Source of the DNA: Candidatus Omnitrophota bacterium
GTDB taxonomy: Bacteria > Omnitrophota > JACPQZ01
Reading direction: 5' to 3'
Length of the DNA stretch: 56,449 nt
Assembly (NCBI GenBank): GCA_016190205.1
Contig: JACPQZ010000033.1
Coordinates: 1 to 56,449, forward strand
Below the pieces are notes generated by a model. The model made no database searches. It was not told where the DNA came from and was given only the letters and a program-made list of their open reading frames with translations. The position numbers were made by a program, and so were the translations under genes. The first letter of the stretch is position 1, and each line of letters starts with the position of its first letter. Positions 1 to 56,449 of the stretch are shown here, piece after piece.

Positions 1-8
1 AAAGGATT

Positions 9-1064
9 ATGACCTATCGTGAAGCTCTGTTCGAGAGCATGCACGAAGCCCTCGAACGACACGAAGAGGTTGTTCTTTTGGGGCAGGGGGTGGATGACCA
101 CAAGGGGACATTTGGAACGACACTGGGTCTGGCCCAGAAATTCGGCTCGCGCCGTGTTTTAGATACGCCCCTATCGGAAGAGGGGATGACCGGCATAGCG
201 ATCGGGGCGGCCCTGAACGGTCTCTATCCCATCCAAACTCATATCCGTGCCGATTTTGCTTTTCTAGCCATGAATCAGATTGTCAATCTTGCCGCTAAAT
301 ACAAGTACATGTTCGGGGGCCGGTTTGAGGTGCCCATGCTGATTCGGATGGTCGTGGGACGAAGCTGGGGGCAGGGGGCGCAGCACTCTCAAAGCCCGCA
401 ATCTGTTTTTTCGCATATTCCCGGTCTCACGGTGATCATGCCGGCTCATCCCGAGGTCGTCTTGAAGTCCTATTCGTATATTGTCTCCCGGCATCGGGGA
501 CCGGTGATCTCGCTCGAGCATCGCCTCCTGTATGACTTGAAATTCCGGGTCATGAATGGTTCCGTTTCGAAAGATGAATCTCCTTTGAGAACCAGGCTGA
601 TTCGATCAGGACGTGATGTCACGATTCTTGCGACGTCGATTATGGTTTTGGAGGCGGAACGCGCGGCGGATTATCTGGCGCGGGAGGCGAAGATCGAGTG
701 CGAAATTATCGATCTAAACTGCGTTTCACACCCGGACGCAAACATGATTTGTGAGAGTGTAAAAAAGACCGGACACCTGCTGGTAGCCGACACCGGTTGG
801 CAGGCGTATGGGGTCTCTGCCGAGGTCACTCGAATCATCTGCGAATACGCCCCGTCTTTACTTAAGGCCCCCGTGGTGACGCTGGGAATGAAACCGTCGC
901 CCTGCCCCACGGCCAAGAGCCTGGAAGATGTCTATTATCCCAATCAAGGTGTTCTGATAGATGCCATCGCCCGGCTCGTGACGGGAAAGAAGGATCACTC
1001 CATTTCTCTTCCGGCCGAACGGTCGATGGCGGATGTGTACAAGCGTTTCAAGGGCCCTTTCTAA
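9..1064 (+). CDS. ThDP-dependent 2-oxoacid dehydrogenase E1 beta subunit (orphan)
   Basis: This 351-residue protein has the length and layout of a pyruvate or 2-oxoisovalerate dehydrogenase E1 beta subunit: a pyrimidine-binding ThDP fold in the N-terminal half and a transketolase C-terminal fold from about residue 200. The loop PLSEEGM (54-60) carries the glutamate that activates the ThDP aminopyrimidine, and WGQGAQHSQSPQ (120-131) matches the conserved histidine-serine loop of the family. An alpha subunit is needed for activity; none lies downstream, so it may be just upstream of the window. A paralogue at 32116-33180 shares the loops and the terminal GPF. Embedded among sugar genes and without E2 or E3, it more likely serves acyl or acyloin transfer to a sugar than central metabolism (inference). 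The start has a close AAAGGA. Confidence 0.9.
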   Translation: MTYREALFESMHEALERHEEVVLLGQGVDDHKGTFGTTLGLAQKFGSRRVLDTPLSEEGMTGIAIGAALNGLYPIQTHIRADFAFLAMNQIVNLAAKYKYMFGGRFEVPMLIRMVVGRSWGQGAQHSQSPQSVFSHIPGLTVIMPAHPEVVLKSYSYIVSRHRGPVISLEHRLLYDLKFRVMNGSVSKDESPLRTRLIRSGRDVTILATSIMVLEAERAADYLAREAKIECEIIDLNCVSHPDANMICESVKKTGHLLVADTGWQAYGVSAEVTRIICEYAPSLLKAPVVTLGMKPSPCPTAKSLEDVYYPNQGVLIDAIARLVTGKKDHSISLPAERSMADVYKRFKGPF

Positions 1065-1079
1065 GGGCAGAGGACCACG

Positions 1080-2069
1080 ATGCGGATCTTAATTACCGGA
1101 ATTACCGGCATGGTGGGGAGTCATCTGGCCGATTATATCCTGGCCCGCCACCCCACGGTAGAAGTTCACGGGCTGGTGCGTTGGCGAAGCCCCCGTGACC
1201 ACATTAAGGAGATCGAGTCTCAAATTATTCTTCACGAGGCCGATCTGAATGACTTGAATTCTCTCGTGACGCTGGTCAGGAGGGTGAAACCGGAACGCAT
1301 CTTTCATCTGGGGGCACAGTCTTATGTGGGAATGAGCTTTAACGCGCCTGCCCAGACCCTAGAGACCAATATCATCGGAACGACCCATCTCCTGGACGCG
1401 GTCCGGATAGCGGGAATCGATCCCAAGATTCATATTTGCAGTTCTTCGGAAGTCTATGGGCAGGTCCGGGAGAATGAGGTGCCCATCCGGGAGGACAATC
1501 CGTTCCGGCCCGCCAGCCCCTATGGCGTTTCCAAAGTGGGTGAAGACATGATCGCCTTCCAGTACTTTACTTCCTACGGCGTGCAGACCATCCGTACGCG
1601 CATGTTCACTCATACGGGACCGCGGCGCGGGGATGTCTTTGCAGAGAGTGCGTTTGCCAAACAGATCGCCGAGATTGAAGCGGGGATTCGTGAAGGCCCG
1701 GTGAAGGTGGGGAATCTCGCCAGCGTCCGTACCGTGGCCGACGTCCGGGATGCGGTTCGTGCCTACTGGCTTTTGCTCGAAAAGTGCCCGGCGGGCGAAG
1801 TCTATAACATAGGAGGAAACCAGACGGTCACCGTAGGCGAAATTCTGGAGCGCCTTAAAGGCATGGCCACGTGCCGGATCACGCATGAAAGAGATCCGGC
1901 TTTAATCCGCCCGTCCGATGTCACCCTGCAGATCCCGGACACTACCAAGTTCAGGCAAGCGACGGGCTGGGAACCCGAAATCCCTCTGGAGACTACCTTG
2001 CGGGATTTGTTGGACTTTCACCGAAATCGGACCCGGGAGGGAAGGACGTCACCGCTGACCCATGTCTGA
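1080..2069 (+). CDS. GDP-mannose 4,6-dehydratase-like extended SDR
   Basis: This 329-residue extended short-chain dehydrogenase has the Rossmann fingerprint TGITGMVGSH at residues 6-15 and an SSSEVYG motif followed by the catalytic pair Y148 and K152 (YGVSK). The pattern HTGPRRGDVFAESAF is typical of GDP-mannose 4,6-dehydratases. Such enzymes convert an NDP-hexose, or in heptose loci GDP-D-glycero-D-manno-heptose, into the 4-keto-6-deoxy sugar in the cytoplasm. A second GMD-like gene at 17363-18382 has its Y and K at the same residue numbers, so this looks like a paralogous pair that may act on different sugars. The start is the ATG behind AGAGGA. The gene overlaps the next start by 8 bases. 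The family call is firm; the substrate is not known. Confidence 0.9.
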   Translation: MRILITGITGMVGSHLADYILARHPTVEVHGLVRWRSPRDHIKEIESQIILHEADLNDLNSLVTLVRRVKPERIFHLGAQSYVGMSFNAPAQTLETNIIGTTHLLDAVRIAGIDPKIHICSSSEVYGQVRENEVPIREDNPFRPASPYGVSKVGEDMIAFQYFTSYGVQTIRTRMFTHTGPRRGDVFAESAFAKQIAEIEAGIREGPVKVGNLASVRTVADVRDAVRAYWLLLEKCPAGEVYNIGGNQTVTVGEILERLKGMATCRITHERDPALIRPSDVTLQIPDTTKFRQATGWEPEIPLETTLRDLLDFHRNRTREGRTSPLTHV

Positions 2070-4044
2070 GACGGTTGTGGGACTAGTGCAAATCAACAAT
2101 AGCTTTTCGGGGCAGAATTATCTGCCGCTGTCCGTCGGTGTGCTGCAGGTCTATGCCCAGAAATACCTCGAGCGGCCCGATAGATTTCAATTTCTCCTGC
2201 CTGTCTACACGCGCGTGTCCGTCGAGCAAGCCGTCAACCGTTTGAAAGACGCAGACGTCGTTCTTTTTAGTACCTATGTTTGGAATATCCGGATTTCCCT
2301 CGAGGTGGCGAGGACGCTCAAGCGCTTAAAGCCCGAAGTGATCGTCGCCTTTGGGGGACCCCAGGTACCCGAGCGCCCCCGGGAAGATGAGGTATTCCTG
2401 CGGGCACACCCGTTTATCGACGTGGCGTGCCATGGCGAAGGCGAGCAACCGGTCGTCAAGATCCTTGAGCGAAGCGGGACGGACGATTGGCAAAGTGTCC
2501 CTTCGACAAGTTTCATTTCGAAAAAGGGAAGTTATGTTCAAAATCCTAAGGGGTCCCGTTTGAATGACCTGGCCGCCGCGCCTTCACCTTACCTAGGGGG
2601 GGCGTTCGCCCTGCTGATGGAGGCCCATCCGGAGGAACGCTGGATCGGCTTATGGGAAACGAACCGGGGATGCCCGTTTTCGTGCACCTTCTGCGATTGG
2701 GGCTCGGCCACGCAAAGCAAGGTGTACAAGTTTGACCTGGAGCGTTTGTTGAGAGAGGTCGACTGGTTTGCCGAGCATCGAATCGAATACGTCTTCTGCT
2801 GTGATGCCAATTTCGGAATTCTGCCGAGGGATATTGACATTGCGCGGTATGTCTCCGGGACGAAAGAAAGGGAAGGCTACCCGCACGCCTTGTCCGTGCA
2901 GAACACGAAAAACGCGACCGAGCGGGCCTATCAGGTCCAGAAGATCCTGTCCGATGCGGGACTGAACAAAGGGGTGGATATCGCCTTGCAATCGGTGGAC
3001 CCCAAGACCCTCGAGAGTATTAAGCGGGGCAATATCTCGACGGAGACCTATCAGGAATTACAGCGTCGGTTTACGCGGGACGGTATCGAGACTTACACAG
3101 ATGTGATCTTAGGGCTGCCGGGGGAATCGTACGGTTCTTTTGTCGAAGGCGTCTCGCGTATCATCGAGAACGGGCAGCACAACCGCATCCAATTCAACAA
3201 CCTGTCCATCCTGCCGAATGCCGAAATGGGGGACCCCGAGTACCAGAAAAAATACGGTCTCGTTACCGTCGAGACCCAGGTCGTCAATATCCATGGTTCC
3301 CTGGATGCGTCGGAGGATGAGATCTTCGAGACGCAAGAGCTTGTGGTGGCGACGCGCGACATGCCCCAGGAGGACTGGGCGCGCGCCCGCGCCTTTTCAT
3401 GGATGGCCGCACTGCTTCACTTCGACAAAGTCCTGCAAATACCCATTGTGCTCATTCATAACATTTGCTCCGTCAGACCACGGGAGCTTATCGAGCGCTT
3501 CTTGGACGATCGGCTCGCAGATGCATCGGTTCTGGCCTCCGTCCGCCATTTTTTCCTAGAGAAGGCGCGAGACATCCAAAAAGGGGGCGCGGAGTACTGT
3601 CAGTCCCGCGCGTGGTTGGGCATCTGGTGGCCGGCTGACGAGTATATCCTGATTAAATTAAGTCGGGAAAAGCAGCTCGATGCCTTCTACCGGGAGGCGG
3701 AAAGACTCCTCGGGAGTTTTTTGGAAGAGCACCACCTGGGTTTGCCTTCGGCCATTTTGAAGGAGGCAGTTCAGCTGAACCGCGAGCTCATAAAACAGCC
3801 GTTCCATACGACGGATCTCCATTTGGATCTTTCTTATAACATTTGGGAATTTTATCAGGCCTCCCTCCGCGGCGGCGCCCTGGCGCTCATGGAGCGGCCC
3901 AATCGGTGCGTCATCAACCGCACCGAAAAGCAGTGGTCCACATGGAATGACTGGTGCCGTGAGGTGATTTGGTGGGGCAACAAGAAGGGGGCGTATATGT
4001 ACGGAAACAACATTGTAGAGCCCCAGCTTGCGGGACATTATTGA
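2062..4044 (+). CDS. B12-binding-domain radical SAM protein
   Basis: This is a 660-residue protein. Residues 1 to about 150 look like a cobalamin-binding Rossmann domain (hydrophobic strands, GGPQVPERP, then a GEGE turn), without a visible DxHxxG motif, so any cobalamin would be bound without the histidine ligand. The radical SAM core follows, with the CxxxCxxC cluster motif at C204, C208 and C211 inside NRGCPFSCTFCDWG. A long C-terminal region of about 230 residues has no domain I can name. B12-dependent radical SAM enzymes often methylate unactivated carbons or rearrange substrates, and here the substrate would be a sugar or lipid precursor (inference). A homologue with the same cysteine spacing lies at 54875. 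It starts 8 bases before the previous stop. Confidence 0.9.
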   Translation: MSETVVGLVQINNSFSGQNYLPLSVGVLQVYAQKYLERPDRFQFLLPVYTRVSVEQAVNRLKDADVVLFSTYVWNIRISLEVARTLKRLKPEVIVAFGGPQVPERPREDEVFLRAHPFIDVACHGEGEQPVVKILERSGTDDWQSVPSTSFISKKGSYVQNPKGSRLNDLAAAPSPYLGGAFALLMEAHPEERWIGLWETNRGCPFSCTFCDWGSATQSKVYKFDLERLLREVDWFAEHRIEYVFCCDANFGILPRDIDIARYVSGTKEREGYPHALSVQNTKNATERAYQVQKILSDAGLNKGVDIALQSVDPKTLESIKRGNISTETYQELQRRFTRDGIETYTDVILGLPGESYGSFVEGVSRIIENGQHNRIQFNNLSILPNAEMGDPEYQKKYGLVTVETQVVNIHGSLDASEDEIFETQELVVATRDMPQEDWARARAFSWMAALLHFDKVLQIPIVLIHNICSVRPRELIERFLDDRLADASVLASVRHFFLEKARDIQKGGAEYCQSRAWLGIWWPADEYILIKLSREKQLDAFYREAERLLGSFLEEHHLGLPSAILKEAVQLNRELIKQPFHTTDLHLDLSYNIWEFYQASLRGGALALMERPNRCVINRTEKQWSTWNDWCREVIWWGNKKGAYMYGNNIVEPQLAGHY

Positions 4045-4063
4045 GAACTCGATCAGGTATGAA

Positions 4064-5254
4064 ATGAAACGGCTTGCACAGTCAGCGCATCATTTGGAAG
4101 GTCAGCCGATGTTCAGAGTCCTGGCCAAGGTCCAGGAGCTTGAGCGCAAGGGGCAGGATATTATCCATTTTGAGATCGGAGATCCTGATTTCGCCAGCCC
4201 CGGGCATGCCGTCGAGGCAGCCGTCCGCGCCCTGCGCTCGGGGAAGACGCATTATGCGAATTCCATGGGAATCGTGGAACTCCGCGAGGCGCTCCGTGAG
4301 CACGCTGAGAGGGAATGGGGTATTAGACCCTCATTAGACCAGATCCTCGTGGTGCCGGCCAATGCCATCGTGTATCTCGTCATCCGCTGTGTGGTTAATC
4401 CGGGCGAGGAGGTGATCGTTCCGGATCCCTGTTTTCCGACGTATCTTTCTGCGATCCATTTTATCGGGGCCCGGCCCGTGCGTGTCCCGCTGGATGAGGC
4501 CCGGGATTTTAAGCTGGATCCGGAGGCGGTCCGCGAAAGGATCACGGACCGTACCCGCCTCATCATCCTGAATTCGCCGCACAATCCCACAGGCTCGGTC
4601 ATGTCTCCGGGCGACGTGGACACGGTGGCGGCCCTGGCAGAGGAAAAGGATGTGTATCTTTTGAGCGACGAGGTCTATCGCAAGGTCGTTTATGGAGGGA
4701 GCGTGCCGCGTTCGCCTTCGGTCCGGGACGGCTGCAGGAAGCGAACCGTGATCTTGAACAGTTTTTCAAAATCCCATGCCATGTCGGGCTGGAGGCTGGG
4801 ATATGCCATCGGGCCCGAAGAGGTGATCGAAAAGATGAATCTCCTACTGCAGACGATCATCTCCTGCGTGCCGCCCTTTATTCAATACGGAGGCATAGGC
4901 GCCCTGGATCCTGACAGCGAAGAGCGGGTGGCGGGCATGGTGCGTGAATTTCAAAAACGGCGGGATGCGATGGTGCATGGCCTCAACGGCCTGCGGGGCG
5001 TCTCGTGCCGGACACCGGGTGGCGCGTTCTACGTCTTCCCCGATATCAGAGGAACGGGTTTTGGTTCGGCGGAATTTGCCGAGCTTATGCTGGAGAAGGC
5101 AGGCGTTGCCTTGCTGCCGGGGCCGCACTTCGGGGACCATGCGGAAGGGTATGTCAGGCTCTGCTACACGATTCCCGTTGGCCAGATCGAGAAGGGTATC
5201 CAGCGCATGCACCACGCACTGGACGAGATCCCCGTGAGCCCTGCGCTATCATGA
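4064..5254 (+). CDS. Class I/II PLP-dependent aminotransferase
   Basis: This 396-residue fold-type I aminotransferase resembles the aspartate aminotransferase group. It shows NSPHNPTGS (the NPTG phosphate and carboxylate loop), the DEVYRKVVYG aspartate region and the PLP lysine K236 in SFSKSHAMSGWRLGY. I chose the ATG at 4064 behind an AGGT. The frame is open back to a TTG at 4028, which would overlap the radical SAM gene by 17 bases. Unlike the DegT enzymes at 28853 and 29986, this class normally handles amino acids and 2-oxoacids. It could therefore supply or consume a 2-oxoacid for the ThDP enzyme that follows directly, with overlapping ATGA (inference). The true amino acid is unknown. Confidence 0.9.
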   Translation: MKRLAQSAHHLEGQPMFRVLAKVQELERKGQDIIHFEIGDPDFASPGHAVEAAVRALRSGKTHYANSMGIVELREALREHAEREWGIRPSLDQILVVPANAIVYLVIRCVVNPGEEVIVPDPCFPTYLSAIHFIGARPVRVPLDEARDFKLDPEAVRERITDRTRLIILNSPHNPTGSVMSPGDVDTVAALAEEKDVYLLSDEVYRKVVYGGSVPRSPSVRDGCRKRTVILNSFSKSHAMSGWRLGYAIGPEEVIEKMNLLLQTIISCVPPFIQYGGIGALDPDSEERVAGMVREFQKRRDAMVHGLNGLRGVSCRTPGGAFYVFPDIRGTGFGSAEFAELMLEKAGVALLPGPHFGDHAEGYVRLCYTIPVGQIEKGIQRMHHALDEIPVSPALS

Positions 5255-6975
5255 TGCGCGTTTCGGATTACATTGCAGGATTTTTGCTTCAGCGCGGGGT
5301 GAAGGACATTTTCATGCTGACCGGAAACGGCGCCATGTATTTGAACGATGCTATTTCGCAGTCCGGTATCCGTTATGTCTGTGCCCGCAACGAGGCTGCG
5401 GCGCCCATGATGGCCGAGGCGTACGCGCGGGTGAAACAGTCTCTGGGGGCCGTGTGCGTGACGAGCGGCCCCGGATCCACGAACGCGGTCCCTGGTTTGG
5501 CGGAGGCGTGGGTGGATGCGGCCCCGATCCTCATTTTGTCTGGGCAGGTGCAAAGGAGCCATACGACGCACAATGCGGGGCTTAAGGGGTTGCGCACGTT
5601 TGGCACGGCCGAAATCAATATCATACCCATCGTCAGCACGCTCACCAAATATGCGGTCATGGTGAACGAGGCAGAATCCATCCGATATCATTTGGAAAAG
5701 GCCTACACCCTGGCCACCACCGGCCGCCCCGGACCTGTGTGGCTGGACATCCCTATGGATATTCAGTATGCCCCTGTCGACCCTGAACATCTTAAGGGTT
5801 ATACGCCGCCCCAGGAGCGGACCGCTGATCTCGAGGTTCATGTGGACGCGTTGTTGGAGAGGCTCGCGCGCGCGAAGAGGCCTCTTTTGATCGGGGGTCA
5901 TGGAATCCGCCAGGGGAGGGCGTCTACGGAGTTTCGTGAACTGGTCGAGCTTTTACATGCCCCTGCCATTTTCTCCAGATTTGGGCAGGACCTCCTGCCT
6001 TTTTCGCATCCGTTTAACCTGGGGCAGGCGGGGGTGAAGGGCTCGAGGTACTGCGGGTCCGTCATGAAGTCGGCTGATCTTGTCATCTCCCTGGGGTGCC
6101 GTCTGGCAGTTCAGATGGTGGGTCATAAGTTCGACGCCTTTCACCCCGGTGCCAAGGTGGTGATGGTGGATTTGGAAAGGGACGAGCTGGATAAGCCGGG
6201 GGTAAAGCTGGATCTCGCCATCCAGGCCGATGTCAAACCTTTCCTTACGAGGCTGGTCTCGCGCCTTAAGCAGGAAACGCTTCCCGATTGGAGCGATTGG
6301 CTGGGACGGTGTCAGGAGCTCAAGCGGGATTATCCCATGGTAACCCCTGCCCAGCGAAGAAATCCGATCGACCTCTATTATTTTATGTCACGGCTGGACG
6401 CCCTGGCAGACCGCCATCATATTTTCGTGACCGACGCAGGTTCGAATTACTACGTGGGCGGCCAGGTGTATCACTTTGAAAAGGGTCAGCGCGAGATCAC
6501 CTCGGGGACCTTTGCGGCCATGGGACTTTCCATTCCGCTCGCGATCGGCGCAAGCATCGCCCGCCCGGATGCCCAGATCCTGGCCGTCACCGGAGACGGG
6601 TCGCTGGAGTTAAACATTCAGGAGCTCAAGACCCTCTCGCATTACGGTTTAAACGTCAAGCTCTTTGTCATCAACAATGGGGGTTATGTCTCCATGCGCA
6701 ACTGGCAGGACGGCCATTTTGAAGGGAGGCGCATCGATACCGAACAAAACACAGGGATAGGGACCCTCAACCTTCAACGTATCGCGCACGCATTCGATAT
6801 GCCCTACGACCGGATTGAGCGGGTGGAAGAGATTGACGGTAAGGTGGGCGAGCTCATGCAGGGGAACGGGCCTGTCTTTGCAGAGGTCTTCTGCGATCAA
6901 AACCAAAGAATAGTCGAGCCTATCAAGGATCTGTCCTTCAATGCCAAGCAAAAAGAGTATTCGATTCCTGTTTGA
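5251..6975 (+). CDS. Acetolactate synthase-like ThDP enzyme
   Basis: This 574-residue protein has the three-domain layout of acetolactate synthase and related ThDP enzymes. The catalytic glutamate E48 lies in CARNEAAAPMMAEAY, the central domain spans roughly 190-330, and the ThDP/Mg site runs from GDG (448-450) to NN (475-476). The open frame extends back to 5005, but the start is the ATG at 5251, which overlaps the previous stop as ATGA and gives the canonical N-terminus (SDYIAGFLLQRGV). The family decarboxylates a 2-oxoacid and ligates the two-carbon unit to an acceptor. In yersiniose A biosynthesis a homologue (YerE) attaches such a unit to a keto sugar. With a sugar cluster on both sides and no regulatory subunit, a sugar carboligase is more likely than valine biosynthesis (inference). 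Confidence 0.9.
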   Translation: MMRVSDYIAGFLLQRGVKDIFMLTGNGAMYLNDAISQSGIRYVCARNEAAAPMMAEAYARVKQSLGAVCVTSGPGSTNAVPGLAEAWVDAAPILILSGQVQRSHTTHNAGLKGLRTFGTAEINIIPIVSTLTKYAVMVNEAESIRYHLEKAYTLATTGRPGPVWLDIPMDIQYAPVDPEHLKGYTPPQERTADLEVHVDALLERLARAKRPLLIGGHGIRQGRASTEFRELVELLHAPAIFSRFGQDLLPFSHPFNLGQAGVKGSRYCGSVMKSADLVISLGCRLAVQMVGHKFDAFHPGAKVVMVDLERDELDKPGVKLDLAIQADVKPFLTRLVSRLKQETLPDWSDWLGRCQELKRDYPMVTPAQRRNPIDLYYFMSRLDALADRHHIFVTDAGSNYYVGGQVYHFEKGQREITSGTFAAMGLSIPLAIGASIARPDAQILAVTGDGSLELNIQELKTLSHYGLNVKLFVINNGGYVSMRNWQDGHFEGRRIDTEQNTGIGTLNLQRIAHAFDMPYDRIERVEEIDGKVGELMQGNGPVFAEVFCDQNQRIVEPIKDLSFNAKQKEYSIPV

Positions 6976-6984
6976 AAGGCGGTT

Positions 6985-7815
6985 ATGGAAATCCGCGATT
7001 TAGAAGAAAAGGCCCGTCGCGTTCGTCTGTCGGTTTTGGAAAGCATCGTGGCCAGCGGCAAGGGCCACATCGGGGGGACCTATTCCTGCACCGACCTCCT
7101 GGTGGCCCTCTATTATGCGGGGATTTTAAGATTCAATTTCCGTGACCCCCGGTGGCCAGACCGGGACCGGTTTCTGATCGGAAAGGGGCACGCCTGCCTT
7201 GCGCTTTATTCCATTTTTACGGACCTGGGGCTCCTTCCTGATGCGCGCTTTGATACTTACGGACAGGACGGCGGGTTGGGCGGTCAACTCGATACCTCCA
7301 TCCCCGGCGTCGAGTACAACACGGGTTCCTACGGCCATGTGTTGGGGATAGCTGCAGGCATTGCCCTCGCGGCCAAGATGGATCAGAAAAGCCTTAGGGC
7401 CTACGCACTCATGGGTGACGCGGAAATGTACGAGGGTTCGGTGTGGGAGGCCATTGTCTTTGCGGGTCACCACAAGCTGGACCGTTTGGTGGGTATCATA
7501 GACCGCAATCGCTTGTCGACGACGGACATGTTGGACGACGACAGCTTTTTCAAGGACTTCAAAGAAAAGATGCGTTCCTTTGACTGGGATTGTCATGAGT
7601 TCAACGGACATTCCTTCCCCGAAATCCTGGATGTGTTCGACCGAATCCGGAACGCCCTCCGGCCGGTTATGCTCATCGCCCATACCGTCAAGGGTAAGGG
7701 CATTTCATTCATGGAAAACGGCATCAAGTGGCATCATGGCGTTCCCACGGCCACAGAGGCCGAGCGCGCCAGGAGGGAGCTTGTGGGAAAGGATCAGGTA
7801 GCCCATGTCAGATAA
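6985..7815 (+). CDS. Transketolase, N-terminal (ThDP-binding) subunit
   Basis: At 276 residues this is the separate N-terminal half of a split transketolase. It shows GKGHIGG (25-31), IGKGHA (65-70) and the ThDP/Mg motif GDAEMYEGSVWEA (144-156) with DRN at 173-175. Together with the next gene it transfers a two-carbon ketol unit from a ketose phosphate to an aldose. In this setting it could make sedoheptulose 7-phosphate, the entry substrate for heptose synthesis, or transfer a ketol unit to a sugar to branch or lengthen it. Both roles are inference. The ATG follows AAAGGCGG and lies 9 bases after the ThDP enzyme gene. Its stop overlaps the next start by 11 bases, as expected for a pair made in equal amounts. 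Confidence 0.92.
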   Translation: MEIRDLEEKARRVRLSVLESIVASGKGHIGGTYSCTDLLVALYYAGILRFNFRDPRWPDRDRFLIGKGHACLALYSIFTDLGLLPDARFDTYGQDGGLGGQLDTSIPGVEYNTGSYGHVLGIAAGIALAAKMDQKSLRAYALMGDAEMYEGSVWEAIVFAGHHKLDRLVGIIDRNRLSTTDMLDDDSFFKDFKEKMRSFDWDCHEFNGHSFPEILDVFDRIRNALRPVMLIAHTVKGKGISFMENGIKWHHGVPTATEAERARRELVGKDQVAHVR

Positions 7816-8728
7816 AGACGTTCGGGATGCCTTCTTTGACGAAGTGTATACAATCGGAGGGCAGGATAAGGATTTCGTTTTCCTGACGGATGATATGGAT
7901 GCCTTCAGCCTGCGAAGGTTTAAACAGGATTTTCCCTCCCAGTTCGTCAACATTGGGGTGGCCGAGCAGAACATGATCAATCTAGCGGCGGGGTTGAGCC
8001 TCTGCGGAAAAAAAGTATTTGTCTATGGGATTGCTTCGTATGTGACCCTGCGCTGTTTTGAGCAGATCAAGGTAAACCTCTGCAGCATGAATATCCCCGT
8101 CACGATCATCGGCGTCGGGGCGGGCTTTTCGTTCAGCTTTGACGGGCCCACACACCACGGTACGCAGGATATCGCCGTCATGCGAACCCTCCCGGAGATT
8201 ACGCTCTATAATCCCAGCGACTCAAGCGCCGCCTCCCGCTGTGCCTGGCTTGCGTACGAAGGCAAGGGCCCGGTCTACGTGCGCTTGGAAAAGGGGGTAT
8301 ACCCTTCTCTGGGGTACGGGGAGGACGAGCTCGCGGATGGCTTTAAGATCGTGCGGCCCCTGCAAGGGCTCAATATCGTGAGTTCCGGGTTTATGACCCA
8401 TGAGGCCCTGCGCCTGGCGGAGGGGCTTAAGAAGCGGGACGTCCGGGCAGGGGTGGTGGATCTTTTTCGGTTAAAGCCCGTGCGTGAAACTTTTCTAGCG
8501 AAGGTGGTAGAAAAGTCCAAGGTGCTGGTTACGGTGGAAGACAATTCTCTTGTCGGCGGTATTGGAACGATCGTGGGAGAAATCCTGGCGGATGCCGGAG
8601 TTTCGATTCGACTGAAGAGGATCGGCGTTCGGGATAAACAGTTCTTGCATTACGGCAGCCGCGCGTGGCTTCACCAACTAAACGGTTTGGACGCGGAGAG
8701 CCTTTTGGCCTCCGTCTCTGGGACGTAG
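7805..8728 (+). CDS. Transketolase, C-terminal subunit
   Basis: This 307-residue partner of the preceding gene holds the pyrimidine-binding domain, with the activating glutamate E54 in GVAEQNM, the GPTHHGTQD loop near 114-122 that lines the active site, and the transketolase C-terminal domain from about residue 185. Split transketolases are common in archaea and many bacteria, and in secondary or surface sugar loci they can have specialised substrates. The coupling to the previous gene, with an 11-base overlap, supports a heteromeric enzyme. The family call is firm; whether it feeds sedoheptulose 7-phosphate or modifies an NDP-sugar cannot be told from sequence. Confidence 0.92.
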   Translation: MSDKDVRDAFFDEVYTIGGQDKDFVFLTDDMDAFSLRRFKQDFPSQFVNIGVAEQNMINLAAGLSLCGKKVFVYGIASYVTLRCFEQIKVNLCSMNIPVTIIGVGAGFSFSFDGPTHHGTQDIAVMRTLPEITLYNPSDSSAASRCAWLAYEGKGPVYVRLEKGVYPSLGYGEDELADGFKIVRPLQGLNIVSSGFMTHEALRLAEGLKKRDVRAGVVDLFRLKPVRETFLAKVVEKSKVLVTVEDNSLVGGIGTIVGEILADAGVSIRLKRIGVRDKQFLHYGSRAWLHQLNGLDAESLLASVSGT

Positions 8729-8749
8729 AGGACGCGCTCGTGTTAGAAA

Positions 8750-9727
8750 ATGAGATATCGAAAGCTCGGCACAACCGGCCTTAAGGTCTCTGAGATCGGA
8801 TTCGGCACGTGGGGGATCGGGGGGGTCGGAGAAGGCTGGGTCGCTTACGGACCGACCGATGACCATGAGTCCCGGGCCGCGTTGGAGCGAGCCTTTGCCT
8901 GCGGCATGACATTCTATGATACGGCGGACCTCTACGGGCACGGTCACAGCGAGCGGTTGCTGGGCGATGTGTTCAAGCCCTTGAGGAAGGACGTGGTCAT
9001 TGCGTCCAAAGTGGGTCTTCTGGATCAAAGGGGAAGCAAAGATTTTTCGCCGGGTCATATCCGTGCGTCCCTGGAGGATAGTCTGCGCCGCCTCCGGACG
9101 GATTATCTCGATCTTTATCAATTGCATGATCCTCCGATGGATTTATTGGAGAACCGCCCCGATGTGCTGGATGTGCTCCGTGCGCTCGAGCGGGAGGGGA
9201 AGATCCGCGCGTGGGGTGTTTCCGTGCAGTCTCCCGGAGAGGCCTTTGACCTTATTACGCGCTGGGGCATCAGGTGCGTTCAGATCAACTTCAACATGTT
9301 GGACCAGCGCGCTCTTACATTGGGCCTGTTGGGGCTTTGTGAGTCGGAGGGCGTCGGCGTGATTGTACGGACCCCGCTCTGTTTCGGATTTCTGACGGGG
9401 TATTACTCGGAGAAGACGTGTTTTGAGGGCGGGGACCACCGTGTCCTGTGGTCCCGCCAGCAGAGGGAGCGATGGGCTCAAGGTTCACAGATTTTTGCTT
9501 CCGTGAGAAAGGACACGGATGAATCCATGGCGCAATTTGCCCTCCGTTACTGTCTCTCGTATCCGGGTGTCTCGACCGTGATCCCGGGCATGTTAACGGA
9601 AACCGAGGTTGAAGAGGATGCCGCCGTCAGCGAGCGCGGTCCCCTCTCGGCCGAGGAGCGCAGGAAGATCGAAGAGGTTTATCAGGAACACTCTTTCTTT
9701 GTGGAGCGGGAGGAGCTGCGTAGGTGA
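8750..9727 (+). CDS. Aldo/keto reductase
   Basis: This 325-residue TIM-barrel oxidoreductase has the complete catalytic tetrad: the aspartate and tyrosine in FYDTADLYGHGHSE, the lysine in VIASKVG and the histidine in DLYQLHDPP. The family reduces carbonyls with NADPH. In deoxysugar loci, members act as keto-sugar reductases or, with a linked epimerase, as C-4 or C-3 reductases. The C-terminus ends in a GTGA overlap with the GHMP kinase gene. The gap of 21 bases before it has no strong ribosome site. Its barrel is related to the one in the fusion protein at 11644. The substrate is unknown. Confidence 0.9.
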   Translation: MRYRKLGTTGLKVSEIGFGTWGIGGVGEGWVAYGPTDDHESRAALERAFACGMTFYDTADLYGHGHSERLLGDVFKPLRKDVVIASKVGLLDQRGSKDFSPGHIRASLEDSLRRLRTDYLDLYQLHDPPMDLLENRPDVLDVLRALEREGKIRAWGVSVQSPGEAFDLITRWGIRCVQINFNMLDQRALTLGLLGLCESEGVGVIVRTPLCFGFLTGYYSEKTCFEGGDHRVLWSRQQRERWAQGSQIFASVRKDTDESMAQFALRYCLSYPGVSTVIPGMLTETEVEEDAAVSERGPLSAEERRKIEEVYQEHSFFVEREELRR

Positions 9728-10791
9728 TTATTACACGTACCCCCTTCAGGCTATCCCTGTTTGGGGGCGGAACCGACTATCCGGCTTGGTATCTCAAAAA
9801 CGGGGGACTCGTGATCGCCACTTCAATGGCCTATTACTGCTACATCTCCTGCCGTTTCCTCACCCCGTTCTTTGATTATAAAACCCGTGTGGTTTATTCG
9901 GAAATCGAAGCGGTGAAGGAGCACAAAGATATCCGGCACCCGGCCGCCCGCGCCTGTCTCGAATTTTTGGAGATGGAGAAGGGGATCGAGATCCACCACG
10001 ACGGTGATCTGCCGGCCCGCACGGGGATCGGATCGAGTTCGAGCTTCACGGTGGGACTTCTGGCTGCCCTGCACGGGCTCCGCCACGAGATGCTGACGAA
10101 GGAACGGCTGGCTGAGGAAGCCATTCATATCGAGCAACGAGTCCTGAATGAAAATGTCGGGATACAGGATCAAATCCTCGCTGCCTACGGAGGATTGCGC
10201 GTTATTGAGATGGGTCCGGGACCGGACTATTGCGTCACGCCCCTGATCCTTGCTCCGGATTATTTGCGTGAGCTTCAGGATCATATCCTGCTGGGCTTTA
10301 CGGGCATCACGCGCGTGGCGTCTACTATCGCGAGCAAGTATATCAAGGTGATGGAAAAAAAAGACGATCGTTTTGATGAGATGCACTCGATCACCCGGGA
10401 GGCCCTGGGCACGTTGAGGCAGAACAGGGATCTGGAACGGATCGGCCGCCTCCTGCACAGGTCCTGGATGCTCAAGCGCTCGCTTGCCGGGGATGTCACA
10501 CGTCCGGAGATCGACGCGCTCTATGAGGCGGGCAGGAGGGCCGGCGCATACGGCGGGAAGCTGCTGGGCGCGGGCGGGGGCGGATTTATGATGTTCTTGG
10601 CGCCGCCGGAGTGCCACGAACGCATTTGGGCGGCGCTCCCGCAGATTAAGACGTGGGTGCCGTTTCGGATGGACAACCAGGGGTCCCAGATCGTCTTTTA
10701 TCACGACGGGTATTCGTACGGACAGGACGGTAAGCCGTTACGCGAAATAGCGCAGGGGGTTACCCACGAGGAGAGCGAGAGGACTTTATAA
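9724..10791 (+). CDS. GHMP-family sugar kinase, D-glycero-D-manno-heptose 7-phosphate kinase-like
   Basis: This 355-residue kinase starts at GTG (GTGA overlap with the aldo/keto reductase gene). GHMP motif 1 is SLFGGGTDYP (11-20), motif 2 is the ATP loop TGIGSSSS (100-107) and motif 3 is GGKLLGAGGGGF near 278-289. The GGGTDYPAWY start is typical of the HddA subgroup, which phosphorylates C1 of D-glycero-alpha-D-manno-heptose 7-phosphate on the way to GDP-heptose. A second HddA-like kinase lies at 18817, so one of them may act on another sugar phosphate. It fits the SIS isomerase at 42749 and the HddC-GmhB fusion at 16137. The family call is firm; the substrate is probable only. Confidence 0.9.
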   Translation: MIITRTPFRLSLFGGGTDYPAWYLKNGGLVIATSMAYYCYISCRFLTPFFDYKTRVVYSEIEAVKEHKDIRHPAARACLEFLEMEKGIEIHHDGDLPARTGIGSSSSFTVGLLAALHGLRHEMLTKERLAEEAIHIEQRVLNENVGIQDQILAAYGGLRVIEMGPGPDYCVTPLILAPDYLRELQDHILLGFTGITRVASTIASKYIKVMEKKDDRFDEMHSITREALGTLRQNRDLERIGRLLHRSWMLKRSLAGDVTRPEIDALYEAGRRAGAYGGKLLGAGGGGFMMFLAPPECHERIWAALPQIKTWVPFRMDNQGSQIVFYHDGYSYGQDGKPLREIAQGVTHEESERTL

Positions 10792-10806
10792 GGAGCGATT
10801 GATTAC

Positions 10807-10812
10807 GGAGGG
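10807..10812 (+). promoter_or_regulatory. Ribosome binding site supporting a TTG start
   Basis: GGAGGG lies 6 bases before the TTG at 10819. It decides the unusual start of the methyltransferase gene, because no ATG or GTG is as well placed. Confidence 0.7.
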
Positions 10813-10818
10813 CTTACA

Positions 10819-11580
10819 TTGGAACAGGATACGAAGCTTCGCGAATGGACGCACGAAAGTACCCAGGAAAGTGAACTTCGAAAGGATCTTACCCAATTGC
10901 TTAGGGAGTGTCCGATCGAGGATGAGCAGCTCCTTTCAAATTTAGGACTTTTCATAGAATCCAAAAATTTGGCTCGGATCCTTTTCATGAATTTTCTGTT
11001 TCGGAAGATTGTTGATGTGCATGGAAGTGTTATAGAGTTCGGAACACGTTGGGGGCAGAACCTTGCCCTCTTCGCGGCCCTTCGGGGTATTTACGATCCC
11101 TTTAACCGTCACCGAAAAATCATAGGGTTCGACACATTTGCAGGCTTTCCTTCCGTGGCGCGTCAGGACGGCCGAGGCGAAATGATGGCCCCGGGCAATG
11201 TGTCCGTAACACAAGGGTACGACAAGTACCTGACCCGCATCCTCGAGGTACATGAGGCCTTGAATCCGTTGTCCCACATTAAAAAATTTGAACTCAGGAT
11301 CGGTGACGCAACGGTCGAGATTGACCGGTATCTGAAAGAGGCGCCCGAAACGATCGTGGCGCTTGCCTATTTTGATTTTGACATCTATGAACCGACCAAA
11401 AAGTGCATCGAGGCCATTCGGCCCCGGCTGACGAAGGGAAGCGTTGTGGCCTTTGATGAGCTGAACGATCCTGACGCCCCCGGGGAGACGCTGGCCCTCA
11501 TGGAGACGCTGGGGCTCAACAATGTCCGGCTGCGGCGCTTCCCGCGCGCATCCAGGACTTCGTACATCATCCTGGAGTAG
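10819..11580 (+). CDS. SAM-dependent methyltransferase, TylF-like
   Basis: This 253-residue protein carries a class I SAM-binding start, VIEFGTRWGQN (71-81), then GFDTFAGFP and the acidic segment YFDFDIYEPT with VAFDELNDP near the C-terminus. This order matches the TylF/MycF group of sugar O-methyltransferases, in which acidic residues bind Mg and orient the sugar hydroxyl. The start is TTG, chosen for the GGAGGG 6 bases before it. The gene lies 27 bases after the GHMP kinase and 63 bases before the fusion gene, two of the larger gaps in the window. It probably O-methylates a sugar of the repeat unit. The target sugar and position are unknown. Confidence 0.85.
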   Translation: MEQDTKLREWTHESTQESELRKDLTQLLRECPIEDEQLLSNLGLFIESKNLARILFMNFLFRKIVDVHGSVIEFGTRWGQNLALFAALRGIYDPFNRHRKIIGFDTFAGFPSVARQDGRGEMMAPGNVSVTQGYDKYLTRILEVHEALNPLSHIKKFELRIGDATVEIDRYLKEAPETIVALAYFDFDIYEPTKKCIEAIRPRLTKGSVVAFDELNDPDAPGETLALMETLGLNNVRLRRFPRASRTSYIILE

Positions 11581-11643
11581 CCCTGATCTCTTGGAGGTTG
11601 TTCCGGGTGCGGAACCTTTGCAATCGCTCAACAGGTAGGATTC

Positions 11644-13299
11644 ATGCTGACCAAGCCATTGGGTAAGACCTCGATTCGGATACCGCTGATCGTCCAGGGC
11701 ATGGGTGACTTGTCCTGGGATAGTCAGGGCGCGCTGGATGGATACGTAAGCTTGCTCCGCAGAGGGATTGAGCACGGGCTCAACTGCATTGATACTGCAG
11801 AGACCTACGGTCAGGGGGTGTCCGAGGAAATCGTGGGTAAGGCCATTCGGGGTATGAGGGATAAAGTGCTTATCGCCACGAAATTTTCGGCTGAACACAG
11901 CTCTTTCAGGGACGTCCTTAAGGCGGCCGAGGGGAGTCTGAAGCGGCTGGGGACGGACCGAATTGATCTTTATCAGGTTCACTGGTCTAATCCGACCGTG
12001 CCTATCGCCGAAACGATGGGGGCGCTCAAGCGCCTGGCCGACACCGGGAAGGTCCGGTGCGTGGGGGTGTGCAATTATACGCTCAAGGAACTCAAAGAGG
12101 CGCAGGAGGCGCTGGGGGAAGAGCGCATCGCGTCGTTTCAGGGAGAGTACAATTTGTTCGAACGCACGATCAAGTCGGCGGGTTTCCTGCGGCACTTGGA
12201 AGAAGGCGGCATCACCATGATGGCTTACAGCCCCCTGGCCAACGCGCATTTTTCCGCCATGGAAAGCGGGCAACTGAATGTGCTGCGTTCGATTGCCGAG
12301 AAGCACTCCAAAACGGTCACGCAGGTGATATTGAGGTGGATCGTCAGCGAGCCTTCGGTGGTGGCTATTGTGAGGACGAGCTGTGAAGCACATCTGCTCG
12401 AGAACGCGCGCAGTGCGGATTTTGAACTGACAGCGGGAGAAATCGACAGGATTGAGCGCGCGTTTCCTTTTGAGATCACCCATGTGCCTACCGACCGGAT
12501 TCGCGTTTCGGCGCCGGCGGGCGAGGGCCGCTCCGGCTATCGGACTGTTGAAGAGGCGGTTCAAAACCGCGGTGGATTTGTACCCGCTCCCACGGAGCTT
12601 GCAGAGGCCGTCAAGCGAGGCGATTTTTTGAAGCCCGTTCAGTTGGAGTGCGCGTCGGAGGGAGAACACGATTATGAACTTGTGGGGGGAAGGATCCGTT
12701 ATTGGGCGTGGGTTATCGCCCATGGGGGCAGGATTCCCATTCCCGCCATTGTGCGGAACAGTCGTGCGAAGGGTGAGAGCGGACTTCGGGTTTCGCCCGC
12801 CCAGCTCGACGGGGTACGGGTCATCACGCCCCCGACCGTTTTTGAAGACTTCAGGGGGACGTATGTCGAGACCTACAACGAAAAGCTTTATCGGGAGGCC
12901 GGGATTGACGTTCATTTTGTCCAGGATGATATTTCCTGCTCCGCGAGGCACGTCCTGCGCGGGATCCACGGTGATGGGGAAACCTGGAAGCTGGTCTCCT
13001 GTTTGGCGGGGGAGTTCTACCTGGTGGTGGTGAACCAGGATAAAGGTTCGGGGCAGTATGGACGGTGGCAGTCCTTTATTCTGTCCGAACAGAATAAGCT
13101 GCAAGTGCTCATTCCGCCGAAGTTCGGAAATGGCCATCTGGTGCTAAGCGAGCGGGCCATCTTCCATTATAAGCAGTCCACCTACTATAACCGCGCAGGT
13201 CAATTTACGCTGCGCTGGAACGATCCGAAGCTCAAGATTAGGTGGCCTGTCCAAAAACCCATTTTGTCTGAGAGGGACGAAGGGTCGAACGGTGTTTAA
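11644..13299 (+). CDS. Triple fusion: aldo/keto reductase, ParB-like module, RmlC-type sugar epimerase
   Basis: This 551-residue protein joins three parts. Residues 1-280 form an aldo/keto reductase barrel with D50, Y55, K80 and H113. Residues 318-371 read like the N-terminal fold of ParB and sulfiredoxin: a proline-valine strand, YELVGGRIRYWAWVIAHG (344-361) and IPIPAIV. Residues 388-540 match dTDP-4-dehydrorhamnose 3,5-epimerase, with the catalytic histidine H442 in LRGIHGDGETWK and the closing pattern RWNDPKLKIRWP. A reductase and an epimerase in one chain could carry out successive steps on a 4-keto sugar. The middle module may bind a nucleotide or act as a linker (inference). The ATG lies 63 bases after the previous gene. 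Each outer domain has the length of its stand-alone family. Confidence 0.85.
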   Translation: MLTKPLGKTSIRIPLIVQGMGDLSWDSQGALDGYVSLLRRGIEHGLNCIDTAETYGQGVSEEIVGKAIRGMRDKVLIATKFSAEHSSFRDVLKAAEGSLKRLGTDRIDLYQVHWSNPTVPIAETMGALKRLADTGKVRCVGVCNYTLKELKEAQEALGEERIASFQGEYNLFERTIKSAGFLRHLEEGGITMMAYSPLANAHFSAMESGQLNVLRSIAEKHSKTVTQVILRWIVSEPSVVAIVRTSCEAHLLENARSADFELTAGEIDRIERAFPFEITHVPTDRIRVSAPAGEGRSGYRTVEEAVQNRGGFVPAPTELAEAVKRGDFLKPVQLECASEGEHDYELVGGRIRYWAWVIAHGGRIPIPAIVRNSRAKGESGLRVSPAQLDGVRVITPPTVFEDFRGTYVETYNEKLYREAGIDVHFVQDDISCSARHVLRGIHGDGETWKLVSCLAGEFYLVVVNQDKGSGQYGRWQSFILSEQNKLQVLIPPKFGNGHLVLSERAIFHYKQSTYYNRAGQFTLRWNDPKLKIRWPVQKPILSERDEGSNGV

Positions 13300-14284
13300 G
13301 GATCAGAAGATATTGGTTGCGGGGGGAACGGGTTTTATCGGATCCAATCTCATCCTGAGGCTTCTCGCGGAAGGCTCAAGCATCCGGTCCACCCTCCACC
13401 GGCGCCCCGCCATTGTCACCGATGACCGCGTTGAGTATACAAAAGCGGATCTTACCCGGATGGAGGATTGTGTGCGGGCGGTCGAGGGGGTGGATATGGT
13501 CTTCATGTGCGCGGCGAATACGTCGGGCGCCGGCGTGATCGCCCGCACGCCGCTGGTCCATCTGACTCCCAACGTGGTCATGAACGCGCAAATGTTGGAC
13601 GCGGCCTATGCCGCCCGGGTCAAAAAATTTGTCTTTATCAGCAGCAGTGTGGTCTATCCGCCGTCGGGTGAGCGTCCCGTGAAAGAGGAGGAGGCATTTC
13701 TGGGGGACCCCTACGAGACTTACTACGTCGCCGGGTGGATGAAACGGTACACGGAGATCATGTGCAAGACGTACGCCGAAAAGATCAAGGAGCCCATGAC
13801 CACCGTAGTGATCAGGCCCTCCAACATCTACGGCCCGTACGATGACTACGACTTCCGTACGTCGCACATGGCGGCGGCCCTGATTCGGCGGGTGGCGGAA
13901 AGACAGGCCCCCATCGAGGTTTGGGGGACCGGGGGGGATGTCAGGGATTTAATCTATATTGATGATTTCTTGGAGGGCATGCTGCTCGCCGTCCGCAAAA
14001 CGGATCGACATAATGTGATCAATATCGCGGGCGGCCGGGGGTATTCCGTCCAGCAGGTTCTCGAGACCCTTCTGGAGGTCGACGGGTACCGGGGTGCGGA
14101 TGTGCGCTTCGATCCTTCCAAGCCGGCGATGATTCCCATTTTATTAGTCAGCGCTGCGCGCGCGGAACGAGAGCTGGGCTTTAGAGCCAAGATAGGCCTC
14201 AGGGAAGGGGTACGGCGGACCCTTGCGTGGTACCGCGCCGCCCGCGGCGTGCCAACCGCGGTCGAATCCGCGAGGACCGGATGA
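13292..14284 (+). CDS. NAD(P)-dependent sugar epimerase/dehydratase (GDP-fucose synthase-like) lacking the usual catalytic Tyr
   Basis: This 330-residue extended SDR has AGGTGFIGSN (10-19) for the dinucleotide and FISSSVVYPP (115-124) for the serine loop. The lysine of the YxxxK pair is K151, in VAGWMKRYTEIM, but the position four residues before it is A147; the nearest tyrosines are Y144 and Y145. The fold and the later RPSNIYGPYDDYD motif are normal, so it is a member of the GDP-L-fucose synthase/epimerase-like group with an altered active site. It starts at GTG inside the fusion gene (8-base overlap) and is followed by ATGA. It may be an epimerase or reductase using another acid, or a binding protein (inference). 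Confidence 0.85.
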   Translation: MFKDQKILVAGGTGFIGSNLILRLLAEGSSIRSTLHRRPAIVTDDRVEYTKADLTRMEDCVRAVEGVDMVFMCAANTSGAGVIARTPLVHLTPNVVMNAQMLDAAYAARVKKFVFISSSVVYPPSGERPVKEEEAFLGDPYETYYVAGWMKRYTEIMCKTYAEKIKEPMTTVVIRPSNIYGPYDDYDFRTSHMAAALIRRVAERQAPIEVWGTGGDVRDLIYIDDFLEGMLLAVRKTDRHNVINIAGGRGYSVQQVLETLLEVDGYRGADVRFDPSKPAMIPILLVSAARAERELGFRAKIGLREGVRRTLAWYRAARGVPTAVESARTG

Positions 14285-16140
14285 TGCCGGCCAACCAGAG
14301 GCGCGTGCTCGTTGCGGGGGCCGCAGGTTCGGAAAAACTTTTGCCCTTTTACTGGCGCATTGCCGTCAGGCCCAATCTGGGTCAGGCGGTCTTTCTGGTC
14401 CTGCTCATGCTCGGGGGGGCTTTGATCGAGGCGTTTACCATTGGTCTCAGCATCCCGCTCGTTGATCTTTTGATGGATCCGGCCAAGGCGGCGCAAGGCG
14501 GGACGTTGGCGGTCATGTCTTCCGTTCTTTCCTTCATGGGGATTAACCCGGAAACGAACACCGTCGTATTCGCCCTCCTTCTGGTGGCGATGATCCTTTT
14601 CGTGTTCCGGGGCGGCGTGGCCCTGCTGACCCGCTGTATGACGGCGGGGGTTGCCATCCGTCTGAAGCGGCGCATCAAGTCGCTGCTGTTCGGAAAGGCC
14701 ATGAACGCCCGTTATGAGGATATCAGTAAGCGGGCACGCGGCGCCCTCGTGCATGACATCACCATTCCGTCGGACGCGATTCACACATCCATTATCAATC
14801 TGGGCGAGCTGTTTACCGCTTTTTTTAACTGCGCCGTCATGGTCGGGCTCTTGATACATATCTCGTGGTGGGCCTCTCTATTGGTGGCCCTGCTTGCCTA
14901 CGGGGGGCTTAAGACGTGGGGAAAACTGTGCGAACGCCCGGCGACCTCTTGCGGGCGCATGCTGTATGACTCCCAGAGGGCACAAGCCAAGCTTGAACTG
15001 GATGCGGTAGACGGCCTGAAGATCGTGAAGGCCTATGGGCTCGAGCGGGACATGGTCACCCGGCAACAGGCGCTGCTCGATTTAGAGGTCAAACCGACGG
15101 TTAAGCTGGCTTTTTTTAGATATGGCAACGGTCTGATGCACGAAATCATCATTGGTTCGGCGATCGTAGGCTTGGGCACCGCAACGTTCCTTCTGCCGTC
15201 GCTGGGATTTCGTTTTTCGATGCTGGCGGCCTTCTTGCTGGCTACGCGGCGCATCGCCCCGTCACTTACGAGCATCAATGCCGTGTGGGTCGAATTGAGC
15301 CGCAAGAAAAGAAGTCTGGAGGTTGTGGACGAGTTTTTGCATCACCTTCCGCAGCAGCGCGAGGGGGGGCGCATCCCGGACACGATCGAGACCGTTGCCA
15401 TCGAGCGGCTGTCATTTTCCTATGCCTCGAATCCGGATCGACAGGTGCTGAAAGATGTAAGCATCCGTATGCGAAAAGGGACAGCGACCGCTCTGGTGGG
15501 ATCCACGGGGGCCGGCAAGAGCACGATTGTAAGTCTCCTCATGGGCCTGTACGAGCCGTCGCAGGGTGCGATTCATGTGAACAATGAGGATTTGACTCGT
15601 GTCAATCTTGCCGCCTGGCGACATAGGGTGGGCTATGTCTCCCAGGACATTTTTGTATTTAATGAGAGTATCAAAGATAACATTGCTTTGGGGTATCAGG
15701 ACGTTCCGCAGGACCGGATTGAGTGGGCGGCCCGGATCGCCCAGCTGCACGATTACATCATCTCCCTCCCTGAAGGGTATGACACGGTTGTAGGTGATCG
15801 CGGGCTCCGCCTGTCGGGCGGGCAATGTCAGCGGCTGGCGATTGCCCGTGCTATTTTCAGAAGGCCCGAAGTCCTCATCTTCGATGAAGCGACGAGCGCG
15901 CTCGACAATCTCACCGAGCGGGCAGTCTATGAGGCCTTCAGCGCCATGCATCGCGATGCCATCATCCTGATTGTAGCGCATCGGTTGAGCACGGTCAGGG
16001 CGGCGGATCAGATCCTGGTCATTGAGTCCGGAAAGATTGTGGAAGAGGGCCTCCACGCGGAGCTCATGAATCGGGGCGGGGTCTACGCAAGGCTCTACGA
16101 TGAGAATCGCGTTCTGGCCGCGCAGGGGGCGCCGGGATGA
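14281..16140 (+). CDS. ABC exporter (fused membrane and ATPase domains)
   Basis: This 619-residue type I ABC exporter half-transporter has membrane helices across roughly 1-310 and an ATPase domain from about 360. The Walker A motif GSTGAGKST is at 407-415, the signature LSGGQ at 511-515 and Walker B VLIFDEA at 531-537, followed by the switch histidine in VAHRLS. The homodimer would sit in the inner membrane and move a lipid-linked sugar or glycan, as MsbA and PglK do. It is the only transporter in the window, so it is the best candidate flippase for this glycan (inference). The frame is open from 14227, but the ATGATG at 14281 overlaps the previous stop and fits the junction style of the locus. 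Confidence 0.92.
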   Translation: MMPANQRRVLVAGAAGSEKLLPFYWRIAVRPNLGQAVFLVLLMLGGALIEAFTIGLSIPLVDLLMDPAKAAQGGTLAVMSSVLSFMGINPETNTVVFALLLVAMILFVFRGGVALLTRCMTAGVAIRLKRRIKSLLFGKAMNARYEDISKRARGALVHDITIPSDAIHTSIINLGELFTAFFNCAVMVGLLIHISWWASLLVALLAYGGLKTWGKLCERPATSCGRMLYDSQRAQAKLELDAVDGLKIVKAYGLERDMVTRQQALLDLEVKPTVKLAFFRYGNGLMHEIIIGSAIVGLGTATFLLPSLGFRFSMLAAFLLATRRIAPSLTSINAVWVELSRKKRSLEVVDEFLHHLPQQREGGRIPDTIETVAIERLSFSYASNPDRQVLKDVSIRMRKGTATALVGSTGAGKSTIVSLLMGLYEPSQGAIHVNNEDLTRVNLAAWRHRVGYVSQDIFVFNESIKDNIALGYQDVPQDRIEWAARIAQLHDYIISLPEGYDTVVGDRGLRLSGGQCQRLAIARAIFRRPEVLIFDEATSALDNLTERAVYEAFSAMHRDAIILIVAHRLSTVRAADQILVIESGKIVEEGLHAELMNRGGVYARLYDENRVLAAQGAPG

Positions 16141-17381
16141 AGTGGCGACCGGCACAGGCGGTGATACTCGCGGGGGGGAGGGGGACGCGGCTCAGTCCGC
16201 TCACCGATACACGGCCCAAGCCCATGATCGAATTTCATTCCAAGCCCTTCTTGGAATATTTGATCGAGCTTTTTTGTGACAGGGGTGTGCGCCGCGTGCT
16301 CCTGCTGCTGGGTTATCTGCCGGAGGTGATTCAGGATTATTTCGGTGACGGCCGCAGATGGGGATTGCATATCGAGTATTCCGTCACACCCGTAGAGGAT
16401 GAGACCGGTACGCGCTTGCGCCGCGCCGCATCGCGCCTCGACCCCGTATTTCTCCTGGCCTATGCGGACAATTATTGGCCCCTTCCCTTTGAGGAGATGT
16501 GGAATCGGTTTTCGGCTTCCGATGTTGAGAGCCAGGTCACGATCTACGCCAACCGTGACGGGTATACAAAAGATAATGTGTCGGTCGATCCGGAAGGATT
16601 CGTGACCGTTTATGACAAGGGCCGGTCCCTCCCGGGGCTCAAGGGTGTGGAAATCGGATTTACCTTCCTGCGCCGCGAGGTCTTAAACCTTTTGCCCGAG
16701 GGCAATGTCTCCTTCGAAAAGACGGTATTCCCTGCGCTCGCCAGCCGGCGTCAAATGAAGGCCTTCTGGACGGAGCATCGTTACTATAGCGTGGGCGATT
16801 TTGCCCGGCTTGGGATCACGGAAGAGTTCCTGGCTCGCAGACCCACCCTGCTGGTCGATAGGGACGGCGTGCTCAACCGCAAGGCCCCGCGCGGGGAATA
16901 CGTGCGCACACCCGGCGAATTTGAGTGGCTCCCCGGCTCGCTGGAGGCGCTGCGCCTTTTGCGCGACGCAGGCTACAGGGTCATCGTCATCTCAAATCAG
17001 GCGGGTATCGCAAGGGGTTTTATGACGGAACGGGATCTGGAAAAGGTTCATGAGCGCATGCACCGCGACACGGAACGGGCAGGGGGTAAGATCGAGGCCG
17101 TGTACACCTGCCCGCATGGGTGGGACGAAGGCTGTGAGTGCAGGAAGCCCCGGCCCGGGCTCTTATTGCGAGCGCAGCGGGAATTCCATCTCGATTTAAC
17201 GAGGACCGTTTTCGTCGGGGACGACAAACGGGACGTTGAGGCCGGCCGTGCGGCCGGGTGCCCCACCTTCCTGGTCTCACCCGAAACATCTTTGAACGCG
17301 TATGTCCGCCGTCATATTGATTCCGGAGAAATTCAGATCAAACAAGCCAAGGTGAGAACGCTATGGAACGCATCCTTATAA
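16137..17381 (+). CDS. Fusion of heptose-1-phosphate guanylyltransferase (HddC-like) and heptose bisphosphatase (GmhB-like)
   Basis: This is a 414-residue two-domain protein. Residues 1-235 form a sugar-1-phosphate nucleotidyltransferase with the GTP loop LAGGRGTRLSPLTDTRPKP (10-28). Residues 236-400 form a HAD phosphatase with DRDGVLN, nucleophile D241 and acid D243, and the zinc loop CPHGWDEGCECRKP that is a hallmark of GmhB. GmhB removes the 7-phosphate from heptose 1,7-bisphosphate, and HddC then makes GDP-heptose from the 1-phosphate. One chain would thus cover the last two steps after the GHMP kinase. Similar fusions are known in GDP-heptose loci. It overlaps both neighbours (ATGA before, 19 bases after) and is followed by a GMD-like enzyme that may use its product. 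Confidence 0.92.
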   Translation: MKWRPAQAVILAGGRGTRLSPLTDTRPKPMIEFHSKPFLEYLIELFCDRGVRRVLLLLGYLPEVIQDYFGDGRRWGLHIEYSVTPVEDETGTRLRRAASRLDPVFLLAYADNYWPLPFEEMWNRFSASDVESQVTIYANRDGYTKDNVSVDPEGFVTVYDKGRSLPGLKGVEIGFTFLRREVLNLLPEGNVSFEKTVFPALASRRQMKAFWTEHRYYSVGDFARLGITEEFLARRPTLLVDRDGVLNRKAPRGEYVRTPGEFEWLPGSLEALRLLRDAGYRVIVISNQAGIARGFMTERDLEKVHERMHRDTERAGGKIEAVYTCPHGWDEGCECRKPRPGLLLRAQREFHLDLTRTVFVGDDKRDVEAGRAAGCPTFLVSPETSLNAYVRRHIDSGEIQIKQAKVRTLWNASL

Positions 17382-18382
17382 CGGGTATAACGGGTTTTGT
17401 CGGCTCGCATATGGCCGATTACGTCCTGGAGAAAGGACATGAGGTGTACGGTCTGAAGCGGTGGCATCATTCGCGCTTGGATCGCATCCGTCACGTTAAG
17501 GAACGCATCACACTCTTGGATTGTGATATCACGGATCCGATCGCCGTCCGTAAAGTCGTGGAACGTACCCGTCCGGACAAGATCTTCCATTGCGCGGCCG
17601 AGAGCTTTGTGAGTCCATCTTGGGACCACCCATCGCACTATATGGACGTCAATTACAAAGGAACCCTTCATTTTCTGGAAGCCCTGCGTGTGCTCTCGCC
17701 GAAGACGCGCATTCACATTCCGGGATCGGGTGAGGAATATGGAGAGATTTTTGAGCATGAAATTCCCATCCGTGAGGAGACCGTTTTGCGGCCGGTCAAT
17801 CCTTATGCGGTCAGTAAGGTAGCCCAAGATCTAATCGGTTATGTGTATTTTAGGTCATACGGGATCCCGGTCATTCGAACCCGTTCTTTTAATCACGAGG
17901 GGCCGAGGCGCGACAACGTGTTCGGCATCGCCTGGTACGCCTATCAGATCGCGCGCGTTGAGGCGGGGTTAATGCCGCCTGTTCTGGAGGTAGGCTTCCT
18001 GGATGATCTGCGCAACTTTACCCATATCCGGGATATGGTCGAGGCCTATTGGCTTTCGGTTGAGAAGTGCGAGCCAGGTGAGCTGTATTTGATCGGTTCG
18101 GAGGCACCCGAGCATATTCATACCTTCCGGGAGGCCTTGGAGCGGTTGATCGAAAAGTCCAAGGTCAAGGGCATACGCTATGAGATAAATCCAAAATATG
18201 TGCGGCCCACCAACGTGCCGCGTCTGGTGGGGGATATTCGTAAGTTCAGGGATCGGACCGGCTGGGAGGCTCGTTTGTCCTTCGAGCAGATTTTGGATGA
18301 TACGCTGGACTATTGGCGCGAGGAAGTCGATCGCGAATCCCGCTCGTTTCAATCGGTGAGATTGAGGAATGAACATGATTGA
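17363..18382 (+). CDS. GDP-sugar 4,6-dehydratase (GMD-like), probably acting on GDP-heptose
   Basis: This 339-residue extended SDR has TGITGFVGSH at the N-terminus and the catalytic Y148 and K152 in NPYAVSK. The region NHEGPRRDNVFGIAW is typical of GDP-mannose dehydratase. The motif SGSGEEYG keeps the glutamate that acts with the serine in 4,6-dehydration. The gene directly follows the GDP-heptose-forming fusion, with a 19-base overlap, and precedes an RmlC-type epimerase. The neighbourhood therefore suggests GDP-D-glycero-D-manno-heptose as substrate and a 4-keto-6-deoxyheptose as product, as in the Campylobacter and Yersinia modified-heptose pathways. The enzyme family is seen; the substrate is inferred. 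Confidence 0.92.
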   Translation: MERILITGITGFVGSHMADYVLEKGHEVYGLKRWHHSRLDRIRHVKERITLLDCDITDPIAVRKVVERTRPDKIFHCAAESFVSPSWDHPSHYMDVNYKGTLHFLEALRVLSPKTRIHIPGSGEEYGEIFEHEIPIREETVLRPVNPYAVSKVAQDLIGYVYFRSYGIPVIRTRSFNHEGPRRDNVFGIAWYAYQIARVEAGLMPPVLEVGFLDDLRNFTHIRDMVEAYWLSVEKCEPGELYLIGSEAPEHIHTFREALERLIEKSKVKGIRYEINPKYVRPTNVPRLVGDIRKFRDRTGWEARLSFEQILDDTLDYWREEVDRESRSFQSVRLRNEHD

Positions 18383-18824
18383 CGGCGTGAAAATCGTACC
18401 TCTGCGTCAGATTCCCGATGAGCGCGGGAAGGTCATGCACATGCTCAAAAAGACCGATCCCCACTTTCTCACGTTCGGTGAGATCTATTTTTCGTGCGGA
18501 TTTCCGGGGGCCATCAAGGCATGGCATATCCACAAGCGCATGACCCTTAATAATGCGGTGGTGGTCGGACGTATCAAATTGGTGTTGTATGACGCGCGGG
18601 CGGGTTCGCCGACACGGGGCGAAGTGATGGAGCTATTCATCGGCGAGGACAATTATTGCCTGGTCCAGATTCCCCCGGGCATCGTGAACGGGTATAAGGC
18701 CTATGGCGACACCCCGGCGGTGCTTGCCAACTGTGCCACCGAACCGCATGATCCCGACGAGATCATCCGGATAGACCCAATCAAAAACGATATTCCATAC
18801 AAGTGGGATCTCAAGCATGGCTGA
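18369..18824 (+). CDS. RmlC-type 4-keto-sugar 3,5-epimerase
   Basis: This 151-residue single-domain cupin is of the dTDP-4-dehydrorhamnose 3,5-epimerase family. It has the early PDERGKVMHMLKK segment, AWHIHKRMTLN with H53 and H55, and IPPGIVNGYKAYGD, where the family binds the sugar. It is shorter than RmlC (about 180 residues), which is usual for GDP-sugar and WxcM-like members. It overlaps the GMD-like gene before it by 14 bases and the kinase gene after it by 8 bases, so it is the likely next enzyme on the 4-keto-6-deoxy sugar. In-frame ATGs at 18369 and 18375 are both possible starts. The direction of epimerisation cannot be predicted. Confidence 0.88.
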   Translation: MNMIDGVKIVPLRQIPDERGKVMHMLKKTDPHFLTFGEIYFSCGFPGAIKAWHIHKRMTLNNAVVVGRIKLVLYDARAGSPTRGEVMELFIGEDNYCLVQIPPGIVNGYKAYGDTPAVLANCATEPHDPDEIIRIDPIKNDIPYKWDLKHG

Positions 18825-19836
18825 ACGGACTCACATCGGAACCGATGATCTGATCGTAACGCGCACCCCTCTTCGGATCAGTTTTGCCGGAGGAGGGACG
18901 GATCTGGCTGCGTTTTATGAAATGGAGCAGGGGGCCGTGCTGAGCACCGCGATACGGAAGTACATTTATGTCACGGTGAAGCGGCACGGAGCACTTTACG
19001 GCGAGCCTATACGCCTCAATTATTCCGAGGCCGAACTCACCCAGGACATTGCCTCCATCAAGAACGACATCATCCGTGAGTGCCTCCGCTTTCTCAAGGT
19101 CGATCCGCCCATTTATGTGAGCACAGTTGCGGACGTCCCGGAGTTTTCGGGACTGGGTTCGTCGAGCAGTTTCGCGGTCGGGTTACTCAATGCGCTGCAT
19201 GTCCTGAAAGGGGAGCGCATCTCGGCAAGCCAGCTCGCGGAGGAGGCCTCGCATATCGAGATTGATGTCCTGCGACGCCCCATCGGCAAACAGGACCATT
19301 ATGCCGCCGCCTTCGGAGGTCTTAATTTCTTCTGCTTCAATCCCGACGGGAGTGTGGCGATCGAGGTCCAGCGGATACCGGAAGGTGTCTTAAGCGCCCT
19401 GTTCGGCCACCTCCTGCTTTTCTGGACGGGTATTCGCCGGGATGCGAGCTCGATTCTACATGAGCAGAAGGCCAATACCCCCGGGATGCGTGATGAGCTT
19501 GTGTCTATTCGAAGACATGCCCATGAGCTGCATTCCATTCTTTGCAACGGTTTCGACCCGCTCAAGTTTGGAAGGGTGTTGGATGAGACGTGGACGCTCA
19601 AGCGCCGGCTGGCAAGCAAGGTGACCAACGGCCGTATCGATTCCTGGTATACCCAAGCCAAGGAGGCGGGGGCGGTCGGCGGAAAGATCTGCGGGGCGGG
19701 GGGCGGCGGCTTTCTGCTGCTTGTCACGCCGCCGGATCGCAGGCAGTCCATCCGCAGCGCCCTGGGCGACATGACGGAGCTAAAGATCGGTTATGAAGCG
19801 CATGGGTCCCGGCTGTTGATGCCGTTTGCACAATGA
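18817..19836 (+). CDS. GHMP-family sugar kinase (HddA-like), second copy
   Basis: This 339-residue kinase has ISFAGGGTDLAAF (21-33), the ATP loop SGLGSSSSFAVG (111-122) and GGKICGAGGGGF near 288-299. It is a diverged paralogue of the kinase at 9724 and has the same HddA-type N-terminus. Its place next to the HddC-GmhB fusion, the GMD-like dehydratase and the epimerase makes it the better candidate for D-glycero-D-manno-heptose 7-phosphate kinase, leaving the first copy for another sugar (inference). It starts at ATG in an 8-base overlap with the epimerase gene, and its stop overlaps the next start as ATGA. Confidence 0.9.
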   Translation: MAERTHIGTDDLIVTRTPLRISFAGGGTDLAAFYEMEQGAVLSTAIRKYIYVTVKRHGALYGEPIRLNYSEAELTQDIASIKNDIIRECLRFLKVDPPIYVSTVADVPEFSGLGSSSSFAVGLLNALHVLKGERISASQLAEEASHIEIDVLRRPIGKQDHYAAAFGGLNFFCFNPDGSVAIEVQRIPEGVLSALFGHLLLFWTGIRRDASSILHEQKANTPGMRDELVSIRRHAHELHSILCNGFDPLKFGRVLDETWTLKRRLASKVTNGRIDSWYTQAKEAGAVGGKICGAGGGGFLLLVTPPDRRQSIRSALGDMTELKIGYEAHGSRLLMPFAQ

Positions 19837-20801
19837 AACAGCCGACGGAGTGGTGTGGACGAAGGATTCTGATTACCGGGGGCACCGGTATGGTCGGTTC
19901 CTCCCTTGCCGTCCGGCTGGTTCAAGACGGGTGCCGGGTGTGGGTGCTTTCGCGACAGGAAACTTCCCGGGACCGTCTCAAAACGATCGAAGAACAAATT
20001 CATTTTCGGGCCGTAGATATCCGTGACGCCTTGTCGCTCAGCGCCGCGATCGATGAGATCCGGCCGGAAGTAGTCTACCATCTGGCGAGCACACCTTTCA
20101 ATCCGCCGACGGTGAGCGGCGTGACGCACATGCAGGTCATCGCCATGGGGACCGTGAATATTTTGGAAGCCCTGCGCGATCGGCCGGGCATCCGCATCAT
20201 TTCGACAGGTTCCGCGGCGGAGTACGGGAGCGGCGCGCGCATACGGGAGGATCAACCCCTCGCACCCCGCACCGCTCTGGGCGCGGCCAAGGCGGCCTCA
20301 ACCCTTCTGATGCAGACCTATGCGGCGCTCCACCGCATGGAGACCGTGGTCCTTCGCGTCTTCACTCCGTTCGGGCCCTGGGAAAAGGCGGAGCGGCTGG
20401 TTCCGCACACGATACTTTCCGCCCTGAACGGTCAAGATGTCTCCTTGAGCGACGGACGCCAAGAGCGGGATTTTTTCTATATCGATGATTTGGTGGAGGC
20501 CCTTAGGCTCGCGGCGATAAAGCCCGTGCCTCCTGGATCCGTTATCAATATCTGTTCGGGACGGGGGATACCCGTATTGGAGTTGGTGGAACTCATTCTC
20601 CGTCTGATGAAAAAGAACGTCAGGGCCATCCCGGGAGCACTCCCAACCCGTCCGGATGAGATTTGGGAGTGTTCGGGCGATAATTCCGCGGCTCATCGTC
20701 TTTTGGGGTGGGTCCCCCGCACCCGTCTGGAGGAGGGGTTGTCGAAGACGATCGAATGGGTCACTCTTCACCAGGACGAGGTCAGCGGGTTGAATCGATG
20801 A
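19833..20801 (+). CDS. NAD(P)-dependent sugar epimerase/dehydratase with Leu in place of the catalytic Tyr
   Basis: This 322-residue extended SDR has ITGGTGMVGSS (14-24) and the serine segment STGSAAEYGSG (124-134). Where the family has YxxxK the sequence reads LGAAK, with L149 and K153. The DNA codons are clear (CTG then AAG), so it is not a sequencing ambiguity of one base in a tyrosine codon. The rest of the fold, including RVFTPFGPWE and DFFYIDDLVEA, is well kept. It may be a reductase with another proton donor, or it may have lost catalysis. It sits between a sugar kinase and a C-methyltransferase, with overlapping junctions at both ends. Confidence 0.85.
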   Translation: MKQPTEWCGRRILITGGTGMVGSSLAVRLVQDGCRVWVLSRQETSRDRLKTIEEQIHFRAVDIRDALSLSAAIDEIRPEVVYHLASTPFNPPTVSGVTHMQVIAMGTVNILEALRDRPGIRIISTGSAAEYGSGARIREDQPLAPRTALGAAKAASTLLMQTYAALHRMETVVLRVFTPFGPWEKAERLVPHTILSALNGQDVSLSDGRQERDFFYIDDLVEALRLAAIKPVPPGSVINICSGRGIPVLELVELILRLMKKNVRAIPGALPTRPDEIWECSGDNSAAHRLLGWVPRTRLEEGLSKTIEWVTLHQDEVSGLNR

Positions 20802-22054
20802 TCCTCAGTCAGAAGGTATCGAGGGAAGGGCGGTTGGCGGCGTGCATTGTGTGCGGCACGAAGCAGGTTCGGGCATTTCTGAATTTGGGACGCACCGCCC
20901 TGGCCAACAAATTTTTAACCCAAGAAGAATGTGCAAGGCCCGAGCCCACATTTCCCCTTGAGGTCGGGTTTTGTACGAGCTGCTCCCATGTGCAGTTGAT
21001 GGATCATGTCCCCCCGAGCGCCATGTTTACGGATTACCTTTATATTTCTTCCGCTTCCGATGCGCTGGCCGCTCACCTGGTGAAATTGAGCGACGGGGTG
21101 GTGGGGCGCTTTCGGTTGGGTCCATCCGACCTGGTCATGGATATCGGCTGTAATGACGGGACCTTGCTGAAAGGGTTTCAGCGGCATGGGGTCAAGACCC
21201 TGGGGGTCGATCCGGCCGTAAACCTGGCCCCGTTTACGGATGCCAGCGGCATCGAACGCTTTACGGGGTTCTTCAACTCGCAGACGGCCCGGCATATTGT
21301 CGCGCGCTGGGGGAAGGCCGCCGCTATTACGGCCACCAACACCTTTCCGCACATTCCCGATTTGGAGGATTTTATTAAAGGGGTGCGGAGCGCCCTGGCC
21401 CCCGGCGGGGTTTTTGTGATCGAGGCGCATTATCTGCAGGACCTTCTGGAGCAGGGCGCGTTCGATACGATCTACCACGAGCATGTTTCCTATTGGGCGC
21501 TCCGCCCCATGCAGGCCGCGTTCGAGCGCCTGGGGATGCACATCGTGGACGTGGAGCGCATCCCCTTCCATCACGGGCAGCTGCGCGTCTTCGTGCAGCG
21601 TGAGGGCGAAGGCGCCGTCCAGCCCTCGGTGGCCGGTATTTTGGAAGAGGAGAAGGACAAAGGACTCGACCGTTTTGATATCTTTCAACGGTTTGCCGAA
21701 AGGACTTATAGGTTGAAAGAGAAATTGTGGAAGGTTCTCAATGATCTCCTTGTCCGGGGGAAACGGCTCGCGGGATACGGTGCCCCTGCCAAGGGCAATA
21801 CGCTGTTGAGTTTTCTGGGAATGGGACCGGAAGTCCTTAAGTTTATTGCCGACCGGAGCCCCTTGAAGCAGGGGCGCTATACGCCGGGCACGCACGTACC
21901 GGTCGTGCCGCCCGAACGGCTGCTTGAGGATCAACCCGACTACGTGCTCCTGCTGGCCTGGAACTTCGCCGATGAAGTCTTAAGACAGCAAGATGAGTAC
22001 CGCCGGCGGGGAGGCCGCTTTATTTTACCCTTCCCCGAGGCCAAGATTATATAG
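20798..22054 (+). CDS. Sugar C-methyltransferase (TylCIII/NovU family)
   Basis: This 418-residue protein has the full layout of NDP-keto-sugar C-methyltransferases: an N-terminal zinc site with C16, C19, C59 and C62, the SAM loop DIGCNDG (115-121), the family motif YHEHVSYW and a C-terminal Rossmann-like domain with GYGAPAKGNTLL. Family members such as TcaB9 and NovU add a methyl group to carbon 3 or 5 of a 4-keto-6-deoxy sugar, giving a branched sugar. The frame is open from 20708, but the ATG at 20798 overlaps the previous stop as ATGA and starts just before the zinc site. It supports the view that this locus makes branched sugars. Confidence 0.93.
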   Translation: MILSQKVSREGRLAACIVCGTKQVRAFLNLGRTALANKFLTQEECARPEPTFPLEVGFCTSCSHVQLMDHVPPSAMFTDYLYISSASDALAAHLVKLSDGVVGRFRLGPSDLVMDIGCNDGTLLKGFQRHGVKTLGVDPAVNLAPFTDASGIERFTGFFNSQTARHIVARWGKAAAITATNTFPHIPDLEDFIKGVRSALAPGGVFVIEAHYLQDLLEQGAFDTIYHEHVSYWALRPMQAAFERLGMHIVDVERIPFHHGQLRVFVQREGEGAVQPSVAGILEEEKDKGLDRFDIFQRFAERTYRLKEKLWKVLNDLLVRGKRLAGYGAPAKGNTLLSFLGMGPEVLKFIADRSPLKQGRYTPGTHVPVVPPERLLEDQPDYVLLLAWNFADEVLRQQDEYRRRGGRFILPFPEAKII

Positions 22055-22056
22055 CC

Positions 22057-23148
22057 ATGAAACAGGAATCTCCAAACCTTATTACCATTGTCGTGCCGAC
22101 GTTTAATCGCTATCCGTTTCTCTTGAGGCTCTTGAGATACTACGGGTCTTTTCAATTCCCTTTTCCCATGCACGTCCTCGATTCGAGCAGTGATTCATTG
22201 GATGACGCGGAGTTAAAAGAGCTCCTTCGCTCGCCCCGCGTCCGCCATACCGCCTATGACCCGGAGTGTTCACCCGTGACCAAGATAGCCGAAGGGGTTA
22301 AGCATGTCACCACTCCCTATGTTGTGTTTTGGTCGGATGACGATCTTCTGGTCCCGCGATCCGTCGATGTGGCGGCCCGTTTTTTGGAAGACCATGGAGA
22401 TTTCAGTATCGCGCAGGGTCAGATCGCCCGCTTCACCTTGGATGCGGTGCGGGGGGATTGGCCCTCGCTGAACGTTTCCCCCTTCGTCCAGCACTCTTAT
22501 ACCTCCCGGCGCGCATGCGACCGTTTGCTCCGTTTTGCCTCGGGGAGCTGCTCGCTCTTTTACTCGGTTTACCGGGCGCAAAATCTCCGGTCCATTTTAG
22601 AGCAATGCGTCGAACATGGATTCGGCTATTATTGGTCCGAGATGGCCCTGGCGTGGTTATCCGTAATTGATGGAAAGGTCAAGAGCCTGGACACGCTATA
22701 CATGTTCCGCCACATCCATGACGCGAGGGATACCTGGCGCGAGGGGAGCTCGTGGGACTGTTTTGACTGGGTCACCAGCATGAAGTTCCCGGAAAAATAC
22801 GCGGCATTTAACGCCTGTCTAAGCGAGGCGCTCGTCCGTCAGGACGGCATCTCTCAGGGGGAGGCCCATCAGGTTGTCAAGCAGGCGTTCTGGTCTTTCT
22901 TGGCCGGCGGACTGACGAGGAACGGGAGGTGGCGTTACGGATGGCGGGCGACGAAATGGGGAGGCAGGCTGCGGCGTTTTGTCCGGGCTAGACCGGAACT
23001 CCTTTCCGCATCGCGCCGTCTTCGCACCTTTTTTCCTGCCGGCAGCCGGGGGATGTCGGTGAGCACGCTTAAGCGTGCGGGTTCGAAATATCACGAGGAT
23101 TTCTTGCCCATTTATCGGGCCGTCATGGAAACGAAGGTTTCGCCATGA
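22057..23148 (+). CDS. Glycosyltransferase, TIGR00180-like (GT-A fold)
   Basis: This 363-residue protein begins with ITIVVPTFNRYPFLLRLL, the usual start of GT2-like transferases, and has SDDD at 93-96 as the metal and nucleotide-sugar motif. It resembles the TIGR00180 glycosyltransferase group. The C-terminal 100 residues are basic and contain SKYHEDFLPIYRAV. The next gene is a paralogue with the same start, the same SDDD motif and a matching tail (PYHEEFMPVYRVV), so the pair probably adds two successive sugars. It lies 2 bases after the C-methyltransferase gene and overlaps the next by 4. Donor and acceptor are unknown. Confidence 0.85.
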   Translation: MKQESPNLITIVVPTFNRYPFLLRLLRYYGSFQFPFPMHVLDSSSDSLDDAELKELLRSPRVRHTAYDPECSPVTKIAEGVKHVTTPYVVFWSDDDLLVPRSVDVAARFLEDHGDFSIAQGQIARFTLDAVRGDWPSLNVSPFVQHSYTSRRACDRLLRFASGSCSLFYSVYRAQNLRSILEQCVEHGFGYYWSEMALAWLSVIDGKVKSLDTLYMFRHIHDARDTWREGSSWDCFDWVTSMKFPEKYAAFNACLSEALVRQDGISQGEAHQVVKQAFWSFLAGGLTRNGRWRYGWRATKWGGRLRRFVRARPELLSASRRLRTFFPAGSRGMSVSTLKRAGSKYHEDFLPIYRAVMETKVSP

Positions 23149-24272
23149 TCACCCTGTGCATACCCACATTCAATCGATCGGGCTTCGTGAGCCGCTTATT
23201 GACGTATTACAGTCAAACGAAATATCCCTATAAGATTGTCGTTTTAGATTCAAGTACGCAGCACCACTTAGAGACAAATGCGGAAACGATACAAGCATTC
23301 AAGGGGCACTTGGAGATTAATCACCACGCGCTGCCGGGCTTAAGCTGCAGTGCGACGCTCGATTATATAAGACCCTCCATCTCCACGCCTTATTGCGCCA
23401 GCGTTTCGGACGACGATTTTTTGACCACGGGCGGTCTGCTTCAATGCATGACCTTTCTTGAAAACAATACGGATTACACGGCGGCCCATGGTGTAGGTTC
23501 GATCTTCGCCCTGGACCGCAGCGGTCCTTACGGCGAGATGATAGTTCTCAAGAGGTATCCGCAGTCAGTCCTGGAGGCAAAGAGGGGCTATGAAAGGCTC
23601 GGGCAATATCTCAAACCTCCCGGACCCTATGCCATCTTTTTCTCACTGTTTCGCACAGAAGCCTGGCGGGCGGCTTTCCGGGGCATCAGCACCCTGGCAG
23701 GGATTAATAGTTCCAACGTATTTAAGGATGAGCTGATTCCGGGGTGTGTTTCGGCGATCAGGGGAAGGGTCAAAGAGATCCCTGTCCTTTCCTTGGTGCG
23801 TCAAGGGCATGACGCGAGGTATCACCAGCCGGACCCCTATGATTGGATTACGCATGCCAATTGGTTTCCTTCATTCCAGATGTATCGCGATCGCATGCTT
23901 GAAGAGCTGACGGGTATGGATGGCCTGGCCCGGGACGAGGCCGAACAGTTTATCAAACAGTTCTTCGCGCGCCATTTAGCCAGCAAATTCGCGGGGTCAC
24001 TGCGGGAGGATGGGGTACCCCGGCGCCGGCGGGCTGACTCACGTATTCGCAGGTTTGTGCGGGGTATTCCGTTCCTCAAGCGCACGTGGTTCAGGTGGGA
24101 GGCGATGATCCGCGGTTCCGGGAGCGGGATATCCTTGAAAGCGCTTCTTAAGACCTCTTCACCTTATCACGAAGAATTTATGCCGGTCTATCGTGTCGTC
24201 ACCAAGACGGCACGGCAAGCAGGCGGTGCGGGTCGCCCCAGCGCACAGGACCTCGCAACGGTGAATCGATGA
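23145..24272 (+). CDS. Glycosyltransferase, TIGR00180-like, paralogue of the previous gene
   Basis: This 375-residue GT-A-type transferase has ITLCIPTFNRSGFVSRLL at the start and SDDD at 88-91, followed by a basic C-terminal third that ends with the family tail PYHEEFMPVYRVV. The overlap with the upstream paralogue (ATGA) and the shared architecture point to a tandem duplication followed by divergence. Its N-terminal third is somewhat richer in A+T than the genes around it. It would act in the cytoplasm on a lipid-linked acceptor. The linkage it forms cannot be predicted. Confidence 0.85.
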   Translation: MITLCIPTFNRSGFVSRLLTYYSQTKYPYKIVVLDSSTQHHLETNAETIQAFKGHLEINHHALPGLSCSATLDYIRPSISTPYCASVSDDDFLTTGGLLQCMTFLENNTDYTAAHGVGSIFALDRSGPYGEMIVLKRYPQSVLEAKRGYERLGQYLKPPGPYAIFFSLFRTEAWRAAFRGISTLAGINSSNVFKDELIPGCVSAIRGRVKEIPVLSLVRQGHDARYHQPDPYDWITHANWFPSFQMYRDRMLEELTGMDGLARDEAEQFIKQFFARHLASKFAGSLREDGVPRRRRADSRIRRFVRGIPFLKRTWFRWEAMIRGSGSGISLKALLKTSSPYHEEFMPVYRVVTKTARQAGGAGRPSAQDLATVNR

Positions 24273-25297
24273 CTGCCCTCCAGACCATCGAGTCGGCGTT
24301 AACTTCTGCCGCCTTCAGGGCGGAGATCTCCGAGACGGATTTCTCGGGCTGCGCGGCTACGGTCATCGGGTATGGTCACATGGGGAGTCAGTATGTGCGG
24401 GCCCTACGCGCGTTGGGAGTCGGTCACATCCGGGTGATCTCCCGATCCCCGGGCCCCTTGAAAGAGCTGGGCACACTCAAAAATGTGGACACCTTCTCCG
24501 GCGGTTATGAAGGCATGAGCGCACACGCGCGGAAGGACGAAGTGGGCGTGGTGGCGGCACCACTATCCCTCTTGCCGGGCGCCGTGGAAAAGCTGGTCCT
24601 GCTGGGATTTCGCCGTCTTTTGATCGAGAAGCCGGTGGCCCTGTCCTCTTCGGAGATAGATGCGTTGGCCGTGGACCTGGAGGAAAAAGGGGTTGAGGCC
24701 TATGCGGCCTATAACCGTGTCGTCTATCCTTCCGTGCTGGAGGCCCGGGCCCGTGCCGGGCGGGACGGCGGGATCACATCCTGCTTCTACACCTTTACGG
24801 AAATGATCAAGCCGGACTGGCCGGATCGCTTTTCTGCCACGGAACTCTCCCGCTGGGGAATCGCAAACAGCATGCATGTCATCAGTCTCGCGCACCGGCT
24901 CATCGGCATGCCGTCCGAATGGAAGGCGCATCGAGCCGGTTCCCTTTCTTGGCACCCGAGCGGATCAGTTTTTGTGGGGTCGGGCCGATCCGAGCAGGGC
25001 ATTCCATTTGCTTATCACGCCGACTGGGGTTCAAAGGGGCGTTGGTCCGTCGAGATTCATACCTCTGCGGCTTCCTACTGCCTTTGCCCTTTGGAAAAAC
25101 TTTTTCAGAAAACGGCGGCGCAAGGGGGCTGGGAACCTGTTCCTGTGAAGGCGTTCGAACCCCATATGAAAGCCGGGGTCCTGGAGGAGGTAGCGGCATC
25201 TTTGAAATCGGATATCGCCCCGCTCGTTACCTTGCGCGAGGCGGCCCGCTTGACAAGGTATGCGGAAGATATTTTAGGGTATTCGGATCATGGATAG
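24269..25297 (+). CDS. Gfo/Idh/MocA-family oxidoreductase
   Basis: This 342-residue protein has the N-terminal NAD(P) fold with VIGYGHMGSQYVRALRALG at about 31-49 and the catalytic lysine motif EKPVALSSSE near 118-127, followed by the sheet domain that binds the sugar. The family oxidises or reduces a hydroxyl or ketone of cyclitols and NDP-sugars. It starts about 20 residues earlier than most members. It is one of five members in the window (also 41703, 43327, 46559 and 51424), all clearly different from each other. The junctions before and after are overlaps. The substrate is unknown. Confidence 0.85.
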   Translation: MTALQTIESALTSAAFRAEISETDFSGCAATVIGYGHMGSQYVRALRALGVGHIRVISRSPGPLKELGTLKNVDTFSGGYEGMSAHARKDEVGVVAAPLSLLPGAVEKLVLLGFRRLLIEKPVALSSSEIDALAVDLEEKGVEAYAAYNRVVYPSVLEARARAGRDGGITSCFYTFTEMIKPDWPDRFSATELSRWGIANSMHVISLAHRLIGMPSEWKAHRAGSLSWHPSGSVFVGSGRSEQGIPFAYHADWGSKGRWSVEIHTSAASYCLCPLEKLFQKTAAQGGWEPVPVKAFEPHMKAGVLEEVAASLKSDIAPLVTLREAARLTRYAEDILGYSDHG

Positions 25298-26297
25298 GGT
25301 GTTGGTCACGGGCGGCGCGGGGTTTATCGGAAGCCATCTCACCGAACGGCTCATTGGTGAGGGTCACGAGGTCGTCGTGTTGGACAGTTTGGCAACAGGG
25401 CGCCTCGAAAACTTGGCGCATTTGAGCGGCCATCCCCGCCTGCGTTTTCAGCGCGTGGATGTTGCGAATTTCGACGAGATCCACCCGCTCTTTACCGGCG
25501 TCAGGCGTGTTTTCCACCTGGCGGCGCTGGCCGATATCGTACCGTCCATTCAAAAACCGCTTCTTTATCACCGGGCCAACGTAGAGGGAACCGCCTCTGT
25601 GCTTGAGGCCTCACGCAGGGCCCGCGTCCACTCTGTTGTTTATGCGGCTTCCTCCTCTTGTTACGGTGTTCCGGACCTCACCCCGACGCCCGAATCTTCA
25701 CCGATGCAGCCTCTCTATCCCTATGCCCTTACCAAGCGGTTAGGGGAGGAGATAGCCATGCATTGGGCGCATACATACCGGATGCGCGTGATCTCGCTCC
25801 GTCTCTTTAATGTCTATGGACCCCGCTCCCGGACCTCGGGCGCCTATGGGGCTGTCTTGGGTGTGTTCTTGGCTCAGAAGTTGGCCGGGAAACCGTTCAC
25901 CGTAGTCGGCGACGGGATGCAGACTCGGGACTTTACATATGTGACGGATGTGGCGGACGCCTTTGTCAAGGCGTCGGAATCGGATTTGTCCGGCAGGGTG
26001 TTTAACGTGGGATCGGGCGGAACGTATTCAATCAAGCGGCTGGTTGAACTCTTGGGCGGGCCTGTCGTACACATCCCGAAGCGCCCGGGCGAGCCGGACT
26101 CGACCTTTGCGGATACTACGGCGATCGAGCAGGCCCTCGGGTGGAGGGCCCGCATTTCCTTCGAAGAGGGCGTCAGGCGCGTGCTTGAGCATATCGGGGA
26201 TTGGGAGGGGGCCCCCGTGTGGACGCCCGACACCATCCTGGAAGCCACGCATGAGTGGTTCGAATGTTTGACACCGCAGGAGACCGTTCAAAAATAG
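25290..26297 (+). CDS. UDP-glucose 4-epimerase-like SDR
   Basis: This 335-residue extended SDR has VTGGAGFIGSH (6-16), the serine loop AASSSCYGVP (119-128) and intact Y145 and K149 in YPYALTK. The pattern LFNVYGPRSRTSGAYGAV is close to UDP-GlcNAc/UDP-Glc 4-epimerases of the WbpP and GalE groups. The likely reaction is C4 epimerisation of an NDP-sugar with tightly bound NAD. The C-terminal 30 residues go past the usual end of the family. It overlaps the preceding gene by 8 bases, and the HldE-like gene starts 11 bases after its stop. Confidence 0.9.
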   Translation: MDRVLVTGGAGFIGSHLTERLIGEGHEVVVLDSLATGRLENLAHLSGHPRLRFQRVDVANFDEIHPLFTGVRRVFHLAALADIVPSIQKPLLYHRANVEGTASVLEASRRARVHSVVYAASSSCYGVPDLTPTPESSPMQPLYPYALTKRLGEEIAMHWAHTYRMRVISLRLFNVYGPRSRTSGAYGAVLGVFLAQKLAGKPFTVVGDGMQTRDFTYVTDVADAFVKASESDLSGRVFNVGSGGTYSIKRLVELLGGPVVHIPKRPGEPDSTFADTTAIEQALGWRARISFEEGVRRVLEHIGDWEGAPVWTPDTILEATHEWFECLTPQETVQK

Positions 26298-26308
26298 GAA
26301 TTTGGAGT

Positions 26309-27835
26309 ATGGCAGCCCATCAAAAGATTAAGAACTTGACTGAACTGGGCGAGATCCTGGGAAAGGCCCGTCAGGAGGGAAAGAGGACTGTACTGTGCCA
26401 TGGTGTGTTTGATCTCATGCACCCCGGGCATATTCTCCACATCGCGGCGGCACGGAAGCAAGGGGATGTGCTGGCCGTAACCATCACCCCGGACCGCTTC
26501 GTCCGAAAAGGTCCGGGCCGGCCTGTTTTCAGTGAAAAGCTCAGAATTCAGACTGTTGCGTCCCTTCAAGACGTGGACTACACGGCGCTCAATGAGTGGC
26601 CGACGGCCGTGGAGACCATTGCGCGTCTGAAGCCCCATGTCTATGCCAAGGGAAACGATTACACGAATCCTGCGGACGACCTGACAGGCCGTATCGTGGA
26701 TGAAGAGAACGCCGTGCGTTCGATTGGCGGGGAGATCTTCTTCACGAATGAGGAATCCTTCAGCTCCAGCCGTCTGATCAACCAGTTCTTTAGTACGTAT
26801 CCTCCCCAAACGGAGAAGTATCTCAAATCGTTCCGGAGTCGTTACTCGGCCGACCAGGTGATCGATTGTGTCCGGGGTCTTCAAGATCTCAAGGTTCTCC
26901 TGGTGGGTGAGGCCATCCTGGATCAATACCGCTATTGTACCCCCATGGGTAAATCTCCCAAGGAGACGATCGTCTCGACACGTTTTGAGAATGAGGAGAT
27001 CTTTGCCGGAGGGTCGCTCGCGATTGCCAATCACCTGGCAGGTTTTTGTAAAGAGGTCACGCTGATTACGATGCTGGGGGAGAACACCGATCAGCGCCGC
27101 TTCATCGACTCGAAGCTCCGGCCCAATGTCCAGCTCAAAGCGGTTGTGATGAAGGACCGGCCGACGATCACGAAGCGCCGTTATTTAGAGCCTAACTTTT
27201 TGACCAAGATGTTTGAAGTTCAATACCTGGATGACCGTCCCGTGCCGGACGCGGTGGAAAAGGACATCCGATCGCGCTTGGAAAAGTGCCTGGAGGGCCA
27301 TGACTTTCTGGTCACGGCGGATTTCGGGCATGGCTTGATGACGAAGGCCCTGCGTGAATTTGTCTCATCCCACGGAAAATTTCTCGCGCTCAACACCCAG
27401 AGCAACAGCGCCAATCTGGGGTTTAATACTGTGACGAACTACCAGCGGGCCAATTTTGTCTGCATCGATGAGCCCGAATTGAAACTTGCGGCTGCCCGTC
27501 AATATGGTGATTTGCACAGGTTGACGGATGAGGTCCGCAGGCGCATTCAAGTCGACGCCTTTCTCGTCAGCCGGGGGCCGCTCGGTTCACTTATCTTTTC
27601 GGACCACGAGCCGGTGGTGCACACCCCGGCGCTCGCGACCAGGGTCGTGGACCGCACGGGGGCGGGAGACGCCCTCTTCTCCATCGCATCTCCCTGTGTC
27701 TACAAGAAATATCCGGTCGAGGTGGTTGGATTTCTGGGTAACTGTGTCGGGGCCCTGGCGGTTGAAATTGTCTGCAACCGCGATCCTGTTGATCCGACGC
27801 TCCTCTTAAAATTTATCAAGAGCGTGCTCATGTGA
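26309..27835 (+). CDS. HldE-like bifunctional protein with inverted order: cytidylyltransferase domain then PfkB kinase domain
   Basis: This is a 508-residue protein. Residues 25-160 form a nucleotidyltransferase with the HxGH motif HPGH at 38-41 (HGVFDLMHPGHILHI). Residues 170-508 form a ribokinase-fold kinase with AGGSLAIANHLAGF, the heptose kinase segment RPTITKRRY and the active-site GAGD at 451-454. E. coli HldE has the same two activities but with the kinase first. The protein could phosphorylate a heptose 7-phosphate at C1 and add a nucleotide, giving ADP- or CDP-heptose. I chose the ATG at 26309 with AGGA about 9 bases upstream; the open frame begins at 26255. It would be a second, separate route of heptose activation beside the GDP route. 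Confidence 0.88.
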   Translation: MAAHQKIKNLTELGEILGKARQEGKRTVLCHGVFDLMHPGHILHIAAARKQGDVLAVTITPDRFVRKGPGRPVFSEKLRIQTVASLQDVDYTALNEWPTAVETIARLKPHVYAKGNDYTNPADDLTGRIVDEENAVRSIGGEIFFTNEESFSSSRLINQFFSTYPPQTEKYLKSFRSRYSADQVIDCVRGLQDLKVLLVGEAILDQYRYCTPMGKSPKETIVSTRFENEEIFAGGSLAIANHLAGFCKEVTLITMLGENTDQRRFIDSKLRPNVQLKAVVMKDRPTITKRRYLEPNFLTKMFEVQYLDDRPVPDAVEKDIRSRLEKCLEGHDFLVTADFGHGLMTKALREFVSSHGKFLALNTQSNSANLGFNTVTNYQRANFVCIDEPELKLAAARQYGDLHRLTDEVRRRIQVDAFLVSRGPLGSLIFSDHEPVVHTPALATRVVDRTGAGDALFSIASPCVYKKYPVEVVGFLGNCVGALAVEIVCNRDPVDPTLLLKFIKSVLM

Positions 27836-28860
27836 GTCCGGGAAGGCCTTTGTTCAAGAAGGTAGCCATAACGGGAGGCGCGGGTTACGTAGGCAGTGCG
27901 CTGGTACCCCATCTTCTTCAGGAAGGTTATGATGTGACGGTGATGGACCTCTACCTTTATGGAAGGCATGTGTTTAAAGGCGTTGAACATGCGGATCGCC
28001 TGCATGAGGTGGAGGTCGACATACGGGATGAAACCGCTGTGGCAAGGCACCTCGCCGGCGTGGATGCCGTGATCCATCTGGCCTGCGTTTCAAACGACCC
28101 GAGCTTTGAGCTTAACCCGGCGCTCGGACGGTCCATTAATTATGATGCCTTCAGGGGCCTCTTGCGTGCCGTATCGAGCCATCGCATCAAGCGCTTTATT
28201 TATGCCTCGAGTTCCAGCGTGTACGGGGTCAAGGAAGAGCGGGATGTCCACGAAGACATGACGTGTGAACCCCTCACGGACTATTCGAAGTATAAATTAC
28301 TGTGTGAGGACCTGCTCAAGCAAGGGCGTTGGCGAGATATGGAATGGGTGATCCTTCGGCCGGCCACGGTGTGCGGCTGGGCCCCGCGCCTGAGGCTGGA
28401 TCTTACCGTGAATACCCTCACGATCCATGCCCTGGTTCGCAAGAAGATCACGGTTTTCGGAGGAAGCCAGTTGCGTCCGAACATTCACATCCAGGATATG
28501 GCGGCGGCCTACGGGCTCCTCTTGGAGGCCCCCCGGGAGGCAGTCAAGGGTGAGACATTCAACATTGGCACCCAGAACTGCAGCGTGTCGGAGATTGCCG
28601 ACATCGTGCGCTCTGAGATAGGCGACGGAAGCGTTACGATCGTTACGGAACCAACCGAGGATCTTCGTTCCTACCACATCAACTCGGATCGAATACGCAG
28701 GACGCTCGGCTTCAAGCCGCGCTGGACGATTCAAGATGCGGTGCGCAGCCTCGTGGAAGCTTATCGGGCCGGCAAAGTCCACGACCCCCTGAACAATATC
28801 AGTTACTACAACATCAAAACCATGCAGGCACTCAAATTGGAAGAGGGGCTTTATGTCTAA
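27832..28860 (+). CDS. NAD-dependent sugar epimerase/dehydratase
   Basis: This 342-residue extended SDR has AITGGAGYVGSA (12-23), YASSSSVYGV for the serine loop and the intact catalytic pair in DYSKYK. It starts at GTG in a GTGA overlap with the HldE-like gene, and an in-frame TTG at 27850 is an alternative. The segment LACVSNDPSFELNP is common in epimerases that accompany heptose and nucleotide-sugar kinases in surface loci. The C-terminal stretch after residue 310 is longer than the family core. It precedes two sugar aminotransferase genes, so it may supply a keto sugar to them (inference). Confidence 0.88.
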   Translation: MSPGRPLFKKVAITGGAGYVGSALVPHLLQEGYDVTVMDLYLYGRHVFKGVEHADRLHEVEVDIRDETAVARHLAGVDAVIHLACVSNDPSFELNPALGRSINYDAFRGLLRAVSSHRIKRFIYASSSSVYGVKEERDVHEDMTCEPLTDYSKYKLLCEDLLKQGRWRDMEWVILRPATVCGWAPRLRLDLTVNTLTIHALVRKKITVFGGSQLRPNIHIQDMAAAYGLLLEAPREAVKGETFNIGTQNCSVSEIADIVRSEIGDGSVTIVTEPTEDLRSYHINSDRIRRTLGFKPRWTIQDAVRSLVEAYRAGKVHDPLNNISYYNIKTMQALKLEEGLYV

Positions 28861-29980
28861 AGCGATTCCCTGCGTGCGGGTGCGCTATTCCTATCTTCCC
28901 CAGCAATTTCAGGATTCAGAGGAGATTTTGAACGCCATCCGGGCACACCTCGTGAACTGCCAGTTTACGCTGGGACCTGAAGTGGAGCAGTTCGAACGCT
29001 CTTTTGCGGCACTGATCGGAGCGAGATACGCAGTCGGAGTCGGAAGCGGTACGGACGCCTTGGCCTTGAGTTTGAAGGCCCTCGGGATCGGCCACGGGGA
29101 TGAGGTGATCACGGCCGCTAATACGTTTATCGCTACGGTGGGAGCGATTCATTCGACAGGCGCCCGGCCCGTCCTGGTGGACGTCCGGCCTGATTTTACG
29201 ATCGATCCGGCCCTCATTGAACGCGCCCTCACCCCTCGGACGAAAGCGATCATTCCCGTTCATCTTACGGGCGAGATGGCGGATATGGATCCCCTTCTTG
29301 AGCTCGCCGGGCGCCGCGGGCTGCCGGTTGTGGAGGACGCCTGTCAAGCGATCGGAGCCCGATACAAAGACCGGGCGGCCGGCACGCTGGGTGCGTTCGG
29401 AGCGTTCAGCCTCCATCCCCTAAAGAATCTCAATGTCTGGGGAGATGCCGGGGTCATCGTCACAAATGAGGCTCGGTTCGATAGACAGCTTCGCCTGTTG
29501 CGTAACCACGGGCTCTCCGGCCGGGATGAGGTCGAGATCCTGGGGGTGAACAGCCGTTTGGACTCCATCCAGGCGATTGTGGGAAACCGGCTGATGGCTC
29601 AAGCGGAATCGATCACGGAGCAAAGGATCGCCAACGCCGCGCGTTACGACCGGGCGTTTGCCGCGTTAGAAGGAGATATTACCTTGCCGCCGCGCCGCCC
29701 TGAAGTCCGACGCGTGTTCCATCTCTATCAGATCTACGCCCGCCGGCGGGACGATTTATACCGGTTTCTTCTGGAAGAGGGGATTGAGGCCAAGATCCAT
29801 TATCCGATTCCTCTGCCCTTGCAGAGGGGACTTCAACCCCTGGGCTATCACCCGGGGGACTTTCCTGAAACCGAACGGCAGTCCGCTTCCTGTATCACGC
29901 TCCCTGTGGATCAGCATCTTTCGCAGGATGAGCTCGATCTCGTGGTGGATACCGTGACACGATTCTACCGGGAGGGTTGA
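28853..29980 (+). CDS. DegT/DnrJ/EryC1/StrS-family sugar aminotransferase
   Basis: This 375-residue PLP enzyme of the DegT family has GSGTDALALSL for phosphate binding (64-74), VVEDACQAIGA with the PLP-ring aspartate and the PLP lysine K191 in FSLHPLKNLNVWGD. It would transfer an amino group from glutamate to a 3- or 4-keto NDP-sugar. The next gene is a paralogue of almost the same length, and the two share TPRTKAIIPVHLTGEMADMD-type segments, so they arose by tandem duplication. It overlaps the SDR gene before it by 8 bases. The position of amination is unknown. Confidence 0.93.
   Translation: MSKAIPCVRVRYSYLPQQFQDSEEILNAIRAHLVNCQFTLGPEVEQFERSFAALIGARYAVGVGSGTDALALSLKALGIGHGDEVITAANTFIATVGAIHSTGARPVLVDVRPDFTIDPALIERALTPRTKAIIPVHLTGEMADMDPLLELAGRRGLPVVEDACQAIGARYKDRAAGTLGAFGAFSLHPLKNLNVWGDAGVIVTNEARFDRQLRLLRNHGLSGRDEVEILGVNSRLDSIQAIVGNRLMAQAESITEQRIANAARYDRAFAALEGDITLPPRRPEVRRVFHLYQIYARRRDDLYRFLLEEGIEAKIHYPIPLPLQRGLQPLGYHPGDFPETERQSASCITLPVDQHLSQDELDLVVDTVTRFYREG
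29971..29976 (+). promoter_or_regulatory. Ribosome binding site deciding a GTG start
   Basis: GGAGGG lies 9 bases before the GTG at 29986 and directly touches the TTG at 29977. The GTG is therefore the better start for the second DegT gene. Confidence 0.65.
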
Positions 29981-29985
29981 ACGAC

Positions 29986-31131
29986 GTGGCGACCGCTCCA
30001 CTTGCGACAGACGCACGGACCCGGTATCGGGTTTCGTTTACCGATTTTCCGGTCCAGTTTGAGGTCCAGGCCCAGGAGATTCTCGAGGCGATTGAGAGGG
30101 TGCTCCGGCGGGGCGATTTTATACTGGGACGCGAGGTGAGGGAATTTGAGGCCGCCTTTGCAGAGCTTGCGGGGGCAAGGCATGCGATCGGGGTCGCGAA
30201 TGGAACAGATGCCCTGATGCTTGCGATGCGGGCGGTGGGGGTCGGCCGGGGGGATGAAGTCATCACGCCGCCCAACTCATGGATCTCGTCCACTTCAAGT
30301 ATTGTGCTCATCGGGGCGAGGCCGGTCTTTGCGGATGTGGGCCCCGATTTTAACATCGATCCCGAAAGGATTGAGGCGGCCATCACTCCGCGCACCAAGG
30401 TCCTGATGCCCGTGCATCTCACGGGACGGTGCGCCGATATGGATGCCATCAACGCGCTCGCCGAACGCCACGGCTTGGTCGTGGTCGAGGATGCGGCCCA
30501 GTCCGCCGGCGCTTGTTACCAGGGACGCCCATCCGGTTCCCTGGGTCATGTAGGCTGTTTCAGTCTGCATCCCCTCAAAAATTTGAGCGGCGTGGGGGAT
30601 GGAGGTGTGGTGACGACGAATGATGATGCGATTGCCGCCAGGGTGCGGTCGCTTTCCAATCACGGGCTCCGTACCCGCGGGGTGGTCGAGCGATGGGGTT
30701 TTAATTCGCGTCTCGATACCCTGCACGCAGCGGTCCTTTTCTGTCGTCTGAAAACGCTCTCGTCCGTGATCGAGGCACGCCGCAAGAACGCGGCCCGTTA
30801 TCGCATGATGCTGCCCCCGGCGGTCATGTGTCCCGATGAACGGCCGGGGGATTGCGAAATTTATCATCTTTTCATGATCCAATGTGACCGGCGCGATGAG
30901 CTCATGCGTTATTTGGATGAGCGCGGCATTGAGGCCTATGTTCATTATCCCACGCCGATTCATCTGCAGCCGGCGAGCCGCGATTTAGGGTATCGTGTGG
31001 GGGATTTTCCAAGCGCGGAGGCGCAGGCCCGGAGGATTCTCTCCCTTCCCGTGCATCAGGGGCTTTCCGCGGAGTCAATTGATTACGTCGTCAAAACCAT
31101 CACCCGGTTTTATCAAGGAGAAAAAAGGTGA
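29986..31131 (+). CDS. DegT-family sugar aminotransferase, second tandem copy
   Basis: This 381-residue DegT-family PLP enzyme starts at GTG; a TTG three codons earlier is also open. It has VANGTDALML, VVVEDAAQSAGA and the PLP lysine K198 in FSLHPLKNLSGVGDGG. The SGVGDGG ending of the lysine loop is the usual one in the family; in the upstream copy it is changed to NVWGDAG. Its stop overlaps the E1 alpha start as GTGA, and AAGGAG lies inside its last codons. The pair could make two amino groups in one diamino sugar, or act on two sugars (inference). Confidence 0.93.
   Translation: MATAPLATDARTRYRVSFTDFPVQFEVQAQEILEAIERVLRRGDFILGREVREFEAAFAELAGARHAIGVANGTDALMLAMRAVGVGRGDEVITPPNSWISSTSSIVLIGARPVFADVGPDFNIDPERIEAAITPRTKVLMPVHLTGRCADMDAINALAERHGLVVVEDAAQSAGACYQGRPSGSLGHVGCFSLHPLKNLSGVGDGGVVTTNDDAIAARVRSLSNHGLRTRGVVERWGFNSRLDTLHAAVLFCRLKTLSSVIEARRKNAARYRMMLPPAVMCPDERPGDCEIYHLFMIQCDRRDELMRYLDERGIEAYVHYPTPIHLQPASRDLGYRVGDFPSAEAQARRILSLPVHQGLSAESIDYVVKTITRFYQGEKR
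31115..31120 (+). promoter_or_regulatory. Ribosome binding site for E1 alpha
   Basis: AAGGAG lies 7 bases before the GTG at 31128, inside the end of the DegT gene. It supports that GTG as the E1 alpha start. Confidence 0.7.
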
Positions 31132-32111
31132 CCCCAAACGGGCCCGCATCCGATGAGAAGCGAGACCTTCTTTATGCCATGCTTCGGATCCGCAGACTCG
31201 AGGAAAGGATCAAGGAGCTGTATCCCCAACAGCGCATGCGGTGTCCTTGCCACCTGACCATCGGTCAGGAGGCGATCGCAGCGGGTGTGTGTGCACACCT
31301 GGGAAAGGGGGATAAGGTTTTTGGGACCTATCGGGGACACGGGATCTACCTTGCAAAGGGGGGAGGCCTGAATGCCCTCATGGCGGAATTATATGGGAAA
31401 GACACCGGTTGCACCTCGGGTCGAGGAGGATCGATGCAGCTCATCGCTCCGGAAGTGGGTTTTGTCTGCACCTCTGCGATAGTGGGCGGGACTCTACCCA
31501 TGGCAGTGGGGGCAGCCCTGTCCGCAAGGCTTCATCAGGCTCGAGAAATTGCATTGGTCTTTTTTGGGGATGGAGCCACCGAGGAAGGGGTTTTTCACGA
31601 GAGCATGAACTTCGCAGCTCTTAAAAAATTGCCTGTGGTCTTTGTGTGCGAAAATAATTTTTACTCATGTTATACGCACCAGCGCTTTCGTCAACCGCTG
31701 GACAATATTTATAAGCGCGCCGGCGTCTATGGCATGCCGGGGGACTGTGTGGACGGTAACAATGTCGTCGAGGTTTGGCAGGCAGCGCGTGAGGCGGTCG
31801 AGCGCGCCCGGGGAGGGGGAGGTCCTTCCCTCCTGGAGTGCCGGACCTACCGCTGGCTGGAGCATGTGGGCCCCCATGATGACACACATCTGGGTTACCG
31901 CAGCGAGGAAGAAGTTCGCCAGGGAAGAGAGGAGTGTCCGATTAAGCGGCTTCAAAGGGAGCTTCAAGCGGAGAATCTCATGACGCCCGAGAAGGTGGCG
32001 CGGTGGGAGGAAGGTATAGGGCGCGAGCTGGATCTTGCCGTCGCGTTTGCCGAGCAAAGCCCGTTCCCGGATGCACGGGATCTCGCGCGGGGCGTCTATG
32101 CGGGGGAATAA
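31128..32111 (+). CDS. ThDP-dependent E1 component alpha subunit
   Basis: This 327-residue protein matches pyruvate dehydrogenase/acetoin dehydrogenase E1 alpha. It has the substrate loop TYRGHGIYLAKG (67-78), GRGGSMQL, and the ThDP/Mg motif from GDGA (147-150) to ENN (175-177). With the beta subunit that follows it forms an enzyme that decarboxylates a 2-oxoacid and passes on the acyl or hydroxyalkyl group. No E2, E3 or lipoyl protein is near, so the acceptor may be a sugar. The AviB1/AviB2 E1 pair of avilamycin biosynthesis is the known precedent for adding a two-carbon branch. The location just after two sugar aminotransferases supports this, but it remains inference. Confidence 0.93.
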   Translation: MTPNGPASDEKRDLLYAMLRIRRLEERIKELYPQQRMRCPCHLTIGQEAIAAGVCAHLGKGDKVFGTYRGHGIYLAKGGGLNALMAELYGKDTGCTSGRGGSMQLIAPEVGFVCTSAIVGGTLPMAVGAALSARLHQAREIALVFFGDGATEEGVFHESMNFAALKKLPVVFVCENNFYSCYTHQRFRQPLDNIYKRAGVYGMPGDCVDGNNVVEVWQAAREAVERARGGGGPSLLECRTYRWLEHVGPHDDTHLGYRSEEEVRQGREECPIKRLQRELQAENLMTPEKVARWEEGIGRELDLAVAFAEQSPFPDARDLARGVYAGE

Positions 32112-32115
32112 GTTC

Positions 32116-33180
32116 ATGACGGCGAGATCCCTTACTTTTTGTGAAGCACTGCGGGAGGCGCAATTGCAGGCCATGCATGAAGATCCCTCGGTGATCCTCT
32201 TTGGGCTGGGCGTGGATGATCCCAGGGCGGTCTTCGGTTCAACCCTGGGACTCAAGCAGCGCTTTGGCGAGGATCGCGTGTTCGATATGCCGCTTTCCGA
32301 AAACGGAATGACGGGTGTCGCCGTAGGGGCGGCGCTGACCGGGATGCGTCCCGTGATGACACACCAGCGGCTTGATTTTACGTTATATGCCATGGATCAA
32401 ATCGTCAATCAGGCGGCCAAAAGGTGTTATTCCTCGGGAGGACGGCAAGCGGTCCCGCTCACGATACGAGCCATCGTGGGCCGGGGTTGGGGACAGGGAT
32501 CCCAGCACTCCCAGAGTCTTCAGGCCTGGTTTGCGCATATCCCGGGTCTCAAGGTGGTAATGCCGGCCACTCCGTATGATGCCAAGGGGCTTCTTCTCGC
32601 GGCCATACGAGATCCGAACCCGGTGATTGTGATCGAGTCGCGGAAGCTCTACGACGAGGTGGGGGAGGTTCCCGAAGAATCCTACACGGTTCCGATCGGT
32701 CAGGGAATCATCTGCCAGGAAGGACAAGACGTCACGGTTGTGGCGTTTTCCAATATGGTGAGTGAGGTCAAGCGTGCCCTGCCGGCCCTCGCCAATGCCG
32801 GAGTTCATGTGGAGCTTATTGACCCGCGTACGGCTAAGCCGCTCGATCGTAATCTCATCCTGGATTCGGTGCGAAAGACCGGCCGGCTCGTGGTGGTGGA
32901 TACCGGGTGGACATGTTGCGGAATCAGTGCGGAAGTAGCTGCCATCGCGGCCGAGCAGGCTTTCAGTTCGCTTAAGGCACCCATTCGCCGTGTGGCGCTT
33001 CCTGATATCCCCACCCCCACGAGTGCTGCGCTGGAGGCAGTCTTCTATCCAGGAGTGAAAGAGATTATCCAGGCCGTGTTCGATTGTATGGGGGTGGATG
33101 GGGCCGAAAGCGCTGCAGCAACGATGGTCTCTCAAACTCAATCCCCCATGGAACCCGAAACATTTAGAGGACCGTTTTAG
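32116..33180 (+). CDS. ThDP-dependent E1 component beta subunit
   Basis: This 354-residue E1 beta subunit pairs with the alpha gene 4 bases upstream. It has the activating glutamate E62 in PLSENGM, GWGQGSQHSQSLQAWF for the conserved histidine loop and a transketolase C-terminal domain. The open frame runs from 32035, but the ATG at 32116 gives the family N-terminus. It is a paralogue of the orphan at 9-1064: the two align over the whole length, and both end in F, K or R, then GPF. The shared terminal GPF is beyond the conserved fold and could be a contact surface. It ends 20 bases before the next gene. Confidence 0.93.
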   Translation: MTARSLTFCEALREAQLQAMHEDPSVILFGLGVDDPRAVFGSTLGLKQRFGEDRVFDMPLSENGMTGVAVGAALTGMRPVMTHQRLDFTLYAMDQIVNQAAKRCYSSGGRQAVPLTIRAIVGRGWGQGSQHSQSLQAWFAHIPGLKVVMPATPYDAKGLLLAAIRDPNPVIVIESRKLYDEVGEVPEESYTVPIGQGIICQEGQDVTVVAFSNMVSEVKRALPALANAGVHVELIDPRTAKPLDRNLILDSVRKTGRLVVVDTGWTCCGISAEVAAIAAEQAFSSLKAPIRRVALPDIPTPTSAALEAVFYPGVKEIIQAVFDCMGVDGAESAAATMVSQTQSPMEPETFRGPF

Positions 33181-33200
33181 AGAGCTGACGTCAAGCCCAT

Positions 33201-34196
33201 ATGAGCACCCAACCCGTTGTCGTGATCGGCAGTAATTGTTTTACGGGCAGCCATTTCGTGGATGCCCTGCTTCAAGCCGGGGTGAGACCCGTGGTCGGTA
33301 TCAGCCGCTCGCCCGAGGCCCGTTCCATGTATCTTCCTTATAAGGCACGTGATCAGCAAGGGTTTAATTTTTATCGAATGGATCTTGTCAGGCAGCCGCA
33401 AGCGCTGGAAACTCTGTTGGATGAGCTCGAACCCGCTACGGTGATCAACGTCGCAGCGTTGAGTGAAGTCGCGTTGAGTAATCACCGCCCGCTCGAGTAT
33501 TTTGAGACGAATACCCTCGGCGTGGTCCGGCTTTGTCATTTTCTGCGGACCCGTCCGTACTTCAAGCGGTACGTGCATATTTCTTCCGCGGAGATCTACG
33601 GACCGTGCCCCCATCCCGTGAGTGAGACCGATCCCTTTCGGCCCAGTACCCCGTATGCGGTGTCCAAGGCCGCGGCGGATCTTTATCTCTCAACCCTGGT
33701 AAGTAATTTCGGCTTTCCGGCAGTGACGGTGCGCTCGACCAACGTTTATGGCAAACATCAGCAGCTTTTTAAAATCATCCCCCGTACCATCATTCGCATC
33801 AAACAAAACCGGAAGATTCAGTTGCATGGCGGAGGACATGCCGTCAAATCGTTCGTCCATATCCGGGACGTGGTCCGAGGCGGACTGGAAGCCATGCGGG
33901 TCGGGGAGCCGGGGGGCGTCTATCACTTTTCGACACAGAGTGATTTAACGGTTGCCGGGATCGTTCGTAAGCTCGGCGAGCTCATGGGGAAATCCTTTGA
34001 GGAGATTGCCGAGACTGTCGGGGAGCGGCTCGGCCAGGATTCCCGTTATTGGCTGGATTGCACGAAGGCCCAGCGGGAGCTCGGGTGGCGTCCCGAAGTC
34101 GACTTTGAGGATGGATTGCGTGAGACGATTGCTTGGATTGAACAGTCATGGGATCAGATCGTTCAGGAGCCGCTCGAGTATGCGCACAAGGCATAA
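33201..34196 (+). CDS. dTDP-glucose 4,6-dehydratase-like SDR
   Basis: This 331-residue extended SDR resembles RmlB-type dehydratases in its C-terminal half (VRSTNVYGKHQQLFKIIP and the KSFVHIRD loop). The catalytic pair is present in TPYAVSK. The dinucleotide fingerprint is altered: GSNCFTGSH stands where most members have GGAGFIGSH. The serine loop reads ISSAEIYG and keeps a glutamate, which fits a dehydratase. The product would be a 4-keto-6-deoxy sugar for the aminotransferases or the 2,3-dehydratase. The ATG follows the E1 beta gene by 20 bases, and the stop is overlapped 17 bases by the next gene. Confidence 0.88.
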   Translation: MSTQPVVVIGSNCFTGSHFVDALLQAGVRPVVGISRSPEARSMYLPYKARDQQGFNFYRMDLVRQPQALETLLDELEPATVINVAALSEVALSNHRPLEYFETNTLGVVRLCHFLRTRPYFKRYVHISSAEIYGPCPHPVSETDPFRPSTPYAVSKAAADLYLSTLVSNFGFPAVTVRSTNVYGKHQQLFKIIPRTIIRIKQNRKIQLHGGGHAVKSFVHIRDVVRGGLEAMRVGEPGGVYHFSTQSDLTVAGIVRKLGELMGKSFEEIAETVGERLGQDSRYWLDCTKAQRELGWRPEVDFEDGLRETIAWIEQSWDQIVQEPLEYAHKA

Positions 34197-35076
34197 GATA
34201 CTCCTTTTGGGCCATACGGGTTTCGTAGGCCATGCCCTGGCGGCCGCTTTTCAAAACCGGGGCGTGGAAGTCGAAGGCGTGGCCTCACATGACATGGATC
34301 TCACCCAGGGCGAGTCTGTGGACCGCCTCCTCCCGCGTGTGGATGGCAAAACGATTCTCGTGGTGGCTGCCGCGGCGCGGCCCGAAACCGATAAGGGCCG
34401 GGGGTCTGCCCAGGCCAATATCGAGATCGCCGCGCACGTGGCCCGATTAATCGAGACCGCATCCTTAGAGAAATGTGTGTATCTTAGCACTGCATCGGTC
34501 TATGGAGAGGGTGGGTCTGATCGTCCTATTACCGAGGAGTCGCCCGTCTCTCCCCACTCGGAGTACGCCGCCGCGAAGTGTGAGGGTGAGCGGCTGCTTC
34601 AAGAAGCAACCAGCCGGGCGTATGCCCCGCTCGTCATGGTGAGACCGTGCCGGATCTTTGGTGCGGGAGACACGCAGGCAACCTACGGTCCGAGCCGGTT
34701 CGTAGAAACCATTATTCATGAGAGGCACGTTCAGCTCTATGGAGATGGAAATGAGCTGCGCGACGGTGTGTTTGTCCGCGATGCCGCCCGTGCCATCGTC
34801 GAACTTTCTCTGGGCGTTCATCAAGGGGTATTCAATTTGGCCACGGGCCGGAGTTTTTCGTTCCGGGAGGCGGTGGATTGCCTGCGGGGCATTGTTCCTT
34901 ATGGATTCGAGGTCATCCAAAAGCAGCGCACGGGACCTCTCTTTAATCAGCATTTTGACGTGACGAGGCTCGTGCGTGTCCTGCCTGGATGGCCCTTCAC
35001 GATGCTCGTCGACGCCCTCAAGGCGACCTATCATGAGTCCGCCGAAATGGCGACGGCTGGGAGGCCCTATGCGTGA
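34180..35076 (+). CDS. RmlD-like NAD(P)-dependent sugar reductase/epimerase
   Basis: This 298-residue SDR has LLLGHTGFVGHALAAAF as the nucleotide site, YLSTASVYGEG as the serine loop and the catalytic pair in EYAAAK. The short length and the low conservation of the C-terminal half resemble the RmlD/StrL group of 4-keto reductases. The frame is open from 33952 inside the previous gene, but the ATG at 34180 is the first that gives a normal N-terminus and overlaps the upstream gene by 17 bases. It may reduce the keto sugar made by the preceding dehydratase (inference). Confidence 0.85.
   Translation: MRTRHKILLLGHTGFVGHALAAAFQNRGVEVEGVASHDMDLTQGESVDRLLPRVDGKTILVVAAAARPETDKGRGSAQANIEIAAHVARLIETASLEKCVYLSTASVYGEGGSDRPITEESPVSPHSEYAAAKCEGERLLQEATSRAYAPLVMVRPCRIFGAGDTQATYGPSRFVETIIHERHVQLYGDGNELRDGVFVRDAARAIVELSLGVHQGVFNLATGRSFSFREAVDCLRGIVPYGFEVIQKQRTGPLFNQHFDVTRLVRVLPGWPFTMLVDALKATYHESAEMATAGRPYA
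35059..35064 (+). promoter_or_regulatory. Ribosome binding site for the methyltransferase at 35069
   Basis: GGGAGG lies 4 bases before the ATG at 35069. It supports this start over the open frame from 34976. Confidence 0.65.
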
Positions 35077-35731
35077 AGTGAATCTCTTGGACGTTTATCC
35101 GCGGATCAAGCGAAATCTCGCGGAACGTGGCCGTTGGAAAGCGCGCACGCCCGAAAACCGCGCAATCGCCAAGCGGTTCGGATTTGAGTATTTTGACGGG
35201 ACACGTGAACAGGGATACGGGGGATATCGCTACGACGGGAGATGGAAGGCGGTGGTGAAACGGATGCAGGAATATTACGGGCTCACGGAGGGGGCGCGGA
35301 TCTTGGATATCGGCTGCGGCAAGGGTTTCATGCTGCATGACTTCCGTGAGCTTCTTCCGGGAGCCGGGGTCTGGGGCATTGACATTTCGCAGTATGCCGT
35401 CGATCACGCCCTGGAAGATGTGAAACCTTTTCTTCAAGTGGCAAATGCGACGGATTTACCTTATCCGGACAAGTCGTTTGATCTGGTCATATCCATCAAT
35501 GTCGTACACAATTTACCGGATGACTTATGCCGCCGGGCGATCCGGGAGATGGAGCGTGTCGGGCGGGCTCATAAGTACGTGCAGGTCGATTCCTTTCGCA
35601 CCCCGGAGGAGAAGGAAAAGCTCGAGGTGTGGCAGCTCACGGCCGAGCTGATTTATGACACGGAACAGTGGAAGAGGGTTTTCAGAGAGGAAGGTTACAC
35701 CGGTGATTTTAACTGGACGATTACGGAATAG
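35069..35731 (+). CDS. Class I SAM-dependent methyltransferase
   Basis: This 220-residue protein has the SAM motif ILDIGCGKGFML (78-89), an aspartate after WGIDISQYAV, and VANATDLPYPDKSFDLVIS for the adenine-binding and post-motif region. It belongs to the Methyltransf_11 type and has no separate specificity domain. The N-terminal 65 residues are unusual for the type and rich in charged residues. It overlaps the RmlD-like gene by 8 bases. It is probably an N- or O-methyltransferase acting on the amino or deoxy sugar built by the preceding genes, but this is position-based inference. Confidence 0.85.
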   Translation: MREVNLLDVYPRIKRNLAERGRWKARTPENRAIAKRFGFEYFDGTREQGYGGYRYDGRWKAVVKRMQEYYGLTEGARILDIGCGKGFMLHDFRELLPGAGVWGIDISQYAVDHALEDVKPFLQVANATDLPYPDKSFDLVISINVVHNLPDDLCRRAIREMERVGRAHKYVQVDSFRTPEEKEKLEVWQLTAELIYDTEQWKRVFREEGYTGDFNWTITE

Positions 35732-35745
35732 AAAGGGGTTTTGAA

Positions 35746-36801
35746 GTGAAGGCGGCCGTTCTTAGGGTCCTGGGTCAACCGCTGGGTATCGAAGACTTGG
35801 AACCCCCCCCGCTTTCCAAGGGTCAGGTCCGCGTTGGCATGCAGCTGGCGGCGGTCTGTCATTCGCAGAAGCTCGAGGTGTCGGGCGGACGGGGTCCGGA
35901 TAACTTTCTACCGCACTTGATCGGGCATGAGGGGGTGGGTGTGGTTGAGGAGGTGGGGCCCGGCGTAACGAAGGTGGCTCGCGGTGATCAGGTGGTTTTA
36001 TCATGGATCAGGGGGTCGGGGTTGGAAGCGGTCCGTATCGTATACACTTCCGGCCGAGGGCCCGTTCAGGCTGGGCACATCGCGACGTTTTGCGAGTCTC
36101 CCGTCGTGTCGGAACAGTGTGTGACGCGGATTGATCCCGCGGTAGATCCGGAAATCGCTGTACTGGCAGGTTGCGCGATTCCGACAGGGGTGGGTACGGT
36201 CCTGAATGCCCGGATCGCGGATCCCAATGGGGCGGTGTGTATTTTGGGCGTCGGGGGAGTGGGCCTTGCGGCCGTGTGCGGTGCGCGGCTCGCCGGATGG
36301 GGTCAGGTGGCGGCCGCAGATTTGCGCTCTTCACGACTCGAGCGAGCCCGGGCGCTGGGGGCGACTCATACCCTTGAGGTCGGAGCAGAGGATATCGAGA
36401 AGAAAACAGCACGCATCACCGCCGGGCGGGGGTTTGACCTTGTGATTGAGTGTGCCGGTGCGAGAAGCTCGATGGAGCTTGCGGTGCGCCTTGCCAAGCC
36501 CAAAGGAGGGCATGTCGTTATTGTTGGAAATCTTAAGAGCGGCGAGACGTTCCAAGTGAATCCCATGCACTTGATTCAGGGGCGCTCGCTCACGGGCAGC
36601 TGGGGAGGGGGTGTCAATCCGGATGTGGACATTCCCCGGTTTGTACAGCTCATGGGAAACGGGAATGTGAATCACGAGCTTCTTGTAGGTAAACGGTTTT
36701 CCCTGGAGGAGGTGAACCATGCCATCCAGGCGCTCGAAGAGGACCCTCCGGGCAGGCCGATCCTCCATTTTGAACCGAACGAGAGGTCTTACCGGCCGTG
36801 A
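35746..36801 (+). CDS. Zinc-type medium-chain dehydrogenase lacking the structural zinc loop
   Basis: This 351-residue medium-chain dehydrogenase starts at GTG. The catalytic zinc ligands are visible: C38 in VCHSQKLE, H61 and E62 in GHEGVG, and C143 in AGCAIPTG. The nucleotide loop is LGVGGVGLAAVCGARL (168-183). The lobe that normally holds a second zinc with four closely spaced cysteines (about 88-120) contains no such cluster. Family members oxidise alcohols or reduce keto groups. In this locus it may act on a sugar or on a product of the ThDP enzymes. It is followed by a GTGA overlap. Confidence 0.85.
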   Translation: MKAAVLRVLGQPLGIEDLEPPPLSKGQVRVGMQLAAVCHSQKLEVSGGRGPDNFLPHLIGHEGVGVVEEVGPGVTKVARGDQVVLSWIRGSGLEAVRIVYTSGRGPVQAGHIATFCESPVVSEQCVTRIDPAVDPEIAVLAGCAIPTGVGTVLNARIADPNGAVCILGVGGVGLAAVCGARLAGWGQVAAADLRSSRLERARALGATHTLEVGAEDIEKKTARITAGRGFDLVIECAGARSSMELAVRLAKPKGGHVVIVGNLKSGETFQVNPMHLIQGRSLTGSWGGGVNPDVDIPRFVQLMGNGNVNHELLVGKRFSLEEVNHAIQALEEDPPGRPILHFEPNERSYRP

Positions 36802-37355
36802 TCGAACCGGTTTTTCTCTGCTGGGTCCTCGTCGTCCTGACCCTTTCGGCCCTGGCGGCTCTTCATGTGAAGGCATTGGCTTGGGCGCTCGGATCAGACA
36901 AACCGATTGCTTACCGCACGGCGGCGTTTCTGGAGGGAAGCATGCTGGTGGCAGGACCTTGGTTCCTCTGGGGATTGCTGGGGCTCTTCTCTGATGGGCG
37001 GGCTGTGGGGATCCGGATTCCGCTTCATCTGCGGGTGGGCAGCATTTTCTTGTACGGGGCAGGATGTTTGGTCTATGTCGAGCTTCGCTCATTGCTCTCT
37101 AGAGGGTACTCCTTCCGGATTTTGCTGGATCTCCTCAAGTCCGGCGGGGAACTTGCGAAGAAAGACTTGATCGTCCGTTACGGAAACGGCAGGGGGCTTC
37201 GCGGTCTGTTGGCTAAACGATTGGGGTCACTCGCCCGTTTGGGTTTGCTGCGTATGGAAGGGCCCCGCGCGGGTTCCCTGACACCGATCGGGCGGGGTGC
37301 GGCTGGGATCGGTTGGGCGATGCGCCGGCTCCTGCGCTTAACGTCGGTAGGCTAG
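36798..37355 (+). CDS. Small membrane protein with winged-helix-like C-terminus, unknown function
   Basis: I do not recognise this 185-residue protein. It starts at GTG and has three hydrophobic segments at about 4-27, 47-66 and 76-98. It then has a soluble, very basic tail from 105 to 185 whose pattern (LLKSGGELAKKDLIVRYG, LARLGLLR, then SLTPIGRG) is like a winged helix with helix, recognition helix and wing. The next gene has the same layout. Its neighbours are a dehydrogenase and, further on, a methyltransferase, a GT2 and a GT-C-like protein. It may anchor a complex or sense a state at the membrane (speculation). Confidence 0.75.
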   Translation: MIEPVFLCWVLVVLTLSALAALHVKALAWALGSDKPIAYRTAAFLEGSMLVAGPWFLWGLLGLFSDGRAVGIRIPLHLRVGSIFLYGAGCLVYVELRSLLSRGYSFRILLDLLKSGGELAKKDLIVRYGNGRGLRGLLAKRLGSLARLGLLRMEGPRAGSLTPIGRGAAGIGWAMRRLLRLTSVG

Positions 37356-37360
37356 GAGGG
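37354..37360 (+). promoter_or_regulatory. Ribosome binding site for the GTG at 37365
   Basis: AGGAGGG lies 4 bases before the GTG and overlaps the stop of the previous gene. It confirms translation of the small membrane gene that follows. Confidence 0.7.
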
Positions 37361-37364
37361 TAAG

Positions 37365-37862
37365 GTGGATAACGGTATTTGGATTTCTGTACTGGCCGGA
37401 ATCACCGTCTTTCTCGCGCTGCATGTGATTCTATGGCGTTCTATGCCTTCCGATAACCCAAGGATGGTTCTCTTGAGCGGGCTCGCGCTCGTGGGAATGG
37501 GGGTATCGCTGGGGATCGCCTCGATCGGGGCGCGCCCGGACGCCGCCCGGCTTTGCTCGGTCTTGTGGATCGATGCCTTCTGGATTATTTTGTATTTCTT
37601 TGTTTATGCCGGTTTGGCGCGTTCGGTATCCCTCACCTGCCTGGTACACATGCTGCGGTCAGGAGGGGACCCTGTGGATTTTGAGGCGCTCGTGGATGAA
37701 TATGCCCGGTCCAGCCGTTTTGAGGAAAGGATCCGTCTGATGCGCGCGCGCGGCCTGATCCGGCAGACGAACGGATCCGTATCTCTCACGCGCGGGGGAC
37801 GGCGCCTCGCCCTTGCGGTGGACGGGCTGGGACATGTCCTCAACGCCCGTTTGGAGGGATAG
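37365..37862 (+). CDS. Small membrane protein with winged-helix-like C-terminus, partner of the previous gene
   Basis: This is a 165-residue protein of unknown function. Three hydrophobic segments lie at about 5-24, 34-54 and 68-88, followed by a charged tail from 93 to 165. The tail follows the same pattern as its upstream neighbour: MLRSGGDPVDFEALVDEYA, a basic helix, RARGLIR and then a GSVSLTRGGRR hairpin. The two genes look like diverged copies, 9 bases apart. A GTG start with a strong AGGAGGG supports expression. Possible roles include a membrane-anchored regulator or a scaffold for the following transferase genes. None can be shown. Confidence 0.75.
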   Translation: MDNGIWISVLAGITVFLALHVILWRSMPSDNPRMVLLSGLALVGMGVSLGIASIGARPDAARLCSVLWIDAFWIILYFFVYAGLARSVSLTCLVHMLRSGGDPVDFEALVDEYARSSRFEERIRLMRARGLIRQTNGSVSLTRGGRRLALAVDGLGHVLNARLEG

Positions 37863-37863
37863 C

Positions 37864-38775
37864 ATGAAAGAGGGAGCCTGCCCCGTGTGCGGTCACGTCT
37901 CGCGCCGGAGAATCCTTTCACTGCGCGATTACGAAACGGATCATCAGGACCTGTTTGATCTGTATGAGTGCGGACAGTGCGGGCTCCTTTTTGTTCATCC
38001 ACAGCCTTCGTTTGATGCGCTCCGGAAATTTTATCCGGAGTTCTTCAGCTGTTATAACGAAAACCATTTTCCCGGGGCCCGCCTGCTTTGGCAGGTCTTG
38101 AGGAAACAGGAGATGCGCCGTCTAATGCGGTTTTTGCCTCCTTCCGGTTCAATTCTGGACGTGGGGTGTGCGGACGCCTCTTTTCTGGATATGCTCAAGG
38201 GGCGTGCAGCCCATCGCTACGGAATCGAGATGGACGATAAGATGGCGGAGCTGGCTGCTTCGCGTCTCGGCAAAGAAAATATCGTTCACGGCTTTCTGGA
38301 AACCGTCGATGCCCCTTTTCGTAATATCGATGTCGTGCGTATCAACCATGTCATCGAGCACTTTGCGGATCCCGTTCTCGCCTTGCGGAAGATCAACGGT
38401 TTTTTGAAGAAGGGCGGATACGTCGTCGGGGAGACGCCCAACGTGGATTGCCTGGATCGGCATCTATTCGGCCGCTTCTGGGGCGGTTATTCGGTGCCGA
38501 GGCATTTGTGTCTCTTCAGCCGCCGGTCGCTTGAAGAACTCTTCCGGCGTACCGGGTTTGAACTCATCCGCATGGAACCGCGTCTGATGACCTTGGGATG
38601 GTCGGGGGGGCTTCAAAACCTGTGCGTGCACCTTTTGAATTTACGCCCGCCCCACACCGGCCGCTTTCGCGGGTATCCGCTTTTTATCCTGATGACTCTT
38701 CCTTTTACGTTTCTGCAGTCCCTGTTAGGAAAGACCGGAGTCACCGGTTTTGTAGCCCGGCGGGTGAGTTCATGA
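37864..38775 (+). CDS. SAM-dependent methyltransferase with N-terminal zinc ribbon
   Basis: This 303-residue protein has a zinc-ribbon-like start (C6, C9, C36 and C39 in CPVC and CGQC), the SAM motif SILDVGCADASFL (96-108) and a Methyltransf_23 type core with INHVIEHFADP. The C-terminus has a hydrophobic stretch (YPLFILMTLPFTFLQSLLG) that may lie on the membrane. Such proteins occur beside GT2 and GT-C genes in polysaccharide loci and may methylate a lipid-linked sugar or cap a chain. The start is the ATG 1 base after the previous stop; the frame is open from 37813. Confidence 0.88.
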   Translation: MKEGACPVCGHVSRRRILSLRDYETDHQDLFDLYECGQCGLLFVHPQPSFDALRKFYPEFFSCYNENHFPGARLLWQVLRKQEMRRLMRFLPPSGSILDVGCADASFLDMLKGRAAHRYGIEMDDKMAELAASRLGKENIVHGFLETVDAPFRNIDVVRINHVIEHFADPVLALRKINGFLKKGGYVVGETPNVDCLDRHLFGRFWGGYSVPRHLCLFSRRSLEELFRRTGFELIRMEPRLMTLGWSGGLQNLCVHLLNLRPPHTGRFRGYPLFILMTLPFTFLQSLLGKTGVTGFVARRVSS

Positions 38776-39554
38776 CCCCAGGGGAAAATGGCGTGCGCCT
38801 TTCGTTTTTTGTGCCGTGTTTGAATGAAGAAGGCAACGTGGGCCGGACGATCGACACCATCGTACAAGTAATGAACGAGAGGGCGCATTCCTATGAGATC
38901 ATCGTGGTAGATGATGCCTCTGTGGATGGGTCAAAAGCGGAAGTCATGGACCGACGCGAGCGCCATCCGGGCGTGCGCATTGAGATCATCCAAAATCGCT
39001 TCGTGCGAGGCCTCGGACGCAACTATTTCATTGCGGCCCAGCGCGCCTCGGGCGAATATTTCATGCTGGTGAATGGGGATGCGGCTGAACCCGCCGAGTC
39101 TATCCGTACCCTCGTCTCGCAGCTGGGGTGTGCCGATGCCGTCGTGCCCTATTTTGGCCTGTATGAAAGCCGAACCTGGCCGCGGCGGTTTTTAAGCCGG
39201 TCGTTTACGTTTCTTGTCAATTTCTTGAGCGGCCACCGGTTGAAATATTATAACGGCCCTGTTCTGCACAGGACGGAGAATGTGCGGGTTTGGTTTTCGG
39301 AGACCGCCGGGTTTGCCTATCAGGCGGAGTTGCTCTGCAGGCTGTTGGATGAGGGGATTTCGGTGAAGGAAGTGCGGATCGCAAACAGCAGCCGGAACAG
39401 GGGCTTTTCCAAGGCCTTTACGATTTCGAACCTGCTTTCCGTCACCAATGCCCTTTTTCATATTATGTTGAGGCGTTTGGAAAAATTCTCTTTCAGGGTG
39501 CTTTTGAGAAACCAGAAGGAAGTGCGGAAAGAGGGAGCGGCATGGAAGTCTTGA
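38772..39554 (+). CDS. GT2-family glycosyltransferase with modified DxD
   Basis: This 260-residue GT-A transferase has LSFFVPCLNEEGNV (10-23) and VVDDASVDGS (45-54), as in polyprenyl-phosphate sugar transferases. The metal motif, normally DxD, reads NGD (N101, G102, D103), so the first aspartate is missing. There are no C-terminal membrane helices, unlike the GT2 at 49751. It overlaps the methyltransferase gene (ATGA) and the next membrane protein gene (13 bases). A natural role is to load a sugar onto polyprenyl phosphate for the GT-C-like protein that follows (inference). Confidence 0.85.
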   Translation: MTPGENGVRLSFFVPCLNEEGNVGRTIDTIVQVMNERAHSYEIIVVDDASVDGSKAEVMDRRERHPGVRIEIIQNRFVRGLGRNYFIAAQRASGEYFMLVNGDAAEPAESIRTLVSQLGCADAVVPYFGLYESRTWPRRFLSRSFTFLVNFLSGHRLKYYNGPVLHRTENVRVWFSETAGFAYQAELLCRLLDEGISVKEVRIANSSRNRGFSKAFTISNLLSVTNALFHIMLRRLEKFSFRVLLRNQKEVRKEGAAWKS

Positions 39555-41056
39555 ATAAACCTCGCGCATGGCTGGCCTTCCTTTTCTGTGCGGGGCTCCT
39601 GCATTGGCTCGTCTACTTTTACCTGGCCTATCCCGAAGGGGGAGACCGGGCCTGGATGGGACTCATCCATCAACCTCAACAGTGGTTTTCGGTTCGCGCG
39701 TTCGACGCCCATGACTGGTACAAAGATATCAATTTCCTGCGTGTGCTTAAGGAAGCCATCCGGACACGAACCCTTCCGTTCCACTCACCCGATTTGTCGG
39801 TTTGGGCGGCATCTCCCAATGGCAGCGATCGATTTCTGGCCACCCTGGTCTATCCTTGGTCGCCTCAGATTCTTTTGCTCTCGGTCCTGGGCCCTTCCGC
39901 TTTTATTCCGGTCAATCTCATGTTGATGTACGCGGTCGGATTCTGGGGCGCGCTCCTGCTTCGAAAGGTTTTCGGCCTGGGCGCGATGGCCTTCACATTT
40001 TTCTTTCTCATATTCAATTTTAACGGTTACTTTGTGACCAAGATCAGTGTGTATCCGAGCAGCATGTTCGGCTACTTTCTGATGCCCTTCTTTTTGTGGG
40101 CCGTGCTTCGATCCGCTGAGACGCCCCCGGCTGCGGTGAAGGAGCATGTCCGGTTGGGTGTGTTTCTTGGGTTGACCCTCGCGGGCATGGTTTATCAGGG
40201 CACATTCCATCTCTTTGTGGAATGCGTCACTTTTCTTTTTGTTTGGGTTATTTCTGATTTTAAGCGTTGGCGCGTTCCCATCGTTGCGTGCATCACCGCG
40301 GGGCTTACGGCGGCTGCACGTCTTTTGCCCGCCGTCGTTTCATTTGGGCCGGGGGCCAGCCCCCATGCCGGACAGGCGGGTTACCCCTCTCCCAACACGC
40401 TGGTGGAGGGGTTGACCGCCATTCGAACCCAGTTCGTACCTCCGTTGTTTTGCTGGCACGAGTATTCGCTCTACGTCAGCCTCATCGGAACCTATGCCCT
40501 GATATATTTCGGGCTGTGGGGACCCTTTATGCGTTCCGACTGGGTGCGGTTTCATGGATGGCGTGCTGTGTGGATCCCGTGCGCCGTGCTGCTGGTCATC
40601 TCGTGCGGCTATCTCAAGCTTTACATTATCCCAAACTGGATTCCTCTCCTGAATGCCGAATCTGTCAAGACACGCTACATGATCATTCCGCTTCTCATGG
40701 TCGCTGCGATTGCATCGATCAACCTGCAGGGTTTCTTGAAAAAATATGGATCCGTCCAACGAGTCAAGGCCCTTATCGCAGCGGCAGGGGCGGGGCTCGC
40801 GTACTTCCTCTTTAACAACACGCGGGTTTGGAGGATGCACAAGATTCAGGTGGAATATGATCAGGCGGTGACGAGCGGGTTAACCCCTCCGAGCCCCGAG
40901 ATTTGGCCGCAGATCCAAAATGAGCTGTCTGATACGGTTTATATCCAGGCGTTTTGGGTGGGGTGCGCCGTCTCTCTGTGTGCGCTTGTTTTTCTGACGG
41001 CTGCGTGGATCCGTCAAAGAAAGGCGCGGCACGAGCAGGGGGTTCAGCCCTCGTGA
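39542..41056 (+). CDS. Polytopic membrane protein, GT-C-like
   Basis: This 504-residue integral membrane protein has about ten hydrophobic helices. A first loop after the signal-like helix contains acidic residues (FDAHDWYKDINFLRVL) and a TLPFHSPDL segment, the arrangement seen in GT-C glycosyltransferases that use polyprenyl-phosphate sugars at the outer face of the membrane. I see no exact family signature, so a flippase-like or polymerase-like role is also possible. It is coupled to the GT2 gene before it, a common pairing of sugar loader and GT-C enzyme. It ends in a GTGA overlap with the phosphatase gene. Confidence 0.8.
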   Translation: MEVLNKPRAWLAFLFCAGLLHWLVYFYLAYPEGGDRAWMGLIHQPQQWFSVRAFDAHDWYKDINFLRVLKEAIRTRTLPFHSPDLSVWAASPNGSDRFLATLVYPWSPQILLLSVLGPSAFIPVNLMLMYAVGFWGALLLRKVFGLGAMAFTFFFLIFNFNGYFVTKISVYPSSMFGYFLMPFFLWAVLRSAETPPAAVKEHVRLGVFLGLTLAGMVYQGTFHLFVECVTFLFVWVISDFKRWRVPIVACITAGLTAAARLLPAVVSFGPGASPHAGQAGYPSPNTLVEGLTAIRTQFVPPLFCWHEYSLYVSLIGTYALIYFGLWGPFMRSDWVRFHGWRAVWIPCAVLLVISCGYLKLYIIPNWIPLLNAESVKTRYMIIPLLMVAAIASINLQGFLKKYGSVQRVKALIAAAGAGLAYFLFNNTRVWRMHKIQVEYDQAVTSGLTPPSPEIWPQIQNELSDTVYIQAFWVGCAVSLCALVFLTAAWIRQRKARHEQGVQPS

Positions 41057-41712
41057 GGACTGCGAACGCATGCGACGCCCGAACGCTTATTCGGAGGGCG
41101 AAGGCCCTGGTATTTGATTTCGACGGCACCTTAGTGGATTCGAACGATATCAAATGGCGTGCCTTTGAGCTATGCTTCTCGGATTTTCCGGAACGCCTGA
41201 CCGAGATCATGGCGTATTGCCGTTCGAACCCTCACCTCCCGCGGGGGGAAAAGTTCCGGGTCATTTATGAAAGCATTTTGGACCTGCGCTACACAGATGA
41301 GATCGACAAAGGGCTCGAAGGGCGTTTTAACCATTTGACCCTCCAGCCCATCGTGGATGCCCCTGAGATACGGGGTGCCTCCCATTTTCTGCGGGAGGTG
41401 TCCCGAACACGCATGACGGCCGTTCTCTCGAGTACGCCCACGCCGATCGTGAATCAGATTGTGGAGGCGCGCGGATGGAGGTCTTACTTTATGGAAGTCC
41501 AGGGCGCTCCGGTTAAGAAGGGGAAATGGCTGTCCGAATGTCGCAGCAGATATGGGTTGTACGGGGAGGAGATCATTTATTTCGGAGATACGAGTGAAGA
41601 TCGAAAGGCGGCGGAGGAGGGTGAATGCCTCTTCGTCGGCGTGTGCGACCCTCGTCTGAAGGGTGGGGATGTGTTTTATCTGAGCGATTTTGGAGGGGTC
41701 TCGTGTCTTTGA
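41053..41712 (+). CDS. HAD-family phosphatase
   Basis: This 219-residue phosphoglycolate phosphatase-like HAD protein starts at GTG (41053) in a GTGA overlap. Motif I is VFDFDGTLVDSND near 19-31, a helical cap follows, motif II is the serine or threonine in LSSTPTP, and motif III and IV are around KKGKW and YFGDTSEDRKAAE. The family removes phosphate from small sugar phosphates. The genes around it (Gfo/Idh, SIS isomerase) suggest a sugar phosphate in a nucleotide-sugar pathway. The frame is open upstream to 40954, but that would sit fully inside the membrane protein gene. Confidence 0.85.
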   Translation: MRTANACDARTLIRRAKALVFDFDGTLVDSNDIKWRAFELCFSDFPERLTEIMAYCRSNPHLPRGEKFRVIYESILDLRYTDEIDKGLEGRFNHLTLQPIVDAPEIRGASHFLREVSRTRMTAVLSSTPTPIVNQIVEARGWRSYFMEVQGAPVKKGKWLSECRSRYGLYGEEIIYFGDTSEDRKAAEEGECLFVGVCDPRLKGGDVFYLSDFGGVSCL

Positions 41713-42746
41713 CCGTGTGCGCTGAGGCAGGCTCGCCAGCCTCTGGTTTAAGGGAAGACGCGGTTCGGGTAGGCATCATCGGCTTCGGGAAAATGGGTGC
41801 CATCCGATATGAAGCCCTGTCTCAGAACGGCCTGGGCCGGGTCGTCGCGATTGCGGAGCCGCAAGGATGTTCCCGGATCAAAGGGGTCAGACATCACGAG
41901 ACGGCGGAGGAACTGATCCGGGATCCGGGCGTAGAGGCGGTGTTCATCTGTACTCCGAACTGTTTCAATAAACCCCTCACGATTCAGGCCTTGCGCGCCG
42001 GAAAGCATGTCTTCTGCGAAAAACCTCCGGCGTTCTCTGCCAGCGAGGTTGAAGAGGTCATGGAGGCGGAGCGCGAGGCGGGGGACCGAAAACTGATGTA
42101 TGGATTCAATCACCGGCATCATGACAGTGTGAAGAAGGCAAAGGAGTTGATTGATTCGGGCGTATTCGGGCGCATTCTCTGGATGCGGGGCCGCTATGGC
42201 AAAAGCGTGGATCAGAGTTTTTGCAACGACTGGCGCTCCCGCAAGGAACTGGCCGGCGGGGGGATCTTGATGGATCAGGGGATTCACATGCTGGATCTCT
42301 TTCTCATGATGGCGGGGGAGTTCGACGAGGTCCATGCCTTCGTCTCGAATCTCTACTGGAAGTTGAGTATTGAGGACAATGTCTTTGCCATCTTGAGGAA
42401 CCGGAACGGCCTGGTGGCATCGCTCCACTCGACCATGACCCAATGGAGGCATCTCTTCGCCTTCGAGATCTTTCTCGAAAAGGGTTACACCGTTATCAAC
42501 GGGCTTCTCACCTCTTCCGGGACTTACGGAGAGGAAGCCATGACCATTGCCAAGAACCGCAACTCGACCCCGGCCGTTAAGTGGACTGACGAGGAGCATA
42601 TCCGGTTTGAGGTAAATAACTCGTGGCGTTACGAGTGCGATCAATTTTTGCGCTCCATTCGTCAGGACACGCCCGTGGTGACGGGAAACTCGCGGGATGC
42701 CTTGAAACTGATGCGTCTGGTGGACGCCATTTACAGGGGAGATTAA
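41703..42746 (+). CDS. Gfo/Idh/MocA-family oxidoreductase
   Basis: This 347-residue protein has the NAD fold VGIIGFGKMGAIRYEAL at about 22-38 and the catalytic EKPPAFSASEVEEV. The second domain has GGGILMDQGIHMLDL, where the histidine completes the active site. The start is the GTG at 41703, with GGAGGG upstream; the frame is open from 41625 inside the HAD gene. It would oxidise or reduce a sugar hydroxyl. HAD phosphatase, this oxidoreductase and the SIS isomerase could be sequential steps on a sugar phosphate (inference). Confidence 0.87.
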   Translation: MSLTVCAEAGSPASGLREDAVRVGIIGFGKMGAIRYEALSQNGLGRVVAIAEPQGCSRIKGVRHHETAEELIRDPGVEAVFICTPNCFNKPLTIQALRAGKHVFCEKPPAFSASEVEEVMEAEREAGDRKLMYGFNHRHHDSVKKAKELIDSGVFGRILWMRGRYGKSVDQSFCNDWRSRKELAGGGILMDQGIHMLDLFLMMAGEFDEVHAFVSNLYWKLSIEDNVFAILRNRNGLVASLHSTMTQWRHLFAFEIFLEKGYTVINGLLTSSGTYGEEAMTIAKNRNSTPAVKWTDEEHIRFEVNNSWRYECDQFLRSIRQDTPVVTGNSRDALKLMRLVDAIYRGD

Positions 42747-42748
42747 TC

Positions 42749-43330
42749 ATGGAAGATCAAAGGAAATGGTTCTCGGACTACTTCGAGCAGTATCGTTCCC
42801 ATCTTTTTGACGAATCTATCAGCTCACAGCTCATCGAGCTGGCCCAGCGCGTGGCCGCCACGCATGCCGCGGGACGAAAGCTCATGGTGGCGGGTAACGG
42901 AGGGAGCGCCGCCATCGCAAGCCACGCGGCGGTGGATTTTACCAAGGCGGCCGGCGTCCGTTGCGTGAGTTTCAACGAACCCGCGCTCATCACCTGCTTT
43001 GCAAATGACTTCGGGTACGAGCGTTGGATTGAGAAGGCCATCGAATATTATTCGGATGAGGGGGACCTCGTCATCTTGATCAGCTCAAGCGGGCAGTCTC
43101 CGAATGTGGTGCGCGCAGCCCGCGCGGCCCGCGATCGGGCGCTGGCCCTCGCCACCTTCACCGGATTTGAGCCGGATAATCCCTTACGGGCGCTGGGTCA
43201 GCCGAGCCTGTGGGTTGACAGCAAGGTTTATAATGTCGTCGAGAATGTCCACCAGATCTGGCTCCTTGCGGTTTGCGATCGCGTAGTCCGGGAAACCGCG
43301 AGGATCCGGGTCGCGCAGGGGTTGGCATGA
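42749..43330 (+). CDS. SIS-domain phosphosugar isomerase, GmhA-like with altered metal residues
   Basis: This 193-residue SIS protein is similar to sedoheptulose 7-phosphate isomerase: GNGGSAAIASHAAVDF, then ITCFANDFGYERWI and ISSSGQSPNVVRA. Compared by eye with E. coli GmhA, the histidine equivalent to H61 is kept, but E65 reads as aspartate, Q172 as glutamate and H180 as leucine (ENVHQIWLL). The metal and catalytic set is therefore different, and GmhA activity is not certain. If active, it would make the heptose 7-phosphate for the kinases at 9724 and 18817. The start is the ATG at 42749, 2 bases after the previous stop. Confidence 0.85.
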   Translation: MEDQRKWFSDYFEQYRSHLFDESISSQLIELAQRVAATHAAGRKLMVAGNGGSAAIASHAAVDFTKAAGVRCVSFNEPALITCFANDFGYERWIEKAIEYYSDEGDLVILISSSGQSPNVVRAARAARDRALALATFTGFEPDNPLRALGQPSLWVDSKVYNVVENVHQIWLLAVCDRVVRETARIRVAQGLA

Positions 43331-44310
43331 AGGGGCGGGTTCTCCTGGTCGGGTGCGGTGAGATCGGAAGCCGCCATTTGCAGGCGATCGCGTCCCTTTC
43401 CCAAGTGGAGGAGGTCGAGATCGTTGATCCCCGGCCCGAGGCACATGCGCTTGGGAAGGAGCGGCTTCACGAAGCTTTAGACCGGCGTTCCGAAATCCGT
43501 TATCGTTGGATTCGATCCCTGGAGGAGGCGGCCCCGTCCGGGGGCCTGTGCATCATCGCCACACAGGCATCCGGTAGAAGTGCCATCGTCCGCCAGGCCG
43601 CAGGCCTGGGATATCGCACCTTCCTGCTGGAGAAAATCGTCACCCAGTCCGTGGAAGAGTATGACGAGCTCCTAACGTACTCCCGGAACCACTCGCTCTC
43701 GGTGTGGGTCAACTGCAAGTCCCGCGCCTATCCGTTCCACAAGCAGGCGGCCGAGCGCATGGATCCGGAGGAGCCCATTCAGTTCCTTGTGGCTGGAGGA
43801 AATCACGGTCTTGCTACGAACGGAATTCACATCGTGGATCTCTTTGTGCACTATGACAGATGCCGACGGCTTATCCCGCAGGGATCCCGCTTGGATTCCA
43901 TTCTGCATCCTTCCAAGCGCGGAAAAAATGTATATGACATGAGCGGAACACTCCAGGCGGTGTCTGAAAAAGGAAGTTTCTTTTCGCTGACGTTTGCACG
44001 GGATCATCAGGCCCCTCCCTGTTTTATGGTCACATCCAGGGCCTACCGCTTCCTGCTCGTGCAAGACGATCGATGGGCCTATGAAGCCGATGCCTCCAGC
44101 AGGTGGGCTTGGAGACCGATCCCTTTTGAGGGGAATCTGCTTATCAGTAACATGAGCAGGCGTTTTGTGAGCGATCTCCTCGAAAAGGGCTCATGCGAAT
44201 TGCCCACTTTGGAAGAGTGTTTTCCGGCTCATGAGTTCTTGCTCGGTGAAATTAAAACCCAATTCAGATTGCTGACAAGCCCAACCCTGGAGCATTGCCC
44301 TGTTACCTAA
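43327..44310 (+). CDS. Gfo/Idh/MocA-like oxidoreductase
   Basis: This 327-residue protein starts with VLLVGCGEIGSRHLQAIASL, the NAD-binding fold of the Gfo/Idh/MocA family. In the catalytic region, LLEKIVTQSVEEYDELL stands where most members have EKP, so the lysine is kept but the proline is isoleucine. The C-terminal domain has GGNHGLATNGIHIVDLF. This is a diverged branch that often sits beside CMP-sugar and cupin genes in surface loci. The ATG at 43327 overlaps the previous stop as ATGA. The substrate is unknown. Confidence 0.82.
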   Translation: MKGRVLLVGCGEIGSRHLQAIASLSQVEEVEIVDPRPEAHALGKERLHEALDRRSEIRYRWIRSLEEAAPSGGLCIIATQASGRSAIVRQAAGLGYRTFLLEKIVTQSVEEYDELLTYSRNHSLSVWVNCKSRAYPFHKQAAERMDPEEPIQFLVAGGNHGLATNGIHIVDLFVHYDRCRRLIPQGSRLDSILHPSKRGKNVYDMSGTLQAVSEKGSFFSLTFARDHQAPPCFMVTSRAYRFLLVQDDRWAYEADASSRWAWRPIPFEGNLLISNMSRRFVSDLLEKGSCELPTLEECFPAHEFLLGEIKTQFRLLTSPTLEHCPVT

Positions 44311-44315
44311 GGAGG
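44309..44315 (+). promoter_or_regulatory. Strong ribosome binding site
   Basis: AAGGAGG lies 5 bases before the ATG at 44321 and overlaps the previous stop codon. It is the closest to consensus in the window and fixes the start of the sulfotransferase-like gene. Confidence 0.75.
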
Positions 44316-44320
44316 AAGTA

Positions 44321-45400
44321 ATGTCACCTGTCCAAGAAGAGCGCCCTGTGATGCAAAGGTCCCCCGTTCGGCTCGTTCGTAAGAACAGGATAGCGGACAA
44401 AGTCGTTATCGTGAATGGCCTGCCGGGGTGCGGGAAGACTTTGGTGGCTCCGATTGTCGGAGCGCTGGCCCGCATGGAGGTCATGCACTTTGACTACCAG
44501 CTTGAGCACGCGTGCCAGTTAAGGTATCTGAATGCCATTGATGATGATGCAGCTATTTCGCTTGTCCGCACGTACACGGATCTGGACCTCTATCATCTGA
44601 CGATGTCCCGGGAAGTTAATTTTCGGCCGGGAGATGTGTCCAGCGTCTTTAAAAACGCACGGCCCATGCGGTATCTCAAACGTTTCTTTCTGCCCGAGGG
44701 GGAAGAGGCCGTAAAGCGTATCCAAAGGGAGAAGCCCATTCTTCTCTTGGTCACCCATGTGCTTGTCGGTATCGAAGGCCCTATTCTTGCCGCCTTGGGA
44801 GACGCAGTTCGGATCATGGAGGTGATCCGTCACCCGCTTTACATGATCAAACAGACCTACACCTGGATGCCGCGCGCCGGAGTGGATCCGAGAGTTTTTT
44901 CCCTTTGTTTTGAGTATCGAGGCCATTCGCTTCCTTATTATGCAAAAGGCTGGGAGGAAAAGTTTCTCGGATCGAATCGGATGGATCGCACGATTTATGC
45001 GCTTGAGGACATGTGGCGGCGGATGGAGCAGGCGGTGGAGCGCCTCAACCCCGATCAACAAAAGCTGATCATGAAGGTGCCTTTTGAGGAATATGTGCTT
45101 CGGCCCGAACCTATCATGAAGCGGCTCGAACTATTCTTGGGAACGGAATGTGTCCCGGAGACACGGCGTATGATGAAGAAGCATCATGTTCCTCGCAAGA
45201 TGATAGCGGATGGGATCGGTCTTCCTATATATAAGGTCTATGGGTGGAGGCCTCCCCGCAGGGGAGCGACAGAGGCTGACGAGTTGAGAGACCGGCGGGC
45301 CTTTGCCGCAAGGGAGGCGACGCCCGAGGCCCTGGCTGTTTTAGACCGCTACAGCGCAGAATACGAAGAAAAATATATGAAGGGGATCCTATCACGATGA
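44321..45400 (+). CDS. Sulfotransferase-like P-loop protein
   Basis: This 359-residue protein has a P-loop GLPGCGKT at 33-40. Further on, EVIRHPLYMIKQTYTW resembles the 3'-phosphate-binding arginine and serine region of sulfotransferases, and VPFEEYVLRPEPIMKRLELFLG near the C-terminus matches their common acidic helix. It could transfer sulfate from PAPS to a sugar. GCGKT is closer to kinases than to most sulfotransferases, so a nucleotide kinase is also possible. The C-terminal 60 residues are charged. The strong AAGGAGG site suggests high expression. The ATGA overlap with the next gene couples it to the cytidylyltransferase-cupin gene. Confidence 0.75.
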   Translation: MSPVQEERPVMQRSPVRLVRKNRIADKVVIVNGLPGCGKTLVAPIVGALARMEVMHFDYQLEHACQLRYLNAIDDDAAISLVRTYTDLDLYHLTMSREVNFRPGDVSSVFKNARPMRYLKRFFLPEGEEAVKRIQREKPILLLVTHVLVGIEGPILAALGDAVRIMEVIRHPLYMIKQTYTWMPRAGVDPRVFSLCFEYRGHSLPYYAKGWEEKFLGSNRMDRTIYALEDMWRRMEQAVERLNPDQQKLIMKVPFEEYVLRPEPIMKRLELFLGTECVPETRRMMKKHHVPRKMIADGIGLPIYKVYGWRPPRRGATEADELRDRRAFAAREATPEALAVLDRYSAEYEEKYMKGILSR

Positions 45401-46569
45401 AACGGATTGCCGTCATTCCTGCTCTGCTCGGCAGCACACGGATACCCGAAAAGAACCTGCTGCTGGTAGATGGGGCACCCATGGTCTTCTATGCCGCGAG
45501 CGCCTGCCGGGCATCCGGGATCTTTGATGAGATTTATATTAATTCAGAACATGACATTTTCGGTAAGATTGCCGAGATGGTGAACGTCAAATTTTACCGG
45601 CGCCGTCCTGACCGCGGCGGGTCCCGTTGTACGGTGCAAGATAAATCCCATGGTTGTCAGGGAGAACGATGTCAAAGGCATGATCACTACCTCTGTGATT
45701 TTATGCAGGATGTGGGTCCCTGCCTTTTGGGCATGGTGAATACGACCTCTCCGCTCATCCAGCCGGCGACCGTCCGTTCATTTATGGAGATGCTGGAACA
45801 AGAAGGTTATGATTCACTGTTCTCCGTTGAGGAGCGTTATGCAGAGTCCTGCATCGCATCCCGTCCCTTGAATTTTTCCCTCTCTGGGAAGACCCCCTCC
45901 CAAAAACTTGAACCCGTGCAGATTATTACGTGGTCACTCACCGGATGGAGGAGCGAATCCTTTGTCGAGAGTTATCGCAACGGCCGTCCCGGTGAGCCGG
46001 GACCGACCTTTTGCGGGAAGATGGGTCTTTTCCCGATGAACCGTGTCGAGGCCCTTGATACGGACACGCAGGACGATCTTTTCATGGTTGAGGCCTGCCT
46101 CCGGCACAGTCGCCAGGGGGAGCGTCCCGGACCGTTTTACTTTTCAGAGGGGGTCGTTGGAATCGAACCGCGTTTTAAAGACCCGTTGGTCAGCGGCGGG
46201 GCGTCAGGGTTGGAAGGAAACGGGGCAGCGCTCGAGCTGAGCAACCTGAAGGAGATCAGCAGGCATATGGGATCCGCCCCCTGGGTCTATTTTTTCAGGT
46301 CCACGGGGAACCAGCAGATTGCACTGATCTGTCAGGCGAATCACGAGCCGGCCCGCAAACGTTGCCTGGTGACCCATTCAGGGTGGGAGATCGTGCTCGA
46401 AGGGGAATTCGAGTGGCGTACGGATAACGGAAAGGTGATCAAGGCCGGGCCCTCGGATGTCGTGTGTCTTCCCCGGGGAACCGTTCACACCATCGTCTGT
46501 ACCAGCAAGACCCCCGGCATTCGCCTCGCTTGCGGGGCCCACGACATGGAGTATGTCTATGTCAAGTAA
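45397..46569 (+). CDS. Fusion of CMP-sugar (acylneuraminate-type) cytidylyltransferase and cupin
   Basis: In this 390-residue protein, residues 1-245 look like an acylneuraminate/KDO cytidylyltransferase. The signature that normally reads RGGSKxIPxKN is LLGSTRIPEKN, with K19 and N20 kept, and VEALDTDTQDDLFMVEA holds the metal-binding aspartates. Residues 60-95 are rich in cysteine (C78 to C110 region) and do not align with the usual family sequence; they may be an insertion. Residues 290-390 form a cupin with EGEFEWRTDNG and PRGTVHT. A cupin on a cytidylyltransferase may bind the sugar or modify it. The CTP-sugar product is unknown. It overlaps both neighbours. Confidence 0.8.
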   Translation: MKRIAVIPALLGSTRIPEKNLLLVDGAPMVFYAASACRASGIFDEIYINSEHDIFGKIAEMVNVKFYRRRPDRGGSRCTVQDKSHGCQGERCQRHDHYLCDFMQDVGPCLLGMVNTTSPLIQPATVRSFMEMLEQEGYDSLFSVEERYAESCIASRPLNFSLSGKTPSQKLEPVQIITWSLTGWRSESFVESYRNGRPGEPGPTFCGKMGLFPMNRVEALDTDTQDDLFMVEACLRHSRQGERPGPFYFSEGVVGIEPRFKDPLVSGGASGLEGNGAALELSNLKEISRHMGSAPWVYFFRSTGNQQIALICQANHEPARKRCLVTHSGWEIVLEGEFEWRTDNGKVIKAGPSDVVCLPRGTVHTIVCTSKTPGIRLACGAHDMEYVYVK

Positions 46570-47584
46570 AGGAGCTGTCGGGGGGCGGATTCCCGTTGCT
46601 GTCCTCGGAACGGGGAGCATTGGAACCCGCCACCTCGAGCTTCTCAGGAAAATCGAGGGGGTGGAACCGGTTGCCGTCCCCATGCGGCGGGATCGCCGCC
46701 GTTACTGGGAGCGCTCCGGTTACCGGGTAGCAAGCGGCTGGGAGCAGATGGTGGGTGATGGGCCCCTGCTGGGCGTTGTGGCAACGGATACGGCCCGTCA
46801 TGCGGAGGACGCGTGCCAAGCCCTGAACCTGGGATTTAATCTTTTGGTGGAGAAGCCGTTGGCCGTGAATATCGGGGAGGCCGCCCGAATCAAGGCCTGC
46901 GCAGCCCGCGCAGGGCGCCGGGTCTTCGTAGGGTGTGTCTTGCGCTTCTCGGATTCCCTGAACGTATTCAGGCAGCAGCTTCCCCGGATCGGTCGTGTCC
47001 ATACCGTTCATATCGAGTGCCAGTCCTATCTCCCCGATTGGCGGCCGGATCGGGCGTACAAGGATGCCTATTCGGCACGTGAGGGGGAGGGGGGAGTTTT
47101 ACGCGATCTGATCCATGAGATTGATTACGCGGGCTGGCTTTTTGGGTGGCCGGAAGCGATTCAGGCCCGGATCAGAAATACAGGACGTCTCGGGATTTCA
47201 GCCGATGAAATCGCCTGGCTCTCCTGGGAGGCGTCCTCGGGGACCCTGGTGTCGATCTCTCTGGATTATCTTACGCGACCCTCGCGGCGTGGAGTCCGCG
47301 CCAGCGGAGAAAAGGGGACGCTCGAATGGGATGGAATAGGGCTTTCCGTTGCGCTTAAACGACCCGGGAAAAGGGACGAGCTGGCGACATCTCAACAAAC
47401 CAAGGAGGCGTTGTATACGGCCCAACTTCAATCATTCATTCAAGCGTGTGTGGAAGATGCGCCGTCCCGGCTCGCCACATTGCAGGAGGGATACCGGGCC
47501 GTCAGCATCTCGGATGCGGCGCGAAGGGCCTCAGACAGCCGCCGCGAGACAAAAGTTGATTATCGGGTGGAAGATCATTCGTGA
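46559..47584 (+). CDS. Gfo/Idh/MocA-family oxidoreductase
   Basis: This 341-residue protein has VAVLGTGSIGTRHLELL in the NAD fold, EKPLAVNIGEAARIKA as catalytic lysine motif and DLIHEIDYAGWLFG in the active-site helix. Family members of this type occur next to CMP-sugar synthetases in N-acyl sugar loci and may set a stereocentre at C3 or C5. In-frame ATGs lie at 46553 and 46559; I give the second. The frame extends back to 46457 within the preceding gene. It overlaps that gene by 11 bases and is followed by GTGA. Confidence 0.85.
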   Translation: MSSKGAVGGRIPVAVLGTGSIGTRHLELLRKIEGVEPVAVPMRRDRRRYWERSGYRVASGWEQMVGDGPLLGVVATDTARHAEDACQALNLGFNLLVEKPLAVNIGEAARIKACAARAGRRVFVGCVLRFSDSLNVFRQQLPRIGRVHTVHIECQSYLPDWRPDRAYKDAYSAREGEGGVLRDLIHEIDYAGWLFGWPEAIQARIRNTGRLGISADEIAWLSWEASSGTLVSISLDYLTRPSRRGVRASGEKGTLEWDGIGLSVALKRPGKRDELATSQQTKEALYTAQLQSFIQACVEDAPSRLATLQEGYRAVSISDAARRASDSRRETKVDYRVEDHS

Positions 47585-49743
47585 AGCACATCAGAAGTAA
47601 CTGGTTTTGGGCGTCGGTAGTACTCGTAGCGATGTATTGGCCTGCCCGAAAGATTTCCGCACTGGACGGGTTGCCCTTGGACCGCGGCTGGGAAGCAGTC
47701 CTCCTCGGCATGCTCCTGCCCGTTCTCTTATGGTTCCATTCCGTTTTTCTGCGAAAGTCGTGGGTGAAAGCGCTGATAGCGGGCTTGCTGGTTCTTAAGC
47801 TGTGCATGTCGTTCTTTTTGACACAAGCGGGATGGTGCGGCCGGATCATAGGTCCGGATTACAGGGATGCGGATACGCTCATTGTTGAAAAAAGCTGGGA
47901 CGTGCGTGCCGATTGGCGCTCTAAGGAGCCGCGGTGTTCTGCGGTGATAGACCGTCCCTACTTGGATGGCCCTGGTTTTCCGGTTTGGTTTTCGAATCTG
48001 TCACGCGGCACCCGTAAAGAGCCTCTTTCAACCTACACCATGGAGGTGGAGGGTTTTATTGCTCCCCGGCAGGCCGGTGAGCTCTCTTTCAAGATAGGGC
48101 CCGACATGCTCTTAGAAGGGAGGGTTGGTTCCCATTCGGTTGGCCAAGGTAAGGGTGGCGCGCCGGGGGTCTGGATTGAGCCGGGGGTGCATCCTGTTCT
48201 ACTTGAGATCGTTTTGACGGGTTCTTCTTGGCGCTTCGAGCCTCTCTGGAATGGCGGCGATATGTGGCGGGAAGTTGATACGACCGTCAAACAGCCAAAC
48301 CGGCTGGATCGCATGCTCTCGAAACCCCTCGGTTTTATAGTGCTCGTCTGGGTGTGGGTCATTCTTGCCCTTTGGCTAAGGTCCGCTTTTAGGGTTTATC
48401 GGCCGGCTCCCGCATTCTTGACCTGGGTTCTGGGCGCGTCTTTTGTGATGGCGCTCATCGGTTGGATGGAGACTCACAGCGTCGGCAGTGTGCACCTTCC
48501 CCGCCTCGCCATTTTGCTGTTGCTGGGCTGTTTGGGTATTCCAGCCGCCTTACCGTTGCGCAATCTCCGAGGGGCATTTTTGCTGGTGGGCGTGCCGTGG
48601 TTGAGTTTTTCGGTTGCGAGGTCATTGGACCTGATTGGTAAGGTCTCATTTTACCCGTCGGGGGACGACTGGTTTGCGTTTCAATGGTTTGCCCACCAGA
48701 TTTTCATGGAAGGCCGGTGGCTGGAGGGCGGGGAACCGGTCTTTCAGGTGCAGCCGCTCTACCGTTGGGTGGTAGGTCTGCTGCATTTGGTTTTTGGTGA
48801 TTCGAGCGTCGGGGAATTATATTGGGACTCCATAGGCCTTTTGATCATGTCGTTATTCGCCTTCCATGTAGTTAAGAAGTTTTCTGGTTTTAAACCGGGT
48901 CTGTTCGCACTGGTTGTCACGCTGGCCACCTTCGTGATCGGACCTGTTTGGGCCGTTATCGGCAGAGGCCTCGCGGATATATCGGGCGCCGCGTTCGCCT
49001 ATCTTGCGTGCTTCTGGCTCCTCCGGTCACGCCTTAGGGATCCGCGCGGGGTGGTTCTGGCCGGTTTCTTTGCAGTGCTCGCGTTTTACACGCGGCTAAA
49101 CCACCTGCCGTTTGTCATTGCCATAGGCGTCCTGGTATGGCCGCTTTCCGTTCCTGCCGAGAGATGGATCCACCCGCGTCACATGCTTCGATACACGTCT
49201 GTCGGCCCTTTTATTCTGTACGAGCTCTTGATCGCTGCCGGGGTTGCCCTTTTCGCGCTCAGGACGTGGCATTATACAGGGGTGTTTAGTGTGATGCATG
49301 GTACGATAGCAGGATATCACTGGATGGAATTGGCTCCAGCCGCGATTCTTCCCGGAGAGATTTTGCACAAAATTCTTATTAATGTGCTCCGGGTGGTTTC
49401 GGTGCATGGCATGCCCGGCCGGAGCCTGTTAGAAGATCCCCGCGGGGTGCTGGTCATGCTGGGTGCCTTCTCTGCGTTGCTGGCTGTGCTGCGCGTCCCC
49501 GGCCCGCGGCGCCTGCCGCTGGGTCCGTGTGTCGTATGCCTTGGAGCCATTGTGTTTTCGCTTTATTTAGTTGGACGTGCTTATCCTGGGCGGTTTTCCA
49601 TTCACCTGATTCCAGCTGCTACGGCTTTGGCGGTATGTACGCTGTCCCTGGTGTTCAATGACCTCAAGACGTGGATAGGCATGGCAGGGTCCCTTCTGGA
49701 AAAGAAAGATAGGTCCGCTAAACTGCTGCAAATGAGGCGGTGA
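47581..49743 (+). CDS. GT-C-like membrane protein with PA14-like extracytoplasmic domain
   Basis: This is a 720-residue protein. Two hydrophobic helices (about 8-20 and 37-52) and a third at 62-80 lead to an outside domain at about 90-240. Within it, residues 150-235 read like a PA14 fold: TMEVEGFIAPRQAGELSFKI, then EPGVHPVLLEIVL. A multi-helix region from 250 follows, with a GT-C-type acidic loop, YPSGDDWFAFQWFAH, including D362 and D363. This layout fits a sugar transferase that uses a polyprenyl-phosphate donor at the outer membrane face and has a carbohydrate-binding module. It starts at GTG in a GTGA overlap. The next gene is a GT2 with membrane helices, a likely donor maker. Confidence 0.82.
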   Translation: MKHIRSNWFWASVVLVAMYWPARKISALDGLPLDRGWEAVLLGMLLPVLLWFHSVFLRKSWVKALIAGLLVLKLCMSFFLTQAGWCGRIIGPDYRDADTLIVEKSWDVRADWRSKEPRCSAVIDRPYLDGPGFPVWFSNLSRGTRKEPLSTYTMEVEGFIAPRQAGELSFKIGPDMLLEGRVGSHSVGQGKGGAPGVWIEPGVHPVLLEIVLTGSSWRFEPLWNGGDMWREVDTTVKQPNRLDRMLSKPLGFIVLVWVWVILALWLRSAFRVYRPAPAFLTWVLGASFVMALIGWMETHSVGSVHLPRLAILLLLGCLGIPAALPLRNLRGAFLLVGVPWLSFSVARSLDLIGKVSFYPSGDDWFAFQWFAHQIFMEGRWLEGGEPVFQVQPLYRWVVGLLHLVFGDSSVGELYWDSIGLLIMSLFAFHVVKKFSGFKPGLFALVVTLATFVIGPVWAVIGRGLADISGAAFAYLACFWLLRSRLRDPRGVVLAGFFAVLAFYTRLNHLPFVIAIGVLVWPLSVPAERWIHPRHMLRYTSVGPFILYELLIAAGVALFALRTWHYTGVFSVMHGTIAGYHWMELAPAAILPGEILHKILINVLRVVSVHGMPGRSLLEDPRGVLVMLGAFSALLAVLRVPGPRRLPLGPCVVCLGAIVFSLYLVGRAYPGRFSIHLIPAATALAVCTLSLVFNDLKTWIGMAGSLLEKKDRSAKLLQMRR

Positions 49744-49750
49744 AGCCGGG

Positions 49751-50704
49751 ATGAGAGATCACGAACGAGGGAAAACCATTTCAGTTGTCGTCCCCTGTTA
49801 CAACGATGAGCAGGTCTTGGGGCAGCTGGTGGGGCGTCTGAAACCTGTGTTGGACTCCAGCTCCTTTCCTTGGGAAATTCTCCTGGTGAATGACGGAAGC
49901 CGGGACGAGACATGGCGCACCATATTGGAACTGGGCCAAAGGGAGGAGCGGGTCAGAGGGATTGATCTCTCGCGCAACTTTGGGCACCAGATCGCCGTGA
50001 CCGCCGGCTTAGATTTCTGCGAAGGCGATTGCGCCGTCGTGATGGACTCCGATCTGCAGGATCCACCGGAGCTGATCCCGGAGCTTCTCAAGAAGTGGCA
50101 GGAGGGTTTTGAAATCGTCTATGCGGTGCATGAAGAGAGGCAGGATTCTTTTCTGAAAAGATTGGGCGCGGGCGCTTTTTATTGGCTTCTGAAAAAGTTA
50201 TCCGGCACCCCGCTCCCTCATCAGGCCGGAGATTTCAGGCTGATGGGGCGGCCGGTGGTAGAGGCGTTGAGACGCATCCGTGAGCGGCATCGATATATCA
50301 GGGGGCTCACGTTCTGGACAGGTTTTAAGACAGCCTCGGTCTCTTACACGCGCACCCAAAGTCTGCGGGGAGGGTCCGGCTATACATTTAAAAAGCTGGT
50401 CCGCCTGGGCATGGATGCCATCGCCTCTTTTTCCGTAATCCCCTTGAGGATCTCGTTTTTTATCGGGCTTTTTATCTTCATCCTTTCGATTGTCTGCGCG
50501 GCGCTCATCATCTTCTTCAAGATATTTTATGGCATTCCCTATCGCGGCTGGACTTCGCTTTTCGTGGGCCTCACGTTTTTCAGCGGGGTCCAGCTTCTGG
50601 TGCTGGGCGTCCTGGGCGAGTATATGGGGAGAATTTACGAGGAGGTCAAGGGGCGTCCGCTCTATTTTATTCAGGATGTGCTGCGAGTTGAAACGAAATA
50701 CTGA
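49751..50704 (+). CDS. GT2 polyprenyl-phosphate sugar transferase (GtrB/ArnC-like)
   Basis: This 317-residue GT2 has ISVVVPCYNDEQVL (10-23), LVNDGSRDET (46-55), NFGHQIAVTAGLDF and the metal motif DSD at 99-101 inside VVMDSDLQDPPEL. Two hydrophobic hairpins at about 237-265 and 275-295 give the membrane anchor of the GtrB/ArnC/DPM group. The enzyme would transfer a sugar from a nucleotide to undecaprenyl phosphate at the cytoplasmic side. It directly follows the GT-C-like gene, a pairing that suggests the two work as donor maker and outer-face transferase. Confidence 0.92.
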   Translation: MRDHERGKTISVVVPCYNDEQVLGQLVGRLKPVLDSSSFPWEILLVNDGSRDETWRTILELGQREERVRGIDLSRNFGHQIAVTAGLDFCEGDCAVVMDSDLQDPPELIPELLKKWQEGFEIVYAVHEERQDSFLKRLGAGAFYWLLKKLSGTPLPHQAGDFRLMGRPVVEALRRIRERHRYIRGLTFWTGFKTASVSYTRTQSLRGGSGYTFKKLVRLGMDAIASFSVIPLRISFFIGLFIFILSIVCAALIIFFKIFYGIPYRGWTSLFVGLTFFSGVQLLVLGVLGEYMGRIYEEVKGRPLYFIQDVLRVETKY

Positions 50705-50747
50705 TCCCATAGCAACACCGCCGTCAGCCCTTTCGGAATCTTTCCGA

Positions 50748-51407
50748 ATGGAGCTCTTCAAGGCGATGGTGTCCCACGCCTCACGTGACGAGAGACGGCT
50801 GCGCGAGCTTTTTGCCTGGCTTAAGGAGCGGCGGGCGCAGACCGCGATCCGAAGCCGCAGGGTATCGCTCTCGGAGGTGATGGAGCACCGTTTTGGAGCG
50901 AGAACGGTTACGGACGATAGAATTAAGGACTGCGTGGCCCTGGTGAAAACGGTGCTTCACGAGAGAGAAGTTCGCGAGTGGGCCCAGCCCCTCATGTTTA
51001 GTCCGGTCGAGCATCTCTGCGGATTGATTCTTAAGAAAGCGGGCGGAGACTATTACGGTCTGATGCAGGCGGTGGAGGAGCCCGGCATCATCGGCAGCTG
51101 CCAGGTGGGTCCTACCGTGCAGACCGATATCATGCCCAACGCGGGCAAGGGTGTCCGTCAGAACTACCTGCCCCTTTTTGACAATCCTAGAAACGGAACG
51201 CTTCTTTTCGATGGCGTGCAGTCGGAGGAAGGTGGACGGTTCTTTAGGGATAAAAAGAGATATAGGGCGATTTTGCTTTCTGCCAACGCCGTCACGCATC
51301 CGGAAGAGAGATACCGCTGGGTCCCCATGGGCTGCCTGAAGCGGGCGCTCTCCCGCGAAAACACCGTCAACATGTATGTGCGCACTTTTATGGCCATGCT
51401 CCTGTGA
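50748..51407 (+). CDS. NDP-hexose 2,3-dehydratase, half-length subunit A
   Basis: This 219-residue protein matches one repeat of the NDP-4-keto-6-deoxy-hexose 2,3-dehydratase family (EvaA, TylCVI, KijB). Those are about 450-480 residues with two Nudix-fold-like repeats. It has the repeat core REWAQPLMFSP, YYGLMQAVEEPG, the PTVQTD strand and VQSEEGGRFF near 158-167. The second repeat is a separate gene at 52464. I take the ATG at 50748; ATG 50676 and TTG 50688 are also in frame but inside the previous gene. The enzyme removes the C2 hydroxyl, giving a 3,4-diketo sugar. It is likely to need subunit B. Confidence 0.85.
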   Translation: MELFKAMVSHASRDERRLRELFAWLKERRAQTAIRSRRVSLSEVMEHRFGARTVTDDRIKDCVALVKTVLHEREVREWAQPLMFSPVEHLCGLILKKAGGDYYGLMQAVEEPGIIGSCQVGPTVQTDIMPNAGKGVRQNYLPLFDNPRNGTLLFDGVQSEEGGRFFRDKKRYRAILLSANAVTHPEERYRWVPMGCLKRALSRENTVNMYVRTFMAMLL

Positions 51408-51423
51408 GCTGGGGTGAACCCTG

Positions 51424-52467
51424 ATGCGGTCCGATGATTCCAAATTTCGCTACGGGATCCTGGGGTGCGGGGCGGCCGCCGCCAGGCTCGTGATCCCGGC
51501 CTTAAAGGACTGCGGTCGCGCAGAGCTTGCCTTTGTTGCCAGCCGCGACCCCAAGAGGGCCCAGGCGTACGCAGAGCGGTTCGGCTGTGGCCACGCGTCG
51601 TCGTACGAAGCGCTCTTAAGGATGGAGGAGATTGACATCGTATACGTAGCCTTACCCATCCGACTGCACGGTGAATGGACACAGCGTGCGCTCAAGGCGG
51701 GAAAGCATGTACACTGTGAAAAATCTCTTGCACCGTCACTAGGGGAAGTGGATCAGATTTTGGAATGCGCTCGCGAAAATGAGAGGCGGGTACTGGAGGG
51801 GTTCATGTACCGCTTCCACTCTCTTTTCCAGAGGGTACGGCAGGTGGTTCGGTCTGGTGAGATCGGCGCCCTCAAAAGTTATGTGGGCAGCTTTGGTTTC
51901 TCTCTTCCCGCCGGGGACTCCCTGCGGCGTGATCCCCAGATGGGGATGGGCATCCTGAATGAGGTGGGCTGCTACCCGGTGTCCGCCGCCCGGCTTTTTT
52001 TCGATTCAGAGCCTTTATCTGTAGTCTGCCATTTAGGGTATGAGTCTGGTGTCGATTTCTCCGGCAGCGCAACCCTTGAGTTTGCTTCCGGGGGCAGCGC
52101 CTATTGTGCGTTCGGTTACGACCGTTCCTATCGTTGTTCCTATTCCCTTTGGGGAACGAAGGGGCATGTTTCCGTTGATCGGGCTTTCACCACGCCCCCC
52201 ACGCTTGAGCCGTTGGTTCATGTGGAGCGGATGGGCCGGAGTGAGGAACTGAAGCTGCCTGCCGAAAACCACTTCAGCAAGATGATTGATGCCTTCTGTA
52301 TCGAGATTCAATCGGACAGTGGGCGAGGGCATTTTGAGGAGGAGGCGCTCCGTCAGGCGAAGGTGATGGAGGCCCTCCGTCTGTCCGCCCGCCAGGGGGG
52401 AAAGGTCGATTTGAAGGACGTGATACCGGTTTGCGCAAGCCAGAGAGGTTTAAGAGGATCCCTATGA
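51424..52467 (+). CDS. Gfo/Idh/MocA-family ketoreductase, probable partner of the 2,3-dehydratase
   Basis: This 347-residue protein has YGILGCGAAAARLVIPAL in the NAD(P) fold and HCEKSLAPSLGEVDQIL as lysine motif (serine replaces the usual proline), with MGMGILNEVGCYPVSAARLF in the second domain. The gene lies between the two halves of the 2,3-dehydratase. In 2,6-dideoxysugar pathways, the diketo product of that enzyme is reduced at C3 by a Gfo/Idh-type NADPH enzyme (TylCII/EvaE type), which fits this position. It starts 16 bases after subunit A and overlaps subunit B as ATGA. Confidence 0.87.
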   Translation: MRSDDSKFRYGILGCGAAAARLVIPALKDCGRAELAFVASRDPKRAQAYAERFGCGHASSYEALLRMEEIDIVYVALPIRLHGEWTQRALKAGKHVHCEKSLAPSLGEVDQILECARENERRVLEGFMYRFHSLFQRVRQVVRSGEIGALKSYVGSFGFSLPAGDSLRRDPQMGMGILNEVGCYPVSAARLFFDSEPLSVVCHLGYESGVDFSGSATLEFASGGSAYCAFGYDRSYRCSYSLWGTKGHVSVDRAFTTPPTLEPLVHVERMGRSEELKLPAENHFSKMIDAFCIEIQSDSGRGHFEEEALRQAKVMEALRLSARQGGKVDLKDVIPVCASQRGLRGSL

Positions 52468-53258
52468 AGATTGAGATGCCACCACCGAGGGAAACCGTGG
52501 ACGAAATGAGGAAGCAAGTGCTCCGATCCATTGGCAGGACTGAAGCGGAAGTCAAAAGAGACGCTGCGCTGGGGCTCAAGGTAGACTTTTTTCTCTCCTC
52601 AATCACCCCCTTCAGTAAATTTATGACTTTGGAGGAGATCGTCGCCTGGTTGACCCGTTTCCGCGAGACGAGCCAAAACAGCGTGGAGCGGATCGGAATC
52701 AGGGATCTTGAGAAATGGCGTGTCGAAGAGGGAACGGGGAACATCCGCCACGAATCTGGAAAATTCTTTTCCATCGAGGGCGTGCGCATCCAAATGAAAA
52801 ATCGTGAGGTCGCCTCTTGGTGCCAGCCGATTATCAACCAGCCCGAGGTGGGTATTTTGGGGATTATCGTGAAAAAGATTGACGGGCTTTATTATTTTCT
52901 CATGCAGGCCAAGACCGAGCCGGGCAACATTGACGGTTATCTGATCTCCCCAACGGTACAGGCAACCAAGAGCAATTATACTAAGGTGCACGGCGGCAGA
53001 TTTCCTCCTTTCGTTGAGTTCTTCCTCAACCGCCGCAAAGATGGGCGAAGGAGCATTTACGAAGGATTGCAATCAGAGGAAGGAGCGCGGTTTTGGAAGA
53101 AAAACAACCTGAACGTCATACTGGAAGTGGACGAGGGAGAATTCGATGAGATCCCGCCGGAGTTCTGCTGGATGACGCTTTATCAGCTTAAACAGCTTCT
53201 GTTGCGAGACAACTTCGTGAACGTCTGCGCGCGAAGCGTTCTCTCGTGCCTGCCGTGA
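52464..53258 (+). CDS. NDP-hexose 2,3-dehydratase, half-length subunit B
   Basis: This 264-residue protein is the other single-repeat copy of the 2,3-dehydratase family. It has ASWCQPIINQPEVG, LYYFLMQAKTEPGNID, SPTVQATKSN and LQSEEGARFW, which align position by position with subunit A (REWAQPLMFS, YYGLMQAVEEPG, PTVQTD, VQSEEGGRFF). The N-terminal 100 residues hold the helical segment before the repeat. The open frame starts at 52431; the ATG at 52464 overlaps the ketoreductase stop. With subunit A it could rebuild the two-repeat enzyme as a heteromer, or the two genes may act separately. Confidence 0.85.
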   Translation: MKIEMPPPRETVDEMRKQVLRSIGRTEAEVKRDAALGLKVDFFLSSITPFSKFMTLEEIVAWLTRFRETSQNSVERIGIRDLEKWRVEEGTGNIRHESGKFFSIEGVRIQMKNREVASWCQPIINQPEVGILGIIVKKIDGLYYFLMQAKTEPGNIDGYLISPTVQATKSNYTKVHGGRFPPFVEFFLNRRKDGRRSIYEGLQSEEGARFWKKNNLNVILEVDEGEFDEIPPEFCWMTLYQLKQLLLRDNFVNVCARSVLSCLP

Positions 53259-54007
53259 AAGATAAGCGCCCTCTCTTGCTCGCTGTCATTCCGGCCCGGG
53301 GTGGATCGAAAGGGCTCCCCGGCAAGAACATGCGTTCCTTTGCCGGGCTTCCGCTGATTGCTCATTCGATCCTCTTCGCGAGGATGTGCCCTGAGATTGA
53401 GCGTACGATTGTCTCCACAGATTCGGCCGGCATACGGGACGCGGCGTTGCGTTACGACGCGGACATTCCCTTTTTAAGGCCCGCTCCGTTGGCTCAGGAT
53501 GACACCCCGATGTGGCCCGTTTTGCGGCATGCCCTGGCCGAGACGGAAAGGGAGGAGGGACGCTCGTATGAGTTCCTGCTCTTGTTGGATCCGACCTCGC
53601 CTGCAAGGGAACCCGCAGATATACGCGAGGCCCTTAAGCGCCTGCGGTCGAACACAGAGGCGAGCGGTATCATTGGGGTTTCCGAGCCCAGTTTCAACCC
53701 CCTATGGCACTGTGTCGTGGAGGAGGGCGGATGGATGAGAGATCTTGTTCCTGGGGCGGGGGAGTTTGCTCGCCGGCAGGACGTCCCGCGCGTATTCAGG
53801 GTGAACGGTTCCCTCTATATCTGGCGGACAGAATTTGTGCGGAAGGTCGAGGATTCCTGGAAAAACCGCGGGCGATATCTGATATATGAAATCCCCGAAA
53901 TACGGGCCATGTCTATCGACGATGCCTTTCAATTCGAACAGGCGGAGCTTTTGGTCAAGCAGGGAATGATCAGGTTTCCCTGGCTGTGCGAGGCGAAGGC
54001 CGTCTGA
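53255..54007 (+). CDS. Acylneuraminate-type cytidylyltransferase (CMP-sugar synthetase)
   Basis: This 250-residue protein has the canonical signature AVIPARGGSKGLPGKNM (10-26) and DPTSPAREPADI in the middle, with MSIDDAFQFEQAE near the end holding the metal-binding aspartates. The family activates KDO, sialic, legionaminic and related sugars with CTP. No NeuB-type synthase gene is in the window, so its substrate must come from elsewhere or be of another kind. I take the GTG at 53255 (GTGA overlap); a GTG at 53246 is also in frame. It ends in a TGATG overlap with the SDR. Confidence 0.92.
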   Translation: MKDKRPLLLAVIPARGGSKGLPGKNMRSFAGLPLIAHSILFARMCPEIERTIVSTDSAGIRDAALRYDADIPFLRPAPLAQDDTPMWPVLRHALAETEREEGRSYEFLLLLDPTSPAREPADIREALKRLRSNTEASGIIGVSEPSFNPLWHCVVEEGGWMRDLVPGAGEFARRQDVPRVFRVNGSLYIWRTEFVRKVEDSWKNRGRYLIYEIPEIRAMSIDDAFQFEQAELLVKQGMIRFPWLCEAKAV

Positions 54008-54810
54008 TGCAGACCGTGGCCCAGCTCATGGATCTTTCGGGGCGGAAGGCGCTCATCACGGGCGGCGCGGGCCATATCGGTCTCGCGGCCGCAGAGACCC
54101 TGCTCGAGCTGGGGGCCCGGGTGGCGGTATTGGACCTGGATCGTCAAGCCTGTGAGAAGAGGGTTGAGGAGCTATCCCGTTTTAAAAGTTCAAGGGCTGT
54201 TGCGATCCCCTGCAATCTCACGGATGAAGCCTCCACGCGGGGCGCTGTCCGCGACTGTGTTGAGCGGCTGAAGGGTTTGGATATCCTGATCCATTGTGCG
54301 GCCTATGTCGGAACCACGGAGGTGCCCGGTTGGGCTGTGCCATTTGAAGAGCAGGCGGTCTCCGCCTGGGATGCCGCGCTGCGCGTGAACCTCACGTCGG
54401 CATTTATCTTGGTGCAGGAGGCCCGCGAGGCATTAAGCGCCTCGGGCCACGGTTCCGTAATCGTCCTGGCTTCTATCTATGGATCGGTGGGACCCGACAT
54501 GCGCCTTTATGAGGGAACCCCCATGCAGAACCCGGTCGGCTATGCGGCCTCCAAGGGAGGGCTCATCCAGCTCACGAGGCACCTGGCCACTTTGCTCGCT
54601 CCGCAGGTGAGGGTCAATGCCATCTCTCCAGGGGGTGTCTGGCGTAATCAGCCCGAGGCCTTTCATGCGCGCTACTGCGCGCGGACTCCTCTCAAACGTA
54701 TGGCAAAGGAAGTGGACCTTAAAGGTGCCGTCGCTTATCTGGCTAGCGATCTTTCAAGTTATGTCACGGGTCATAATTTAACGGTAGATGGGGGATGGAC
54801 AGCATGGTAA
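54007..54810 (+). CDS. Classical short-chain dehydrogenase
   Basis: This 267-residue SDR is of the gluconate 5-dehydrogenase/3-oxoacyl reductase type. It has ALITGGAGHIGLA (15-27), the serine in VIVLASIYGS, the catalytic Y179 and K183 in VGYAASKGGL and the C-terminal YVTGHNLTVDGGWTAW. It starts at ATG in a TGATG overlap with the CMP-sugar synthetase gene, a pairing often seen in legionaminic-type and other CMP-sugar loci, where an SDR of this kind adjusts a hydroxyl. It is the last gene of the G+C-rich block. The next gene is 64 bases away and of different composition. Confidence 0.92.
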   Translation: MQTVAQLMDLSGRKALITGGAGHIGLAAAETLLELGARVAVLDLDRQACEKRVEELSRFKSSRAVAIPCNLTDEASTRGAVRDCVERLKGLDILIHCAAYVGTTEVPGWAVPFEEQAVSAWDAALRVNLTSAFILVQEAREALSASGHGSVIVLASIYGSVGPDMRLYEGTPMQNPVGYAASKGGLIQLTRHLATLLAPQVRVNAISPGGVWRNQPEAFHARYCARTPLKRMAKEVDLKGAVAYLASDLSSYVTGHNLTVDGGWTAW

Positions 54811-54874
54811 CCCCACCACCTGCATTTGCCCCGAATGAGAGCCGACAGTTCTCCTGCGTGGGGAGCACCTGAAT
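54811..54874 (+). other. Intergenic junction between G+C-rich block and A+T-rich gene
   Basis: These 64 bases are the longest gap in the window together with 11581-11643. They separate the SDR gene from the A+T-rich radical SAM gene. The GGGGAG about 10 bases before the ATG at 54875 is the likely ribosome site. A weak inverted repeat, CCCCAC at 54811-54816 with GTGGGG at 54858-54863, could pair across the gap and cover that site. I see no terminator, direct repeat, transposase end or tRNA. Confidence 0.5.
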
Positions 54875-56449
54875 ATGAAAAAAATAAAAATATTTTTGTG
54901 TGATCTTATCCATGATTCATTTAGAACAAGAGAAGACTGGAATTCGGTCCCCTTGAATATCGGCTTTATAGGTGCGTTCCTCAAGCGTGAGGTTGGCGAT
55001 TCGGTTGATTTGGCCTTATTTAAATATCCTCAAAAACTTATTGAAACCATGAAAACAGATATTCCTGATGTAATTGGCTTTTCGTTTTACACCTGGAACC
55101 AAGAGCTGGTTCTTTTTATAGCCGGAAAAATCAAGCAAGCCCACCCCGATGTTCTAATTGTCTTGGGAGGACCAAACATTGACACAACCGAGGAGTTTCT
55201 GACCAACTTTTTTATAAGCAACCCCCAAATTGATTACTATATACCTTACGAGGGCGAAGAAACGTTTATGGAGCTGGTAAAGGCCTATATGGCAAATAAG
55301 GACATCGGCAAGTTAAAAAGGACCAAAATTATGGGTGTGGCTACGTACACCGATGAATTGAACTATACAGATAAATCGAAGTTACCCCGGAGCAAGGATC
55401 TAACATATCCGTCCCCCTATTTGACCGGCTTGTTAGACGAATTCGTTAAAGATCCTTTTCTCTATCCGTTGTTTGAAACAAACCGAGGTTGTCCGTTTTC
55501 CTGTACGTTCTGTACGTGGGGCGTTTCTGTATTGAGTAAAATGAGACGATGGCCATTGGAGCAGGTCATGGGTGAATTCGAGTATGTTTATAATAACGGG
55601 GCCCATCAACCCTGCTGGCTTTTTGCGGACAGCAATTTTGGTATGTACGAAAGGGATTTGGACATTGCCAAGCGTATCAAAGAGATAAGCAACCGCTCCA
55701 ATGGCCCGAAGAAAATACAAGCGTGGAATTCCAAAAATTCAGCTAAAAGAAATATAAAAATTGCCGACATTCTGGGAAATATCAACGGCTTTCTTGTAGC
55801 TTTTCAGAGTCTTGACGATGACGTTCTTAAACATATGAAAAGAAGCAACATTAAGGAAAAAGATCTGCTGGAGATAGTCACCCATTTTCGTGATAAGGAA
55901 GCCAATGTGGAAACCGATATCCTGGTCGGTTCTCCCGGAGAAACGTATCATAGTCATATCAAAACACTGAGAAAATGTTTTGATTATGATATTCGCTGGA
56001 TTCGTTTGATCAACATTCGCATGATAGCCGGTTCTGAAATGGCTTCAAAGGAAAGCCGTGAGAAATTTGATATCAGGACAAAATATCGCCTCAATAAAGA
56101 TGCCTATGGAAAATACTACGGCGAATGGGTTATTGACCCCGAAGAAATCATTCAGGGAACGAATACCATGAGTGAAGAAGAAATGCTGAAAATTAAGCCT
56201 GTACATTTTTTCATCTGGTTGTTTTGGAATATCGGTCTGTTGAAACCCATGCTGCTTGTTGCCATGGAGTGCGAAGTTAATCCACTGGACATTATTTTGG
56301 GTTTGGTCGAAAACAAGCATAATATATCACCGGAATTTGTAAAGATACTGGATGATTATAATGATGAATCTTCGAAAGAGCTTTTTGAAACGAAAGAGGA
56401 ATTGGTAACGTTTTATAAGAAGCAGGAGAATATCGAAGAGATATTAAAG
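54875..56449 (+). CDS. B12-binding-domain radical SAM protein, truncated by the window end
   Basis: This is an open frame of 525 codons with no stop before the last base, so the 3' end lies outside the window. An N-terminal cobalamin-type domain (about 1-150, with VLGGPNIDTTEEF) leads to the radical SAM core, with C206, C210 and C213 in NRGCPFSCTFCTWG. It is a homologue of the protein at 2062: both have the cysteines at almost the same residue number and share ETNRGCPFSCTFC. Three lines I counted were 47, 32 and 37% G+C, well below the main block. Codon choice favours AAA, GAA and ATT. This suggests recent transfer. Its role in the glycan is unknown. Confidence 0.9.
   Translation, partial: MKKIKIFLCDLIHDSFRTREDWNSVPLNIGFIGAFLKREVGDSVDLALFKYPQKLIETMKTDIPDVIGFSFYTWNQELVLFIAGKIKQAHPDVLIVLGGPNIDTTEEFLTNFFISNPQIDYYIPYEGEETFMELVKAYMANKDIGKLKRTKIMGVATYTDELNYTDKSKLPRSKDLTYPSPYLTGLLDEFVKDPFLYPLFETNRGCPFSCTFCTWGVSVLSKMRRWPLEQVMGEFEYVYNNGAHQPCWLFADSNFGMYERDLDIAKRIKEISNRSNGPKKIQAWNSKNSAKRNIKIADILGNINGFLVAFQSLDDDVLKHMKRSNIKEKDLLEIVTHFRDKEANVETDILVGSPGETYHSHIKTLRKCFDYDIRWIRLINIRMIAGSEMASKESREKFDIRTKYRLNKDAYGKYYGEWVIDPEEIIQGTNTMSEEEMLKIKPVHFFIWLFWNIGLLKPMLLVAMECEVNPLDIILGLVENKHNISPEFVKILDDYNDESSKELFETKEELVTFYKKQENIEEILK

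Follow-up and report, generated by a model that had tools for sequence, protein, structure and literature searches.

Judging from its gene content, the DNA analysed here (the window, 56,449 nucleotides, which is the entire contig C25 of genome G000) is likely to be a cluster for surface-glycan sugars, probably those of lipopolysaccharide, in which ThDP-dependent carboligation yields two or more kinds of C-branched nucleotide sugar. This one very large surface-sugar cluster of an uncultured bacterium has representatives of each of the three thiamine-enzyme families that are thought to attach carbon branches to sugars, in two gene modules that also turn up in unrelated genomes, which suggests unusually elaborate branched sugars. 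YerE-like enzymes, alpha-KADH2 enzymes and split transketolases are each known kinds of enzyme; their co-location in a single module was not found described. The first-pass annotation knew of no described glycan locus with this set, and our search for papers on the combination of E1, YerE-like and transketolase (TK) genes found nothing specific in the library searched. The set is not unique, however, since the search for conserved synteny that the same annotation had proposed found E1, YerE and TK genes within 5 kb in three other genomes, and a review (PMC12247030) already treats the E1-type, YerE-like and TK superfamilies jointly as ThDP enzymes that branch ketones.

Two modules of ThDP-dependent enzymes

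A Pfam domain scan found the ThDP enzymes at the positions first proposed for them: E1 beta domains at 9-1064 (pair 1), an acetolactate synthase (ALS)-type TPP enzyme at 5251-6975 (the YerE-like carboligase), Transketolase_N at 6985-7815 and Transket_pyr/C at 7805-8728 (the N-terminal, ThDP-binding half and the C-terminal half of a split TK), then E1_dh at 31128-32111 and Transket_pyr/C at 32116-33180 (E1 alpha and E1 beta of pair 2). The cluster is tightly packed, and all of them, like the other window genes described below, are encoded on its + strand. Each ThDP enzyme retains intact ThDP-binding motifs and the catalytic glutamate. These enzymes had been described as four units of one set. 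Four are present, but they belong to two conserved modules and not to one loose set: E1, YerE-like and TK genes (module A), and E1, HldE-like and DegT genes (module B). The clustering goes beyond chance, since E1, YerE-like and TK genes also pair within 30 kb in other genomes of the phylum (own genome excluded), where 13 of 25 YerE-E1, 4 of 9 YerE-TK and 4 of 12 E1-TK same-genome pairs lie at most 30 kb apart. No other contig overlaps the right end of the window to continue the locus, and promoter and terminator sites in the first 20 kb were no more numerous than in shuffles.

Module A comprises a GDP-heptose-type 4,6-dehydratase, an E1 alpha/beta pair, a class-I aminotransferase, the YerE-like enzyme and the split TK. 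The dehydratase-like SDR (gmd1, 1080-2069, GDP-heptose/GDP-mannose type, 74% in G030) has the catalytic S/T-x-E (SSE) and YxxxK, and by similarity its nearest solved enzyme, the GDP-D-glycero-D-manno-heptose 4,6-dehydratase 7us5 (E=5e-79), acts on GDP-heptose. Around these genes, Pfam identified a B12-binding radical SAM enzyme of the KedN5-like C-methyltransferase family (2062-4044, below the curated cut-off), an aldo/keto reductase (8750-9727) that in Azospirillum sp. B510 likewise has a split TK as its neighbour, a GHMP kinase that by homology is HddA-like (9724-10791, heptose 7-phosphate kinase type), a methyltransferase (10819-11580, weak Methyltransf_24), a fusion of an aldo/keto reductase with an RmlC-type 3,5-epimerase (11644-13299, RmlC part 73% in G030) and SDRa (13292-14284), an SDR that neighbourhood comparison found conserved with the split TK. 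Three other genomes of the phylum have module A again (G030 and G062, with part of it in G214), and partial versions occur elsewhere. The genes beside gmd1-type dehydratases vary: TK alone in G374, E1 without a clade TK beside it in G226 and G376, E1 and TK in G081, and E1, aminotransferase, YerE and TK in G030, G062 and the window, the pattern predicted if all these enzymes modify one kind of keto sugar.

Module B holds SDRc (25290-26297), an HldE-like bifunctional protein in swapped order, nucleotidyltransferase then PfkB kinase (26255-27835), SDRd (27832-28860), two DegT sugar aminotransferases (28853-29980 and 29977-31131), all assigned by Pfam, the second E1 pair and the 4,6-dehydratase-like SDRe (33201-34196, with SSAEIYG and YxxxK). 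It is found again in G156 and G019 of the phylum and on a plasmid of Azospirillum oryzae. Between the modules, Pfam and homology identified an HddC-like nucleotidyltransferase fused to a GmhB-like phosphatase (16137-17381) and a second HddA-like GHMP kinase (18817-19836), and Pfam a second gmd-like SDR (gmd2, 17363-18382) and a sugar C-methyltransferase (20708-22054, Methyltransf_13/14). Further on are a GmhA-like SIS isomerase of the sedoheptulose 7-phosphate isomerase type (42623-43330, Pfam and homology) and two NDP-hexose 2,3-dehydratases (50490-51407 and 52431-53258, Pfam).

Features of the ThDP enzymes and competing explanations

The split TK falls in a clade with a support of 0.998, distinct from the housekeeping split TK on contig C49, which rules out the locus copy as the only transketolase of the cell. 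We take R358, S385, H461 and R520 of TktA to be phosphate-contact positions; a literature search on these residues found nothing specific. In the C-terminal half of the locus TK, H461 is replaced by G and S385 by F. Across the clade, H461 is G in 17/17 sequences and position 385 is never S/T (17/17), whereas H is present at position 461 in all 11 housekeeping copies. The sugar-phosphate site is thus altered in the locus TK and its relatives, with two of four contact positions lost that housekeeping copies keep. Phosphate binding is not surely abolished, since the clade retains R358 and has R or K at position 520. Plasmid TK matches such as that of Rhizobium sp. TH2 lie in sugar-uptake operons and were not counted as support.

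Sedoheptulose 7-phosphate usually comes from transketolase, as the first-pass annotation had pointed out. Together with the GmhA-, HddA-, HldE- and GmhB-like enzymes of the locus, this is compatible with chain lengthening before activation, where the split TK, perhaps along with the E1s, would add two-carbon units to sugar phosphates, giving heptulose or octulose phosphates that GmhA/HddA/HddC-type enzymes turn into nucleotide sugars with no branches. We consider this unlikely. A housekeeping split TK elsewhere in the genome and the loss of two phosphate-contact positions both speak against a sedoheptulose 7-phosphate role, and if E1 added an acetyl unit from pyruvate to an aldose phosphate, the product would be a 1-deoxy ketose, for which this route has no way of activating C1.

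The E1 beta at 9-1064 had been called an orphan, which was wrong. The first 145 bases of the window are the end of contig C75 read in reverse, with one mismatch, and C75 encodes an E1 alpha (L003:211-1152, - strand) directly upstream, 73 bases before the E1 beta start; the gene only looks orphan because the contig breaks there. Both window pairs have intact alpha and beta subunits, as do alpha-KADH2 sugar-branching E1 pairs. The E1 alpha of pair 2 has an EHVGP loop and its E1 beta a GRGWGQ loop and an FRGPF tail. Both window E1 betas are without E2-type loops and end in the recurrent FxGPF tail; this FxGPF/Y tail with the GWGQ loop occurs in 15 of 24 E1 beta copies and in none of the 5 E2-linked controls. 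These pairs do not fit the E1 of a PDH/acetoin-type 2-oxo acid dehydrogenase complex: the E1 alpha GHSxSD loop, the E1 beta GSGTGAAAQHS loop and an E2 neighbour were found in 5/5 E2-linked controls and are absent here. The claim that E2, E3 and lipoyl genes are missing is true of the locus (Pfam scan of the window) but not of the genome, which has an AceE-type E1, E2 and E3 operon on contig C59; this complex also rules out the window pairs as the PDH of the genome. One related E1 pair, with a GPY tail, lies in a region of a Streptomyces plasmid where no sugar genes are obvious, which counts against the sugar-branching reading.

The YerE-like enzyme has the domains of the ThDP decarboxylase superfamily, with GDG...NN and the catalytic Glu intact. 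Its best solved match is JanthE (8rph, 340 bits, compared with 261 bits for acetolactate synthase I, 6lpi), and the AHAS motif ARFDDR is replaced by CRLAVQ. The acetolactate synthase Arg is kept, and the Trp is kept in 3 of 4 module A copies, which also counts against that reading. Orthologues are present in G030, G214 and G062 (69, 66 and 54%). An alignment scan of named genomes gave mostly YerE-like genes without adjoining E1 or TK, and ordinary acetolactate synthases. The gene adjoins that of a class I/II aminotransferase (4028-5254, Pfam, PLP Lys and alpha-carboxylate Arg conserved) here and in G030, G062, G214 and L042. We propose that the YerE-like enzyme carries out aldehyde-ketone carboligation on a keto sugar, for which the aminotransferase probably supplies the 2-oxo-acid donor.

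The amino-acid type of this aminotransferase could also fit ThDP enzymes that make acyl or acyloin blocks for substituents, such as hydroxyacyl groups on amino sugars, and no C-branches on the sugar ring. The presence of two B12 radical SAM enzymes from a C-methyltransferase-like family fits this too, as does a related E1 pair in a plasmid region of Streptomyces griseofuscus that looks polyketide-like. We consider this explanation unlikely, slightly more so than chain lengthening. Against it, the E1 pairs adjoin 4,6-dehydratase-like genes in both modules, and Pfam scans showed neither an acyl-CoA ligase nor an acyl carrier protein close to either module. Ordinary pyruvate dehydrogenase E1, acetolactate synthase and transketolase gathered by accident, whose domain families these are, can be largely dismissed, as all three types have separate housekeeping counterparts (AceE/E2/E3 on C59, split TK on C49, ALS on C18) and the locus copies group with genes from other sugar loci in clades of their own and recur alongside them.

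Proposed pathway

The best reading, and one that we would sooner accept than reject, is carboligation on nucleotide-linked keto-(deoxy)heptoses to give C-branched sugars. Of the branched or chain-lengthened sugars first suggested, the branching part is supported at the level of sequence by synteny with nucleotide-sugar genes, by the separate housekeeping counterparts and by the TK and E1 features. In module A, GmhA/HddA/GmhB/HddC-type enzymes would make GDP-heptose, which a gmd-type dehydratase would convert to a 4-keto-6-deoxy sugar. Ketones of this scaffold would take acyl units from the three ThDP enzymes: acetyl from pyruvate via E1 alpha/beta, acyl from the 2-oxo acid made by the adjoining aminotransferase via the YerE-like enzyme, and, via the split TK, a hydroxyacetyl unit whose donor may be something other than a sugar phosphate. 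SDRs and aldo/keto reductases may regenerate ketones or reduce branches, and the RmlC-type epimerase and methyltransferases would complete the sugar. In module B, the HldE-like enzyme and SDRs would form a second nucleotide sugar, SDRe its 4-ketone, the second E1 pair would add a branch of two carbons, and one or both of the DegT enzymes may aminate it.

A more speculative possibility is that module A is an assembly line, in which the E1 pair, the YerE-like enzyme and the split TK act in turn on one GDP-linked 4-keto-6-deoxy-heptose to give a single sugar of at least 12 carbons with several branches, related loci being shorter versions with one or two enzymes. If true, surface glycans can bear sugars built by several carboligases in series, and the resulting way of making complex tertiary alcohols would be of interest for biocatalysis. 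The FxGPF tail, the EHVG loop and H461G are sequence markers for finding such enzymes elsewhere.

Comparison with known systems

In subunit make-up and gene neighbourhood, the window pairs resemble the alpha-KADH2 sugar-branching E1s (AviB1/AviB2, KbDH, aldgamycin): they are E1 alpha/beta without E2/E3 in the locus, with an intact ThDP site and 4,6-dehydratase-like neighbours. The module B pair also adjoins DegT aminotransferases, which a branch that is to be transaminated would require. Unlike the AviB/KbDH-type E1s of antibiotic clusters, the pairs come from loci of surface-glycan type, in uncultured bacteria and Azospirillum. The YerE-like enzyme has the three-domain ThDP decarboxylase fold, sugar-locus context and GDG and Glu motifs common to YerE of yersiniose A, ErwE of erwiniose and JanthE (8RPH), the sequence comparison being with JanthE. 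It is only distantly similar to JanthE and has a canonical GDG where JanthE has CDG; it differs from all three in its fixed aminotransferase partner and the split TK alongside, and its acceptor is probably a heptose and not a CDP-3,6-dideoxyhexose.

For split TKs, transfer of a hydroxyacetyl unit to keto sugars is so far a proposal, which none of the literature found demonstrates for any TK, and the 13 published ketone-branching candidates are all from Streptomycetes (PMC12247030); module A offers a compact conserved case outside Streptomyces, with a testable residue signature. In gene arrangement, the locus TK is like the TKs proposed for miharamycin and amipurimycin: split, in a sugar cluster beside oxidoreductases and apart from the housekeeping TK. 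The present ones, though, are from another phylum and Azospirillum, and they occur coupled with genes for YerE-like enzymes and E1s. The enzyme types of the GDP-6-deoxy-heptose pathway (HddA, HddC, GmhA, GmhB and the dehydratase 7US5) are matched by homology in the locus, which differs in its HddC-GmhB fusion, swapped HldE, duplicate kinases and dehydratases, and added ThDP carboligases.

Two E1 pairs and the ThDP enzymes of the genome

The window is the complete contig C25 (56,449 bases), one of the 76 contigs of a 1.65 Mb genome. Its main genes all lie on the + strand and are tightly packed over the initial 34 kb, where most of them overlap or leave gaps of a few bases. The ThDP genes named by the first-pass annotation were confirmed by Pfam; the YerE-like enzyme, the split transketolase (TK) and both E1 pairs all retain an intact ThDP-binding motif and the catalytic Glu. 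The E1 beta at position 9, however, had been called an orphan, and this proved wrong, as its E1 alpha is present on the overlapping contig C75. Window bases 1-145 match bases 1-145 of C75 in reverse complement with one mismatch, no fit was observed at any other overlap length tried, and 73 bases separate the end of the E1 alpha frame from the start of E1 beta. Upstream of this E1 alpha, C75 carries about 10 kb more sugar genes and, beyond these, LptD and other genes of unrelated function. LptD indicates that the cell has an outer membrane, so that the locus may plausibly serve lipopolysaccharide synthesis.

A role of the locus ThDP enzymes in central metabolism is very unlikely, since those functions are all encoded elsewhere: C59 holds a pyruvate dehydrogenase operon (E2, E3 and an AceE-type E1 scoring 1302 bits against a cut-off of 860), C49 a second split TK (41% identical) and C18 an acetolactate synthase (29%). 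Only two full-length members of the E1 beta family occur genome-wide, both at the window locus.

Sequence features of the enzymes

Both window E1 betas have a GxxWGQ loop and an FxGPF C-terminal end. Of the 24 E1 beta copies examined, 15 show this combination, among them one from Azospirillum and, as GPY, one from Streptomyces; a second Azospirillum copy shares it, and loop and tail are both absent from E2-linked E1 betas (5/5). The E1 alpha loop is EHVGP in the window versus GHSxSD in the E2-linked type. A GPY-tail-type pair of Streptomyces griseofuscus (pSGRIFU1, 10986-13032) is surrounded by acyl carrier protein, ketosynthase and condensation-domain genes, with no obvious sugar genes nearby.

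Locus-type TKs (17; 16 from the phylum plus Azospirillum sp. B510) and 11 housekeeping copies were aligned to E. coli TktA. The ThDP/catalytic residues H26, H261 and E411 are kept in the locus type, and D469 and H473 in most. TktA H461 and S385, which in TK structures contact the substrate phosphate, differ: H461 is Gly in 17/17 locus-type TKs and His in 11/11 housekeeping copies and in the structurally solved split TK of Carboxydothermus, while position 385 is Ser/Thr in none of the 17 and in 10/11 housekeeping copies. The TKs of the window, G030, G062 and G214 (other genomes of the phylum) group with support 1.0, within an 11-member clade (0.998).

In the class-I aminotransferase, the PLP lysine and the alpha-carboxylate-binding arginine near the C-terminus are both conserved, so its substrates are probably amino acids and 2-oxo acids, not sugars, as would suit an enzyme that supplies the YerE-like enzyme with its donor.

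Conservation of the two modules

Module A, at the window start, comprises gmd1 (a GDP-heptose-type 4,6-dehydratase), E1, the aminotransferase, the YerE-like enzyme and TK. G030, from a different family of the phylum, carries the set in one run: nucleotidyltransferase, gmd1-type dehydratase (74%), GHMP kinase, E1 alpha, E1 beta, glycosyltransferase, class-I aminotransferase (57%), YerE-like enzyme (69%), TK-N (63%), TK-C (55%), methyltransferase, SDRs and RmlC-type epimerase (73%). This epimerase is a separate gene; at window 11644-13299 an RmlC-type 3,5-epimerase is fused to an aldo/keto reductase. G062 carries the G030 set in inverted orientation; in G214, E1, aminotransferase, YerE-like enzyme and TK are present. 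Partial versions occur in G081 (gmd1, E1 and TK, without YerE-like enzyme or aminotransferase) and G374 (gmd1 and TK only); gmd1 adjoins E1 in G226 and G376, with a more distant TK (36%) also nearby in G226. The aminotransferase-YerE pair is also found on a Candidatus Ryanbacteria contig (aminotransferase 50%). Among 384 genomes of the phylum, own genome excluded, same-genome pairs of E1, YerE-like and locus-type TK genes lay within 30 kb in 13/25 cases for YerE-E1, 4/9 for YerE-TK and 4/12 for E1-TK, far above a simple 3.5% expectation, although p-values are indicative only as the genomes are related.

Module B (25290-34196) recurs in G156, where SDRc, HldE-like enzyme, SDRd, DegT aminotransferase, E1 alpha/beta and SDRe are 61-74% identical and a second, module A-like E1 lies within the same 28 kb. 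On G156 contig C16 (L157/L158), E1 alpha and beta are fused into a single protein of ~700 aa; a single sugar locus holds two genes of this type, separated by 12 kb. The module B core also occurs in G019 and on an Azospirillum oryzae plasmid, in each case with the two DegT enzymes plus a SIS gene; of these two, SDRe was detected in G019 alone. This neighbourhood, kept across phyla, argues for the module B genes forming one pathway. The HldE-like protein (26255-27835) has swapped domains, nucleotidyltransferase first and PfkB kinase second, and full-length relatives in A. oryzae (L126), G019 and G156. Proteins without Pfam match lie at 39542-41056, 47581-49743 and 36798-37862; G156 also keeps the two small proteins at 36798 and 37365, alongside module B.

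Sugar chemistry and known systems

The closest solved structure to gmd1 is GDP-D-glycero-D-manno-heptose 4,6-dehydratase (7us5), and its SxE and YxxxK residues are kept. HddA-, HddC-, GmhB- and GmhA-like domains are present in the window, all under the NCBIfam curated cut-offs for specific heptose enzymes, so that a heptose is only the probable locus sugar. The window also encodes a cytidylyltransferase (CTP_transf_3)-cupin fusion (45397-46569) and two B12-binding radical SAM proteins (2062-4044 and 54875-56449, the latter interrupted by the contig end), nearest to the KedN5 C-methyltransferase family and far under its cut-off. Two NDP-hexose 2,3-dehydratases (50490-51407, 52431-53258) occur with Gfo/Idh/MocA proteins in this surface-sugar type locus; such a combination is typical of antibiotic 2,6-dideoxy sugar pathways.

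The main idea of the first-pass annotation, sugar branching by several carboligations, is supported once the E1 beta is corrected. In the simplest account, nucleotide-linked keto sugars would be branched serially or in parallel by the locus ThDP enzymes. Three ThDP superfamilies are described as adding acyl units to sugar ketones: YerE-like enzymes, alpha-KADH2 (the sugar-branching E1 alpha/beta class) and split TKs, the last still unproven and with 13 candidates, all from Streptomycetes (PMC12247030). All three are represented at the window locus, which is a new combination of known enzyme kinds with conserved architecture rather than a demonstration of new chemistry.

Follow-up and report, generated by a model that had tools for sequence, protein, structure and literature searches.

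A conserved tandem pair of small membrane proteins with predicted winged-helix tails, a candidate membrane partner of a soluble GT2 in Omnitrophota and other bacteria

Introduction

What might two adjacent, similarly built membrane proteins with winged-helix-like tails do in the middle of a glycan operon? This question is raised by a contig of 56,449 nt (hereafter the window) from an Omnitrophota bacterium with a 1.65-Mb genome. An earlier note on this DNA, made from the sequence alone, had claimed two such proteins, P1 and P2, in adjacent open reading frames at 36798-37862, and both frames are present there:

36798..37355, forward strand: P1, GTG start, 185 aa, three predicted transmembrane (TM) helices (4-30, 36-64, 76 onward) and a predicted C-terminal winged helix (about 100-178)
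37365..37862, forward strand: P2, GTG start, 165 aa, three predicted TM helices (3-26, 34-54, 60-86) and a predicted C-terminal winged helix (88-159)

Results

Architecture of the two proteins

Kyte-Doolittle hydropathy agrees with the three hydrophobic segments claimed for each protein (best 19-mers 2.44, 1.36 and 1.43 in P1; 2.43, 2.12 and 1.96 in P2). The tail order described in the earlier note, L(K/R)SGG, a helix, (R/L)GL(I/L)R and then a glycine-rich hairpin, can likewise be read in both sequences, as LKSGG...LGLLR...G in P1 and LRSGG...RGLIR...G in P2. Good ribosome sites had been ascribed to both genes; this holds for P2, which has a strong AGGAGGG 4-5 nt ahead of its GTG, but P1 has only a weaker AGAGG about 11 nt upstream. 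The GTG of P1 overlaps the stop of the preceding gene, an arrangement that resembles translational coupling.

The winged-helix tails, whose absence from predicted structures had been set beforehand as grounds for giving up the claim, were predicted in both proteins. AlphaFold2 models based on alignments of relatives comprise three long helices and a winged helix, with a mean pLDDT of 90.8 and a pTM of 0.77 for P2 (tail helices 88-98, 106-112 and 117-128, strands 132-135 and 138-141, helix 143-159). For P1 these values are 85.0 and 0.70 (tail helices to 114, 121-129 and 135-147, a short beta wing, helix 163-178), with an alignment that was put together partly by gene position, P1 not being a clear member of family A (see below). 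Both modelled tails have the three helices, beta wing and C-terminal helix of a winged helix, and we are confident in this predicted fold. For both P1 and P2, Foldseek against the PDB ranks winged-helix proteins first (MarR, DtxR, YodB, OhrR and N-terminal domains of O-methyltransferases); the match probabilities are often high, but the E-values are weak (best 0.04 for P2 and 0.29 for P1 at full length, none <= 0.001). The family B profile also reaches 3df8, an HxlR winged helix (E 9e-4). No family in Pfam or NCBIfam covers P1 or P2.

The operon in the window

The glycan-operon setting described earlier, with methyltransferase, GT2 and polytopic GT-C-like neighbours, is borne out. An alcohol-dehydrogenase-like gene, P1, P2 and these three genes form a tightly packed operon, in which stops and starts overlap or lie a few bases apart. 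The neighbours of the pair are:

35746..36801, forward strand: Zn-dependent alcohol-dehydrogenase-like gene, its stop overlapping the P1 start
37864..38775, forward strand: SAM-dependent methyltransferase (Methyltransf_23), zinc-ribbon-like near its N-terminus
38772..39554, forward strand: TM-less GT2, apparently of the DPMS/GtrB/ArnC class, belonging to the pair-linked GT2 subfamily (A5 profile, 277 bits)
39542..41056, forward strand: polytopic membrane protein, 504 aa, 8 hydrophobic segments

A similar alcohol dehydrogenase adjoins the pair in G156. The start of the GT2 was assigned by the ATGA that it would share with the stop of the methyltransferase. The 504-aa protein has no Pfam match and is probably an unclassified GT-C glycosyltransferase that would use a lipid-linked sugar.

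Distribution of the pair

Of 285 Omnitrophota genomes searched by sequence and profile, about 37 carry tandem pairs of the superfamily once chance hits are discounted. The motif E[AV]DSP[ST]L, scanned against named genomes, yielded 46 loci, and a scan of named genomes with the single P2 sequence gave no match. Metagenome-assembled genomes (MAGs) with the motif are labelled Nitrospirae/Thermodesulfovibrionales, Deltaproteobacteria, Elusimicrobia, Planctomycetota, Nitrospinae and Lentisphaeria; single ones labelled Levybacteria, Woesearchaeota and Nitrosomonadaceae could be binning errors. The partner gene is the immediate neighbour at 69 of 73 non-redundant loci and no more than seven genes away at 71, and the start and stop of the pair members are mostly within about 10 bases of each other or overlap. 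In the canonical order the first position is held by the B type (family B) and the second by family A, and some pairs stand alone between genes on the opposite strand (L185, L201). A scan of viral contigs with the conserved B motif revealed no relative and no phage link, and the largely open-access literature searched contained no description of the pair. The pair is real, conserved and without a family name in the libraries searched.

Relationship between P1 and P2

The two proteins had been taken for diverged copies. BLASTP of the two sequences alone finds only a marginal resemblance (26% identity, E 0.016), whereas profile-profile comparison of P1-type with P2-type proteins from window-type pairs only reaches E 5.9e-10 with three sequences each and E 8e-5 with two each; the lowest E-value of the reversed-sequence controls was 0.004. 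Against family B, P1 compares at E 7.6e-12 and P2 at E 1e-16, and the large A and B family profiles match each other at E 7e-20. To judge from these comparisons, in which reversed controls fail, P1 and P2 are diverged homologous copies; the lack of a profile relationship, the other ground named for giving up the claim, was not observed.

With clean profiles P1 scores 17.7 bits against B versus 9.8 against A, and P2 41 versus 12. Membership of P1 in family A, the second-position family, was dropped because both proteins are closest to B. The ortholog of P1 in G156 (44% identity, E 4e-22) adjoins the ortholog of P2. In a joint tree the window and G156 pairs fall outside both main clades, A and B, with weak support (0.68), in a group that also takes in one G265 protein, and L098, L102 and L111 form a second set. 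These separate groups suggest that tandem duplication may have happened more than once.

The pair-linked GT2 subfamily

The commonest neighbour of the pair is a GT2 subfamily (Pfam Glycos_transf_2), which is encoded within seven genes in 53 of the 73 loci and directly upstream in 19. Whether relatives of the pair have the same neighbours had been put forward as a check; the GT2 recurs beside them, but the methyltransferase of the window is not a conserved partner. In phmmer searches of the PDB the pair-linked GT2 matched DPMS (5mlz, E 1e-5), GtrB (sll0501, E 5e-7) and ArnC (9hwj, E 2e-4), and it appears to be related to this class, with putative lipid-phosphate chemistry. Subfamily members near the pair have a best 19-mer Kyte-Doolittle value of 0.9-1.8, compared to 2.5-3.1 in TM-bearing GT2s, some of which occur in the same loci; the window GT2, at 1.38, is likewise without a TM segment.

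When searched for across the phylum, the subfamily stands clearly apart (members at least 200 bits, next match 167). In the 285-genome sample it occurs in 31 of 37 pair-bearing genomes versus 23 of 248 others (Fisher p 5e-21), an association that is partly circular as the GT2 profile was built from pair-linked GT2s. Six pair-bearing genomes have no GT2 match. In the 23 genomes with the GT2 subfamily outside this set, a profile search found no convincing pair member anywhere, and the GT2s examined in pair-less genomes also look TM-less. The proposition that the GT2 always needs the pair was therefore rejected; the pair is not obligatory for the GT2, and anchoring is not essential in general. 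In the window, the GT2 is the candidate functional partner of P1 and P2.

Two composite frames were observed among these genes. At L108:1474-2958 (reverse strand) a pair-linked GT2 is apparently fused behind a sugar nucleotidyltransferase-like domain, as read from the sequence, which would suit an NDP-sugar donor for the GT2. At L014:10512-13385, G156, a single open frame joins a GT2 to an ABC-transporter-like protein and is either a fusion or a frame artefact.

Fusions, topology and conserved residues

Two genomes, which belong to different families, each encode an A-family member that continues at its C-terminus into GtrA_DPMS_TM (PF04138; E 5e-19 and 1e-16):

L099:6404-7348: A-family protein with PF04138 as an extra domain
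L101:9679-10629: A-family protein with PF04138 as an extra domain

K/R residues are more frequent in loop 1 than in loop 2 in 132 of 144 proteins, with the reverse in two, and by the positive-inside rule this excess would place the winged helix in the cytoplasm. Conservation is strongest at the membrane-cytoplasm junction (EADSPSL in B, ETARRIR in A) and at the TM residues H18, W22 and Y83 of B, a pattern that would be unexpected for a mere tether. Within the tail, the most conserved positions include one recognition-helix arginine common to A and B and a wing glycine of B.

Most canonical B members end in Gly-Gly, frequently as Lys-Gly-Gly (e.g., L087:9396-9872 and L091:9054-9530), with the last glycine at 88%; P2 of the window ends in Glu-Gly. 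As an explanation of this ending, a by-product of the Shine-Dalgarno sequence of the next gene accounts for it at most in part, since the first codon is mostly GGC and not GGA.

Discussion

Anatomy, linkage and fusion are the basis on which we tentatively propose that P1 and P2 are the paired membrane partner of a soluble polyprenyl-phosphate-sugar synthase, comparable to DPM1 with DPM2/DPM3, and that their winged helices serve for docking; we prefer this reading while holding it with considerable doubt. P1 and P2 would associate with each other in the cytoplasmic membrane, probably as a heterodimer, with their N-termini outside and their winged helices in the cytoplasm. The pair would bind the soluble GT2 encoded two genes downstream, which would make a polyprenyl-phosphate-linked sugar, and would hold or position it at the membrane, close to its lipid substrate and to the downstream GT-C, to which the lipid-linked sugar may then be handed over. 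The arrangement of type-II DPMS would thereby have been reached with differently built proteins, the winged helices acting as protein-docking modules.

Human DPM1 has no TM helices and associates with DPM2 and DPM3, which are 80-90 aa long with two TM helices each (PMC5526996). The window resembles this type-II arrangement in that a TM-less GT2 of the DPMS class is encoded with two small membrane proteins, beside putative GT-C type users of the lipid-linked sugar. Compared with DPM2 and DPM3 as described there, however, P1 and P2 are longer (185 and 165 aa), each combine three TM helices with a winged helix, and are homologues of one another. If the proposal holds, P1 and P2 would work like the membrane module of type-II DPMS without being members of DPM2 or DPM3. 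A second precedent is Ppm1 of Mycobacterium smegmatis, a polyprenyl-phosphate-mannose synthase that interacts with a separate membrane protein, Ppm2, encoded alongside (PMC3460810); Ppm2, however, is an Lnt-type acyltransferase and not a small winged-helix protein. PfDPMS deprived of its TM domain still makes product, and 80% of it still goes to the membrane (PMC5526996); a separate anchor may thus be superfluous. In favour of a GT2 partnership we count the conservation of the pair, its linkage to the GT2, the TM-less DPMS class of that enzyme, the GtrA_DPMS_TM fusions, the predicted cytoplasmic winged helix, the conserved junction and TM residues, and these precedents. Against it we count the 23 genomes with the GT2 and no pair, the active TM-less PfDPMS, the six pair-bearing genomes without the GT2, and the solitary pairs.

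The tails could instead read DNA, in which case the pair would be membrane-embedded one-component transcription regulators that sense the state of the envelope or lipid carrier and control the glycan operon, a reading that we consider unlikely. The tails resemble the winged helices of HxlR, MarR, DtxR and Sso10a and are net positive on average (+5.9 in A, +3.4 in B), and the recognition helix of P1 is arginine-rich. Membrane regulators are moreover widespread; 27% have more than two TM regions and some have an associated protein (PMC10269533). The turn and N-terminal half of the recognition helix of B, however, are net negative in 50 of 65 proteins. This acidity speaks against DNA reading, though it is not decisive for the window, as the helix is near neutral in family A and that of P1 has its arginines. 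The genes are also usually located mid-operon, overlapping enzyme genes, many of the most conserved positions are within the membrane or at its interface, and the A-family fusions join a membrane domain of the polyprenyl-phosphate-sugar type. In ToxR and CadC the DNA-binding domain is N-terminal and there is a single TM helix. Like these regulators, which sometimes act with a partner protein, P1 and P2 combine a membrane protein with a winged helix; unlike them, they are predicted to cross the membrane three times and to carry the winged helix at the C-terminus, and no Pfam or NCBIfam DNA-binding model matches P1 or P2 above cut-off, though the winged-helix fold is predicted. The evidence leans towards tails that dock proteins rather than bind DNA.

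The docked protein need not be the GT2. In 40 of 73 loci a radical-SAM/SPASM gene lies no more than seven genes from the pair, and in 13 such a gene immediately precedes B. Some B members show a weak match (E 0.0019) to HemN_C, a winged helix that belongs to a radical-SAM enzyme, and GT-C-like genes often follow the pair directly. On this reading, which seems to us quite improbable, the pair would serve at the membrane as scaffold or assembly factor of another enzyme of the cluster, either the adjacent SPASM radical-SAM protein or the GT-C. Radical-SAM linkage is weaker than that to the GT2, no radical-SAM gene adjoins the pair in the window, the GtrA fusion points to the lipid-sugar step, and the cassette of radical-SAM genes and GT2 appears to occur without the pair. 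This cassette recurs across these phyla, with or without the pair, as two SPASM radical-SAM genes, alpha and beta genes of an E1-type dehydrogenase (or a split transketolase) and a TM-less GT2, often with RfaE- and SIS-like genes added (L087:4418-9399, L096, L143, L147 and further loci); similar genes lie in the window at 31128-33180 and 6985-8728.

GtrB-class GT2 and GT-C genes, to both of which the pair is linked, are the usual setting of GtrA, and family A has two gtrA_1 matches that could come from the fused proteins, but a flippase- or carrier-like role of the pair itself, with accessory winged helices, is very unlikely, given that the fusions carry a complete GtrA domain beside the A domain, which A hence does not replace, and that no relation of P1 or P2 to GtrA (PF04138) was found with Pfam. 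The likeness to GtrA/GtrB and type-III DPMS thus extends to the GT2 class and the two fused relatives, while P1 and P2 differ in having three TM helices, not the four of GtrA, plus a winged helix.

We therefore return to P1 and P2 as the membrane partner of the GT2. Its broader form, a widespread bacterial analogue of type-II DPMS, absent from the libraries and papers searched, in which a duplicated three-TM pair has winged helices recruited from DNA binding to enzyme docking, we advance with slightly greater reserve. Even if this mechanism is wrong, annotation clearly has a gap where a tandem pair that stays together at 69 of 73 loci from these phyla lacks a family name. If it is true, a TM-less class of bacterial sugar-lipid synthases would have a conserved membrane partner, winged helices would be used as membrane-side docking modules, and Pfam-less genes in Omnitrophota, Nitrospirae, Deltaproteobacteria, Elusimicrobia and others would gain a testable role.
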